Below are positions 1 through 64,000 of a DNA stretch of 64,000 bases, one piece after another. Positions within the stretch are counted from its first letter, which is position 1. Every line of letters begins with the position of its first letter. The position numbers and the translations under genes are program-made. Source of the stretch: Hemileia vastatrix (taxonomy: Eukaryota; Basidiomycota; Pucciniomycetes; Pucciniales; Zaghouaniaceae); contig JASXTE010000015.1 in assembly GCA_030280995.1 (NCBI GenBank), forward strand, positions 682,001-746,000. Reading direction: 5' to 3'. The notes under the pieces are model-generated. The model saw nothing but the letters and a program-made list of their open reading frames with translations, was not told where the DNA came from and made no database searches.

Positions 1-121
1 CATGGGTTCTCTCGCAATAAAAGCAACCAAAGTAATTGTTCACTGGTTTATGATAAGGTAAGTTGGATGCATTGCATTTTTTAATCGAGCATTGAATTAT
101 TTCTTTCACCATTTACAAATA

Positions 122-3100
122 TCACCAATCCTACAAATTTCCCGAATCCCAAATTAACACAAAGATGTTAGTCAACAGAAAATAAATTTGATTAATTTTT
201 TCACTCACTACTGTCTGCAGTCCAATGGCAGTGACAACCTCGTCTTTGATTCCAAACACTCCTTTTTTGTGCTCGACAGTAGCTGCATGTCCAATTATTG
301 CATCTTTCTTAATCACAATTTGAGTTGCTTTGGCTACTCTTACTAACCGACAATGCACTTGTGGGAAAAGCTCATAGGGATCCTTTGATGTTTCTTCTGG
401 ACGGAGCTCTTTGAAAGGACTTACTATTAAATATATTTGATCAATCTCTTCCTTTGATCTGAAAAGATCATCAATTTGCCCAAACTGGCTATCTTTTCCA
501 TAGTAGAATTCAATTGTTGAATTAGCAATGTGTCGATGGTAACTAGTAAACCTCTTTCCATGTATCAATATGCTTGCTACATTTTCAACTACCCGATCCC
601 CACTTTTCTCCGATGGTGTCAAAGCCCGTCTTGAAGTTTCTTTTCCCATTCGTGCCCTTACCCATTTAGTAAATAATGCCATACTTAGATGGATCCATTT
701 GTTTTGTTTATCGAGATCAATATGGATTTTTTTAGTCTCACATTGATCATTATCTTCAGCTTCACCAAGATCTAATACCCTAGACTTCCGATACCAATGT
801 TTGAGCATTGTTAGCGGTATCTCTCCTGTGGTAAATATTAATAAATTAGCACAGCTGAGTTTTTAAATCATTTCTTACAAACATTACATACGTGGATGGT
901 GATTGTTTGGAATTTCAGATAATATATGATTCACCCGCTCTCCAGACCAAGTAGCTGTACCTGATGGTGGACCAAGACGCTTTATCATTTCAGGATAATG
1001 TTGAGTGATATGCAGATTTGGCTTTGCATTAATATTCTTCCAACCCTCTTCAAGGCACTCACGATACTCTAACAGAAATTGATCTAGATCTTTAAGCTCA
1101 TTAGTCTGTATATTTTTTAATGTCAAAAAATTGGTGATCGAGCATAATGTTACAAGTGACTTGAGAAGATAATATTCTCTTGGTTTATCAGCTGAGGAAG
1201 CTGAAGATTCAGATTCTTTAAATTTTTCAAACCAAAGGGGTATAAGTGACAAAGGGAAGTAGAGAGTATACAGCATGTGCCATTCTGCTGCCTTGAGGGA
1301 TCCTGCCTTTTTAGATCCTACTGATTTTGGAACTCGTGTTAGCCAGGAAGGTCTTCTTACTTGATCAATCATCTTCCATACAACCTGTAGCTCTGCTGCT
1401 GTGATTCGTGGATTACTACTACCTTCATTTTCTTTCTCCTTACCTTTCCTTTTATTTTCTTCATCTCTAGCTGTCTCATTTGATGAGTGAGATCCTTCAC
1501 TCTGTGATATGCTAATGCTTCTTTGCCTTAAGTTATACAATGAATTCCTACTGTCACTGCTTTGAGACTGTACTGAGGCCACATCGCTATATGGAGGAAT
1601 AAATTTGGAGCTGGATGACCTACTCTGGCTTCTTGATCGATTTGTTCCCAATCCTTCATTATCTAGTCCATGATGACTTGATGACTGTCTTGAACTCGTA
1701 CGTCTTTGCCGCTTGTGCTGTCTCGTGTGTCCTGTATCATCATCATCATTATTCGTGGTGCTTAAGCTACTTCTACGTTTTTTCGAATGTTTGTGCAGTG
1801 AAGTATCAGAAAAGAAATCATCATCTTCTTCTCTTACATGCCAATTTTTATCCTTTTCCAGCTTTCTTTCTAGATCTTTTGCTGCATTTTGGATTTGAAA
1901 ATAGCTTAGACTGTGATCTTTTAGGTTGCCAAGCATATGTGAATGCATAACATCAATTGAGCAATATTCAGTTGGACGCCAATATTCAAGGTTATTCAGC
2001 TCACTCCATCGTACCCCATGATTTTGAACAATTGATACACGCTCCCAATGTGACTTAGAATTTTTCCACTTTGTTGCCCAGCACATATGATCCTCATGAT
2101 TCCGTAATGAAAAATTTCCCACATTCTTTTCACTAATTTCATCTTTAGAGATATTACAGAAAGAGCAGAACATTTTTGCAGAGTGACTCGAAAAGCCAGC
2201 CAATTTTCGTATTGCAGGAATGTCACCTATCAAAGAGAACAATGCAACTCTTAATTTCCGGCCTCGTGGATAAAGATGTGTCTTTTCAATCAATATACCA
2301 TCCCATAGAGTTTGTAGATCATTAACCAGTGGTTTTAGAAGGTGATTAAGCTGTTCACTTGTGGGTTCTGTTGGTCCGGGTATAATAGAATACAAAAAAA
2401 GATTTTCCATTTTGTATCTATCTTCTTGAGGTAGGTTCATACACACCATCATAATATTGCCTACAGACTTCTGATGACCTCCAATCCTATTGCCACCAGG
2501 CCTAAACCAGTCGACATATAAAGTAAACATTAAGTTGCCTGAAGTTATCGTATATTCATCATCATTGCTATCCAGAGCTGGAGTGGTTATGGGAAAGTTT
2601 TTCCAAATTGAACCATCACAAACATCCTTCATCAAATCACACTCTACACGTTCTGCCACAGGGGTTTTCTTCTCAATCAGAAGCTCAAATTTGAACAGTT
2701 TGATCTTTTCCTTAAGCCAGTCGATAAAAGAATGGTGATGAAATGTTTTAAGAGATAAGTATTTTACATGTTCTTGATGTTCCTCCATCAAATACAGCCT
2801 TTCATCACATTTAACTGCAATTTGTCCTGCTCCAAACATTTTTAAATAGCGCTTTGATGATGAAAGAAAAGGTTGATTGCAACATAGTATAGATGGTTGA
2901 GATTCAGAGTTATACTCATAAAGAGCAAAGCATTTAGGACAGCATGTTTTAGTGAAAAATGATTGATTGAGCTTTAATCGACTAAAAACTGTATCTATCG
3001 AGCGTGGGACCAGGCGGACAATGCTATCAGAATCCAGTATTCCACTATCACCTAGAAGTTTGAGCTTCTTAATTTCTTCATCCAAAAATTGAGTACAACC

Positions 3101-3509
3101 TTCTTTGCTCAAATGATGAATCAGAGAAAGCTTTGCTGCCTGCCACATAATTATTTGGCTATACCGTTCCCCGAGATTTGAGTTTCTAGAGACTGTTGAA
3201 GATACTTCTGCCCCCAATAGCAACTGCCCCTATGTAATAAATCATTGAAACATCATAAAGACTTTAATTCTCACATTGAACTATAGATATACAGCTTACT
3301 GTTTCTGTGGAGCGGGAACTTCCAATGTTAAGTGGATTGTTGGAAGAAATAACCATCTGGGCCTTCCTATTTCTTTCCTCTTGATGTTTTGCATAAGAAT
3401 TAGAGCTTTTGAAAGCCATACCAACTTCAAAGGACCCAGAAGAAGTTTGATACTTTCTATTGACACATCCAAGATCTTGACATTGACATACATGAAAAAA
3501 TGGAGGCAT
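122..3509 (-). CDS. Tnp2/Plavaka-like transposase, four exons
   Basis: Predicted DNA transposase acting on the ends of the surrounding element. The exon model is 3509-3300, 3229-892, 825-209 and a tiny last exon 130-122; the introns have GT-AG ends and the joins are in frame (1057 aa). The first exon has a Cys-rich start (residues 8-14, CQCQDLGC). Typical Tnp2 motifs follow: VDWFRPGGNRIGG, a NLPQEDRYKMENLF block, IPGPTEPTSEQLNHLL, then a CxFC pair (FCSFCNIS) and CSIDVMHSHMLGNL. A Ser/Arg-rich low-complexity insert sits after the last block, then WSGERVNHIL and a positively charged tail. No internal stop is needed, so the gene looks intact. The last 9-nt exon is the weakest part; without it the frame runs on to 131. 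Family assignment is from recalled motifs. Confidence 0.8.
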
Positions 3510-4584
3510 TGTAATTGTGATAATTGTAGGAATAAGTTAGCTATTCGAAGTTACCGATTGAAGGTATTCCTTTTTTTGAAAGGCACTAGCTAATATAAGC
3601 TACATTTTTTTATCAAAAGAATATGATGGAATATGTGTTGAAATTATTTAAGTTTAAATGTTTAATTTTTAATCGGATAAATTATATATTAATTTAAAGT
3701 TATGCAGTCTACTTTATTTGTATTCTGTATACTCTCTGCATTTGTACAACAATGCATGCATGTTTATCAGAATATTTTCTATCATAGAAAAAATTCTGTT
3801 GTACGCACAAGCATCTTAATTATTTTTCTATCAAATGCCTTCTGAGTTATATCTAACTACCCTATAATTATTTGATTTTGATAAAAATTCTTAGTTATGG
3901 ACTATAAGAAAAGTAATCCATATTTTTAACATAATTATTTAAAAAATTACCCCAAAAATCAAAGTTAAACCCAAAAATAAGTTTAATATTTTGTAAAAAA
4001 CAATCACAAACATATTTCTTTCAACTTGAAAATTGGTCTGTACTAGGTAGAATTTTCTATAAAGAAAAAATCAAAAATACTCAAATAATAGATGCTACAA
4101 AAGTGTAAACCTTAAAGAATTACATAAAAGCTGAAACCTTGTATAACTTTTCATACATAAATGCGATGAAGTGACACTCTAGTCTATTTATTCAGGTTGA
4201 AAAAAATTACTCAAAAGAATATGTATTACTATCATATTGGACCAAAAATAATTTTTTGGTAATCAAAAAATGAACATAGCCTCACATTTAACAAATTATT
4301 TTTGTGGAAGAATTTTTTGAAAAGAAAAAAAAATCCGTTTCTTAAATGAGTCTGCTTTTATCACATAATCATTCTCTTTATTTTATACCATTCCTTTTGA
4401 GTTCAAGTTGCATATAAAAATATAATTTATGCATATTATAATTCCATAAAGTCGAAATATTTCTTATTCTTAATTTTTGTGATATTTCTCCTTAAATCAA
4501 CTTTGATCATAAAGTTTTGGAGCTCAACAATTTATCCTTCCTCTTTGTTTAATTTAATTGAACACTTTCTTAATCTTATTATTT
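3510..4584. promoter_or_regulatory. Divergent intergenic region of the Plavaka-type element
   Basis: About 1.07 kb of AT-rich sequence lies between the start of the transposase gene (minus) and the start of the uncharacterised gene (plus). There is no credible ORF. Because the two genes diverge, both promoters should lie here. No specific promoter motif could be assigned by eye. Confidence 0.4.
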
Positions 4585-5706
4585 ATGAACCCTAGTAGCT
4601 CTTACTTTCCTCATGGAAACCTGCCCACAAACACAAGAACACTTAATAGAATTTTTAATGAGACTTTGCCTCCATTCAATTCTCACTTTTGTAGATCTAT
4701 ACACAATTTTTGTCGTTCACTTTTGGATATGTCACCAGAATCAAATGGATGGAAACAAAACCCTACTGAAGAGCAATTAGACAGACTTTCATCATTCGAC
4801 ATGAATTCTTGCAACATTGCCTTTGAACTACCTCATCCAGAATCAAATTCAGCGGTTTCAGAAAAGTTTCCACCAATTTTCCGTGAATCTTTTATTGAGC
4901 ACCTTCGCATGTGTGGTTTCCCAGGATCAACTTTCGCTTGGAACCTAGATTGGTTTGACAAATGGAACCAGGTCTTGGCAAATATTCTCATTAAACACTG
5001 GGACAATGCCTTAAAAACCAATAATTTGATTGCATATCCAATTGACTCAACTCAAATTAGCTTCTCAAATCAAATAGGAGTTCTTCACCGTTGGTTTTTA
5101 GGTCATGCTGATAGATTAAGACTTGGGAAGGATTCTCATAGCTCTCAAGAAATAATCAAAGTGAGAAAGCATAAATATAGAATAAAAAAAAAAGTATGAA
5201 AATCCCTTTTTTTTCAACCGTTTTTATTTATGACCTTTATTTCAAATAACAAAGATTCTTAGAATTCAGTTAACCGAACTAAACTTCTTAAACAACTTCC
5301 ACATTGTGAAACTTATCACAACCTTTTCACAAACATCAAATGTTGTTCAGACACCGAAATTGATAATGATGGATCGTTAAGACGTATCTTAATGCAATGG
5401 AGGTCTGAAGATTTTTCTAAAGTTGCACAATATCTTGACCAACAACACTTTGATATTCGAGATAATTCAACCTACTCTGGCAGTGTGCTAAAGGACTTGG
5501 CCTTGTACAAAAGAATCAGTTTGGTTTCAACATTATCCCCTAACCTTAATCCTTCTCATGTCCCCCGGGGTTTGCCGAATGACTGTTATTCTCCCTTATA
5601 TCTTGCATCTCTAAATCCTCAACAACTCAGACTTTTAAATCCTCAAAATCCCATAAATTTACCTGCTCTCCTTGAAATTCTTTGTTCCTCTAATGTGAGT
5701 GATTGA
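4585..5706 (+). CDS. Uncharacterised transposon-associated protein, two exons
   Basis: Exons 4585-5193 and 5263-5706 join in frame through a 69-nt GT-AG intron (donor gtatga, acceptor ttcttag), giving 350 aa. The ATG at 4585 was chosen because the ORF upstream of it opens only with TTG. The N-terminal half is rich in aromatic residues (WNLDWFDKWNQV, HRWFLGHADRLRLG). After the splice come a Cys pair (IKCCSDTEID) and a WRSEDFSKVAQYLD block, then PRGLPNDCYSPLYLASL. I recognise the last two blocks as resembling a recurrent hypothetical protein of basidiomycete genomes but know no function. It sits between transposase and SNF2 genes with no internal stop, which suggests selection within the element. 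Confidence 0.6.
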
Positions 5707-5838
5707 CAAACTCCCTTAATAATAGGTTTGCACACTCATACTCCTCATTTCCACTGTTTGGGACACTTAGCCTTGAAAACAAAAACATAATTTTAATGAT
5801 TACTATTATCATTAAAATTTATAGAAATGAAATTTGGC

Positions 5839-8118
5839 TTACATTGTTAGCTCCATTTTTTTCCTTTGAATCTTATACATGCTGAATTCTATACTTCCTT
5901 GTACAAAATAATTCAAAACATTTACTTCATTTTGCTGCCCCATTCTATACAGCCGATCAACAGCCTGTTGCTCAACTGCTGGATTCCAATTTGGCTCCTA
6001 TTTCAACATTGAACATATAAAAAATTTAATATTTTTGTTCTTAATATGAAATAAAAGACATTGAGCTCACCATTATATATACATTTTGAGCACACCTGAG
6101 ATCTATACCCACTCCTGCAGCCTGAATCGTTCCAACCAAAACTTGGCAATTTTTATTAAAATGGAATTCATGCATATTTTTGTCTCGCTTTGTCCGGCTG
6201 AGTTCACCCGTAAGCTGGGTATACCTAATATTGTGGTCATCTAAAGCCATTTTTATTCTATTTTGAAATATTAGAAAATTGTTTTTAATAAGCCAACACA
6301 ATTTTGTAAAACAATTCATTATAGAATCACTTACATCTGCAAAAAGTCTGCAAAGTTGGAGAATATAACAGCTTTTGGAAAATTTATATCCCTTTCACCA
6401 GACAAAAAGTTTTTTAAGTGGCCTATAAGATGACAAATCTTTGCGGAATGCTGCCAGGTGAAATCAAAAGTTGGAGTTTCATCCAGATTTTCGTAGATTG
6501 GATGGTTGCAGAATTTTCTTAAAATCATCAGCTCTCTTAGAAACTCAGATGAGTCCCAAGGGAAGTCAGTGCTTCTGGAGGGCCCATATCGCTCAGTGAA
6601 TCCTTCTTGAAGCACATCAAGTTTAGACCTCCATGGATCTGCTAATTGAACCGATATCCCCCTTTGAATCTTTTTTGGAAGAGACAAAATTGCATCCTTT
6701 GTTCTACGTAGGCTTATGACTTTCATTAAGTGATTGATTGATTTAATAGAATTAGCCTTTCCTTTTTGCAAACCTGGAAAAAGGAAATTCTTCCATAACC
6801 AGTCTTCTTGCCACTTTTCGATTCTAAGAAAAAATATGAGACTTTGAAGGTCAGTGGGCCTGTTCTGAAGTGGAGTTCCAGTCAAGCATAGTCGGTGTTG
6901 GGATTCCAAGTCAAATATTGTTTGAGCCCTCTGCGAGTAAGGATTTTTAATGTAACTAAAAGAATATTTATAAAAATTGATAATAAAAATTAAGTTTTAA
7001 GTTTTAGATATAGAAATGGGCACTAACTGAGCTTCATCTAAAACAACTCTATACCAAAAGAGCATTTGAGTCACCAGTATCTTTTTTTGGCTTTGATTTT
7101 TTGACATCGTTGGGCTAGCTATTTCATAGGTCGTTAAAACAATAGCAGTGTCCTGTAGCTCATTGACATTAGTATTTTGACAATCCTTCCCATAAAGAAC
7201 CTTGAAAGGAAGTGCATTATCTTCAAAGTGCACACTTATTTCATTGATCCAATTCGATAGTGTTACCAGGGGGCATATAATCAGTGTGGCTGAACTCCGA
7301 TTAATACCTTCTTGATTTTCTGATACCTGGAATTGTCTTGCTTCACCTTGAGTTGCACTTATAAGAGAAAGAGTTGAAAGTGTCTTTCCCAAACCCATAT
7401 CATCAGCAAGTATTGACCCGTTTCCTTCAGGCGGCAATTGATTGTTAGGAAACTGATCTTTATAGTCATCGAATCCAGTTCTAAGCCAATGGTTGTCCTG
7501 GTGCCTCCACATGATATCCAACTTTTCCTTTAACATTCGTTCATTTTCAATCATAAAATTTATTGCTTGAAGTTGATGTGTTTTGAGAACTGTTTTGATT
7601 CCTCGGATAAGTTGATCAGCTTTCCAATCTTGAGTACTCTGAGATATTTGGAAAGAGCCTTCAAAAATTACATGCGGGATATTAAAAAAGATAGTGGAGT
7701 CGTAGTTCAGGATTGGACATAAATCGATTTGTGCAGAAGAAAATGCTTCTTTAGCAAGACTGATTAGTGTACTTGAAGAAAAGAGGCATCCCCAAAGTTG
7801 ATACTGATTACCAAAAACTGGAACCAAGTAAGCATGAAAATAGAAAGGCTTCATAGGATTCAAGGCACTTCTTTGGTTTAAATGGTGAGATCCAGAGCCA
7901 ATGTCACCCAATAGTGGTCCAATGTGCTGACTCTGCACTTGAGAAAGATTACCAACAAGGGTTGGTTTTCTTTCTTCAAATAGTCCAAAAATATGAACAT
8001 TCGAATGGCCTCGCTGTAAAATTGTGGGGGTCGGTGAGTTTTGAAATCTTGAAATTACATTCATATAAATTTGATCGATTGTTATTGAGAACTGTCCAAC
8101 ACATCTGAGACTTGACAT
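5839..8118 (-). CDS. SNF2-family (Rad5/Rad16/HLTF-like) DNA-dependent ATPase, four exons
   Basis: Predicted nuclear DNA translocase that could remodel chromatin. Exons 8118-7028, 6955-6335, 6257-6071 and 5997-5839 are joined by 72-77-nt GT-AG introns and give 685 aa in frame. Splicing restores the conserved motifs: Walker A DDMGLGKT (about residue 240), a DEAH box created exactly across intron 1, motif III CLTGTPLQNR, motif V VGTIQAAGVGIDL, and motif VI WNPAVEQQAVDRLYRMGQ across intron 3. The order and the HQLQAINFM helix before Walker A resemble the Rad5/Rad16/HLTF branch, but I see no RING finger or HIRAN domain, so it is shorter than those host proteins. All helicase motifs are complete, so it is probably active. 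It lies convergent to the plus-strand gene, inside the transposon boundary at 9013. Confidence 0.85.
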
Positions 8119-8973
8119 ATTAAGTAAGAATAGTATCTGAAGATAGTGGTTGTTAAAAGATGAATTGAAGCAAAAAATGAAGAATCAGTTTTGAATAAAA
8201 CGACAAAATAACTTTTTAGCATATGCTATGCTAAGCTCATAATTCTTTCACATGTATTATTATTATCTTTTTAATAAATATTGGAAGTAAATCAATGATA
8301 ACTGAAATGAATAATATGTCTTAAAAATAAATCTTGAGCCTATAGAGTAAATTTTGGTTTGTGAAGGAAGAAAAATTTTCTCAATAAAAATGTGCATTAT
8401 TGTTACATTATAATCACAAAATAGAATAATTTCACTCTTATTACACTTATTTATGTTTCTGTCTAATAGTAAAATGCTTTAGATGTCAGTTCAAAATCCA
8501 AATTGAAACTACTACCTAGAACGATATCTTGATACTAACATACTTTTTGTAAGTCTTTGGAAAGACACTTATGGTGATCTCAATAATATTAAAATTGATT
8601 TGAATTGTATGTTTTATCAAATATCTATGTAGTCTAGTGTAATAATTGAGATACTACAGTTTAACCTTCTGTTACCAACTTGGCAAGAAAATATATGTAG
8701 ATATTCTTAGAACGAATATCAAATTTTGCTTTCCACAAGATGGGAAAGTGAATATTATGATATGTTAAATGATATGTTCAAGCTTTGCTCAATCTGTGCT
8801 CAGCTCAAAATCAAAGTAATCACCAAGCTCCAAGAAACCTGTGATTGAGTTTGGTTGAACCTAGGTCTAACTGATTACCAAATCTTTGTCCAATTAATTT
8901 AAATCTGGTTTCACAATGAACTCCCAACAGCCTTCCAACAGCTTTCCAACCACTTCCCAACATTTTTAAATGA
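8119..8973. other. Non-coding right flank inside the Plavaka-type element
   Basis: AT-rich sequence upstream of the SNF2 gene and before the terminal palindrome. It must hold the SNF2 promoter. I see no credible gene in it. Confidence 0.5.
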
Positions 8974-9013
8974 GGGGTATTGCTAGCAATACCCCCCCAA
9001 ATTTTCTGTGGTG
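8974..9013. repeat. Right terminal repeat with palindrome (Plavaka-type element)
   Basis: A perfect 22-nt palindrome centred on GCTAGC occupies 8974-8995. It is followed by a C-run, an A/T stretch and the end GTGGTG at 9013. Read inward the end is CACCAC, A/T stretch, G-run, palindrome. The MITEs at 46402-46662 and 47608-47857 have the same plan (CACTRCGCAATAT, G-run, palindrome containing TTGCTAGCAA), so the two kinds of end look related. Confidence 0.6.
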
Positions 9014-11287
9014 ATTGAAGATAAACCAGTCCTGGTCTCCCAATCATCCTCTCCAGGGGATGATAACCTCATGTGAAGTCTCCTTTCATCTCTGCCAGTC
9101 AACTCCAAACTGATTCCCAAATCAAATTGATAACCAATTCTTGCCTGAAAGTCCATCAAGAGTGGCCCACCCAAAACACCTTTAACTGTTCCCTTAGCAG
9201 TATAAAAATGAATCTTTCCTGAGGCTCCACCAACATCTAACTTCACAAACTCAGAAGTTCCAACCAATTCAGTGACATGGCCACCGATCCCTCTCAAATT
9301 TCCACCAATACCAGTTTTGATGGGGAGGCCCAAATGAGTAGCCTCAAACAAAGAAATCAGGTTTATCTGAGAAACTGAATCCACCAATGCCCTTGCCTCC
9401 CTGCCATTCAGAGTGACATTGACATAACCCAGAGGAGCAGAAAAATGAGTTTCCAACCCCTCACCAAACTTTTCAGCAGAATCACAAATGTATTCCACCT
9501 CCCCAGAAGAAACTCTTCTCCTTGTCAACAACATTTTCTGTCTATCAGCCAAACCTGTACTGATAGCATACAATTCCCCATAAGAAAGGGAAACCTGACC
9601 CTTATTCATCCTTTCAAGATCAGAATCCATAGCATTAACTTGACCAGAAACTACCAGCCTCTCAAAGTAAGCTCTTTGCTTCACTACCTTGGTCCTAGAA
9701 GCTTTTTTGAGGACCAGCACCACCAACAGATTTACCATTAACAGGAACCAAACCAGATCCCTCACCAGAACCTCTAAGTCCAGCAGGCTTTGGCAATGAA
9801 GCCAAAGGGACATCCTCCTCACAGCCAGAATCAACCTCCATTGGCATTGGCTCACCATTCATGTCCAATGCACCAAAACTAGGGGGGCCCATGTCACCCA
9901 TACCCTTCTGCATCTTGTACAGCTCCTCTTTGCTTTACCTCTTCCTAGCTGCACTCAGCTTAGGATCCACCTTTGAAGATTTTGGCTTTGGTTGGGCCTG
10001 AGAACTGCTCTTAGGCCTTCCCACCTTTCCTGCTTCCACATCATAAACACCAGCCAAGAATTCTCCACTTGACTGTCCACCACAGGAGTAAAACTCCAAA
10101 CCACCAAAGGAAGTAGAAAAAGAGACCTTATTGACCTCCTTCCCCTTTCCCTTGACGTCATCATCCTTACCAGAAGACTTCCCCTGATCAGGAATCTCCT
10201 CAAACCTTGTCCTCCTTTGATTGAGACCACCCCTTCTCCTGATCAAATCAACAGGAGCCTGCCCCTCACTGGACTTCACAAATGAACCATCAGGGAACTT
10301 GAAAACCCTGCCATCAAATTCCACCTTTCCTTCAGACACATCCCTGTTCAATGCCCAACAATCATTGGACCTGTTCCCCCTCTTGCTGCAATAAGAGCAG
10401 ACCCAAGGATCACTCCTACCCGCCCTCCTATAAAAATCTCTAGGCTTAGAAGGTGCCCTATTGACCCTCTTAGCCTCCTGAACAAAAATATGCAGCTGCT
10501 TTGTGAGATTGGCCAGCTGCTCAACCACTGGGTCCCTCTCCTGTTTGGGAAACTGCACCATATTCTTCTCCTCCTTCTTCACCCTAACTTCCTCTTCAGC
10601 CAAAGCCTCACTGACTTTCCTGACATATTTGGCACACCCCTCCTGATAGGTGTCCACAGCCAATAACTTCAAATGGGCCTCAACAGCCTCCTTCACCTTA
10701 TCCAAGGCAGGAAACTTCTGGTCCCCATTAGAAAGAGTCTTCATCAAGTCCTTCCTTGACAGCTCCTTCAACACATCCATCCTGAAATCTCTAGCCAGGG
10801 CAGACCAAAAAACATCCTTGGCAGCATTTTCATGTGCCAGCTCCTCCACTTCCACCAAGTATTCCACCACAGGATCAAACTGTAGCAGAATATTTCTGTA
10901 ACCATGCAAGTTAACAACACCACCATAAGATTTCCATTCACTGACAACCCTGTTCAGATCCACCATAGTGAACCTGACACCCCATCTATCTACCATCTCC
11001 CTACACAATAACTTCCAATCCCTCTTCTTGTAGCCAGAAATGGCCACAATCTCTTTCTCCACTGCCCTATCACCAATGAAGAAGATAATCTGCTTCACCA
11101 TGTCCAGGTAAGAAGCACCATCCACTCCAGCAGCAGTTTCATACTTCTCTAGAGACCACTTGACATCCTCCCCATTAAACTTGGTACCATCCCAAGTTTT
11201 AAACCTAACACACTCCCTGACCATCACAGCAGGAGGACCATCTCTCCCACTGACAGTCACCACAGGAATAGAGGAACCAGAAGCCAT
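9014..11287 (-). pseudogene. Gypsy family A gag-protease, broken
   Basis: Gag starts at ATG 11287 and reads about 450 aa to a TAA at 9935-9937, where the plus-strand copy has TAC. Downstream the frame is restored piecewise (9913-9695, then 9858-8983), so at least one frameshift lies near 9700-9860. The zinc knuckle reads CSYCSKRGNRSNDC, with Asn where the other copy has the zinc-binding His. The protease active site reads DSVS where the other copy has DSGS. Both catalytic/structural losses and the stop show the copy is dead. Coding homology ends at the transposon insertion. Confidence 0.8.
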
Positions 11288-11357
11288 CCCTCCAGACCAA
11301 AACACCAAAAATAGCCAACCAAAGAAAACAAAGATTCCAAAGAACTAGAAATTTCAC

Positions 11358-11374
11358 CCCCACGTTGGGCGCCA
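11358..11374 (-). other. Primer binding site, tRNA-Lys type
   Basis: On the minus strand the sequence tggcgcccaacgtgggg lies 4 nt beyond the LTR end. It matches the 3' end of the tRNA-Lys(CUU) type as I remember it (the same PBS is used by some retroviruses). It fixes the orientation and the 5' LTR edge. Confidence 0.75.
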
Positions 11375-11984
11375 GAAATGTAGACAATCCTATAGTACTA
11401 GCTATAGGCCTTGACCAAGGGAGTTGGAGAAAAACCAGAGAGAAACTCCACTTTCCCTTTAGAAAAATAGAGTGAGTTTTACTTGCTAAAGTAAGTTGGT
11501 TCCTAGTTTCTAAAGCCCCTTTTTCAACACACTTGACTGCTTGATGAGCCAAGAAAGTAGTCCCCAGACAGACTACCAGACCAAAGAACTGAAATGTAGA
11601 CCAATTTCCACACCAGAGAAAGCAAAGATACTTGATGTAGGCTGAAAATCCACACCAGAGACAGAAATAATACTTGATATAGCTTGCAAGACTATACCAG
11701 AGAACTTGTTGCTAAATTTGAGTTCAATGAAGAACTAACCTTGAAACAAAAACAGCCAATTGTGGCCAAAAAACAGTGAAAACTGAGTGAGGAACAAGGA
11801 TATCACCTCTGGATAGTTTTATGATAATTAAAGTTTCCCCAAACTGTCTTATTCACTATTTAAACACAGACCACTATCTAAGAGCCCATGCACACCAACG
11901 AATTTGGCACCCGTACCAGCCAAATTGAATAAAAATCCTCCAGAAGCGCTCCCCAACCTTCTAAAACAGAGGCAGGCGGGCCGC

Positions 11985-13309
11985 TGTAGAGTAGACTCCT
12001 ACAGTCACCTTTCTGCAGGTAGAATCCAAGGGAGTTGGAAAAACAAAAAGAAATCACTGTCCCTCTAAGTAAACGTAAGATTCAATTAACTAAGATTGAA
12101 GATCTGCTTGAAGAGTTGGATAAGTTGAAAATCTGAGAGAAAGACTTTGAAAGTGTTGGAAACCTATAATATAGAAAAAAATAAGTGCAATAGATGATTA
12201 CACCCCCAAAACAAATACCTAATACCAGATTACACTGATACAAGTCACAGAAAATACTTAGAACAAGCCACAACACTTGCCCCAGAGACTGAAAAGTACA
12301 GTAAAGTACCCCAGAAACTACCCTTGAGATGATCTGTTCAAAGGTGCCTTATTAAAGTCTGCCCCAGATTTACCCAGTTTCCCACAAAAATTAAAGAGTG
12401 TTCTTTATTATATTTTTATTTTATAAATTTTATAAGAAAAGAAATAAATTTGAGTCACCCCAGGATGAGATCTATCCAATGGTACCCTATATGTTGATAT
12501 TTTTTATTATAATTGTTGTTATATGTTAAATATTGTTAATTATCAAAAAAGACCCTTATTATGGAAACTAAAAGACAAAAAACATGTAGAAGACTAAGAT
12601 TCTCCCCTCCCCATATGATTCTCCTGCTCCAGAATTTTCCAACAATACCTTACATGCATATGATCTACAATAAACTATTGATCTAGTAAGCATAATAACT
12701 TTCTAACCAAATTTTGCCACAATAGCCAAACTTTTGGCACAGTGACCAAACTTTGCACTGGTGATCAGACTTTTCTACAGTGAACAAACTTTGCCACAGT
12801 GCCCAGACTTTTCTGCAGTGACCAAACTTTGCCACAGTGCCTAGACTTTTCTGCAGTGACCAAACTTTGCCACAGTGCTCAGACTTTTTGCACCAATGAC
12901 CAAACTTTGCCACAATGACCAACTTTTCCACAGTGATTTGCCACAGTGACTTTGCTTTTGCACCAGAAAATCACCGGAGAAAACCGGAGCGCACCGGAGA
13001 GCACCAGAAAAAAAATGGCTACTCCATGAGCACACTGCATCCACCAAAAATACCAAGAGAGCCCTGGAAAATCCAGTAAAACCAATACCCGATCCATGAA
13101 ACCATCAAATAACAATAGGAGTACCAACATATATCCATTGCAAAACACCATAAATCCTCAAAAAAAATCACCATAAATCCTCCAAAAATTACCATAAATC
13201 CACCCAAAAAAAATCCAGTTAACTCCCTTCAACCAAATTAACACCTGCTAACACCATGATTTTCTTCCAAACAAGGTCCAATCAAATTTTCACCTAAGTA
13301 GCCTACCCA
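11985..13309 (-). repeat. Probable solo LTR of a related family inserted in the family A LTR
   Basis: This segment interrupts the family A LTR. In minus orientation it begins TGGGTAGG and ends ...GAGTCTACTCTACA. The last part (first plus-strand bases, 11985-12075) resembles the LTR end at 46790-46870 that precedes the decayed family B element. No clear target duplication was found, so the ends are approximate. It contains the minisatellite at 12710-12960. Confidence 0.55.
12710..12960. repeat. Minisatellite in the inserted LTR
   Basis: Imperfect tandem units built around TTTGCCACAGTG and CAGTGACCAAAC, about 30-40 nt long, repeated roughly six to eight times. The short ORFs over it are repeat translations, not genes. 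Confidence 0.7.
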
Positions 13310-13795
13310 GATTTGGAATGCCACACTGCCTGAAGCAGTCCGGCCTCCCTGAAGCCAGAAAACCAATAAAAACACCTAATCTACTTAGAAAAATTAGCTA
13401 CAACTACTAAAACCCTTAAAACACAGAATTACGCTATAACAACATTGTGACATGAAATATAGAGCTAAATTAGCCCTATCCAATGGTACTAAGTACTTAA
13501 CCCTAAGACTTAAGGTTAGCCCTTAAAACACAAAAAACAAAATTAAACAGCTATCTTTGTAACTGAAGAATGAGGAAATGACCCCTTAAAACTTAGAATA
13601 TGAAAATTATTAACAAGTCATGAAATATAGAGAAAAACCAGGGCTATCCAATGATAGTACCCACATACCCGCAGTCCCAGTATTCACGGAATAAAACCAG
13701 AAAAATACCCAATTCTTCAACAGATGTCATATAAGACATGTGCGAACAGCGCCAAACAACACAACAAAGGCCCCTGCCAATGTTGGAAGACCACA

Positions 13796-14284
13796 ACGTG
13801 ACTTAAAATTTTGCTGCAAACAGGAATTGAACAGCACTCCAAAACTTAGGTTCATATATTGACTAAACTTCATATATTTCGTAGTAATTATTGAAATTAC
13901 TATTTGTGGGTCACTTTGCACTCTTCACTCTCTACGTATTTCCGTTTTACTCAGCACTTTGTAAGTGGCATTAATATACTCATTTAACAGGGGGAGGTGT
14001 CTAGTAACTTGGAATTGAATTTTTGTTATTATTTATTTTATTTTTCCTAGTTTACAAAGATAGAGCAAATGTGTTCTTAGTCCTAGAAGTAATAAATTAT
14101 ATTTTTTTTAAAAAAATTATTCATTATAATTTTCAGTTGACTCTTGTCCTGATATATTTAAATTTTATTTGTTCGAGTTGACAAATTGTCCTGACAATAA
14201 GATTTTTTTAAAATTCATATTTAATATTTTAGTAGAAATTAAGTCCTGTTAATTATTTAATTTTCAGTTGATTTAGTTCTTAAT
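13796..14284. other. Non-coding junction between family A LTR and Gypsy C1
   Basis: AT-rich, no gene. At 13990-14000 a purine tract AGGGGGAGG is followed directly by TGTCTAG, which looks like a polypurine tract plus LTR start of yet another element, but no matching partner was found. Confidence 0.35.
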
Positions 14285-17200
14285 GAAACTTGTAAAAATC
14301 TTGAGGGCAATGGACCCAAATATGGAGTTTGAGTTATAGAAGGACAGGATCCTTTATAAATTGCCAATGTCTTTGAGAGACTTGATAGTGGCTAGGACTG
14401 AATTCTCCAGAGAGCCTTCTTCTTTCATTAATACTTGCAATGAAATCCTTCTAAACAAAAATTATGATGCCAGAAGATTCATTCCTAGGACCCCTTTGGA
14501 GAAATCCTCCAATTACCAACAGAAACCTCTGGAAAAGGTTGGTAAACCTTCTGCCCCTGTTTCACCAAAAAAGTATGCAACAAACACTTACTTCAAGTGC
14601 AACAAGCCTTAGCAGAAAGGCCATGTTTGTGACAAGAGGATAAATCTTGTTGAACAAACTGAGGATAAGGCTGATGACACAATATAACTGGATGATACTT
14701 TGAGTGATTGTGCCAGCAATATTTCATATGAATCTCAACAAGAAATCTTGATGCTGCAAGAAGATATTAATTATTTAAATACTATTGATATTGATAATAA
14801 TAATTTATCTACAGTTGAGGATGCTGAGATCATAAGGAACATTGAGGATAGCTCAATTGTAATTGCCCCTCTCAAAGCACCAGTCTTGATCAATGGAACC
14901 AGCATGGAAGTTGTTCTGGATTCTGGAGCTGGAAGAAGTGTAGTATCTGAAAAAGCACTTGCTTAAGTGGATCAAGACAATAAATCAAAACTGATGCCTA
15001 TCACTTCTGAAAATTGGAGAGGTTATGGTGCTGTTTTGTCCCCCATTGGTAAATACAAGGCCATAGTATTTTTTAAATATAACCATGGTTTTGTAAGAGC
15101 TATTTGTGATTTTGTTGTCATGAAAAATGATAATTTAAGCAGTTGGTTTATCATAGGAAATGACATTTTAACCAAATATGGCATAAAATTAGATCCTTCA
15201 AACCAATGCTTCACAATGGGGATAAATGGGAAGAGAAAATTTAAGTTTTCCTCCCCCAAAAAATTATTAAAACCAGAATTGAACACATGTAATTCTGTGG
15301 TTCAATATAAAGGAATATCTACAGAAGAAATGCATGCCCTTATGTCTGAAATTGACAATGCCTCTTTTGGAGAACAACTTTCTGGTGAGGATAAAGATTG
15401 CATCATTAACTTGATAAAATCTTTTCCTATGGCCTTTGCTCATGGGTCACATGAAATGGGATTACTTAAAGAAGAAATGAAACTCTCATTGTCTTGTCCA
15501 TTAACTGATATACCACCTAGTTTAAAGAATAAGCCTTATCCTGCTTCTCCCACAAAGAGAAAAGATATTGAAGATAATATCTCTACCCTTTTAAAAATGA
15601 ATATTATTGAAAAGGTAGTTGAAACACCTAAATATTGTGTTATCTCACCTGTCCTAATTTCTTATGAGAAATATAAAGCCAGGTTATGTGGTGATTATAG
15701 AGCACTAAATACTTATAATGTTGATGATATCTATCCTTTGCCTAGAATTATCTCTATACATGCTACCTTACAGGGTGCTAAATATATCAGCTGTTTGGAT
15801 GGTAATAAAGGATATCACCAGGTACCTGTTGAGAAAAATTCTCAGAATTTTCTGATGATTGCTACTCATATGGGTATTTATAAGTATGTTAGGATGCCAT
15901 TTGGCCCTAAAAATTCCCCTTCATTTTTTCAAAAAGTCATGGATAACACATTCCATCAGGAGATATTTGAAGGATGGCTGATGGTTTATATTGATGATAT
16001 CATTATATTCTCAAAAACATTTGAGGACCATCTCAACCACCTGTGTAAAGTGTTCCAAAAAATGGATGAGATAAATATGAAACTTGCTTTGAAGAAATTT
16101 AAATTTGGTTCCCATTCTTTAAAAGTTCTTGGTCATGTTGTTTCAGGCTTACAGATATGTGGTGACCAAAACAAAGTGGCAGCCATACAGCAGGTGAAGG
16201 CTCCTACTACAGTTAGAGAGCTACAGAGTTTTTTGGGAATGTGTGGATACTATAGACAGTATATTAAAAATTACCAAGTCATAGCTTTACCCCTTACCCA
16301 ATTAACTAGAAAGGATGTTGCTTTTGTCTGGAATAGTGAAAGACAAAGAGCCTTTGACACTATGAAACACTGTTTGATGTCAGCACCTATTCTTGCTTTA
16401 CCTGACTCTAATCAACCATTTGTTTTATATACTGATGCCAGTTTTATTGGTCTGGGTGCTTCCCTCCATCAAAAACAAGTGATTAATGATAATGTATCAG
16501 AAGTAGTAATCTGTTATATTTCAAGAACCTTGAGAAATAGTGAATTGAAATATGGTGCCACTCAGCTTGAATTTTTAGCCGTAGTGTGGGCTTTAGAAAA
16601 GCTACATTATTACCTAGATGACCAGAAATTTGAACTTGTCACTGACTGAAGTGCAGTTAAATCCCTTTTAAACTTGAAAACACCTTACAGACATATGTTC
16701 AGATGGAAGTTAGCTGTTCAAGAATACAGAGGGAGAATGACAATTATTCATAGGGCTGGTATTGCTCACTCAAATGTGAATATGTTATCAAGGTTACCTT
16801 TACCAAATGATGACTCTAATCCTGCTTATGATCCTGAGGATGAAATTATTCATATTCATGGGATATATGTGGTTGATATGGAGGAAGAGCTATTACAGCT
16901 TATTCTGGATTCATATGATAAAGACACTGACTTAAAAAGTTATGCACCATATTAAATGATCCAAAGAATGCTTCAATACAAGCATTAATTAAAACCCTTC
17001 CACCAAAGTACTGAAAAGCTTTGGAAAAAGGTAACTTTTCAATTGATGAAGGATATCTATATTATAGAAGAAAGTTGAGTAATTTCATTGTTATTCCTCC
17101 TTCTATGAAAGAGATCATCTTGAAAAATTGCCATGATGACATATTAGCTGGAAATTTTGATCTTAAAAAAACAATGATCAGAATTAAAAACACTGCTTGG

Positions 17201-18319
17201 TGGGTTAATATGTCTGAAGACACCAAATTATATGTTGAATCTTGTGATTCTTGCCAAAAATCAAAAAGATTTACTGGTAAAAGAGCTGGATTATTGCAAC
17301 ATATTGAACCTCCTGATGCACCATGGCAGATAATAAACATGGATTTTGTAACAAGATTACCTATTTCTGTAAAAGACAGTTATAACTCTTGTTGGGTTAT
17401 TGTGGACAGATTCACTAAAATGTGTAAATTTATCCCTACTCACAACAATGTTTCTACTAAAGAATTAGCTTTCTTATGGTGGTCTCATATGTTTAATACT
17501 GCTGGTTTTTCTAAATCCATAATCTCTGACAGAGACCCTAAATTTACTTCCGAATTTTGGATGTCTCTGATGGATGTTTGTGGTTGTGATCTGAAACTAT
17601 CTACTGCCCATCACCCTCAGACTGATGGATTAGCTGAAAGAATGATTCAGACTCTAGAGGACATGATAAGAAGGTACTGTGCCTTTGGCCTTGAGTATAA
17701 AGATAATGACAGATTTGCTCATGATTAGGTTAATTTACTTCCTGGGTTAAAATTTTCTTATAATAGCACTGTTCATTCTGTTACTCAAAGAAAGCCTTTT
17801 GAGCTCTGGCTTGGATATGTTCCACATACTCCTGCCCAAATTCTCAATAACAAAATACCTAAATTTGATATACATCCTGGTGTAAATTCTTTTTTTCAAA
17901 TGCAACAACTTTGCAGAAATCATGCTCAAAAATGTATTGAAAAATCATTTGAATATGAGAAGAAGAGATGGGACAAATCCCATAAAGAATACACTTTTAA
18001 AAAGGGTGATGAAGTGTTGATTTCTACAGTCCACTTCAATTTACAAGGTAATAACAAATTGAAAGACCCATTTTTTGGTCCATTTGTTGTCAGAAGAATG
18101 ATTGAAGATAATTCAGTTGAGGTTATATTGTATTCTCCATATGACAGAAAACATCCTGTTTTTCCAATATCTCTTCTGAAACCTTACACATCCAATAGTG
18201 ATTTATTTCCAAAAAGGAGGGGAAGACCAAAGAAAACCCCAAATGAAATCACTGAAACAGCAGAAATTGAAAAAATTCTGAATGAAAGAATAGTCACTGC
18301 TGAAAAAGGTACAGAATAA
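14285..18319 (+). pseudogene. Ty3/Gypsy family C gag-pol, copy C1, 5'-truncated and multiply stopped
   Basis: Homology to copy C2 begins inside gag (equivalent to about 31.59 kb), so the 5' end is lost. Order: end of gag with a CXXC...GHXC knuckle (14575-14630), aspartic protease with DSGA at about 14920, reverse transcriptase with CGDYRALNTY and YIDD (15690-16010), RNase H with TDAS (16430), integrase with CX2C and a D-D-E core (NMDF, SDRDPKF, TDGLAERM, 17340-17640), and a basic C-terminus (RRGRPKKTP). In-frame stops include TAG 14610, TAA 14964, TGA 16647 and TAG 17726. The second His of the integrase HHCC finger is Asn (LAGNFD). The copy is dead but the frame is largely colinear, so decay is by point mutation. 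Confidence 0.85.
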
Positions 18320-18439
18320 TTATTGAAATTCAAGAATAAATCATCTGAATATGATTCTTGGATACCTGGGAAGGAGATATCTAATCTTTCTTCTCTACTA
18401 AAAAAGTATAAAAAGAAAAAATCATAGCATTTTTTATTG

Positions 18440-18551
18440 TTTTTTTAGAGTGAGGGAGTGCCAGCAGGGCTACTAGACTTACCTGGTAAAATAATTAATT
18501 ATTTTACTGAGGTGAAGCCACACCTTTTTTAAAAATACTTATTAATTAATT
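18440..18551 (+). repeat. Putative polypurine tract and start of the family C 3' LTR
   Basis: After the pol end, AGAGTGAGGGAG is followed by TGCCAGCAGGGC, the usual layout of a polypurine tract and an LTR start. Only about 100 nt remain before Harbinger element 1 interrupts it. Continuation after 27451 is plausible but not proven. Confidence 0.4.
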
Positions 18552-18680
18552 AGGGGGTATCAATGTTCAGGGATCCGCAATTAGGGATCAGGAATTTTTT
18601 TTTCCGGGATCAGACATTATTAATTGCGGAAGATTCTTATCCACTAGCCCCGGGGCTAGTGGATAAGGAATCCATGATAA
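18552..18680. repeat. Left terminal repeat and subterminal hairpin of Harbinger element 1
   Basis: The terminal repeat (18552-18585) is followed at about 18633-18671 by a near-perfect palindrome with CCACTAGCCCC in each arm. Element 2 has a different subterminal palindrome (about 38422-38450) but shares the CACTAGCCCC motif just after it. Confidence 0.65.
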
Positions 18681-18931
18681 TGCATTATCCCACCTCTTAT
18701 ACCCCAATTTCCATTCCTAATTCCTGATCCCAAACTCATCTCATCCATGATGGATTTTCAAGAAAGTCACATGACTCATAATTGCTGATGTCATCCTTAA
18801 GTCTTTCCTCACTCTATGCTACTTAATTTTGGTGGCAAACACTTAAGTTTTTTTTCTATCTACACACCCCAACTGCACATTTGGCGGTGAATTCCCACTT
18901 CCCTCATCACATAATCCTTCCACCGGCAACA

Positions 18932-20194
18932 ATGAAACACCTCTCTACTAGGAAGCTACTTCACTCAACAATGAATGCTATTACTTTTCTTTTAGTGCTT
19001 TACTATAGATCTGACTCTGATTTGGAAGATGCTTTAGCTTATATGTGTTTTCTTTCCAAAAAGCGTTACATCATCACCAGGGGGCCAAATCTTTATCATG
19101 ATCCCCGATATGATCTGGCCTCTATTCTCATCATTCCTCATTTAAACTTCACCCAACTTTTTAGAACTTCTCCCAATTCTTTCTTCAAACTTTATCAACT
19201 CATCTCTGATCATCCTATCTTTCATAACAATTCCCATAACAAACAGCATAATCCTGCCATCCAACTTGCTGCTGCACTATGTCTCTTTGGCTCAAATGGA
19301 AACGGTGCTGCTGTAAGACGTTTGGATAATCTCTTTAACATAGGATATGGTACCGTGATATTATACACCAAGCGCTGTATGATTGCTATCCTTTCCCTCA
19401 AGTTTCAAACACTTGCTTAGCCAACTCCAGAACAGCGACTTGAATCCTCTCAAGTAATGCAAGCTGAAGGTTTCCCTGGCTGTGTAGGATTTGTTGATGG
19501 CACAACTATACCTTTGAGTCAAAATCCTGCTCGTGATGGCAACCATTATTTTGATTGCAAAAAAAGGTTTCTTCAAAATCTTCTCCGATTTCTCATCCTT
19601 CATAAAATAACTTTTTATCTTCTTTCTAGATACTCTATTGCCGTTCAACTTGTATGCAATGTCAATTAAAAATTTATTGCTTTTCATAGTGGCTGCCCTG
19701 GCTCATGTCATGACTCTTCCGTCTTCCAAAGAATGAGGATTTCTCAAACCCCTGACTCATACTTTGACAAATCTCAGTACCTCCTTACAGAATCAGCATA
19801 TGCAAGTGGAAAGTGCATTATACCTGCTTTCCGTGGTGCAAGTTTAGAAAGTGACCCCAAAACTGCCTTTAATTATCACCTTGCCCAATCAAGAGTACAA
19901 ATTGAACATGCTATTGGTATTTTAAAGGGACAATTTTCTAGTCTTCGGGAGCTCAGAATCCAATTTCAAAAAAAATTGGAGATCAAAACTGAAAATCATT
20001 GGATCATGACTTTCATTATACTCCACAATATTATAGCTGATTTAAAGGATGAGTGGAATGATCTTTATGAAGAAGAGGATCCTGAGCCAGCACCGGCTCT
20101 TTCATCCCTTGAATCACAAAACATTCATTCAACTGGCATACACTCTATCATTATGCCTATTACTCTCCAACATTTCTCTTCACCATCCTTTTAA
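18932..20194 (+). pseudogene. Harbinger (DDE_Tnp_4-type) transposase, element 1
   Basis: Homologous throughout to the transposase at 38662-39921. Catalytic motifs: FVDGTTI (first Asp), PGSCHDS (second Asp), QIEHAIGILKG (Glu). A 63-nt intron (19567-19629) splits the region after the first Asp at the same place as in element 2. Two in-frame stops disable it: TAG at 19418-19420, where element 2 has TGG, and TAA at 19667-19669, where element 2 has AAA. The ATG at 18932 fits the start of the relative; an upstream TTG frame is ignored. Confidence 0.85.
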
Positions 20195-20639
20195 ATTATT
20201 TTTTTTACTCTCCAAATGTCCTCTTTGTGTACTTCATTCACTTGGTTTGGTATTTTGGTTTGTTACATATTCATTTTTTTTTTTGGAATTTACAGTGAAG
20301 ATCTTTTTTTTGGATGGCTCGTTGGTTTTCTTTTACCAGCTCAACATGAAATCACATATTTTGTCAGTGATTTTGTTTTTCTTTCATCACTCATATCCTT
20401 TTCATCCTCTCCTCAAACATCACTCAAATATTTTTGTTACTATTATTTTCTCAACTCATCTCACCAGGTAAGTCTTTTTTTTTCTTTTTTCTTGTTTTTT
20501 ATTTGCTAATCATGAATTTTTTATTTTTTATTTTTTTTGTTTTTTGTTTTTTGTTTTTTTGTTTTTTTTTGTTTTTTTTTTGTTTTTTTTTGTAAGTACT
20601 TTTTTTTATCTTTAAGGTTAGACTAACTTTTATTTATTT

Positions 20640-22985
20640 TCTCTTTTTTCTCTTTTTTTTTGTTTTTTTTCTCTCCTTCACCCTCTTTAGCTCCCTCATT
20701 TCACCCCTTTTCCTCTCTCTTTACCTGCCTCAAGTCATTCTTTCTCCACTCTCATTACCTTCCTCAACAGCCCCTTATTTCACCCTCCTTGCCTGTCCCA
20801 AATCCCCCCTTTCCCCCTTCTTTAGGTGCCTAAAGACCCTCCCTTCCCCTCTCTTTAGGCACCTCATCACTGCCCCTTCCCCTCTCTTTAGGCACCTCAG
20901 CTATCCTTCCTTCTCCTCTCTTTAGCTGCTTCAACCCTCAGAGAGCACATCACTCCGTCCATATTATCATCTCACTAACATTCTTTCGATAGATAGTGCA
21001 TTACAGAAACTTTCCATACGCATCATAGGTATCACAAAATGGTATGGGACTTTTTTTGTGTGTATAAGAAGGCCACCAACTCTAGAAGTTGTGTCTCATC
21101 ATCTCACAGATTGAAGCTTTTATATTAACATATCTTTCAATATCTTTAAATTTTAATACCCTTTCATCAAATTCAATATGCAGAACTTCATCATACTTTG
21201 TGCCTTAATCTTTAATACTGCAGTATTTACCCTGGCTGCTCCAGGAGTATTTGATCAATCATCCTTGCAAAGAAGAAGCATACTTACTTTTGGCAACGGA
21301 AATAAAGTTTCCATGACCAGTACAATTAGCTGTCGAATATCTTTAAATTTTAATACCCTTTCATCAACTTCAATATGCAGAGGCTTCATCAACTACATCA
21401 ACAATATCCTGCGGCAAGGGCCCTTTTTCAGAATCAGCACAATTCAATTCAGTCTGTTTTATAGACAAAACACCAATAATGATTCCATCCTTTGGTCCGA
21501 GCTGCGAGTGGTGTTGTAGCCAACAAAGACCAACTGATGGTAAACTGATATCTGGATGATTTTTTAATTTGTCCTCCAGTTGGGAAAATGCTTCAAAGTA
21601 AAGCGGTCTAAAATAATGCTTTTTGTACTAAGAAGAATTAATCCATGCGTTTGATAGGGCTGTTCTGGCCAAAATTGACTTGGAACCCCAGATTCTCACT
21701 TAACAATTTCCTGAATTTACTTGAAGAATCAAATGGACTCCCACATCCAACACTGTCTTGCGGAGTTTTAACTTTTCCAGAGAAGAACCCACCAGCTAAA
21801 AAATGCACACAAGAATTCATAACTCATCAGCTTATTATGGAAGGATTTGTTTATAGAAAAAATAAATTTACCAATCGGATTATATACTACTACTCAGAGG
21901 CCTAATGCACGACAGCAAGGAAACAACTACTTCAAAGATATTTAGCAAAGCATTTGGAAAAAAAATAAGACAGGACAAGAGTTTATATAAATGGGTCTAA
22001 TATACTGACTTCTGGCTCGGCTTCTCTAGTTATAGCGTTATACATTCCTTGATTTTACCCTGGCTGCTCCAGGAGAATTTGATTGATCATCCTTGCAAAG
22101 AAGAAGCATACTTACTTTTGGCAATGGAAATAAAGTTTCCATGACCAGTACAATTAGCCGTCGAATATCTTTAAATTTTAATACCCTTTCATCAACTTCA
22201 ATATGCAGAAATTCATCGTACTTTGTGCCTTAATCTTTAATACTGCAGTATTTACCCTGGCTTCTCCAGAAGCATTTGATCTATCATCCTTGCAAAGAAG
22301 AAGCATACTTACTTTTGGTGATGGAAATAAAGTTTCCATGGCCAGTACAATTAGCCGTCGAATATATTTAGATTTTAATACCCTTTCATAAACTTCAATA
22401 TGCAGAACTTCATTGTACTTTGTGCCTTAATCTTTAATACTGCAGTATTTACCCTGGCTGCTCCTGGAGCATTTGATTGATCATCCTTGCAAAGAAGAAG
22501 CATACTTACTTTTGGCGATGGAAATAAAGTTTCCATGGCCAGTACAATTAGCTGTTGAAGTGATGATGGCGAGAATCCAGATCCTATGAGTCAAAAGCTC
22601 GGCCGTTGATTTGGTAACGAGGGGAGTTATACTACAAGTACTGACCCAGAGAGTGGAAAGCTTGGCCGTCAAAGTGATCATACCAAGAATTCAGATCCTA
22701 AGGAGGAGGCACTAGAAATGGTTTAAGGGGAGTGTAAAAGGGGAATTGGAACTAAATGGGGGGGTTGAAGCGGCTAAAGAGGGGGGAAAAGAGGGGGGTT
22801 TTGGACATTTAAAGAGGGGTAAAAGGGGGAGTTTGGGAGGGTTTTGTAGCAATTATGGAGGGGGATTCAGGGGGATTTTGAGACAGGCAAGAAGGGGATT
22901 TGAGGATGATTTTGAGGCAAGGAGGGAGGGAATTTAGAGGTGATTTCAGAGAAAGAAAGGGCAGGAAAGGGGACTGTAATAGGAG
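20640..22985. repeat. Large imperfect inverted repeat (pyrimidine arm / purine arm), element 1
   Basis: The left arm (about 20640-20945) is C/T-rich with CTCTCTTTAGGCACCTCA repeats. The right arm (about 22735-22985) is G/A-rich. They are complementary in detail: CTTGCCTGTC in the left arm faces GACAGGCAAG in the right. The 1.8-kb loop holds the secreted-protein fragments. Element 2 has an equivalent structure at 40380-41180. Confidence 0.7.
21143..22726 (+). pseudogene. Tandem fragments of a small secreted, possibly kexin-processed protein gene
   Basis: A unit of about 200 bp is repeated: one complete start at 21178, a partial copy at about 22050-22166, and further copies starting at 22203 and 22400. 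Each start encodes a clear signal peptide (MQNFIILCALIFNTAVFTLA) followed by LQRR, a dibasic kexin-type site, and SILTFG. The last copy continues through two KLGR motifs to a stop at 22724-22726 but has three in-frame TGA codons, at least two of which sit where an Arg codon would fit a dibasic site. The first copy is open for 113 aa but runs into the start of the next unit. No known family was recognised. Probably a captured host gene that was duplicated and then decayed. Confidence 0.6.
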
Positions 22986-23461
22986 TTAAAGAGGGGCTAC
23001 ATATTTTTTTAAAAACATACTAAAAAGTAACTTTTTTTTTTTTTTTTGGCAGATTTTTAGAAAAAAAAAGCTATTACATTCTGTTAAGGTCTTTCCCTGT
23101 AAATTAAAAAACAAAAAAGGTTTAGATATTAATTTTTAATTTTTCTTACAAATAATTTTACTGAATTTTTTTTTGTAATTTTATTTGTTCTGATTTTTCT
23201 TTTACAGATTTTTTTTTATTATTTTGACAGGATATTCTGTGAAGGGTTTTTATAACCAAACTTCAGGTTTTCTTTTGTAATTTGTTTTAAAAATAATTTT
23301 AACTGAAATTTTCTAAATTTTTTTTTGTTTTAATTTTTTTTTATTTTTTTAAAAGGATATTGCTTTAAATTTTATTTTAAAAGATATTATTACGTGAGTT
23401 TTTTTTTAAAATTATGTGTTGAATTTTTTTTTGACATTTAAATTTTTTTCAGATAAAATAA

Positions 23462-24760
23462 ATGTCTTCCTCTTCAGATTCACCCCTTACTTCTCTATCA
23501 TCTTCATATTTATCCTCTTTATCATCTTCATCTTTATCATCTCTATCATCTTCTTCAAAATCAACTTCAATACAATCATCTTCTAAATCATCAAAAAACC
23601 TTAAAGATAATCAGTCTCATCAGAAGAAAAGATATCTGAAAAAAAAATTCATCATCTAAATCATCAAAAAAATTTAAAGATAATCAATCTCATCAGAAGA
23701 AAAGATATCTAAAAAAAAAATTCTCTGTGAAAGTTATTTTCGTCATATCCCAAACATTTTTTTTCATAAAACTAAAGTAGATAAAAAAAATCAATATCCA
23801 AAAAAAATTACCAGAAGATATCAAATATCTAACCAAATTTGGAGATGATTGAGTTGTTGCAGTTATCAGTAATTCTTATAAGGCTCAATTGATTTTGGAA
23901 GTTCATTCATTTGATGGTGTAAAAGATGAATCTTTTAATCAACTATTGGATCTTATCATAACTCTTTATCAAATAGCTTTGGTTCGATTACCTATAAGGA
24001 AAACAAATTTGTTGGGTGGTATCATGATTGGATTTGGTTGGAGAACAGGTTTTGTTAAAGGATATTCTCTTGGTATGTCTAATAATTTTTTTTCCATTCT
24101 TAATATCATTTCACTTATTTCATTTATATAGGCATATATTTTTTGGTCAAGAATATCACCAAAGCTCAAAAAGATGAAGATTTTTGCTCATGGGACACTC
24201 TACCTTCCTTTAACTCTTTTCTTGCTTTTTGACTCAAAAAACTCTGTAATAAAGCATTTGAAAAAAATCATGAACTTGCAACCAAAGTTGGAATACCGAA
24301 TTGGTGTGACTCTGAATGGGAAGATATCAGCCACAAATATCTTTTATTTTCTAATGTTATTATCACTCATTCTGGATTTCACAATAGGATTCATATCAAT
24401 AGGAATGACACCAATTTTCTAACTTTTGGTATATTCTCATATATCAATCCAATAACAGGCCAACAAATACCATCTCCAGCTAAAATCAAAGGACATGGTT
24501 TTTATTTTCCAGACCACCGGTGCATCATTGATTTTGGTTTGGGAAACGGTATCATTGAAACTATTTGGAATTCTTCTAAGGATAATTATCAAACGACCAA
24601 AGCTCCTCCTGGTTTGGAATCTTGTAAAGATTTAACACATTTTTGTTGCTCATTTAAAATCAGTCATAAGTTGATTCAAAGAATCAACAAAGTAAAGAAA
24701 GAAGGTAAAGTTAATCGATTTAAAAAAACTTTATCTAGATGCAAAAAGTATGGGGATTAG
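23462..24760 (+). pseudogene. Tet-like 2OG-Fe(II) dioxygenase, element 1, inactivated
   Basis: Colinear with the intact-looking gene at 41398, including the Ser-rich N-terminus, the LLGGIMIGFGWRTGF block, the intron (gtatgt...atag, about 24072-24132) and the C-terminal GHGFYFPD and GLGNGIIETIWNSS blocks. Several frameshifts break the frame between 23650 and 24540. In the catalytic HxD motif the Asp is Asn (HIN), and the distal His is Tyr (DNYQTTKAP); element 2 has HTD and DNHQTTKAP. Two of three iron ligands are therefore lost, so the protein would be inactive even if the frame were continuous. Confidence 0.75.
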
Positions 24761-24835
24761 AGTTGTCTTCGAAAATTTTATATTTTTTCATAAATTTTAA
24801 ATAAATATTTTTTATATATGAATTTGCTCAAGTAA

Positions 24836-24975
24836 TGTGATGAGCCAACGACCTTTGGTTGTATAACAGGTAATCATGATAACATTTGTTTGTTTCATGG
24901 GGTTCCTCTAGCCTATACCTGTGGAAAGTCCCAAACCTAGTTTCTAGACTTGATCTGCATTTTGGCTTGAGGAAT
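24836..24975. other. Conserved non-coding block downstream of the dioxygenase, element 1
   Basis: About 140 bp that match 42654-42795 in element 2 far better than the surrounding intergenic sequence, including GGTAATCATGATAAC and CTGTGGAAAGTCCCAAAC without gaps. Neither strand keeps an ORF in both copies. It could be a structured RNA, a 3' UTR signal or a transposase-binding site; nothing decides between these. Confidence 0.65.
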
Positions 24976-25049
24976 TTTCATTACTATAAACTAGGGAAAT
25001 TGATATATATTAGATATTTATTTAAAAATTTATGTAATTATATTAAATT

Positions 25050-25460
25050 TAGATGACTTCCACCCCTTACTTCAATAAAATGCAGGGGGGGGGTATTGCC
25101 AAATTTTCAAATCTGACATGTGAAATTGATGACTTAGAAAAATTTTGGTGATACCCACCCCTTGCTTCAATAAAATGCAGGGGATAGTACTGCCAATTTT
25201 TTAAAACAGATTTTTTTGACTTGTAAATATTTTGGTGATACCCGTCCCTTACTTCAATAAAATCCATGGGGGGTTTTGCCAAAATTTCTTTTAAGACTTG
25301 TGAAATTATTGACATGTAAGAATTTTGGGGATACAAGTAAAATGCAGGGGGTAGTAAAGCCAAAGTTTCATATAAGACTTTCAATATTCATGACATGAAA
25401 GAATTTTGGTGATACCCACCCCTTACTTCAAAAAAATCCAGGGATGCGGGATCATCGAAT
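25050..25460. repeat. Tandem repeat of about 85-105 bp, element 1
   Basis: Five imperfect units, each with ACTTCAATAAAATGCAGGGG followed by a TTGCCAA stretch. Element 2 has two units of the same repeat at 42880-43020. Confidence 0.75.
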
Positions 25461-25622
25461 TTTCAAAGGAGACATGAAAAAGTTTCTTTAAAAAAAGAAT
25501 ATTTAACATTAAAATACAAAAATTCTAGTAATTATTGATAGAGTAATGAAATACAGGAAATTATTGTAAATTTTATGTACAAATAAATATGAACAGTTGA
25601 AGTGTGAGAGAAATAAAACAAA

Positions 25623-27080
25623 CTAGTCATCCAAAAATTTCTTTAAACGTTCAATTTCCTTAACAGATTTATTAGCTTTAACACATTCTATCAAGAAATC
25701 TTTCTTTTTGGAATTTTCTTCATGATCAAACTTATAATTCATCTGCTCCAATAGGTTTTGATGTTTGAGTGTTTTCTCCTCTTTTTTTAATTTTTCAATA
25801 CTTAGAGTTAACTCAAACTTCTTCTCCTCCAAATCTTGGGCCCAACCATCCTTCTGTAAAGAGATCTCGTACTTCCTCTCCTCCAAATCTTGGGCCTGAT
25901 CATCCTTCCGTAAAGATAGCTCGTACTTCCTCTCCTCCAAATCTTGGGCCCGATCATCCTTCCGTAAAGAGAGCTCGTACTTCCTCTCTTCCAAATCATG
26001 TAGCCTATCATCCCTCCTTAAAGAGAGCTCATATTTCCTCTTTTTAAAGCTTAGAGTCTCTTTAGCAATTTCTACTTGTTCTAAAGTGATATTAAAAATT
26101 AATATAAAGTGGAAGAAAAGTAGAGTAAAGTAATAAGAGGTATGGTATCACTTACCAGCATCATGTTTCTCTAAAAATTGTTCCATAGACAAAAAAGGGG
26201 TTTGTGATGAAGTATCACTTTTTTGTCTTCTTTGTGAGTGGAAATTTAGAGTACTTGAAGCCTTACGCTTCTTGTTCAAGGTCATATTTTCCTCCTCATC
26301 ATTGTCACTACCTTCAGACTCAGTTGATTGAGGATCCTGGGTTTGTTCATCAGCCTTTTAAGAAATAAGAAAAAGATAAGTAAATAAAAAATAGAAATGA
26401 TAAGATAAAAGAAAAAAGAAACAGACCTTATTTATATTTGGTTGGGTTAAATCACCTATAGGATCTACAGAAAAGCTATCTAGATATTTCTCATTAAAAT
26501 GAGGGGAGGCTTGAGTGGAGGTAGAGGATGGGAAAAGATTTACTTCAAAATCATTTTTGGAGATAGGATCTTCTCCATCCAACATGTTTACAGGATTAAC
26601 ATCGGCTCGCTCTCCAAAAATTGCATCCATCTCTTTAAATTAAGGACATAAAGAATCAAGTTTATTGTCTATGGATTTGATACCCTTAGTTATATCAATG
26701 TTGGTAACCCCAAAACCAGTGGAAGATGAAAGAGCCTTTGCCTTCTTGTATTTGGCTTGGTAATGCTTGAAGTGTCCAGACATCAGTTTAGGAAAAAGAT
26801 CAATCCTTCCCTTGGTCTTATTCCATAATTCATTTTCCATTAAAAGATAGCTATTAAAGTTTGATTCTGGGGGCCGTCCTACTTTAGTTGAATACTCAGT
26901 ACCAAAACAAGAATCATAATTAGATTTGGTTTTCTCCCAGTTGATAAGAATGAGATGATCATCTTTTTTTAATTGAACAGTCTTAGATTTCTTGGCTGAG
27001 TGGGGGAAAGAGGGAGTAGTGGGATGTGAAGAACAACTTGGTGATGGCTGCCTTTGAGAAGATCTAGGATGACGAGGCAT
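25623..27080 (-). pseudogene. SANT/Myb-like Harbinger accessory protein, element 1
   Basis: Harbinger elements typically encode a Myb/SANT-like partner that brings the transposase to DNA. Here the start is MPRHPRSSQ (27080), then a basic region and a SANT-like domain (QLKKDDHLILINWEKTK...). Introns separate further exons (26638-26427, about 26351-26155, and 26084-25623). One TAA (26640-26642) interrupts the frame where element 2 reads through. The C-terminus is a charged coiled coil with four near-identical 20-residue repeats (LEERKYELSLRKDD..AQD), encoded by a 60-bp minisatellite at 25810-26040. The gene points towards the dioxygenase gene. Confidence 0.7.
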
Positions 27081-27409
27081 GTTAAAATATAAATGAAGAT
27101 GAAAAAGAGCAGAAACAAGCAGATGAGATGGTGAGGGGTTCTGAGTGGATAGAATGGACAAGATGGGACTAGAAGGTGAGTGTGAAGCAAGGTAGAAGCC
27201 ATATCCAGAGAGTAGTCCAAGATGTGGTTATGGCAGAAAGTAGGTCAAGATGTGGTTATGACAGAAAGTTGTCCAAGATGTGGTTATGAAAAATTGAGTA
27301 AAAAAATGTCGGACAAGAGGTGAACATTGACACGTAAAGTGTCTAATAACCCAATTTTTAGCAAAAATAATTTTGGAAGATAATTGGGGTATGCAGATTA
27401 ATTTCTGCA

Positions 27410-27448
27410 ATTAATTTAATTGCGGATCGGTCAACATTGATACCCCCT
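27410..27448. repeat. Right terminal repeat of Harbinger element 1
   Basis: Complement of the left end: AATTGCGGATCGGTCAACATTGATACCCCCT, aligned to the left repeat with a few mismatches in the middle. ATT follows at 27449. Confidence 0.85.
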
Positions 27449-27451
27449 ATT

Positions 27452-29876
27452 ATTTAACATTTACTTATATATTACTTCCAACCAACTAAGCTAATCCTAT
27501 TAAGTAGTGTAAATAATTAATTTAAGTAAGTGTCCCATACATTTTTACTCCCTAAAACCGTGCTCAATAGTGCAGTTGATTGGGAATAAAAATTTATAAT
27601 AAAATTATAATAAAAAAAACCTTAAGATTATTATATTACTTCATTGAGAGATCTGGAATTCCGTGACATCAATATAATTAACTTAAATGTATTGTAATTA
27701 ATTGTGTCAGCCTGTATATCCCCAGGACTGAGTAAAAACTACTTATAAGTTATGTTAAACACATGAACTATACATTGGAATAATAATTAAGAGTACACAA
27801 ACAGTATACATAAGTAAAATTATGATAATATACAAAATATGCCATTATAACACCTTATATACACGCATATATCCACCTTTTATAAGTCTTATGTACTTAA
27901 TATTAAGTTGGAATATGTTAGGGTAATCTTAAGAATCTTAAGTATAATGCTACATAATTTTCAAGTACACTCAAAGCTGTTATTTTCACTGTTTTATGCA
28001 AAAAACAAGAAATGCGCTTTATTTCACTTAAAAGTTGACTATATGTGCTATAAATTTGAGAATATCAAAAATGCGCTTTGACAGATCAATTTGTCTCATT
28101 TAGGACTATTGATTTGGCTATTTAAATGTATAAAAACAACACTTTTCAAATTTGGTGTTTTTTATGCCAGAAATGGCTTCTGTGTACTGGTCACATACTG
28201 CCTGCTTTTTTCCTGTGTGAATAGCTTCATTTTTAGCAAAGTTAGATTTTTCACACTATAATTACCCCACACTTTATGCCCACTGTGGGGAAACACACTA
28301 AAATAGGCGACAGGCGCTTATTTAGTGTCCTAGCTTAATTAATAATGCATTGACCCTCTTTATATGCACTAATTTCATTAATAACCTCACTCTTGGCGCC
28401 TTTTTTCACTACCACACTTAAATTCGCCTAAATTTAGTTAAGTATTTACCCGTGCAAGCGCCTGCCAAGGACTGCATATAGTTACCCCACATCTCACGCT
28501 CTTTTTGGGTTTTGGGGGTGTTTCTCAGTCAATATTGGGTATTTTTGAATGGGAATTTCACATAGTATAATGTCAGGATTAGCCCCATTATTTCTAAAGT
28601 AAATCTCCCTTATGATTAAGCTATTATTAACCTTAAAAATTTCCTCTTTATTCTTTTATATCATTGTTTAATACGCATATACTCTCTTTTTTATCTTATT
28701 CTTTAATTTTGATAGATTTTCCTTATTAATACAGGATTTTTGCGGCTGCTACTCTTCTAATTATGTCATGGGATACTGGGAATGTTGATGGGCATGTCTA
28801 TTAGTTGTTTGGAGGCGTCATTCACTGTGTATTGGGTGGTATATCAAGGAAATCATTGGTGAACTCATTGTGATTAAAAGGAGGAGGGTTTTTGGTTGTA
28901 TTTCTACATTCTTTATCATTTACAATTTACCAATATAACCAAATAAATTACAATACATATCAATTAGTACTTTTATAAGACTTTTGAATAGTATCTGAAT
29001 TATAAAATCTATTTTTCTACCAACTACAAAGACTGTAAGCCATATATAAAAATAGTGAGAATTATATTACTGAGACCTTTAATTTTGATTATATTTTACT
29101 ACTTATTGGATTAGTACTACAGTATTCATATAGGACCATTAAAATCTTCTAGAAAACTGACCATTCAAGCTAGTTCACGTCTTTGTACTTGACCTCAGCC
29201 TGACAATTGGGGGCATTTCCTCAAGAATTCTGTTATAATCCAGTAAGTAAAAATTTCAAAGAAGGTACATGTAAATAAAATCCCTATAGAAATATTTGGA
29301 TAATTAAAACAGGTTGGGGTCACTTATATAGTGATTTCAGAAAAAGAAGCCCTGTTATATAAAAAAATTGTGATATTGAATCAAAAATTGTACCACTAAT
29401 TTAACATATAATTGTTATTAGTGGGTCTGTCAATAGACCAGTTAAATTTGAGATCTTTGCAGATAAAATTTTTACCACTAATTTAAAATAAAATTGTTCT
29501 TAGTGGGAGTCTGTCAATAGACCAATTAAATTTATGATCTTTTCAGATGATAACAAATTAAACTGATTAATTGTTTTCTTTTTACAGGACTCTTAATCCC
29601 TTTTCTATTGGTTTGTAAAATTCATTTATATTTGAAAAAGAAATCTTACTGACAGTTGTTTTTCTTTTTAATATAAAAACACGGCTACATATTGTAGACC
29701 AGTTAAATCAAGTGACCACTTAAAAAGCATATTTGACTTTTGGCACTTAGAAATTCACTTCATACCAATAAGTAAGCAATAAAATTGTCTTCAGTGGTAT
29801 TGATAAATACTGATAAAACTAATTTTGAAGTTTCCATATATAAATATTCAATTCTTTAGAAAATTCCACGTAAAAA
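27452..29876. other. Non-coding region between Harbinger element 1 and Gypsy C2
   Basis: About 2.4 kb, AT-rich, without credible genes. It may be the remainder of a family C LTR plus the C2 leader, because C1 ends in an LTR start just left of Harbinger element 1 and C2 begins right after. Two tandem copies of an 80-bp unit (TACCACTAATTTAA ... TCAATAGACCA) lie at about 29390-29550. No primer binding site could be identified. Confidence 0.4.
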
Positions 29877-32800
29877 ATGTGTGACAACAATGACATTGTA
29901 AGTAATAAGGCAAAACCTTATAACTTAAGACCTAGAGCTGAAAAACCTGTTACAGGACATTCAAATGGAGGGCCAGGACTCTCCCATAATAAACAACACT
30001 CCGCCAATGTCTCTGGAGGAAAGGGAAAAGCTTTTAAAGTAAGTTTCAATAAAGAAAGCAAAAAATACATTACAAGAACAAATTCACTCCCTATCCACCC
30101 TATTGAACACCTTGAAAATAAGAGTCAACAATATAGTGCACCAAATAAACAACCTGGAGAAAAGAGCAGCTCAAGGTTTCATAGAGGTCAACCAAGCTCT
30201 AGTGGACATAAAGGCTCAACCACAATCAGTGGCACCCACCAATTCCGTAGCAGCACCTCCAGTCCAAGAGGAGGATCAAAAAATCACTGTAAGCAAATGG
30301 AAATGGGATTGGTATGCCCAAAATTACAACAATCCTCCACAGCAGGGCTCCAGCAGTCACCCTTACAGGGGAAAGGCAAGAAGAGGCAGGGGAAGTGGGA
30401 TAAGACCTTGGTAAGTCACCCAACTCCTTATAATCAATTATATCAACCTGAAAATGAATTACTTATAGGTAATGAGATTAATAAGGAAATATTGGATATG
30501 ATTGATAATGATTTAAAGGATTATTCATTTGAAAAAAATATGTTAAACTTGTCTTTACATGAAGACAATGTAAATAGTTTTATTGATCACCAGGATAATG
30601 CTATTAATATAAAATTTGAATCAAATGATGAGTCTTCTGAGTTGGACACAGAAAAAATAGAATATTTTTTGAAAGAGAATCCAATGGAATCAAAAATAAT
30701 AAGTAAATTATTATTGAGAATTGAAAAATTGGAAGAGTTCTCAAAAGAGTCAAACAATAATACAGAAAATGTATTATTACAGCTAACACAATCATTGAGT
30801 ACTACAGCCAATAAATTAAAAAAAATTTTAAATTCAAATGATGAATTAATCAATGAGAATAAAAGATTGATTTCTGAGATTAGAAATTTATAAAGTAAAT
30901 TAGACCATACTCAGAATGTTATGGCTACCATTGAGGGATGTGTTAAATTCTCTTTTTCAAATGTAAATGATACTCTAACTCATGTACCTGTAATAAAGGA
31001 TAGGTTACAAAGTGTAGAAATAGAAGTAGCAAAAATATTGAAAGATACTGAAAAAATAAAAAATAACACTTCTTATGTGGCAAGAGTACCTGTTTTCATG
31101 AAACATGCAAATGAAACACCAATGATGGAACATGAACATAGTGTCATGGGCTCTGAGAACAGTAAATCAGTAAAAGATGAAATAAATGATCATCTTTCCA
31201 AAGTAAGTGAATTACTGAATATTCCTCAGGTTAGGGAAGCAAGAACTAACCAAAAGAACTGGCCTAAGTTAGATCAGTACCCTTCTTTTGACAGGGATTC
31301 AAAATCTGATTGGCAGCAATTCATACAAAGAATTGATAACTTAAAATTTTCATACAAATTACCTGATGAAGAAATTACTTCAAATTTAATATCTTTATTT
31401 ACATATGTGGCCTTATTATGGTTTGAATCTGTATTGAGTGAGGGAATTAATTACTCCTGGAATGAATGGAAGGCACTAATTTAAAGGCAATTTGGTGGCC
31501 CAAAATTTAGAATCACTCAACAAAGATTGTATGAAAATTCAAGATATAATTCAAATGCTGGAGATAAACCTATGGTATTTTTAATGAATTTAATAAAAAT
31601 CATGAAAGCCATGGATCCAAAATTGGATTATGAAGAGTGGAAAGAAAAGATAATATACAAGTTGCCTATATCAGTTAGAGACATTATTGTAGCTAGAACT
31701 GAAACCATCAGAGATACCTCTGGATTCATTAATATATGCAATGAGATATTATTAAACCACAAGTATGAAACCAAGTATAAAAATTACAGACAAAGTGTTG
31801 ACATGGTAAAACCTACTACAAGTAAATTACCAGTGGAGAAGAAAAAACCTTCAGCTCCCCTTGTCCCTAAGAGACAGGAGAATAACACTTGTTACAAATG
31901 TAATGAACCTTGGGTAAAGGGTCACACGTGTAAGAAAAGAATAAATGTTATTGAAAACTCATGGAATTCTGAATCAAGTAATAATGAAGATGAAAATGTG
32001 GAATCCAGTGAGGATTGCAAAAGTAACATATCTTACAGTGATGATGAACATGAGATATTTGTATTAGAACAGGATATTATGCTCCTGAATGATGCTATAC
32101 CTCAAACAGACACATCTTTAACTTCCATTGAGGAAGCTAAAATAATTAAAGATGTATCTCATGATACTTACAAAATAACACCTATCAGAGCACCTGTTAT
32201 TATATGTGGAAAAGAAATGAATGCCATTCTTGACACTGGGGCTACAGGTAGTGTAGTTTCAATTAAGACATTAATGAAACTTGATAGTAAGTACCAGGAA
32301 AAACAAGAACCTGTTCAAACAAAGAACTGGAGAGGTTTTGTTTCAGTATTAAATCCAATTGGTAAATACAAAGCTGCTGTATTCTTTAAATATAATTATG
32401 GATATGTTAGAGCAGTATGTGAATTTGTAGTAATGGATAATAAAAATTGTAGTGATTGGTTTATTATTGGAAATGATTTATTGACAAAATTTGGCATTAA
32501 ACTAGATCCTGCAAACATTTGCTTCACTATAGGCATGAATGGTAAAAGAAAATTTAAAATATGTTCTGAAAACTCAATATATGCCATTTCTCCTAGAGAA
32601 TAACAACTGCAAGGTGGAAGAACCACCACTGAAATGGCTGAATTGGATAATGAAATCTAAAAGGCCTCTTTCAGTCCTCAGCTCTCAAAAATTGAAGAAG
32701 AAAATATTTTGAGATTGATTAAATCATATCCTATGGCATTTGCTCATGGTTCAAATGAACTAGGATTGGTCAAAGACCATGAGATGAAAATCTCTTTAAG

Positions 32801-33881
32801 TTGTGATTTGGATAATATTCCTGGCAGCTTGGAAATAAAAACCTTACCCAGCTTCTCCTGCAAAAAGGAAAGATATTGAAGACAACATAAAAATGTTGTT
32901 GGAAATGGGTATTGTTGAAAAAGTAGACACAACACCTAAGTATTGTGTTATTTCACCAGTATTAATCTCTTATGAAAAAGACAAGGCAAGATTATGCGGT
33001 GATTATAGAGCTCTGAATACATACACTGTAGATGATATTTACCCTCTACCAAGGATAGCTTCTATCCATGCTACCTTACAAGGAGCAAAATACATTTCCT
33101 GTCTGGATGGAAACAAGGGTTACCACCAGATTCCTGTGGAAAAGAAATCTCAAAATTACTTATTAATAACCACACATATGGGTATATTTAAGTATGTGAG
33201 AATGCCATTTGGCCCAAAAAATGCGCCTTCAGTCTTCCAAAAATTAATGGATAGTGTCTTCCATCAGGAAATGGTTGAAGGATAGCTTTTGGTCTATATT
33301 GATGACATTATAGTGTTTTCAAAAACATATGATGAACATTTAACTCACCTGGAAAGAGTCTTTCAAATGATGGATGAAATTAATATGACAATTGCATTAA
33401 TCAAATGTAAGTTTGGATTTCAATCCTTGAAAGTACTTTGACATGTTGTATCTGGATTACAAATTTGTGTTGACCAGAATAAGGTGGCAGCAATAAAAAA
33501 CATTGGTATACCTAAAAATGTAAAAGAGGTTCAAAGTTTTTTGGGTATGTGTGGATATTACAGACAGTACATTAAAAATTACCAATCCATTGCAGCTCCT
33601 TTAACAACATTAATCAGGAAAAATGAAGCTTTCATTTGGAATAATGAAAGACAACATGCCTTTAATAAATTAAAGGAATGTTAAATGTCAGCTCCAATAT
33701 TGGGACTGCCAGATTTCACCCTACCTTTTATCTTGTACACTGATGCAAGCTTCATAGGGTTAGGTGCTGCTTTACAGCAGAAACAGATAATAAATGGAAA
33801 ATTATCTGAAGTAGTCATCTGTTATATATCCAGAACCTTAAGAAAAACAGAATTAAGGTATGGTGCCACACAGCTAGAATT
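29877..33881 (+). pseudogene. Ty3/Gypsy family C gag-pol, copy C2, 3'-truncated
   Basis: Begins with an N-terminal gag region (KPYNLRPRAEKP), then capsid-like sequence (WPKLDQYPSFDRDSKSDWQQ), a knuckle CYKCNEPWVKGHTC (31890), protease with DTGA (32235) and reverse transcriptase with CGDYRALNTY and YIDD (33000-33310). It is cut off within RNase H at 33881 by another repeat. Stops include TAA 31482, TAA near 32601, TAG 33283 (TGG in C1), TGA 33439 and TAA 33682. Between 30103 and 30414 two frames are open; the +1 frame looks more like real gag. The copy is dead. Confidence 0.8.
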
Positions 33882-33979
33882 CGGTAAACCTGTTCAGTAT
33901 ATATATTTTACCAAAATTATGAAGGCAGGATATCCTATTTCAAATTCTGTAAAGTATTCATACCTGAACAGGTTTACCG
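33882..33979. mobile_element. Short inverted-repeat element (MITE-like)
   Basis: A 16-nt perfect terminal inverted repeat, CGGTAAACCTGTTCAG at 33882-33897 and its complement at 33964-33979, encloses 66 bp of AT-rich DNA. It abuts the truncation point of Gypsy C2. No target duplication could be verified because C2 does not resume. Confidence 0.55.
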
Positions 33980-34011
33980 ACATGTCTGGAGATGCTCTTA
34001 TGAATTGACCA

Positions 34012-34045
<34 letters not shown>

Positions 34046-34120
34046 ACAGGTCATTTGAGTATTTAATTTGAGGTCAACCCAAATGTTTGAAAAATGATGA
34101 GATCTTGTTGCCCGGCACTG
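33980..34120. repeat. Poly(A) tract and possible Tc1-type terminus
   Basis: A run of about 26 A follows at 34015-34042. On the minus strand 34120-34043 begins CAGTGCCGGGCAACAAGATC and is bordered by TA, which resembles the end of a Tc1/mariner element. No transposase is present, so this is only a suggestion. Confidence 0.3.
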
Positions 34121-34711
34121 TATGTAATACATACACCTTACAAATGCACATTTATCATTTTACATGTTTATCATGATTTTTCCATTATTTTTATCATTAT
34201 TTTTATAATTATCATCTTCACTATTCAATTTGTTATCTCATCATTCTTACCTTTCAAAAAATATAACAAAATATTAATTCCAAATCAAACTCACACCTCA
34301 CCTCAACTGAATCTCCTCTCTTTCACTTGAACATATACACACACCCACACACTCTCTCTCATTCACTTTTAGATTATAAATGCATCATCATTAAGTATCA
34401 ATCGCTAATATGTTTTTTTTCTCCCTTATCTATGATTGTAAGTAATTCAAGGTGCTCATAGTACTTGTTCCTGTGCAAATTAACAAAAAAAAATTGTCTG
34501 CTGTTTGTCGGAAAAACTTAAAGATATAAATGAAATGAGTAAAAAAAAGATCGGATAGATAATAAAAACAATTCGCTAAATATACTTATAAATATACTTA
34601 ATCAACATCATCTAAATAAGAGCGTAGAACTGGTGCCCATTTAATAAACCACGCATAAATATAGCATCAGACTAAGCTTGTCATTTTTTAGCTGCGTTCT
34701 TCAATACCCTG
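34121..34711. other. Intergenic region 3' of the host gene
   Basis: AT-rich, with a short CA/CT-rich tract near 34330. No gene or repeat family recognised. Confidence 0.4.
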
Positions 34712-36303
34712 TCAGTAACTGATCACATCAAGAGCAATCATCGAAACAAGGAGTACTACAGCAGATAAAAGTGGTGGTAATAAACTGATGGATAGAAGTA
34801 TCTGAGCATCGGAAGTGTCATTAGAGCTAAAAACGCTACCATTGATAGGTCTTGTGTGATTTCGACTTCCATTTTTATCTTTGGTATCATTCGTAGAATG
34901 TTGGACAGTTTGATTTTTCGAATAGTTTGACTGATGAACACTGGAAGTGTTAGAGTGAGAATTATGGTTTCTAGAGTAGGGGGCTTGAGTTAGGTTTGTA
35001 TGGTGGGGGATATGCTTAGGTGATGTAGTTGATGAATTTTGATTAGGAGATATATTTATTGAATTTTGTTTATGACAGTCTCGCATTGGTGGAACAGTAT
35101 GGGGATCAGGAGTTTTTGGATCACCTTGATGATATATGTAGTCTTTATAAACTCCTGGGGGTGGTAAAGGATCACTGGAGCATGTATCAAACGAAGGCTC
35201 ATAGTTTCCTGGTATGACCCAGAGACATCCCATTCTGTCATCTGTTTAGAAATCCAACGAAAATAATTTTATTATCAGATGGCGGTCAAAGAGTAAAAAT
35301 TGAAAAGGAAGACACAACTCACAGATATTTGAACACATTTCTTAGAAATGGTTAAAATAGAATAGAGAAAGGGTCAGACAAACATATAAATTATAATATG
35401 AAGATGAGAGAGAACCAACGAAAGGCTTTTGGGTCTTCTGGATTACATAGTCTGATGCAAAATTGGCCATCGCTTACAAAGCTGGTTGAAAAAGGATTAG
35501 CACAATATAAACGAAAGAACGATAGAGAAACAAGGGGCTTACTTTACCCAATGCTTCACTTTGACCTGTGAGCCATTAAAAGCGTTTGTGTAAACTGAAA
35601 CTCCAGGAGGGCTACCCTGTTCAATGTCACTTGACCAACTATGCAAAAAAACAAAGAAGAAAATTCAATGAACAAGAAACGTGAATTAAGTAGAAAAAAA
35701 AGAAAAAAAATCATACGCGAATCCGACGCCGGGGTCGCCTTTTTGTATGCCAAGATGAGGACCATTGACGATACCAGTGATTTGAATGTAACGCTATTAA
35801 TAGAGGACAAACGCGCATATTGATTTTGGAGTTGAAATTGAAAGACATTGAAAGTGATGTTAACACATGAATATGGATATCGAGATGAGTATATAAACCG
35901 AATGATTTATTAATTAAACTCACAGATGTCTTGACAAAATGGGCACCCAACAGTGTCCCATGAGTCATTTGATGAGAACCTGGAGCAGACAAAGTGCAGT
36001 AAGGAATCGCCTGAGATTCCACGGAAGCAAGATTTGAATTGGGGACAGGAGAGCCGAAGATACAAAAGTCATCGAGGGAATTCACATGACTATCAAAAAC
36101 AAAAAGGAGTGTAAACTGAGTGAAGACGTGAGAAGAGGAATAAGAGAATGAAAAGCGGACAGATTTTTGAGATGATGATGGGACGGTAGACTGTTATTTG
36201 AAAGATTGTCAACAGGAGGATTGGCAGGAGCAGCAAGAGATGAAGGAGAGACGGCAAGAAAGAAAAGAGTGACAGGATGGATAAAAGAGGGATTGAAAAG
36301 CAT
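34712..36303 (-). CDS. Secreted glycoprotein, macrophage-activating-glycoprotein-like, probably GPI-anchored
   Basis: Best candidate for a true host gene. It starts at 36303 with a signal peptide (MLFNPSFIHPVTLFFLAVSP). Downstream exons: 36089-35924, 35793-35717, 35638-35543, 35481-35420, an 18-nt exon 35340-35323, and 35241-34712; all joins are in frame. The first intron's donor is unclear. Family motifs appear only after splicing: NSLDDFCIFGSP, GAHFVKTSRYIQITG, VNGPHLGIQKGD, VKHWVNFVSDGQFCIRLC, CSNIYDRMGCLWVIPGNYE. These match a widespread basidiomycete secreted family often labelled macrophage activating glycoprotein; the label says little about function. The tail is Ser/Thr/Asn-rich with many N-glycosylation sites and ends in a hydrophobic segment, as for a GPI signal, so the protein is probably cell-wall or membrane attached. 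Confidence 0.75.
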
Positions 36304-36529
36304 GGATGAGGTGAGGAAAAGGAAAAGAAAAGAAAACGAAACGAAACGAAAAGGGAGTTTAAGTAAACAAACGAGTGAATGAATGAATGAATATCTGTAA
36401 GACAAGTGGGGCAGATGAAAAGAAAGACAAGAGAGTGTCGCAAGGGTTTGTGTGACAAGTTAGATGGGTTGAATGGAAGAAGTTGGAATGTTGGTGACAA
36501 AGAAGAGTATTGAGATTGAGATTCCTTAT

Positions 36530-36533
36530 TATA

Positions 36534-36579
<46 letters not shown>

Positions 36580-36662
36580 ATTATTATTATTATTATTATT
36601 GCTGATTATCAATATGATTGCTGATTATTGATGATGATGATGATGATGATGATATTGATATT
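36530..36662. repeat. ATT/GAT trinucleotide microsatellite
   Basis: A run of ATT units followed by GATGATGAT units, interrupted by a short spacer. It lies about 230 bp upstream of the secreted glycoprotein start. Confidence 0.9.
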
Positions 36663-36803
36663 AATATGAAAGTGGTGTGGAACTTCATATTGATATTTCA
36701 TCGCCAACCTTCATCCCCAAAAGTCTCAGGTAATTTAGCCTTGGCGAGGACGATTAACCGAAACAAAGTGTTCCATGACTAACGTTGAATTTCATTTTGT
36801 TCA

Positions 36804-36838
36804 TTTATGTATGTATGTATGTATGTACATACATACAA
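36804..36838. repeat. TATG tetranucleotide microsatellite
   Basis: Several TATG units followed by the complementary CATA units, forming a small inverted repeat. Confidence 0.85.
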
Positions 36839-38421
36839 GATCATCGTTTACATATCTTGTATATCCATCACTTCCACTCTCAAACTCTATCCTTTGCACC
36901 CAGTATTCGATCCATCTCCTTCATTACACCACTTTGAGCTATTCAATCCCCTTAACTCTGCTAGTCCAGAAGACGCATTACTGCAGTTTATTCCTGTTTT
37001 TCATTTATTCATCTCCTCCTAGTTCCTAAACTCTCTAAAACCCTTTTGCCTCAACTTTTGACTTTGAATATCAATCGAACAACAACAACAAAAGAAACTA
37101 AAAACAAACTAAACCACCGATTCTAAGAAAATAATATTGCTTTTCTGAAGGCTATTCCGTTAAAATTGATCTTTACTTAAATTTCATTAGGCAAAAAATG
37201 CCTAATTTCTACTATCATACCATCAACTTTAAAACTACATATTGAGTCCCTTTATATGAACGATAGTACATGCTCTAACCGCCATCTACATGCATCTATT
37301 TTACTTCTCAAAATTAGCTTACATGTATTTTTGTTGTATCGAAATCACATGCTTCTCTTTCTCTTTCTCTTTACTCCTATTAAGCAATTTAAACCTTTTT
37401 AATTTAAATATTTGTGTGTTTATACTTGGTTCTTGAGCCAGTTTTAGTCTCTCTAAATTCTCCCTGATCGTCGATAAGAATATTGAATGCACAAGAAAAC
37501 AACGCTAAAATATGATATAGGGGGTGGGGCGGGAGCAGCATACTATGACTGACCAAAAGAAAAAAAAAACTAAAAGAAATTAAATAAATAAATAAAAACC
37601 ACAATTGGATAGAAAATCATATTTTTATTTTTTATTAAATTACTTCATACTATCTCAACCGACGAGTATCATGACGGAAAAGCAGACAACTAATTACACC
37701 ACAAAAAAAACACCTGGCACCTGCTAATATGTGCCATTCCAACAATCCATTTTTGATTCAAGAATAACTCAATTTGATGCCACGCGAACTGGCATGTTCA
37801 GTATTAAATGCGCAGTCTTCTCAGAAGAGTTACAGCTGCGCTAAAACTGAATCAAATCAAAGATAGGTTTTGGCACCACCTATAAGGTGCCCACATTTTT
37901 TTTCTGCAGTAAAGTTAAGTATGTACAAAATGATTAAGAGCAAACTACTAGAGAGAAGAAATAGGGTACTTGACAAGAGACTTAGAAAATTATTGCGAGA
38001 GAGACAAATTGTTAGAAAATCTATAGGTGTAAATTGAAAAGGAGAAAACATGAGAAATCATAGGGCAAGGAGAAAAAGAAATAAAAATAATAAGGGTCAA
38101 AAACGTAAATCTGAGGCGTTGAGAAGAAAAAGAAAATTGTTTTTGAGAGATAGGAATAGCCAGATTCGCAAGGGCATGGGCAAAAGGAAGATTTGTGACA
38201 GGGTCAAACATGTGCACTAGAACAGACATGTTTAACTTTAAGTATCTGAAGAGAGCCTATACTTATTTTATTCTTTTGTTTCAATGTTTTATGTTTAATT
38301 TTTAGAAATGTTTTTGTGAAAAACACACATAAAAAAAGGCATCCATGCCGCCAAATTCTTTAAAATTGTAATGAGATGATTGCTTTATTAGGCAGTGTCA
38401 GTTCTGGCAAATCCGCACTTA

Positions 38422-38450
38422 TCTAAGTGCAGATTTCCAAAACACACTAG
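38422..38450. repeat. Subterminal palindrome of Harbinger element 2
   Basis: AAATCCGCACTTA and TAAGTGCAGATTT form an inverted repeat with a 2-nt centre, followed by CACTAGCCCC as in element 1. The same palindrome recurs at about 44919-44947, starting the partial second copy. Further ATCCGCACTT/AGTGCTGATTT motifs follow in both places. Confidence 0.7.
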
Positions 38451-38661
38451 CCCCAACACTGGTGGATTTCAAAATGAAATAAGTCACTTATTTCACTCAA
38501 ATCCGCACTTTCTCAACCAAAAGTGCTGATTTCACCATCAAGTCCCATTTCACTGATTTGTCAGCATCATCCCATTTATACGCAGCACTCCGCAGCATAA
38601 CACTTCATAACTCAAAACATCGTACATCACTTACATCTTCATATCATATCATATAAGAGTT

Positions 38662-39921
38662 ATGCCTTCCTCACTTTCAAATCGTGATAAATTACATAAA
38701 GCAATGACTTTCATGGCTCTTGAACTGCTCTTGGACTCTGATTCCGATTCTGATCTAGAAGAAGATTTTGTCGTTTTATCAAAAATGGCCAGGAAACGTT
38801 ACCTTCTTCCCAGAAAGCCTCAAGTACTTCATACCCCCAAGTACACCATCCAAACACTTCTTAACCTATCTACACCCAGTTTTAGACAGCTGTTCAGGAC
38901 TTCTCAGGAATGTTTCCTTAAATTGCTTGAGCTTATTCAGGATCATCCCATATTTCACAATAATTCTCAAAAAGAACAATGACATCCTTCAATTCAATTG
39001 GCCATCACACTATGTCGTTTGGGTTTAAATGGTAATGGAGCCGCTTTGAAACATTTAGAAAATGTCTTTGATTTAGGGTATGGTTCAGTTAACACTTATA
39101 CCAAACGATGTATCACTGCCATCAACTCCTTGGAATCTCAACTTCTCACCTGGCCAACAAAAGAAGAGCGACTTGAATCATCTCAGGTTATGCAAGCAGA
39201 GGGCTTCCCAGGATGTATTGGTTTTGTTGATGGTACTACTATTCCTTTGAGCCAGAAACCTGCTCAAGGTGGAAACAATTACTTTGACCGTAAAAAGAGG
39301 TAGATTTTTTTTAACTCCTTTCATTCTCTTTGAAACTAACACAAAAAAATATATCTTCTTTATAGATATTCAATTAACGTTCAGCTTATATGTGACGTAA
39401 ACAAAAAATTTATATCATTCTTTGCTGGCTATCCTGGCTCATGTCATGACTCCTACGTCTTCCAAAGAATGCAAATTTCAAATGAACCTGAAAAATTCTT
39501 TGATGAAGATCAGTATCTTCTTGCAGATTCTGCTTATGTGAATGGAAAGTATGTACTTCCTGCTTTTTGGGGAGCAGCTTCAGAAGACAGTCAAAATGCC
39601 AAATTCAACAATCATTTGGCAAAGTCAAGAGTCCGTATTGAACATTCTATTGGAATCTTGAAAGGCCGTTTTTCTAGTTTAAGGGAATTAAGAAGTCCTC
39701 TTAGAAATAAATCTGAAATGGAGGCGGTGATCAACTGGATTCTGTGTTGCACTATACTTCATAACCTACTTGCTGACCTCAAAGATCAATGGTTAGAGCT
39801 GTATGAAGATGAACAAGTTGATTCACCTCCGACTATATCCAACACTTCTATTTCTCAATCAAATAGTATAAGGGCGAAAATTCTTCCAATAACACTCCAA
39901 CATTTTTCAACGCAATTTTAA
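38662..39921 (+). pseudogene. Harbinger (DDE_Tnp_4-type) transposase, element 2, one nonsense codon
   Basis: Cuts and pastes the element. Starts MPSSLSNRDKLHKAM; a 66-nt intron (39300-39365) is removed to join DRKKR to YSINVQLICDV. The catalytic triad is visible: FVDGTTI, PGSCHDSY and RIEHSIGILKGRF. A single in-frame TGA (38980-38982) separates the N-terminal 106 residues from the rest; frame and homology continue directly across it. Everything else is intact, so the loss is recent, or the TGA could be a sequence error. Element 1 has a sense codon at this place. Confidence 0.85.
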
Positions 39922-41397
39922 TTTTTTTTTCTTTCTCTTCAAATTATCAATTTGCATGTGTTATTCACTGAGAATGGTAAATTTTTTTGCATATTTTTTT
40001 GGTTTTTGAATTTGCTGTTAAAGTCTTATTTTTTTTTTCTCTCTGTGTTTTCTTTCATCAACTCAACATGAAATTGCATATTTTCAGCAAACGCATATTT
40101 TTTCAGTCACTCTCTTTTTTTTCTTCACTCATATCCGTTTTCTCCTCTCTTCCTACATCACTCAATCAATTTCACTTATATTTCTTTTTTCTCAACTCAT
40201 CTCTCCAGGTAAGTCATTTTTTTTTACTTAATTTTTTGCTAATTTTTTTTTTTTTTGGTTTTTTTTTTTTTTTTTTTTTTTGTAAGTGGTTGTTTTTAAA
40301 TTTATAGGTAAAATTAACCTTTTTTTCTCTCTCTCTCTCTCTCTCTCCCTCTTTTCTCTCATTTATCCTATTCTTTATCCCCCCTTGGCCTGGTCTTTTT
40401 CCCACCTTTACCCTCTCCTTGGAATGGATACATCCCCCTTTTCCCCCCTTTGGCTGCCTTATTCCCCCTCCTTGGCTCACTCTAACCTCCCTTTTCTCCC
40501 TCTTTGGTCTCATCTCTCCCTTTCTCCCCCTTGTTGGTCTCCTCATATCTTCCCCTCATTCCACTCCACCCCCCACCAAATCCCCCAAATCCCCCCTCCA
40601 AATCCCCCAAATCCTCCCTCCAAATCCCCTCCAAACCCGCCTCTAACCCCCCCCTCCAAATCCCCCTCCTATCCCCCTCAAATCCTCCCTCATATCCCTC
40701 CTACCCCCCCTTAAAATTCACTTAACGATTGCAGTGAATCGTTTGTTAACTTAACGATTCGTTAGCGAATCATTAAGTTAATGAACTATTAGCAACAATC
40801 ATTCATTAACTTAACGATTCGTTAGAGAATCGTTAAGTAAGTTGGAGGGGAGGTTAGGGGGGTTTAGAGGGAGGTATTGGGGGGGTTTCAAGGGGGATTT
40901 GGAGGGGGGTTAGGGGGGGTTCGGAGGGGGTTAAAGGAGGTGGATTGAAGGGGGTGTTTGGGGGGGTTGCAGGGGGTTTGGAGGGGGATTTGCAGGGGGG
41001 TTTGGAGGGGGATTTGGAGGGGGGTTTGGAGGGGATTTGGAGGTGGATTTGAAGGGGGGATTTGGGGGATTCGGAGGGGGGATTTGGGGGATTTGGTGGG
41101 GGGTGGAGGGGTGGTTTTACAAGGGTTTTTGGGAGGTGGGAGAGGGATTTGGAGAGGGGAATTTAGGGGAATGGGGAAGTGTTAAAAAAAATTTAACAGT
41201 TTATTGATTTTTTTTTTGTTTTTTGATTTTTTTTTTTAATTTTAGAGAAAAATATTCATCAAGTTCAAGTGAAATAAAAAAAATTCTTATTAGTCTTTTG
41301 AGGATTTTTTATTTTTTAATTTAAATTAAGTGAGTTTTTTTTTAAATGTATAATTTTGGGTTTTTGAAAAGAAACAAATTTTTAAGTAGAAAAATAC
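39922..41397 (+). other. Putative 5' exon and first intron of the dioxygenase gene, element 2
   Basis: The exon-like block at about 40065-40208 ends CCAG|GTAAGT, as in element 1. A possible acceptor (aagtag, ending 41389) lies 8 bp before the ATG at 41398. The inferred intron of about 1.2 kb contains the foldback below. T-runs flank it. Inference from the two-copy comparison. Confidence 0.45.
40380..41180. repeat. C-rich/G-rich inverted repeat with TTAACGATT palindromes at the tip, element 2
   Basis: The left arm (about 40380-40725) is built of CCAAATCCCC-type units; the right arm (about 40845-41165) of GGGGGATTTGG units on the same strand. Between them, 40726-40840 carries repeated TTAACGATTCGTTAG with its own inverted copies. 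The single strands could fold into a long hairpin; the G-rich arm also has many G-runs that could form quadruplexes. Confidence 0.75.
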
Positions 41398-42555
41398 ATG
41401 TCTTTAACTTCAGATTCACCACTTACCTCACTCTCATCTTCTTTAACTTCATTATCATCTTCAAATTCAACTTCTTTCCAATCATCATCTAAAACATTGA
41501 CAAAAAAAGAACAGTATCAAAATAAAAGAAATTTAAAAAAAGAAATTCACTTGGATCAAATATTTGGCCATATTTCAAAAATCAAGTACTATAAAACTAA
41601 AGTTGAAAAAAAAAGAAAATATCCAAAAATGTTACCTGAAAATATACATTATTTAAATGAAGCTGGAGGTGATGAAGTTAAAGCTGTTATTAATAATAGT
41701 TTCAAACCTCAACTTATTTACGAAACCCATTCTTTTAATGGTTTAAAAGATGAATCATTTAATCAACTCTGTGATATCATCATAACACTCTATCAAATGG
41801 CTTTGGTTCGCTTATCTTTAAGGAATAAGTATTTGTTGGGTGGAATAATGATTGGAATTGGATGGAGACCAGGATTTGAAAAAGGTTTTTCTCTTGGTAT
41901 GTTTAAAAACTTTTCTGGATTTTTTAATATCATTTTACTGAATTTAATTCAAATAGGCATATATTCTTTACTCAGATCTTTATCTAAAGCTGAATTAGAT
42001 AATGATTTTCGAAAATGGAATACGTTACCTTCATTTAATTCATTTCTTGCTCTTCGACTTAAAAAACTCTTCAATAAAGCTTTTCAAAAAAATCATGAAG
42101 TTGCTACAAGATTTGGAATACCAAATTGGTGCGACTCTGAATGGGAAGATATTAGTGATGATCTAATGTTTTCAAATGTTATAATCACTCATTCTGGATT
42201 TCATAACCGAATTCACACCGACTCAAATGATACCAATTACCTAACTTATGGAATTTTCACATATATTAATCATATCACTGGACAACCTATTCCATCACCT
42301 GCAAAAATTAAAGGACATGGATTATATTTCCCGGATCATAGTTGTATAATCGATTTTGGATTAGGAAATGGAATCATCGAAACAGTTTGGAATTCTTCTT
42401 ATGATAATCACCAAACCACAAAGGCTCCTCCAGGTTTGGAATCTTGTCAAGACTTCACACATTTTGGTTGCTCTTTCCAGATCAGTGACAAGTTAATCCA
42501 GCAAATAAACAAGTTAAAAAAGAAGAAAAAGGTGATAAATTTAAATATTCTTTAG
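41398..42555 (+). CDS. Tet-like 2OG-Fe(II) dioxygenase, element 2
   Basis: Predicted Fe(II)/2-oxoglutarate dioxygenase of the Tet/JBP-like type, whose known members oxidise 5-methylpyrimidines in DNA. A Ser/Thr-rich, then basic N-terminus precedes LLGGIMIGIGWRPGF. A 60-nt intron (41897-41956) is retained in the open frame; splicing joins FSLG to IYSLL, giving about 365 aa. Catalytic features: HTD (His 42214, Asp 42220) in FHNRIHTDSND, GIFTYINHITG, GHGLYFPD, and the distal His 42409 in DNHQTTKAP. C-terminal to it, HFGCSFQI matches the rust-fungus Tet-like family as I recall it. The frame ends at 42555, but element 1 homology continues in the next frame to 42584, so a 1-nt slip in an A-run trims the tail only. 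The catalytic domain is intact. Substrate is inference. Confidence 0.8.
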   Translation: MSLTSDSPLTSLSSSLTSLSSSNSTSFQSSSKTLTKKEQYQNKRNLKKEIHLDQIFGHISKIKYYKTKVEKKRKYPKMLPENIHYLNEAGGDEVKAVINNSFKPQLIYETHSFNGLKDESFNQLCDIIITLYQMALVRLSLRNKYLLGGIMIGIGWRPGFEKGFSLGMFKNFSGFFNIILLNLIQIGIYSLLRSLSKAELDNDFRKWNTLPSFNSFLALRLKKLFNKAFQKNHEVATRFGIPNWCDSEWEDISDDLMFSNVIITHSGFHNRIHTDSNDTNYLTYGIFTYINHITGQPIPSPAKIKGHGLYFPDHSCIIDFGLGNGIIETVWNSSYDNHQTTKAPPGLESCQDFTHFGCSFQISDKLIQQINKLKKKKKVINLNIL

Positions 42556-42653
42556 GTAGATCTAAAAAGTATAGGGATTCGTAGAGTCACCAAATATTTA
42601 ATATTCTTCCATAAATTTATAATAAATAAATATGATATTTCAATTTATGAAAT

Positions 42654-42795
42654 TAAAGTAATGGGCCAACGACCTTGTGTTGTATAAAAGGTAATCATGA
42701 TAACATTAATTTGTTTCATGGGGTTCCTCTAGCTTATACCTGTGGAAAGTCCCAAACTTTTGTTTCTCGATTTGGTCTGCATTTTGGCTAGAGTA
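42654..42795. other. Conserved non-coding block downstream of the dioxygenase, element 2
   Basis: Counterpart of 24836-24975, conserved nearly base for base in its core while flanking DNA has diverged. It begins about 70 bp after the dioxygenase frame. No shared ORF on either strand. Confidence 0.65.
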
Positions 42796-42879
42796 ATTGT
42801 CATTACTTTAAAAGTAGTACATTTGACATATCTTATTTATATATTAATTAATTTATGTAATTATATTAAATTTTGATGA

Positions 42880-43020
42880 CTTTCACCCTTTACTTTAATA
42901 AAATGCAGGGGAGGGTATTGCCAATTTTTTAAATCTGACATGTGAAATTGATGACTTATAAAAATTTGGTGGTACCCACCCCTTGTTTCAATAAAATGCA
43001 GGGGAGGGTATTGCCAAATT
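42880..43020. repeat. Two units of the element-specific tandem repeat
   Basis: Two copies of a unit with AATAAAATGCAGGGGAGGGTATTGCC, about 94 bp apart; five diverged units occur in element 1. Confidence 0.75.
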
Positions 43021-43294
43021 TTCAAAACAGATATTGAATTTTATTGACTTAGAAGTATTTGGATAAGCAAACTTATTGACATGAAAGTAAAGACAGAAAT
43101 TTTTTATTATATTTTCAAATTTTAAGTATAAGCAAACTTATTGACTTGAATGTAAAGATAGAAAAAATGTATGATATTTTCAAAAATTTGTCAAAAATAA
43201 CGTACTATATTCAAGACCTTTTATAAGTCAGAATATAAGAAAATATTACCAAAAAGAAATCAAACAAAATTAAATTGACTAGAAAAACAATTTA

Positions 43295-44608
43295 TCAATT
43301 GAAAAGGTCAAGTAATTTTTTAATGTCCTCATAAGATTGGCCATTTTTAACAAATTCCATAATGAAATCTTTTTTTTAAAACTCTCTTGTTTTTCCAATT
43401 CACAAGAAGCCATTTCTCTTTGAAATTGACGGTCATTTACTCTTTCCATCTGCTCTGCCTCAAATTTTTTTTCTTCCAAATCTAAGGCCTTCTGATCTTT
43501 CCTTAGCATATTATCAAACTTCATCTTCTCAAAGTCAAGGGCATTATTCGCAATAGTTGATTTTGCTGAGAAAATTAAATTGAAGTAAATAAATAAATGA
43601 GTTAATGATTAAGATATATAGTAAATGAAACTTACTTATATCTTTTTTTTCAAAATAATCCTCAAGGGAGCCAAATGAGCTTGTTGAAGTATTACCATGT
43701 TTTAATAGATGGTTCAAGTTCATTGAAGTTGAGGCTCAAAGCTTTAGTTTGGAGTTTGAACAAGAAGCTTCAGGAAGTTCATCTAAAGCAGCTTCTAAAG
43801 TTGGATTCACATTTCGGGAATTGAGATTATTTAATGGAGATTGAGTTTGAGTAGGAGGAGACTAGAATGAAAGAGAAATTCAGAGAAGAATTGAAGAAAA
43901 AACAAAAAGTAAACATACATTTAAATTTTGGGCCTCTGAGGATTCAGATCTGCTGCGATATAATTGTTCTGCTTGATAGTCGGGATCATCTTCAGCTGAA
44001 CTATGGTTAGAAGGTGGAGGGGATTGATCTCCTTCAAGTAAAGGTGTTTCGGGTAGATTATAGGAAGGTTTGGATCCAGAAGGTATATTCTTAGTAGTAT
44101 TGTGTAGAAACCAAGGGTTTACATCAACTCGGGAGCCAAAAAGATTATCCATTTCCTCATAGAAAGGACACATGACATTGAGCTTTTTGGAAACAGTAGT
44201 AATTCCAATCTCCAAATCATCATTGTCAATACCAAAGCCAGTTTCATTTGCAGCATGATGAGTCTTTTTATATTTTGAATGGTAACTCTTAAATCTCTCC
44301 TTCATTTGTTTAGGATTGATATTGATTCTCCCCCTTGTTTTCTTCCTTACTTCATTGGCCATCAACAAGTAGCCATTAACCTTTGAAGAAGGTGAAAGTC
44401 CAATACGAGTGGACTTTTCACATCCAAAACATGCTTCAAAATTTGATTTTATTTTAAGGAAGTTGATTATGATGAGATAATCATCCTTTTTAAGCTGACC
44501 TGAACCTGCCTTTGATTTTTCAGGTGTAGGGCTTGCTTTAAAAGGAGACTTTTGTGACAAAGCAGATTTTTGAGTTACCTTTTGAGATTTGGAATGTCTG
44601 GAAGGCAT
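43295..44608 (-). pseudogene. SANT/Myb-like Harbinger accessory protein, element 2
   Basis: Starts at ATG 44608 (MPSRHSKSQKV); an upstream TTG frame is not used. A SANT-like region (LKKDDYLIIINFLKIKSNFEACFG) is followed by KTRGRINI and NPKQMKERF, an acidic Pro-rich middle, and a C-terminal charged coiled coil (ALDLEEKKFEAEQMERVND). Introns fall after about 43921 (donor gtatgt) and after about 43636. A TGA in exon 2 (about 43740) and a 1-nt slip in an A-run near 43370 disrupt it; homology to element 1 continues to a stop at 43295. Element 1's four coiled-coil repeats are present here only once. Confidence 0.7.
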
Positions 44609-44917
44609 TATGAAACTGGCACATAACAAGAAAAAAGATTAAAAAATAGAAGAAATAAGTAAAAAAGAATGTAAACATGCCTGGTCAAAATATTGAAAAT
44701 GTCAGGAAGGGGTGTGTGCCGAGGATTGATGGGTAGGTAGCGAGGAAGGTCAGTGTGTCACATGTGACAGGGATGGGGTAAGAAAGGAAGGGATGTTTTG
44801 TGGCCAAAATGTGGTTGTGAAAAAAAATGGGAAAAAAGTGCTGATTTGAGGTCATAACTGACACCCTTTTTTGAAATAAGTGACTTTTTTGCAAAATTTA
44901 AGTGCTGATTTGGTTTG

Positions 44918-45345
44918 AAATCCGCACTTATCTAAGTGCAGATTTCCAAAACACACTAGCCCCAACACTGGTGGAATTCAAAGGTAAATAAGTCACTTAT
45001 TTCACTCGAATCCACACTTTCTCAACCAAAAGTGCTGATTTCCCCATAAAGTCCCATTTCAATGATTTGTCAGCATCATCCCATTCATATGCAGCACTCA
45101 GCAACATAACACTTCATAACTCAAAACATCTTACAAAATTTATATTTTTATATCATATAAGAGTCATGCCTTCCTCACTCCCAAATCATGATAAATTACA
45201 TCAAGCAATGACCATCATAGCTCTTAATCTGCTTATGAAGAAGATTATATTTTTTTATCAAAAATGGCCAGGAAACATTACCTTCTTTCACAATAGCCCC
45301 AAGTACTCCATACTCCTAAGTACACCATCCAGATGCTGTTGAAGT
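44918..45345 (+). repeat. Partial direct copy of the left part of Harbinger element 2
   Basis: Closely repeats 38422-38870 in the same orientation, including the subterminal palindrome, the promoter region and the start of a transposase frame (MPSSLPNHDKLHQAM, ATG 45168) that soon breaks. It lacks the terminal 30 bp. It lies about 50 bp beyond the right end of element 2 and may be a remnant of a neighbouring copy. Confidence 0.75.
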
Positions 45346-45444
45346 CTAAAGTTTAGTATGTCACTTGAAATGCTTTTAATAGAAGTTGGGATGATTTTTA
45401 TGGAGATTGGAAAGGCCAATCTGATTTTATATATTTTTATTATT

Positions 45445-45644
45445 AGGAGGTATCAAAGTTAGAAATCTTCCATTTCAAAATACCTCTTTTTTCCACCAAA
45501 TCAACCATGATAATTTTTTAAGGTATGCCATCTTGTGCCCCCAAAACATCTTTTTACTGAGAATTAATGTCATGCTTGTGGCTTTCTTTTTGTATTGTGA
45601 AATACCATTTACATAATTACACATTTCTAACTTTGATACACCCT
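45445..45644. mobile_element. Harbinger-type MITE related to element 1
   Basis: A 200-bp element with terminal inverted repeats AGGAGGTATCAAAGTTAGAAAT and AGGGTGTATCAAAGTTAGAAAT. It is flanked by ATT at 45442-45444 and 45645-45647. The termini resemble element 1 (AGGGGGTATCAATGTT) and the target duplication is identical, so it was probably mobilised by a relative of element 1's transposase. It has no coding capacity. Confidence 0.85.
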
Positions 45645-46401
45645 ATTAAAAGAATGGATGGTTTTAATATGAGAAATGGTTAAATAACCAAGTAAAAATA
45701 AAAAATTTATTTAATGGACTAAAACTATATTTACAGGCTGAAAAACATATGTAAATGAAGGTTAGAAGCCCAAGAACCTTAGGAAATTTTCTTATAATTT
45801 TTACTATTTTTCTTATATTTTTAATTATTTTACAAAATTTACTAAATATTTTTGATTTTTGATAAATTACTTAACATTAATTATTTTTAGCTGGATGAAT
45901 AGGGCTGGGAAGACTATGAAAATCAGTTGGGAATGTAAATGAGAAGTAGCTCCATTATATGTAATTTTTCTAGATATTTTATTAAGGTTATAAGGTTCTA
46001 ATTAAGTCCAGAAGTCTTGACAAGCTCCAGATGAGCTCCGCAAGGGAATGCTGGGCACATGACTTACCTATGCATATAAAGTCTGTATACTCAAAATTAG
46101 GAGAGAAATCTACAGATCTAAAATTCTATAAACTTAAAAACAGTGCATATTAACAATAACCATCATTATTTTACATAACTCTTCATAATTTTTTATACCC
46201 TTAAAAAATAACAATTTTATATAACACATTATAAATTCTATTAAACAACTCATAAATATACACTTATAGGGTATCATTAGAAACTTCTCAACTTCAGGGA
46301 CTAATTTATAACATTTGTTCATAAAAATAAAAGATCCATAAAAACATAAATACTCAATCATTTAAAATAACTTTTCTAAGTACAACTTTATTCTTGTATT
46401 T
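45645..46401. other. Intergenic or decayed LTR sequence
   Basis: AT-rich with no gene. It may include the 5' LTR of the decayed family B element, whose end is at about 46870, but only the final part can be recognised. Confidence 0.35.
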
Positions 46402-46662
46402 CACTGCGCAATATGGGGGGTGGACTTGTTAGCAAGTCCGCAACCTTGGACTCAAAATTCACCACAGATTGAGCACACATTGAGATATTGACAAAGGAAC
46501 CATAAAATTAGGGATGAACACACTCATCAGAACAGTTTTAGGTGGGTGTTCAAGTAGAGTTCAGTCTGAGTTCAGCATGAGTTCAGTCTGAGTTCCATCT
46601 GAGTTCACTCTGAGTTCAGGTTGGGGACTTGCTAGCAAATCCACCCCCTATATTGTTTAGTG
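46402..46662. mobile_element. CACTA-like MITE, copy 1
   Basis: 261 bp, starting CACTGCGCAATATGG and ending CTATATTGTTTAGTG, with a subterminal palindrome (GGACTTGTTAGCAAGTCC and its counterpart). Flanked by TTT on both sides, a 3-bp target duplication as CACTA elements make. The inside has a short tandem repeat of TGAGTTCAG-like units. Confidence 0.8.
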
Positions 46663-48228
46663 TTTCTTCATCCTATCTTTAAGAACACCAGTTCTACATC
46701 TCTAGAAAGTTAATAGCAATTGGTAAACTGGTCATTTTTTTTATCAAGTAGACACTTTTGCTTGTTTAATTGTGAACTCCTTTTTTACTTAAAGGGACAG
46801 GGTTTACTTCTGTTTATCCAAAGCCCTTGGATTCTGCTTACAGAAAGGCAACTGTAAGAGTCTTTCTACATTGGCGGTACTCAAAATGGGGTTCAAATTC
46901 TCTAGCTTTTAATTGATCTTACTTGGCACTTGGAATTTCTTAGCCTGAAAGAGTCTTATTTATACTAACACTTATTTAATTAACAGTTTAGTCTATTAAT
47001 TTTGGAATATCTTCTGCTACTGGATCTGGTGTTGCTGGTGCTTCTGTTCCTTTCATGGAATAAGTAAGGATGGTATCTTGGAATGGGTCCAAGTTTAATG
47101 GTGAAGAGGTTGAATGATTTTTAAGCAGGTATGAAGCTGCAGCTGCTGTGAATAAGGATTCAAATTTGAATATGGTGAAGCAAATTTGATTTTTTATTGT
47201 GTACAGAATGGTGGAAAAAGAGGTCATCTCTATAGATGGATATAAAAAGTGGGATTAGTAAAGTTTTCAAAAGAGATATTTGAAAGATAGGGAATTAGAT
47301 ATACTATGGGGGACCTCATCAATATTTTAAGTGACTGGAAAGCTAAAGATGGTGTTTCAAATATGGTGGATTTAAAAGAGCTTGTTGGAAAGTATGATGA
47401 AGTGTTAGAATATTTGATTTTGATGGAGGAGTTAGGACATGAAAATCAGGACAAACATTTATTTTGTTCATCATTTATTAAGGATTTTATGATGGATGTC
47501 TTAAAAGAGCTATCAAGAAAAAGTTTGATGATGAGAAAAAGGGGGAACAGAAGCTACTGGTTCTAGTGGTTATCAAGGAGAAAATCCAGGTGTATCTTAA
47601 ACTCATGCACTACGCAATATAGGGGATGGACTTGCTAGCAAGTCCTCAGGCTGAACTCAGATGGAACTCAGACTGAACTCATACTGAACCCATACTGAAC
47701 TCTACTTGAACACCCACCAAAAACTGTTCTGCTGAGTGGTGTTCATCCCTGATTGTATGGTTCCCTTATCAATAGCTCAATGTGTGTTCAATCTGTGGTA
47801 AGTTTAGGTCCAAGGTTGTGGATTCGCTTGCAAGTCTGACCCCCATATTGCGTGGTGACTTTTGAAAGATTAGGTGTTGTAAATTTTGAACCTGAAGATA
47901 GCTTTTCAGTAGAAGAGAAGAAGTTGTTGTTAGATGTAATGCTAAAAAGAGAGAAGGCCATTTCTTTTTTTGAAGAGGAGAGAAGTGTGTTGGAGCATTC
48001 TTATGGGGAGCCTTACAAGATTCCTGTGGCAGCAAAAGCCAATTTTAATTCATGCTGCTTTAAAAGAGGATTATATTGAGGTTTTGGGGAACAAATTTGT
48101 ACTGGAATTTATGAGCAATCATCATCAAGCTATTCTAGTCCAGTATTTTAAATCAAGAAACCCAATAGCAAGCTCAGAGTAGTTCATGGTCTTAGAAAGT
48201 TAAAAAGGGTTACAAAAAAAGATGCTGG
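46663..48228 (+). pseudogene. Decayed Gypsy family B, left part (LTR end, gag, start of RT)
   Basis: An LTR-like end at about 46790-46870 is followed by TTGGCGG..., a degraded primer site. Gag homology to family A (KFNGE, KYDEVLEYLILMEELGHENQDK, DVLKELSRK) runs to about 47560 with stops and frameshifts. After MITE copy 2, homology resumes in the pol linker (ERLGVVNF, VEEKKLLLDVMLKREKA) and reverse transcriptase up to the KKDAG motif at 48228, where the family A element is inserted. Part of gag and all of the protease are missing. Confidence 0.75.
47608..47857. mobile_element. CACTA-like MITE, copy 2
   Basis: 250 bp, in opposite orientation to copy 1 and clearly the same family. Starts CACTACGCAATATAGGGG, followed by the GGACTTGCTAGCAAGTCC palindrome, and ends GCGTGGTG. 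No target duplication is evident (ATG left, ACT right). It sits at the deletion between gag and pol of family B. Confidence 0.8.
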
Positions 48229-49321
48229 TGTGGTCTTCCAACATTGGCAGGGGCCTTTGTTGTGTGATTTGGCGCTGTTTGTGCATGTCTTAATTGACAT
48301 CTGTTAAGGAATAGGGTATTTTTCTGGTTTTATTCCGTGGATATTGGGTCTGCGGGTATGTGGGTACTATCATTGGATAGCCCTTGTTTTTCTCTATATT
48401 TTATGTCTTGGAGACATTTTTCATATTCTGAGTTTTAAGGGGTCATTTCCTCATTTTTCATTTATAAAAGATTGCTGTTTAACTTTGTTTTTCGTGTTTT
48501 ACGGGCTAACCTTAAGTCTTAGAGTTAAGTGCTTAGTACCATTTAATAGAGCTAATTTTTCTCTATATTTCATGTCTCAATGTTGTTGTAGTGAAATTCT
48601 GTGTTTTAAAGGTTTTAGTAGTTGTAGCTAATTTTTCTAAGTAGATTAGTGGTTTTTGTTGGTTTTCTGGCTTCAGGGAGGCCGGGCCGCTTCAGGCGGC
48701 ATCTCCAACGTCGGGCGGCCCGCCCGCCTCTGTTTTAGGAGGTTGGGGAGCGCTCCAGGAGGGTTTTTTATGCAATTTGGCGGGTACAGGCGCCAGATTG
48801 GTGGGTGCGCATGGGCTCTTAGTTAGTGGTCTGTGTGTAAATAGTGAATAAGACAGTTTGGGGCAACCTTAATCATCATACAACCATCCAGAGGTGATCT
48901 CATTGTTCCTCACTCAGTTTTCACTGTTTTCCGGCCACAATTGGCTGTGTTTGTTGCAAGTAAGTTCTTCATTTAACTTAACTTTGGCAACTGTTTTCTC
49001 TGTTATAGTCTTGCAAGCTATAGCAAGTATTATTGCTGTCTCTGGTGTGGATTTGCAGCCTACATCAAGTATCTTTGCTGTCTCTGGTGTGGACTTTGTT
49101 ATACATTTCAGTTCTTTGGTCTGGTAATCTATCTGGTGACTACTTTATTGGCTCATCAAGCAATCAAGTGTGTTGAAAAGAAGCTTTAGCAAAACAGGAA
49201 CCAACTTACTTTAGCAAGTAAATCTCACTCTATTTTTCTAAAGGGACAGGGGATTTTCTCTCTGGTTTTTCTCCAACTCCCTTGGTCAAGGCCTATAGCT
49301 AGTACTATAGGATTGTCTAAA
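48229..49321 (+). repeat. 5' LTR of the family A element
   Basis: Starts TGTGGTCTTCC and ends GGATTGTCTAAA; the other copies end TCTACA. It aligns over its full length with 60324-61415 and, reversed, with 62480-63561. Confidence 0.9.
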
Positions 49322-49325
49322 TTTC

Positions 49326-49342
49326 TGGCGCCCAACGTGGGG
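49326..49342 (+). other. Primer binding site, tRNA-Lys type
   Basis: tggcgcccaacgtgggg, 4 nt after the LTR, identical to the site in the reverse copy at 11358-11374. It matches the tRNA-Lys(CUU)-type 3' end as I recall it. Confidence 0.8.
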
Positions 49343-49412
49343 TAGAACTTGCTAGTTCTTTGGAATCTCTGTTTTCTTTGGTTGGCTCTTTTTGGTGTTT
49401 TGGTCAGGAGGA

Positions 49413-51788
49413 ATGGCTTCTGGTTCTGCTATTCCTGTGGTGACTGTCAGTGGGGGGGACGGTCCTCCTTCTGTGATGGTTAGGGAGTGTGTGAGGATTA
49501 AAACTTGGGATGGTACCAAGTTTAATGGGGAGGATGTCAAGTGGTTTCTAGAGAAGTATGAAACTGCTGCTGGAGTGGATGGTGCTTCCTACCTGGACAT
49601 GGTGAAGCAGATTATCTTCTTCATTGGTGATAGGTCAGTGGAGAAGGAGATTGTGGCCATGTCTGGCTACAAGAAGAGGGATTGGAAGTTGTTATGTAGG
49701 GAAATGGTGGATAGATGGGGTGTCAGGTTCACTATGGTGGATCTGAACAAGGATGTCAGTGAATGGCAATCTTATGGTGGTGTTGGTAACTTACATAGTT
49801 ACAGGAAGTTTCTGCTACAGTTTGATCCTGTGGTGGAATACTTGGTGGAAGTGGAGGAGCTGGCACATGAAAATGCTGCCAAAGATGTTTTTTGGTCTGA
49901 CCTGTCTAGAGATGTCAGGATGAATGTGTTGAAGGAGTTGTCAAGAAAGGAATTGATGAAAACTCTTTCTAATGGGGATCAGAAGTTGCCTGCCTTGGAT
50001 AAGGTGAAGGAGGCTGTTGAGGCCCATTTGAAGTTATTGGCTGTGGACACCTACCAGGAGGGGTGTGCCAAGTATGTCAGCAAAGAAAGTGAGGCTTTGG
50101 CTGAAGAGGAAGTTAGGGAGAAGAAGGAGGAGAAGAATTTGGTGCAGGTTCCCAAACAGGAGAGGGACCCAATGGTGGAGCAGTTGGCTGATCTTACAAA
50201 GCAGCTGCACATTTTTTTTCAGGAGGCCAAGAAGGTTAATAAGGCACCTTCTCAGCCTAGAGATTTTGAAAGGAGGGCTGGTAGGAGTGATCCTTGGGTT
50301 TGCTCTTATTGCAGTAGGAGGGGGCACAGGTCCAATGATTGTTGGGCACTGAACAGAGATGTGTCTGAAGGAAAAGTGGAGTTTGATGGCAGGGTTTTTA
50401 AGTTCCCTAACGGCTTTTTTGTGAAGCCCAGTGAGGGGCAGGCTCCTGTGGATTTGGTCAGGAGAAGGGGTGGTCTTAATCAAAGGAGGCCAAGGTTTGA
50501 GGAGATTCCTGATCAGGGGAAGTCTTCTGTTAAGGTAGATGAGGACGTCAAGGGAAAGGGGAAGGAGGTCAATAAGGTCTCTTTTTCTACTTCCTTTGGT
50601 GGTTTGGAGTTTTATTCTTGTGGTGGACAGTCAAGTGGTGAATGCTTGGCTGGTGTTTATGATGTTGAAGCAGGAAAGGTGGGAAGGCATAAGAGAAGTT
50701 CTCAGGCCCAACCAAAGCGAAATGCTTCAAAGGTGGATCCTAAGCTGAGTGCAGCTAGGAAGAGGTACAGAAAAGAGGAGCTGTACAAGATGCAGAAGGG
50801 TATGGCTGATATGGGCCCCCCTAGTTTTGGCGCATTGGATATGAATGGTGAGCCAATGCCAATGGAGGTGGATTCTGACTCTGAGGAGGATGTCCCTTTG
50901 GCTTCATTGCCAAAGCCTGTTTGAGTCAGAGGTTCTGGTGAGGGATCTGGTTTGGTTCCTGTTAATGGTAAATCTGTTGGTGGTGCTTGTCCTCAAGAAG
51001 CTTCTAGGACCAAGGTGGTGAAGCCAAGGGCTCACTTTGAGAGGCCAGGAGTGTCTGGTCAAGTTAATGATATGGACTCTGTCCTGGAAAGGATGAATCA
51101 GGGTCAGGTTTCCCTATCTTATGGGGAATTGTATGCTATCAGTCCAGGGTTGGCTGATAGGCAGAAAAAGTTGTTGACCAGAAGAAGGGTGTCTTCTGGG
51201 GAGGTGGAATACATCTGTGATTCTGCTGAAAAGTTTGGTGAGGGGTTGGAAACTCATTTTTCTGCTCCTCTGGGATATGTCAATGTCACTCTGAATGGCA
51301 GGGAGGCAAGGGCATTGGTGGATTCAGGTTCTCAGATAAATCTGATTTCTTTATTTGAGGCAACTCATATGGTCCTCCCCATCAAAACTGGAATTTATGG
51401 GAATTTGAGAGGGATCAGTGGCCATGTCACTGAATTGGTTGGAACTTCAGAGTTTGTGAAGTTAGATGTTGGAGGAGCCTCAGGGAAGGTTCATTTTTAC
51501 ATTGCTAAAGGTAATGTAAAAGCAGTTTTGGGTGGGCCATTCTTGATGGATTTTCAGGCAAGAATTGGTTATCAATTTGATTTAGGAATCAGTTTGGAGT
51601 TGACTGGTGAAGATGAAAGGAGACTTCGCATGAGGTTGTCATCCCTGGAGAGGATGGTTGGGAGACCAGGCCTGGTTTATCTTCCATGTGCCAGTGCATG
51701 GACTGCTGCAGGAGAAGGAAGGAAGTGGGTGCTGCCTCTGGTTTTTTGGAGTGCGGAAAAGGCTCTATTGAGAGTCTGTCTTTTTTAG
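49413..51788 (+). pseudogene. Gag-protease of family A with one in-frame TGA
   Basis: Starts at ATG 49413 (MASGSAIPVV). The capsid-like region is about 250 aa, followed by a charged linker and the zinc knuckle CSYCSRRGHRSNDC, a perfect CX2CX4HX4C. At 50922-50924 a TGA interrupts the frame where the reverse copy has GGA; reading continues in the same frame into protease with DSGSQINLIS (active-site DSG) and ends at TAG 51788. Apart from the TGA it looks functional. A programmed readthrough cannot be excluded, but the GGA in the other copy argues for a plain mutation. Confidence 0.8.
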
Positions 51789-51867
51789 AGTAATAAGGGC
51801 TGATCACCCTAGTGCTACAACCTCTCCCCAAGATGCGGAAATCCCAGGTTGTAGTAGGTCAGCTCCC

Positions 51868-53007
51868 TTGGAGATATACCAAGTGGATTTTCAACTTTCT
51901 CTTTTTAATGTTTCTCTTCTTTGCAAGTATTCATCAAGTTTTTTATCAAGTCTCTGTTCTCTCTCAAGATTTTTAATTATTTTTAATTCAAGTTCAAGGA
52001 AGAAGATTGGTTATATATCTTTATTGAAAGATATGCGGAAATGTTTTGGGGCGGTGAGATTGGGGTCTAAACGTAAGTCCTCCCAATTGTGCACTGCTAA
52101 GGTTTCTTCTAAACCTTTCAAAAACATTACCTGGGCCACACCTGTGAGCATTGGGGAAATCCCTGGTTATTTTTGTAGGTCAGAAGAAAACTCAAGAAAA
52201 GAAGATAAAAATTTCGAAATAATTCACAAAAATCAAGAAAAAAATCTGAAGATAATGAAGAAAGAAGATGCAAAATATTTTTGTGAAGATTGTCAAGATC
52301 TATTTTTGGGCCTCCAGCATGAGGTTAAACTGCAGAAAATTATGAAGAGAGAAGATCATCAAGATCTATTTTTGGGCCTCCAGAATGAGGATAAACTGCA
52401 CAATTTTAGAAGGTGTGATTCAGAAGATGAATCAAGATTTGAAGATTTGGAAGTTGGAAGTGGGGATGAAGACGTGGAATTGCGGAAAAGTTTTGGAGTG
52501 GTGAGATTGGGGTGTAAAAGTAAGTCCTCCCAATTGTGCACTGCTAGGGTTTCTTCTACACCTTTCAAAAACATTACCTTGGCCACACATGTGAGCAAAG
52601 GGGAAACCCTTGGTTTTTGTTCCAGGTCTGGTGGTGAAGAATTCCTGAAGATCCCTCAAGTTGAAGGTGGATCGGCAAAGTATAAGAAGGTAGCGCAGAA
52701 GATTAGGCCTGTCAATGAGCCTATGTCTCTGGGTTTGAATCCGCCTTTGAAGAGAACTCCTTTGTCAAGAGATCCGTACTGTACTCCTTTGGTGAAGAAT
52801 CCTCCAGAATTTGTAGAGACGGCTAGGGTGACCGTGGAAAGATTGAAAGTTGTTAATTTTGGTCTTGATGGGTGGTTGTCTGAAGAAGAAAAGAAGTTGT
52901 TGTTGCACGTTATTGTGTTAAGGGAAAAAGCTGTGGCGTTTGTTGAGGAGGAAAGGGGTGTATTGAAGCACTCTTATTGGGAACGTTACTTGATTCTCAA
53001 TGTTTAG
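51868..53007 (+). CDS. Family A spacer ORF between protease and RT, with internal duplication
   Basis: An open frame of about 379 codons. The C-terminal part (VERLKVVNFGLDGWLSEEEK..., LREKAVAFVEEERGVLKHSY) is the usual linker before RT and is also seen in family B. The N-terminal part contains a duplication: 52034-52195 and 52482-52640 are near copies (CGGTGAGATTGGGG, AAGTCCTCCCAATTGTGCAC), with a smaller repeat (GATCTATTTTTGGGCCTCCAG) at 52298 and 52362. I do not recognise a domain in the duplicated part. Confidence 0.5.
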   Translation: MEIYQVDFQLSLFNVSLLCKYSSSFLSSLCSLSRFLIIFNSSSRKKIGYISLLKDMRKCFGAVRLGSKRKSSQLCTAKVSSKPFKNITWATPVSIGEIPGYFCRSEENSRKEDKNFEIIHKNQEKNLKIMKKEDAKYFCEDCQDLFLGLQHEVKLQKIMKREDHQDLFLGLQNEDKLHNFRRCDSEDESRFEDLEVGSGDEDVELRKSFGVVRLGCKSKSSQLCTARVSSTPFKNITLATHVSKGETLGFCSRSGGEEFLKIPQVEGGSAKYKKVAQKIRPVNEPMSLGLNPPLKRTPLSRDPYCTPLVKNPPEFVETARVTVERLKVVNFGLDGWLSEEEKKLLLHVIVLREKAVAFVEEERGVLKHSYWERYLILNV

Positions 53008-53165
53008 TTCCAGGCCACAGTTGGATTTTAGGAATTCTGCCATGGAGTTTTTCATTTGTTCTGCATCCTTCTTACTACCGCTAAGTATTCTAAGAACTGA
53101 AATTTTTAAAAATAAATTATAAATAAGTTATTTAAAAAGTAGTTTTAATTAATTTTGTAGAAAGC
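53008..53165 (+). other. AT-rich insertion within pol, intron-like
   Basis: Between the linker ORF and the RT frame, about 160 bp have no counterpart in family B at this junction. The segment ends TTAATTTTGTAG, like a splice acceptor. A GT donor near 52985 is possible but not convincing. It is either a small insertion or an intron. Confidence 0.35.
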
Positions 53166-53178
53166 CGTATGAATACCT

Positions 53179-56157
53179 ATGGTTTGTCATGAACCTTGGC
53201 AAATCAAACCTATTCCGATTCCAGCCGCTATTAGAGAGGATTTTGTGGAGATTGTTAGGGAAAGAGTCAGGACTGGGTTATATGAACAATCAACATCTAG
53301 TTACTCAAGTCCGGTGTTCTGTGTAAAGAAGCAGAATGGAAAGTTGAGGGTGGTTCATGATCTTAGAGCCTTGAATAGAGTCACTATCAAGGATGCTGGT
53401 ATGCCACCAAGTGCAGAGGATTTTGTTGAAGCTTTTTCTGGAAGGGTGTGTTATGGATTGGGTGATATTATGGGTGGTTATGATGAGAGGGAACCACATA
53501 CGGATTCAAGGCCTCTCACAACTTTTGAGACTCCTTTGGAAAGATTTCAGCTCACTAGGTTGCCTCAAAGAGCAACTAATTCAGTGGCAGTTTATCAAGC
53601 ACAGATGGCTTGGATTTTGCAGGATGAGGTTCCTACTCATGCTGGTATTTTTATTGATGATGGTTGAATTAAAGGACCATCCACTGATTATGGTAATGAG
53701 GTGTTAGCGGAGAACCCTGGCATAAGGAGGTTTGTGTGGAAATATGCAATAACTCTAGAGAGAGTGTTTTTCAGGATTGAAGAGGCTGGTTTGACCATTT
53801 CAGGGTCAAAATTCTGTTGTTGTGTTCCTGCTTTGGAAATTCCGGGTCATGTGGTATGTAAAGAGGGAAGTATTATGGCAAAGAAGAAGATTAATAAAAT
53901 CCAGTCATGGCCAAGGCCTAAAAATACTACTGAAGTCAGGGGAATTTTGGGTGTATGTGTATATGTCAGGATTTTTATTAAGGATTTTTCTTTGTTGGCT
54001 TCACCTTTAAGGAGGTTGACCAGGAAAGATGCAGATTCGGAATGGACTTAAGAGTGTGAAAAAGCTTTTGAGAAGTTAAAAAAGTTTGTTGGTGAAGATA
54101 TTGTTCTTCACAAGTTGGATTATGGTGTTGGTGCTGGAAAAATTTATCTGGCAGTGGACTCAAGTTATATTGCTGCTGGTGCTGTTTTGTCTCAGGAGGA
54201 TAAGGTTGGGAGGGTCAGGCCAGTAAGATATGAGTCTGTGGTGTTTAATGAGGTGGAATCTAGGTATTCTCAACCTAAGTTGGAATTGTGTGGCGTGGCT
54301 AAAATTTTAAAGAAGCTACAGACTGTTTTGTGGGGGCAGCATTTTGAGCTACAGGTGGACTCAAAATCTTTGGTTCAGATGATCAATACACCTAGTCTTC
54401 CAAATGCTCCAAGGACTAGGTGGGTGGCATTTATTCAACATTTTTCTTTTGACCTGGTACACAAACCAGGTAAAACTTTTACTATGCCTGATGGATTATC
54501 AAGGAGGCCACCTACAGATGAAGATTCTGAGGCTGAAGAGTTTGATGAAGATGTTCCAGTGGTTAGGGCCGGCACAAAGGGTGCTGAAGATTTTTCTGAC
54601 CTCCCCCAAGAGGCTAAACTGGCTGGATCTGATCTTGATTCTGGTGATCAGGATGTTTTTGTTGATGAAGATAGAGTTGTTGTTTGGGACAGCTCAAAAT
54701 TGGAAAAGGGTGTTTTTGTTAGTGAACTTGATTCTCACAAGGCTCAGTGGAAAGGGAAGGACGTGCCAAAATATAAAGATTGGTGTCCTGGTTGGACTGC
54801 TCAATTGGCTCATGTTCATACTGGTGATTTTGGTGACAGAATTGTACCCTTGGACGTTGTTTTGTTGGATTTTGAAGATGAGACCTGCGGTCAGTCTGGG
54901 TTTTATTTTGTTTTGGTGGAATATCTGTTGACCTTGGAGAGGCCAGATAGTTGTGATGATGATACTTGGTTAGCAATCAAGAAGAAGAGTCCTGGATTTT
55001 ATGTGTCAGGAAGACGGTTGATGAGGAGGAGACATCCAAATCCTCAAGTGGTGGTGACTCAGAAGAAGGGTCAAGAATTGGTTTTGAAGTCTTTGCATGA
55101 AGACCTTGGTCATAGAGGCTTTGGGGAGACTTATAGAAGAGTAGCAGACAGATTTTGGTGGCCAGGTATGAAGTTCTCTGTGCAGGGTTGGGTTCAATCT
55201 TGTGAAGAATGTCAAAGAAGAAGTCACTTGAAACCTAAAGAGGTGTGCCGTGCTACTGGTGAATCAACTGTTTTTGGAAGGGTCAGTCTGGATGCTGTCC
55301 ATATTAAAGAGGGCAGGTATAAATACTTGATTGTTGCTAGGGATGATTTGTCTGGTTGGGTTGAGGCAGTGCCTCTGGTTAATTTGACTGCCAAGAATGT
55401 GGCAGAGTTTTTGAAGAAGGAGTGGATTTATAGGTATGGGTTGATGAAGTTGGTGACTGTTGATGGCGGGCCAGAGTTTGGTGCGGAATTTAAAGAAGCT
55501 GTGGCTAGTGTTGGTTCTAAAGTTAGAGTGGCTACACCTTATTATCCTGAAGCTGAAGGCATGGTTGAAAGAGGCCATCAAGGTATCAAGAATGCTTTGG
55601 TGAAGATGTGCGGAGATAGTGCCGAAAAGTGGAGGCATTATTTACCCTTGGTGTTATTTGCTGATAGGGTCACTGTGAAGAGGACAACTGGCTATTCTCC
55701 TTATGAGTTAATGTTTGGTCATAAAGCCGTTCTACCAGTGGACTTGGAAGCTGTCTCTTATCTTGGAATTGATTGGGATGATGTGCGCTCAACAGAAGAT
55801 TTGCTCTGTGCCAGGATGCAACAGTTGGAATGTAGAGATGAATTTCAGGAGAAGGCATACTCTAGAATGATGAAGATTAGGAATCAATCAGTCAGATACT
55901 GGGATAAGAAGTTGGCTCATAGACTCAGAAATCACTTGAAAACTGGTTGTTTGGTTTTGGTGTATAATAGAAGTTTGGAGAGTCAGTGGGGGAAAATGTT
56001 TGCTGACAGATGGAATGGACCTTACAGAGTCAGATCTCAGGCGTCTGGAGGTTCTTATGTTCTGGAAGAGTTGGATGGTGCAGTCTTGAAAAAGAGGTTG
56101 GCTGCAGACCAAGTGAAGAGGTTTTATCCCAGAGGCACTATGCATGAAGAAGATTGA
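53179..56157 (+). pseudogene. Pol of family A: RT, RNase H, integrase; two in-frame stops
   Basis: One continuous frame apart from TGA 53665-53667 and TAA 54049-54051. RT motifs: VVHDLRALNRVTIKDAGMPP, QLTRLPQ and the catalytic FIDDG (just before the TGA). RNase H begins at LAVDSSYIAAGAVLSQ (54130). From about 54115 to 56157 the frame is open for 680 codons and includes integrase: HEDLGH...CEEC zinc finger, and the D-D-E core at SLDAVH, VDGGPEF and EGMVERGH, then a C-terminal SH3-like region (DRWNGPYRV). Integrase and RNase H look intact. The linker 54540-54900 is acidic. Confidence 0.85.
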
Positions 56158-57379
56158 CTCCGCAATGAGGATAAACTATAGAACATTTTTTTTTGTTTTG
56201 GAATTTTGTGGTGTTGCAGAGCAACTTTTGTGTTGGAAACTTTTTGTTAGAGGGTACCCATGGGTGGGGCTTCTAGATTTGATCTTGGCAAGTGTAGGGG
56301 TAACTGATGGGCTGGCTGCTCTATCAACAGTTACCCCAGATTGTCTTTTTCCAACCCTTTTTCTTAATTTGGTTGAAACCTAGTATTTGTTTCTTTTCAC
56401 AGGTTTTAGTCCTCTATGACTTTAAACTGGAATTTCCTCTGGTTTTCATGTGCTGGTCTCTTCACTCTTATTGGTTTTGGTTTTTTTTTTGTGTTGGACA
56501 TTGTGTTTTTGTTAGAAGGTACCCAGGGGGGGCTTCAAGATTTTATTTTGGCAAGTGTGGGGGTAACTGATGAGCTGGCTGCTCTGTAGAATAGTTACCC
56601 CAGAATGTCTGTTTCAAGTTTTTTGTTTTTCCTAGTTGAATTCTAGTTCTGTTGTTTATTATTCAGGTTTTAAGTCCACTATGACTTTAAAATGGTTTGT
56701 GACTGGCTTCTTTATCTTTGGTTCTTTCAGATTGGTGGTGCATCACTGGTGGTCTCCCATCATTTTTACTTTTTGGAGGGAGCCCACCCAGTGATCATTT
56801 GTATGGATCGGACTTTCCCTTATTGGACCATCTATGGAGCTGGACTGTCTTTGATTTTGCAGTTATGTTTTTGCTAGATTGCATTTTTAGATTATTTTCT
56901 TTTTTCTCTTTTTTTCTTTTAATTTTTTTATGGGGGTTGTTTAAAATTATAAAATCAAAGATATAGGGTGTTACCACATCAGGGTCACCTAGATGTGGGC
57001 AAGCATTGGTGGGGAAAGGCTCATCAATTGGCTGGGCAATTTATTATTTATTTCATGTGTTTCTGTGTTTCATTATTTTTATTATCTTCTGAATTTCTAA
57101 ATTTTTTGAATTTTGTTTTCTGTTAACCATTTAAAAGAATTAATTGTGTATTCACATCAAGGTGCACTTGGATGTGGGTAAGGTATCAGGGGATCAGCTC
57201 ATCAATTGGCTGGGGGATACCATTTGTATTATATTTTATTTCATTTATTTTATTTCATTTATTTATAAATCTTTAATTTAATATATTAGTACGTTTAAAA
57301 AAAAAAAAAAAATTCTAAAATTATTTTTATTAATTGTTTTATATTATTATTATGTTTCTAATCTTTTTGCAGGAGCTCA
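56158..57379. other. Non-coding 3' region of family A, with repeats
   Basis: No gene. Two copies of a roughly 95-bp unit (GGTACCC...GGCAAGTGT.GGGGTAACTGATG.GCTGGCTGCTCT...GTTACCCCAGA) at about 56245-56345 and 56515-56610; a third is at 59335-59430. Each has GGGGTAACTGA and GTTACCCC as a short inverted repeat. Another pair (CTCATCAATTGGCTGGG) lies at 57020 and 57200. Confidence 0.6.
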
Positions 57380-58924
57380 TTATCTAGATGATGAAGCTTC
57401 TGGAGGCTGGTCCAGATTGTGATGACGTTTTTGTTTTTTGTTGGGATTGTGGGTAGCACTGTGTTCTTTGAAGTGCATCCTGCTGGAGAGATGATAGGGA
57501 TTGTAATTATCATGAATTGGATTAGAGGGAAGTTCAGAGGAGGAAGAAGAAGAGGCAGGAATGGAGTGCTGGAGGGTGTGTTTAATGATCCTAGACATTT
57601 TCCAGTGGTCGTCCAGTAGGCGCTTTCTCAGGGATTTTTCAAAGTCATTCAAAGGTCCATGGAGGGCAAAGGCTTTCAGCATATTGGAACACATGGTGCT
57701 TAGGTGTTTCTTGTCTCCATAATCCAGGGTCAAAGAAGTTTCAAGAGGTTGGCAAACTCCAATAATAGATTCAGGAGGAGGGGTGCCAACTAGACAAGAA
57801 GAATTGGATCAGTAATTATTTTTGTTGAAGAAATGGAATAATTAATTTGGTACTTACAGATTGGAAGCTCATCAAATCTGTAAGCAGCTGGGATTTGGAT
57901 CTCTGACGATTATGTAATGGTCATAGTGGGTGGATCAACTAGGGAAAGATATGGATTCTCATAGTCTTCCTCTGAAGGATCCTGAGAAGGTGAACTGGGA
58001 TTCTGAGGTTCCTGGGGCCTAGTTGGAGCAGTGAGATTGTTGTTGTTGTTGTTGTTGTTGTTGTGGTTGTTATTTCTGTTGGATTCAGCTGGATGAGGTG
58101 CTGGTGATGGGGTACCAGGGTTGTTAAAGGATGGAGCAGGAGAGGGGGATTTGGAAGCAGACTGCTCTCTTCTGGATGGAGATTTTGAAGAGATGGAACT
58201 GTCAGAAGAGTAGTTGGCTGACAGAGGAGAGGTGTAGTTTCTCTGTCTTAGTTGGGGACAAAGTTGTTGTTGTGGAGCAGTGTGTGGAGTTCTCATTTCT
58301 TCTTGGGGTTCTCTGGAAAGTCTCTTAGAAATCTGGGAAATTTTGGTACTTTTGGACTTTGGAAGGGTGGATTGCATTGCTCTGGGTGCAGTAGGAGGTA
58401 GTTGGGTTGAGTTGTTGTTGTTTTCTGGATGAATTTGGCTGTTTTCTGGCCATTTTTGGAGGTTTTGGCCCTGATTTTCACTGTTTGGTGAGGCGGGCGG
58501 GCCACCTGGATGCGGTCTATAAGCCTGGGAGTTGATCTTGAAGCTTTTGGAGCTAATTTGGTGGAGATAAAAGCAGTTTCTTGGGAAGCTAAGGCTGGTC
58601 TTTTGGGAAGAGTGCAGGAAGCTGAGCTTCTGGATTTTCTTGAAGGAGCAGAAGAAAGAGAGGAAGAGGAAGGACCAAGCTCTGGGGATCTGGTAGGGGA
58701 TCTAGAGATGTATATGTGGGAAGGTGAAGGAGGAGGAATAGGGTAGTTTGAATCTCTGTCACATCTTTTCTTTTTGGAATAGCAAGTATCACAAGCCCTG
58801 TTGTAGAATTTGGAAGAGTGAATGTGCAAGGTCTGCACATGTGGATGCACTGTTTGCAGGCATAGTCCTTGGGAGCAGTGAAGCAAGGGAGAGTAGAAGG
58901 GTTAACATCAGTAGATCCAGCCAT
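57380..58924 (-). pseudogene. Antisense gene 2 of family A: cysteine-module protein, spliced, broken
   Basis: Opposite to gag-pol. Starts at ATG 58924 (MAGSTDVNPSTLPC); a CKQCIHMCRPC half-module is followed, one frame over, by YNRACDTCYSKKKRC, matching the module of antisense gene 1. A long Ser/Pro/Asn-rich stretch follows (poly-Asn at 58030-58065). A 68-nt GT-AG intron (57857-57790) joins IPAAYRFDELPI to GTPPPESIIGV, and the C-terminus contains LDYGDKKHLSTMCSNMLKAF. At least two frame changes and one TAA (57910) break it. Function unknown; the modules suggest zinc and nucleic-acid binding. Confidence 0.6.
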
Positions 58925-59069
58925 GATCTGTGGTGAGCAAAGATGATTAAAAGTGATAGGAGGAGATTTTTGTCAGTGATGGGTAGATGATGAAGTGAAG
59001 GTGGAAGGTCAGCAGGTTGGCTGTAGAGGTGTGCTGCATGAAATTGGCTGCATCTATTTTATGCAAAAT

Positions 59070-59580
59070 TACGGCAGTCCATCAAGACTCTAAACTGAAA
59101 AAGCTATGGTATCAAGTCAGTCCATCAAGACTTTAAACTGAAATCTGGTTTCTGTTAGTCCTCCAAGACTTTAAACTGGCTGGTTTCAAGATTTTATCAA
59201 GATAGTCCATCAAGACTTTAAACTGAACACTGTGTTAGTCCCCCAAGACTTTAAACTGAGGGTTGTAAGTCCCCCAAGACTATAAACTGAGGAAAAAGTT
59301 TTTGTTGTTGGAGTTGGTTTTGAAAGATTGGTGGAGGGTATCCACAGGGGGAGCCTCCAAATTTAGCAAAGGAAAATTTGGGGGTAATTGATTGGCTGGC
59401 TGCTCTATTTACAATTACCCCAGAATGTTAGTTTTTTCTTTGTGTCTTAATGTGGTTATCTCTGGTTCTGGGTTTATGATTTAGGTTTTTGAGTCCCCCA
59501 AGACTTTCAACTGAGGGTTTTTGAGTCCCCCAAGACTATAAAATGAGGATGGTCCCCCAAGACTTAAAACTGAGGGTTGT
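59070..59580. repeat. Minisatellite with AAGACTTTAAACTGA units, split by a 95-bp repeat
   Basis: About eleven units of a motif near TCCNYCAAGACTTTAAACTGA, spaced irregularly at 59080-59290 and 59490-59575. Between them sits the third copy of the GGGGTAAYTGA repeat (59335-59430). Single related units also occur at 56415 and 56670. Confidence 0.75.
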
Positions 59581-59634
59581 TTTGTGGTTACATCCTATAG
59601 AGGGTGTGGTCAATTTTTCTTTTCTGAATCAAAC

Positions 59635-60275
59635 TCAAGTACTAGTGGAATTACAGAGGGAATAAAGAGATGAAATGAAGTGTTCAGAATTAGCCTTGAA
59701 CTGGTGAATGAGGTGTCTTCTGTTCTCAATGTCCTGTGGATCTCTAGCAGGAGTGGATTGGAAGTAGTGAAGCAGAAGTTGTTTCTGTTGAGATGTGTGT
59801 TGTTGGAACTTGGCCTTGATAGTGGGAAAGTGCTTTGGTGTTGGTGGTGCAATGGATCCTACATTGTTATCATCACTATCAGAAGAAGGAGGAACTGAGA
59901 AGTTATCAGTTTTAAAGTTGAAGGAAGAAATGAATGTTCTTTACCATCAGATGGACCAGGGATGGGGGAAATAAATTTTTTATGGGTTGTGGCACTCTTC
60001 TGAGAAGGGTGAAGCTTTTTAATTAATCTGGGTATCAGGATGGATGGCTTAGATCTTTTGGTGCTGACAGAAGAAGAACCAGGTTGAGGTGGAGGTGAAT
60101 CTGTTGTGGAAGAAAGTGAACCAGGTCTGTGGCAGGTCTTCTTTCTGGATTGGCAGACATGGCACAACGTTCGGTATGGATGGAAAGGTGGTGTCATGGC
60201 GCAGATTAAATTATTGTCAATGCAGTATTGGCAGGGGCCCATTTCAGAGGCAGATTTGGGAAGAAGGTTAAACAT
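59635..60275 (-). CDS. Antisense gene 1 of family A: Zn2Cys6-like cysteine-module protein
   Basis: Start ATG 60275 (MFNLLPKSASEMGPC). Exons 60275-59945 and 59894-59635 are joined by a 50-nt GT-AG intron in frame, giving 196 aa with no internal stop. Residues about 15-51 form CX2CX6C-X12-CX2CX6C (CQYCIDNNLIC, then CHVCQSRKKTC), the spacing of fungal Zn(II)2Cys6 clusters, but the basic residues are in the second half, unlike Gal4. A Ser/Pro-rich linker, KRSKPSILIPRLIKKLHP, and an acidic then Gln-rich helix follow. It lies on the strand opposite gag-pol, just inside the 3' LTR, which could supply an antisense promoter. Role unknown; DNA or RNA binding is inferred. Confidence 0.7.
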
Positions 60276-60323
60276 GGTGGTTGGATGAAGAAAGAATGCG
60301 GAAATTCTCAATTTGAGGGAGGA

Positions 60324-61415
60324 TGTGGTCTTCCAAAATTGGCAGGGGCCTTTGTTGTGTGATTTGGCGCTGTTTGTGCATGTCTTAATTGACATCTGTT
60401 AAGGAATCGGGTATTTTTCTGGTTTTATTCCGTGGATATTGGGTCTGCAGGTATGTGGGTACTATCATTGGATAGCCCTGGTTTTTCTCTATATTTTATG
60501 TCTTGTAGACATTTTTCATATTCTGAGTTTTAAGGGGTCACTTCCTCATTTTTCATTTATAAAAGAGTGCTGTTTAATTTTGTTTTTTGTGTTTTACGTG
60601 CTAACCTTAAGTCTTAGGGTTAAGTGCTTAGTACCATTGGATAGAGCTAATTTTTCTCTATATTTCATGTCTCAATGTTGTTATAGTGAAATTCCGTGTT
60701 TTAAAGGTTTTAGTAGTTGTAGCTAATTTTTCTAAGTAGATTAGTGGTTTTTGTTGGTTTCTGGCTTCAGGGAGGCCGGGCCGCTTCAGGAGGCATCTCC
60801 GACTTTGGGCGGCCTGCCCGCCTCTGTTTTAGGAGGTTGGGGAGCGCTCCAGGAGGGTTTTTTATGCAATTTGGCGGGTACAGGTGCCAGATTGGTGGGT
60901 GCGCATGGGCTCTTAGTTAGTGGTCTGTGTGTACATAGTGAATAAGACAGTTTGGGGCAACCTTAATCATCATACAACCATCCGGAGGTGATCTCATTGT
61001 TCCTCACTCAGTTTTCACTGTTTTCTGGCCACAATTGGCTGTGTTTGTTGCAAGTAAGTTCTTCATTTAACTTAACTTTGGCAACTGTTTTCTCTGTTAT
61101 AGTTTTGCAAGCTATAGCAAGTATTATTGCTGTCTCTGGTGTGGATTTGCAGCCAACATCAAGTATATTTGCTGTCTCTGGTGTGGACTTTGTTCTTCAT
61201 TTCAGTTCTTTGGTCTGGTAGTCTATCTGGTGACTACTTTCTTGGCTCATCAAGCAGTCAAGTGTGTTGAAAAGAAGCTTTAGCAAAACAGGAACCAACT
61301 TACTTTAGCAAGTAAATCTCACTCTATTTTTCTAAAGGGACAGGGGATTTTCTCTCTGGTTTTTCTCCAACTCCCTTGGTCAAGGCCTATAGCTAATACT
61401 ATAGGATTGTCTACA
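60324..61415 (+). repeat. 3' LTR of the family A element
   Basis: Starts TGTGGTCTTCC and ends GGATTGTCTACA. Its left edge lies 49 bp beyond the antisense gene 1 start codon. Confidence 0.9.
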
Positions 61416-62479
61416 CCGGTATACCACCTAGTGCTGAGGAGTTTGTGGAAGAATTTTCTGGAAGAGTGTGTTATGTTTGGGTGATATTATGGGGGGACAT
61501 TATGAGAGAGAATTACATCCTGATTCTAGGCCTCTCACTACTTTTGATACTCCACTTGGATGAATAAAATTATGAATATTACCTCAAGTTGCAAAAAATT
61601 CTGTTGCTGTTTATCAAGTTCAGATGGCTTGGATTCTTCAAGATTAAATTCCTCAATATGCTGGTATATTTATTGATGATGGAAGAATAAATGGATCTTC
61701 AACAGATTATGATAATGAAGTGCTGAAGGAGAATCTGGGAGTATCCTGTTGTTCTAAAGTAAATTTTGTTTAGGATTGAAGAAGCTGATGTGATTATATC
61801 TGTATAAAAGTTTTCTTGTTGTGTTCCAGCTTTGCAGATTCTAGGTCATGCGGTATGTAAAGAGAGTAGGATTCTGTCAAAGAAGAAAGTTAATAAAATT
61901 TAGTCCTGGCCAAGACCCAAGAATAAGACCAATGGCAGAGGGATTTTAGGCATATGTGTTTATTTCAGAATGTTTATCAAGGACTTTACTTCATTGGAGG
62001 CTCCCTTGAGAAGGTTGACAAGAAAGCATGCAGACTGGGAGTAGAATGAAGAGTGTGAAAGAGAATTTGAAAAGTTGAAGAAGGTTTTTGGAGAATATAT
62101 TGTTCTTCATAAGTTGTATTATTGAAAAGATGCAGGCAGGATTGATTTAGCAGTTGATTCAAGACACATTGCTGCTGGGGCAGTCTTATCCCAAATGAAT
62201 AAAGTTGGTTATATTAAACCAGTCAGGTATGAATCTGTGATTCTTACTGAGGTGGAATCAAGATATTCTAAAAACAAAATTGGAACTCTGTGAAGAGAGA
62301 AAAATTATAAAGAAAATTCAAAATATTTCATGGATTCGAAAATTTCAAACTTCAAGTAGATTCAAAATCTTAAATTTAAATGATTAATTCCCTAAGTTTA
62401 CCAAATGCACCCATGACCAGATGGGTAGAGTTTATTCAAAAATTTTCTTTTTATTCAGTTCATAATCCTGGAAAAATGT
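61416..62479 (+). pseudogene. Decayed Gypsy family B, right part (RT, RNase H)
   Basis: Continues the RT cut at 48228: IPPSAEEFVEEFSGRVCY, HPDSRPLTTFDTPL, IFIDDGRINGSS and RNase H (AVDSRHIAAGAVLSQ). It is riddled with stops and frameshifts. It ends at NPGKM (62470), where a solo family A LTR is inserted. Confidence 0.75.
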
Positions 62480-63561
62480 TGTAAACAATCCTATAGTACT
62501 AGCTATAGGCCTTGACCAAGGGAGTTGGAGTAAAACTGGAGAGAAAAACCCCTGTCCCTTTGAGAAAATACCAGGTGAGATTTATTTGCTACATAAAATT
62601 AGGGACTGTTACTATACCCCTTCCAAAACACTTCTTGACTGCTTACCAAGTTAAGACACTAGCCAATAGCAGACCACTGAGAACCACAAAACCAGAAACC
62701 AGAAATTCAGAAAGATCCACACCAGAAAAACAAAACACTGTGCACTTGTTGCACAGAAAACAGCAATAATACTTGATGCAGGTTGCAAAGCTACACCAGA
62801 GAAACCAGTTAACAAAGTTGAGTTAAATTAAAAACTAACCTTGCAACAAACACAGCCAATCGTGGCCAAAAAACAGTGAAAACTGAGTGAGAACAATGAT
62901 ATCACCTCTGGATGGTTTTATGATAATTAAAGTTTCCCCAAACTGTCTTATTCAGTATGTACACACATACCACCATCTAAAAAATCCATGCACAGCAATT
63001 AATTTGGCGCTTTTGGCAGCCAAATTGAATAAAAAACCTCTAGAAGTGTTCCCCAGCCTTCTATAACTGAGGTGGGTGGCCCACCTAGAAGCGGCCAGAC
63101 CTCCCTGAAGCCAGAAAACCACTTATAACCTCCAACAAAGCCCAAAATACTTAGAAAAATCCACCATGACTAATAAAACCCTTAAAACACAAAATTAAGC
63201 TATGAAAAAATTGTGAAATAAAATATAGAGGCAAATTAGCTCTAATTAATGGTACTAAGCACTTAACCCTAAGACTTAAGGTTAGCATGTAAAACATGAA
63301 AAGCAAAATTAAACAGCTATCTTTTAGAAATGAAAAATGAGCAAATGACCCCTTAAAACTTAGAATATGAAAAATGTCATCAAGACATGAAATATAGAGG
63401 AAACTGGGGCTATCCAATGGTAGTACCCACATACCCATAGTCCTAATATTCAATGAATAAAACTAGAAAAACACCCAATTATTCAACCAATTTCAATAAA
63501 GACATACTAAAAAAGCACGAAACAGCCCAACAAAGGCCTCTGCCAATGTTGGAAAACCACT
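62480..63561 (-). repeat. Solo family A LTR, reverse orientation
   Basis: Starts TGTAAACAATCC on the plus strand and ends near GGAAAACCAC; it aligns with the reverse of the other family A LTRs over its full length. No internal sequence remains, so it arose by LTR-LTR recombination or a truncated insertion. The family B frame resumes right after it. Confidence 0.85.
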
Positions 63562-64000
63562 AGGCTCACTATGCCAGATGGATTGTCCATATGACCACCA
63601 ACAGAAGAGGATTCTGACTCAGAAGAAATCAATGAAGATATATCTGTTATCTAGGCCAGCACAAAAGGTGCTGAAAATTTTCCTAACCTTCCTTATGAGG
63701 TTAAACTGGTACACTCAATATGTATAAATAATGATAATGTCAACCTCCTCCATGAGGATAAACTGGCTAGTTGTATAAATGTGGAAAATGGTGTACTTTG
63801 GGAGTTTGAAAATTTTGTAGATAAGTTTGGTAAAAAAGAGGTTTTTAGAAGATGTGGTGTATTAGGATGAGGATGGTGAAATTGTGTGGGATAGTAGTAA
63901 ATTTTTGAATGGTGTATATGTTGAATTATTAGATAATTCGGTTAATGAGAGGTTGGGAGAATGTAAAAACTTGGTTAAAAGGAGGTTGGATAAAGAAGAA
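63562..64000 (+). pseudogene. Decayed Gypsy family B, acidic linker before integrase
   Basis: Resumes with TMPDGLS-like sequence and the acidic linker seen in family A pol at 54540 (GTKGAEDFSDLPQ). It contains stops and runs off the window end. Confidence 0.7.

What the first reader, a model, noticed from the sequence alone, without database searches (positions are those of the whole stretch)
18552..44867. Two diverged Harbinger transposons share a three-gene plan with a Tet-like DNA dioxygenase
Elements 1 (18552-27448) and 2 (38390-44867) differ in terminal repeats and much of their sequence, yet both carry DDE transposase (+), Tet-like 2OG-Fe(II) dioxygenase (+) and SANT/Myb-like gene (-) in the same order. 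Fungal TET/JBP genes are known to travel with KDZ-type transposons; I know of no described link to PIF/Harbinger. A shared gene order across diverged copies argues that the dioxygenase is part of the element and useful to it, for example by oxidising methylated termini or relieving silencing.
Basis: partly seen in the sequence, partly recalled or inferred. Interest (0 to 1): 0.9.

Follow-up and report, generated by a model that had tools for sequence, protein, structure and literature searches.

The report
Jumping genes carrying a DNA-demethylation-type enzyme
Two old copies of a rust-type jumping gene each carry a cutting enzyme, a Tet-like enzyme that probably erases silencing marks on DNA, and a possible DNA-binding helper; the arrangement is real, but the kind was described in print in December 2025.

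Summary
Both elements carry DDE_Tnp_4 transposase (+), PF20515 Tet-like dioxygenase (+) and a third gene (-) in the same order. Element 1 has inverted ends (33 nt, 91%) flanked by TA, not 3-bp duplications. Element 2's stated right end (44867) looks internal; its true end seems lost where it meets a truncated third copy (44918-45331). The claim that no PIF/Harbinger link is described is wrong: Kojima 2025 (PMC12730594) reports TET+ Harbinger families with TA duplications and a third protein in five Puccinia species and Austropuccinia psidii, naming the Puccinia lineage PHISTA. Element 2's dioxygenase keeps its iron ligands; element 1's has lost two of three. Divergence of transposase and dioxygenase fits past purifying selection (dN/dS about 0.12 and 0.13). 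The third protein's Myb/SANT match is sub-threshold in element 2, absent in element 1. Copies elsewhere in the genome could not be counted. Best reading: a TET+ PHISTA-type family in an unidentified rust, the enzyme countering methylation of the element. New member of a known kind.

The parts
18551..18552 (.). TA, probable target duplication, left of element 1
18553..27447 (+). element 1, whole (8.9 kb), degenerate TET+ Harbinger/PHISTA-type transposon
   Evidence: inverted ends, 33 nt at 91% with the TA included, TA flanks, genes
18553..18583 (+). left terminal inverted repeat of element 1
27417..27447 (-). right terminal inverted repeat of element 1
27448..27449 (.). TA, probable target duplication, right of element 1
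18932..20194 (+). element 1 transposase, probable intron 19567-19629, D-D-E motifs kept, two premature stops
23463..24760 (+). element 1 Tet-like dioxygenase, probable intron 24073-24131; start codon and domain appear in different frames, two stops in the domain, HxD to HxN and distal H to Y: presumably inactive
25623..27080 (-). element 1 third gene (probably several exons, repeat-rich exon 25623-26147), one premature stop in the first exon
20946..22714 (.). 1.8-kb stretch without counterpart in element 2, inside the C-rich/G-rich block, with 197-bp tandem repeats; borders approximate
38389..38390 (.). TA left of element 2 (no matching TA identifiable on the right)
38391..44945 (+). element 2 as far as it can be followed (right limit approximate); true right terminus apparently lost
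38662..39921 (+). element 2 transposase, probable intron 39300-39365, D-D-E motifs kept, one premature stop
41398..42555 (+). element 2 Tet-like dioxygenase, probable in-frame intron 41897-41956, no premature stop, HxD and distal H kept
43300..44608 (-). element 2 third gene (far end approximate), sub-threshold Myb/SANT-like match in its first exon
40494..41171 (.). C-rich/G-rich inverted block between transposase and dioxygenase (also 20681-22995 in element 1)
42668..43025 (+). block after the dioxygenase, 313 of 356 aligned bases identical to 24847-25204 of element 1
44918..45331 (+). left-end fragment of a third copy, 83% to 38409-38852, fused to element 2's right side

Best explanation
The two elements are diverged, now decayed copies of one TET+ PHISTA-type family (Harbinger-related DNA transposon with TA duplications) in a rust fungus. 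The DDE transposase cuts and pastes the element; the third protein, possibly a much-diverged Myb/SANT protein with a repeat-rich tail, most likely binds the ends and helps the transposase; the Tet-like dioxygenase most likely oxidises 5-methylcytosine on the element and so slows silencing and the later C-to-T decay. Shown: gene content and order, ends of element 1, catalytic residues, past purifying selection, grouping of the two dioxygenases. Inferred: all three activities, the benefit to the element, and the rust host (from relatives and composition).
For: Pfam matches to transposase and dioxygenase in both elements. Ends and TA flanks of element 1. D-D-E motifs kept in both (which residues form the triad is recalled). 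Iron ligands HxD..H intact in element 2; over 16 aligned sequences the first H is kept in 16 of 16, D in 14 of 16, distal H in 14 of 16. dN/dS 0.12 transposase, 0.13 dioxygenase. 14 relatives among 367 candidates; seven of the 14 bear an organism name, two Puccinia sorghi, one P. triticina, four Austropuccinia psidii. The two dioxygenases group at 100/100. Kojima 2025 describes the same gene set in rusts. The window is short of CpG (o/e 0.24), as expected where methylated CpG decays.
Against: No activity shown. Element 1's enzyme has lost ligands and element 2's transposase has a premature stop, so neither copy is autonomous. CpG decay also hit these elements (CG retained 9 of 44 against GC 43 of 107, p 0.024; the reverse direction 9 of 36 against 43 of 113, p 0.17). 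Two stretches of the window where no dioxygenase was found keep as much CpG. Membership in PHISTA was not tested by a transposase tree: none of the paper's sequences was at hand. The TA rests on one insertion and could be part of the inverted repeat. dN/dS rests on two sequences with near-saturated synonymous sites; the bootstrap for the transposase ran from 0 to 0.21 because some samples were saturated. TET- Harbingers exist in the same published cluster.
Confidence: 0.75

Rival explanations
1. Canonical PIF/Harbinger or Nuwa element (3-bp duplications, transposase plus Myb/SANT protein) that captured a Tet-like gene independently of PHISTA.
For: Third protein has a weak Myb_DNA-bind_4 match in element 2 (E 0.0005-0.0014) and in one relative, P0001 (E 0.0046); Kojima places PHISTA near or inside Nuwa with weak support.
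Against: Only TA is shared by the flanks of element 1. The Myb match is below Pfam's cut-off wherever it occurs, absent in element 1 and P0002.
Confidence: 0.15
2. The dioxygenase is a cassette with a history of its own, exchanged between elements by recombination, so the shared gene order overstates a stable association.
For: Codons for the same amino acid are identical in 120 of 197 (dioxygenase) against 103 of 216 (transposase), p 0.008; dioxygenase intron 45 of 59 against transposase intron 33 of 63 identical, p 0.008; 3' block 313 of 356 identical. Kojima reports transfers of TET genes between superfamilies and PHISTA members in more than one TET cluster.
Against: Against the third gene the codon difference is not significant (36 of 72, p 0.13). 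Constraint could explain the same. The two dioxygenases group together and sit at the same place. Kojima holds the P6-cluster PHISTA families of five Puccinia species to be orthologous.
Confidence: 0.25
3. Passenger: one chance capture of a host gene, carried along without use to the element.
For: Both copies are decayed; only two copies could be examined.
Against: dN/dS 0.13 (bootstrap 0.08-0.19) over a divergence at which 59% of synonymous sites differ; ligands intact in element 2; published TET+ Harbinger families in six species.
Confidence: 0.06

Closest known systems
TET+ PHISTA (Harbinger-related, TA duplications), Kojima 2025, PMC12730594
   Same: Rust fungi, DDE transposase of the PIF/Harbinger group, Tet-like dioxygenase, a third protein, TA flanks (element 1).
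   Different: Third protein here has a sub-threshold Myb/SANT match in one of two copies; position of these two in the published tree not tested; sequences of the paper not at hand.
Nuwa / canonical PIF-Harbinger (transposase plus Myb/SANT protein, 3-bp duplications)
   Same: Transposase family, a further protein that may be DNA-binding.
   Different: TA rather than 3-bp duplication; extra dioxygenase.
TET+ KDZ transposons (Kyakuja, Dileera, Zisupton)
   Same: DNA transposon carrying a TET/JBP gene in basidiomycetes.
   Different: Another transposase superfamily; 8-bp duplications in the Dileera family Zisupton-1_PGr.
HarbingerS of Phytophthora, with a SET histone methyltransferase (named in PMC12730594, passage)
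   Same: Harbinger element carrying a chromatin-modifying enzyme.
   Different: Other enzyme, other host.

Membership tests
TET+ PHISTA | PIF/Harbinger-type DDE transposase | tested here: met
   DDE_Tnp_4 in both, D-D-E motifs
TET+ PHISTA | TA target duplications | tested here: met
   element 1 only, one insertion; element 2 inconclusive, right end apparently lost
TET+ PHISTA | PU-type TET/JBP dioxygenase inside the element | tested here: met
   PF20515 between the ends of element 1; named relatives are Puccinia and A. psidii; the PU type itself is inferred from these, not tested against the paper's figure
TET+ PHISTA | third protein without Myb/SANT domain | tested here: inconclusive
   below Pfam cut-off in element 2 and P0001, none in element 1 and P0002
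TET+ PHISTA | transposase clusters with PHISTA in a tree | not testable with these tools
Nuwa / canonical Harbinger | 3-bp target duplication | tested here: not met
   element 1: TTA left, TAT right
Nuwa / canonical Harbinger | Myb/SANT second protein | tested here: inconclusive
   AlphaFold model of it pLDDT 36.8, not usable
Active TET/JBP dioxygenase | HxD and distal H iron ligands | tested here: met
   element 2 met; element 1 not met, N and Y
Active TET/JBP dioxygenase | oxidises 5-methylcytosine in DNA | not testable with these tools
   no bench work

The most novel reading that the evidence does not exclude
TET+ elements leave a measurable footprint of protection: they keep more CpG than neighbouring retrotransposons in which no such enzyme was found (o/e 0.30 and 0.32 against 0.02-0.16 in four Gypsy stretches of the same window), while the dioxygenase with a conserved 3' block moves between elements as an exchangeable anti-silencing cassette; and the third protein is a much-diverged Myb/SANT partner, which would make PHISTA a Nuwa offshoot.
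Probability: 0.2. Interest if true: 0.55.

Novelty: new member of a known kind. Interest (0 to 1): 0.3.

Why it matters
A transposon that brings its own DNA-oxidising enzyme would be a direct case of a mobile element fighting the host's methylation. The kind is already described; what this window adds is one more pair of diverged copies, a corrected right end, a broken and an intact enzyme side by side, and a CpG-content comparison that could be run genome-wide as a cheap test of the anti-silencing idea.

Tried and rejected
Scans of viral contigs with one transposase exon and with the element 2 dioxygenase, both close-relative searches, confirmed no relative (1 and 196 pattern matches). The first protein search with the whole unspliced dioxygenase scored none of 3,865 candidates; exon 2 with its element 1 partner found 14. 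Why the first failed is unclear: several of the 14 lie within its length limits. AlphaFold models of the third protein (pLDDT 36.8) and of the dioxygenase (32.3) are unusable, so no fold search was made. Of 12 Rfam matches listed over 18500-45400 none reaches its gathering score; the four best by bits lie in the C-rich/G-rich block. PDB sequence searches gave no match for the dioxygenase, one at E 1.7 for a transposase exon and three at E 0.5 or worse for the third-protein profile.

The third-gene codon comparison was out of frame and is dropped; one search replaces it (76 of 166 residues identical, synonymous difference 0.73). Intron identities used borders up to five bases off; one search replaces them. 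CpG: the significant test (30 element bins against 34 Gypsy bins, p 2e-8) is not on independent data, used stretches whose borders I chose, and left out the Transposase_21 stretch (6 bins, mean 0.46) and the SNF2 stretch (3 bins, mean 0.39). Both keep as much CpG, and no dioxygenase was found in the ORFs scanned there (the window starts there, so one outside cannot be excluded). CpG retention alone therefore does not prove protection. The organism was not identified: low GC (0.36) and CpG depletion resemble what is reported for A. psidii, but the four annotated A. psidii relatives of the dioxygenase are only 35-40% identical. Iyer et al. 2014 is not held and is known to me only by recall and by what Kojima says of it. 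No fungal genome collection was available to search.
Full report
What is there. Stop-to-stop reading frames and Pfam show in both stretches a DDE_Tnp_4 transposase on the plus strand, a PF20515 Tet-like 2OG-Fe(II) oxygenase on the plus strand, and a third gene on the minus strand. The stretches align to each other over 1,396 nt of the transposase side (67.7%) and 1,596 nt of the dioxygenase side (77.8%). Transposase proteins are 223 of 397 identical, dioxygenase domains 203 of 271, third-gene first exons 76 of 166. This is one family in two diverged copies.

Ends. Element 1 has inverted ends of 33 nt at 91%, the TA included. Both sides share TA; three bases do not match (TTA left, TAT right). 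I infer that element 2's terminus was lost when its right-end inverted repeat became joined to the left-end inverted repeat of a third copy. Its target duplication cannot be read. The left ends of the two elements align only modestly (34.4 against a shuffle maximum of 33.0), so a shared layout there is suggestive at most.

State of the genes. Both transposases keep the three D, D, E motifs (which residues these are is recalled); element 1 has two premature stops, element 2 one. Element 2's dioxygenase has no premature stop; a probable 60-nt intron (41897-41956) is in frame, and its removal gives a junction like that of relatives. Over 16 aligned sequences (the two here and all 14 relatives found) the first iron-binding H is kept in 16, the D in 14 (element 1 N, P0012 E), the distal H in 14 (element 1 Y, P0014 D). 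Element 1's enzyme is therefore presumably dead; it also has two stops in the domain and a start codon apparently out of frame with it.

Selection and history. By the Nei-Gojobori count dN/dS is 0.12 for the transposase (393 codons, 4 stop columns left out, bootstrap 0-0.21 because some samples saturate) and 0.13 for the dioxygenase (269 codons, 2 stop columns left out, bootstrap 0.08-0.19). Both proteins were conserved for most of the divergence. Synonymous sites are near saturation (73% and 59% different), so ratios are rough. The dioxygenase is somewhat younger or more constrained at silent sites: identical codons 120 of 197 against 103 of 216 in the transposase (p 0.008), but not significantly different from the third gene (36 of 72, p 0.13); its intron is 45 of 59 identical against 33 of 63 in the transposase (p 0.008). 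A stretch after the dioxygenase is still more alike (313 of 356). With two copies, exchange by recombination and plain constraint cannot be told apart. In a tree of 16 the two dioxygenases group at 100/100 on a long branch (0.95) away from the other 14; 6 of 13 inner branches are weak and the program warns that long branches meet there, so their nearest relative is unsure.

Third protein. In element 2 Myb_DNA-bind_4 is matched at E 0.0005 to 0.0014 depending on the piece, 19.4-20.9 bits against a cut-off of 27; in element 1 none. A search with both copies gave two relatives among 849 candidates: P0001 has the same weak match (E 0.0046), P0002 none. P0002 and element 1 both have a coiled-coil-like later part (by eye). 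In canonical Harbingers the second protein is a Myb/SANT protein that binds the ends and is imported into the nucleus together with the transposase, and such proteins diverge fast (passages of PMC9179366). I think the third protein is a diverged Myb/SANT protein (about 0.6), but the fold model was unusable and a profile search of solved structures gave no Myb chain.

Comparison with what is known. Kojima 2025 (PMC12730594; I saw the abstract, passages, sections 3.1 and 3.4, and the first of two parts of the discussion) reports 15 TET+ Harbinger families with TA duplications from P. graminis, P. striiformis, P. triticina, P. coronata, P. hordei and A. psidii, names the lineage from Puccinia PHISTA, says they encode a third protein without Myb/SANT domain, and proposes that the enzyme counters methylation and C-to-T mutation. 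A 2026 review says transposon-encoded TET/JBP enzymes are yet to be functionally characterized (PMC13297926, passages). A 2025 survey finds PIF-Harbinger in Pucciniales only among the Pucciniomycotina studied (PMC12210899, passages). My paper searches on the novelty question were made; searches returned no paper, although PMC12730594 is in the library, so an empty listing there says little.

Does it work as proposed? The DNA here is short of CpG (o/e 0.24 over the window), as in a methylated rust genome (passages of PMC8063080, and PMC12774611). Elements 1 and 2 keep more (0.30, 0.32) than four Gypsy stretches (0.02, 0.07, 0.07, 0.16), as expected if the enzyme protected them. But a Transposase_21 stretch (0.45) and an SNF2-gene stretch (0.39), where no dioxygenase was found, keep as much or more, and CpG within the elements is lost faster than the GpC control in one direction (9 of 44 against 43 of 107 retained, p 0.024) and not significantly so in the other (9 of 36 against 43 of 113, p 0.17); transitions at CpG against GpC are 16 of 44 against 24 of 107 (p 0.10) and 13 of 36 against 23 of 113 (p 0.07). 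The sign is right, the control is not clean.

Verdict. A real, well-read finding, of a kind published in December 2025. It adds diverged copies and a few corrections. Interest 0.3.

Noticed in passing
window 40494-41171 and 20681-22995: Between transposase and dioxygenase both elements carry a C-rich run facing a G-rich run that are complementary beyond dinucleotide shuffles (z 9.2 and 7.9); in element 2 the centre is a palindrome (40749-40838). Read-through RNA could form a long hairpin.
   Followed up: partly
window 20946-22714: 1.8 kb without counterpart in element 2, in the middle of that block, with 197-bp repeats and an ORF starting like a secreted protein (signal-peptide-like by eye, about 21178). 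Possibly a captured host sequence.
   Followed up: partly
window 24847-25204 and 42668-43025: Block after the dioxygenase that is 88% identical, more than the gene's silent sites; includes a short shared frame reading GNHDNI..LFHGVPLAYTCGKSQT (by eye) and about 95-bp repeats. No Rfam match at gathering score; RNA fold z -1.3 and -2.0.
   Followed up: partly
window 44918-45331: Left-end fragment of a third copy of the family, directly beside element 2.
   Followed up: yes
window 887-3229 (-) and 6331-8184 (-): Transposase_21 ORF and an SNF2-type helicase gene in two frames; no Tet-like domain among the five ORFs of that end that were scanned.
   Followed up: no
window 9014-11984 and 48715-51687: Inverted pair of retrotransposon stretches at 92%, with further copies of parts near 60-63 kb and strong opposite GC skews.
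   Followed up: no
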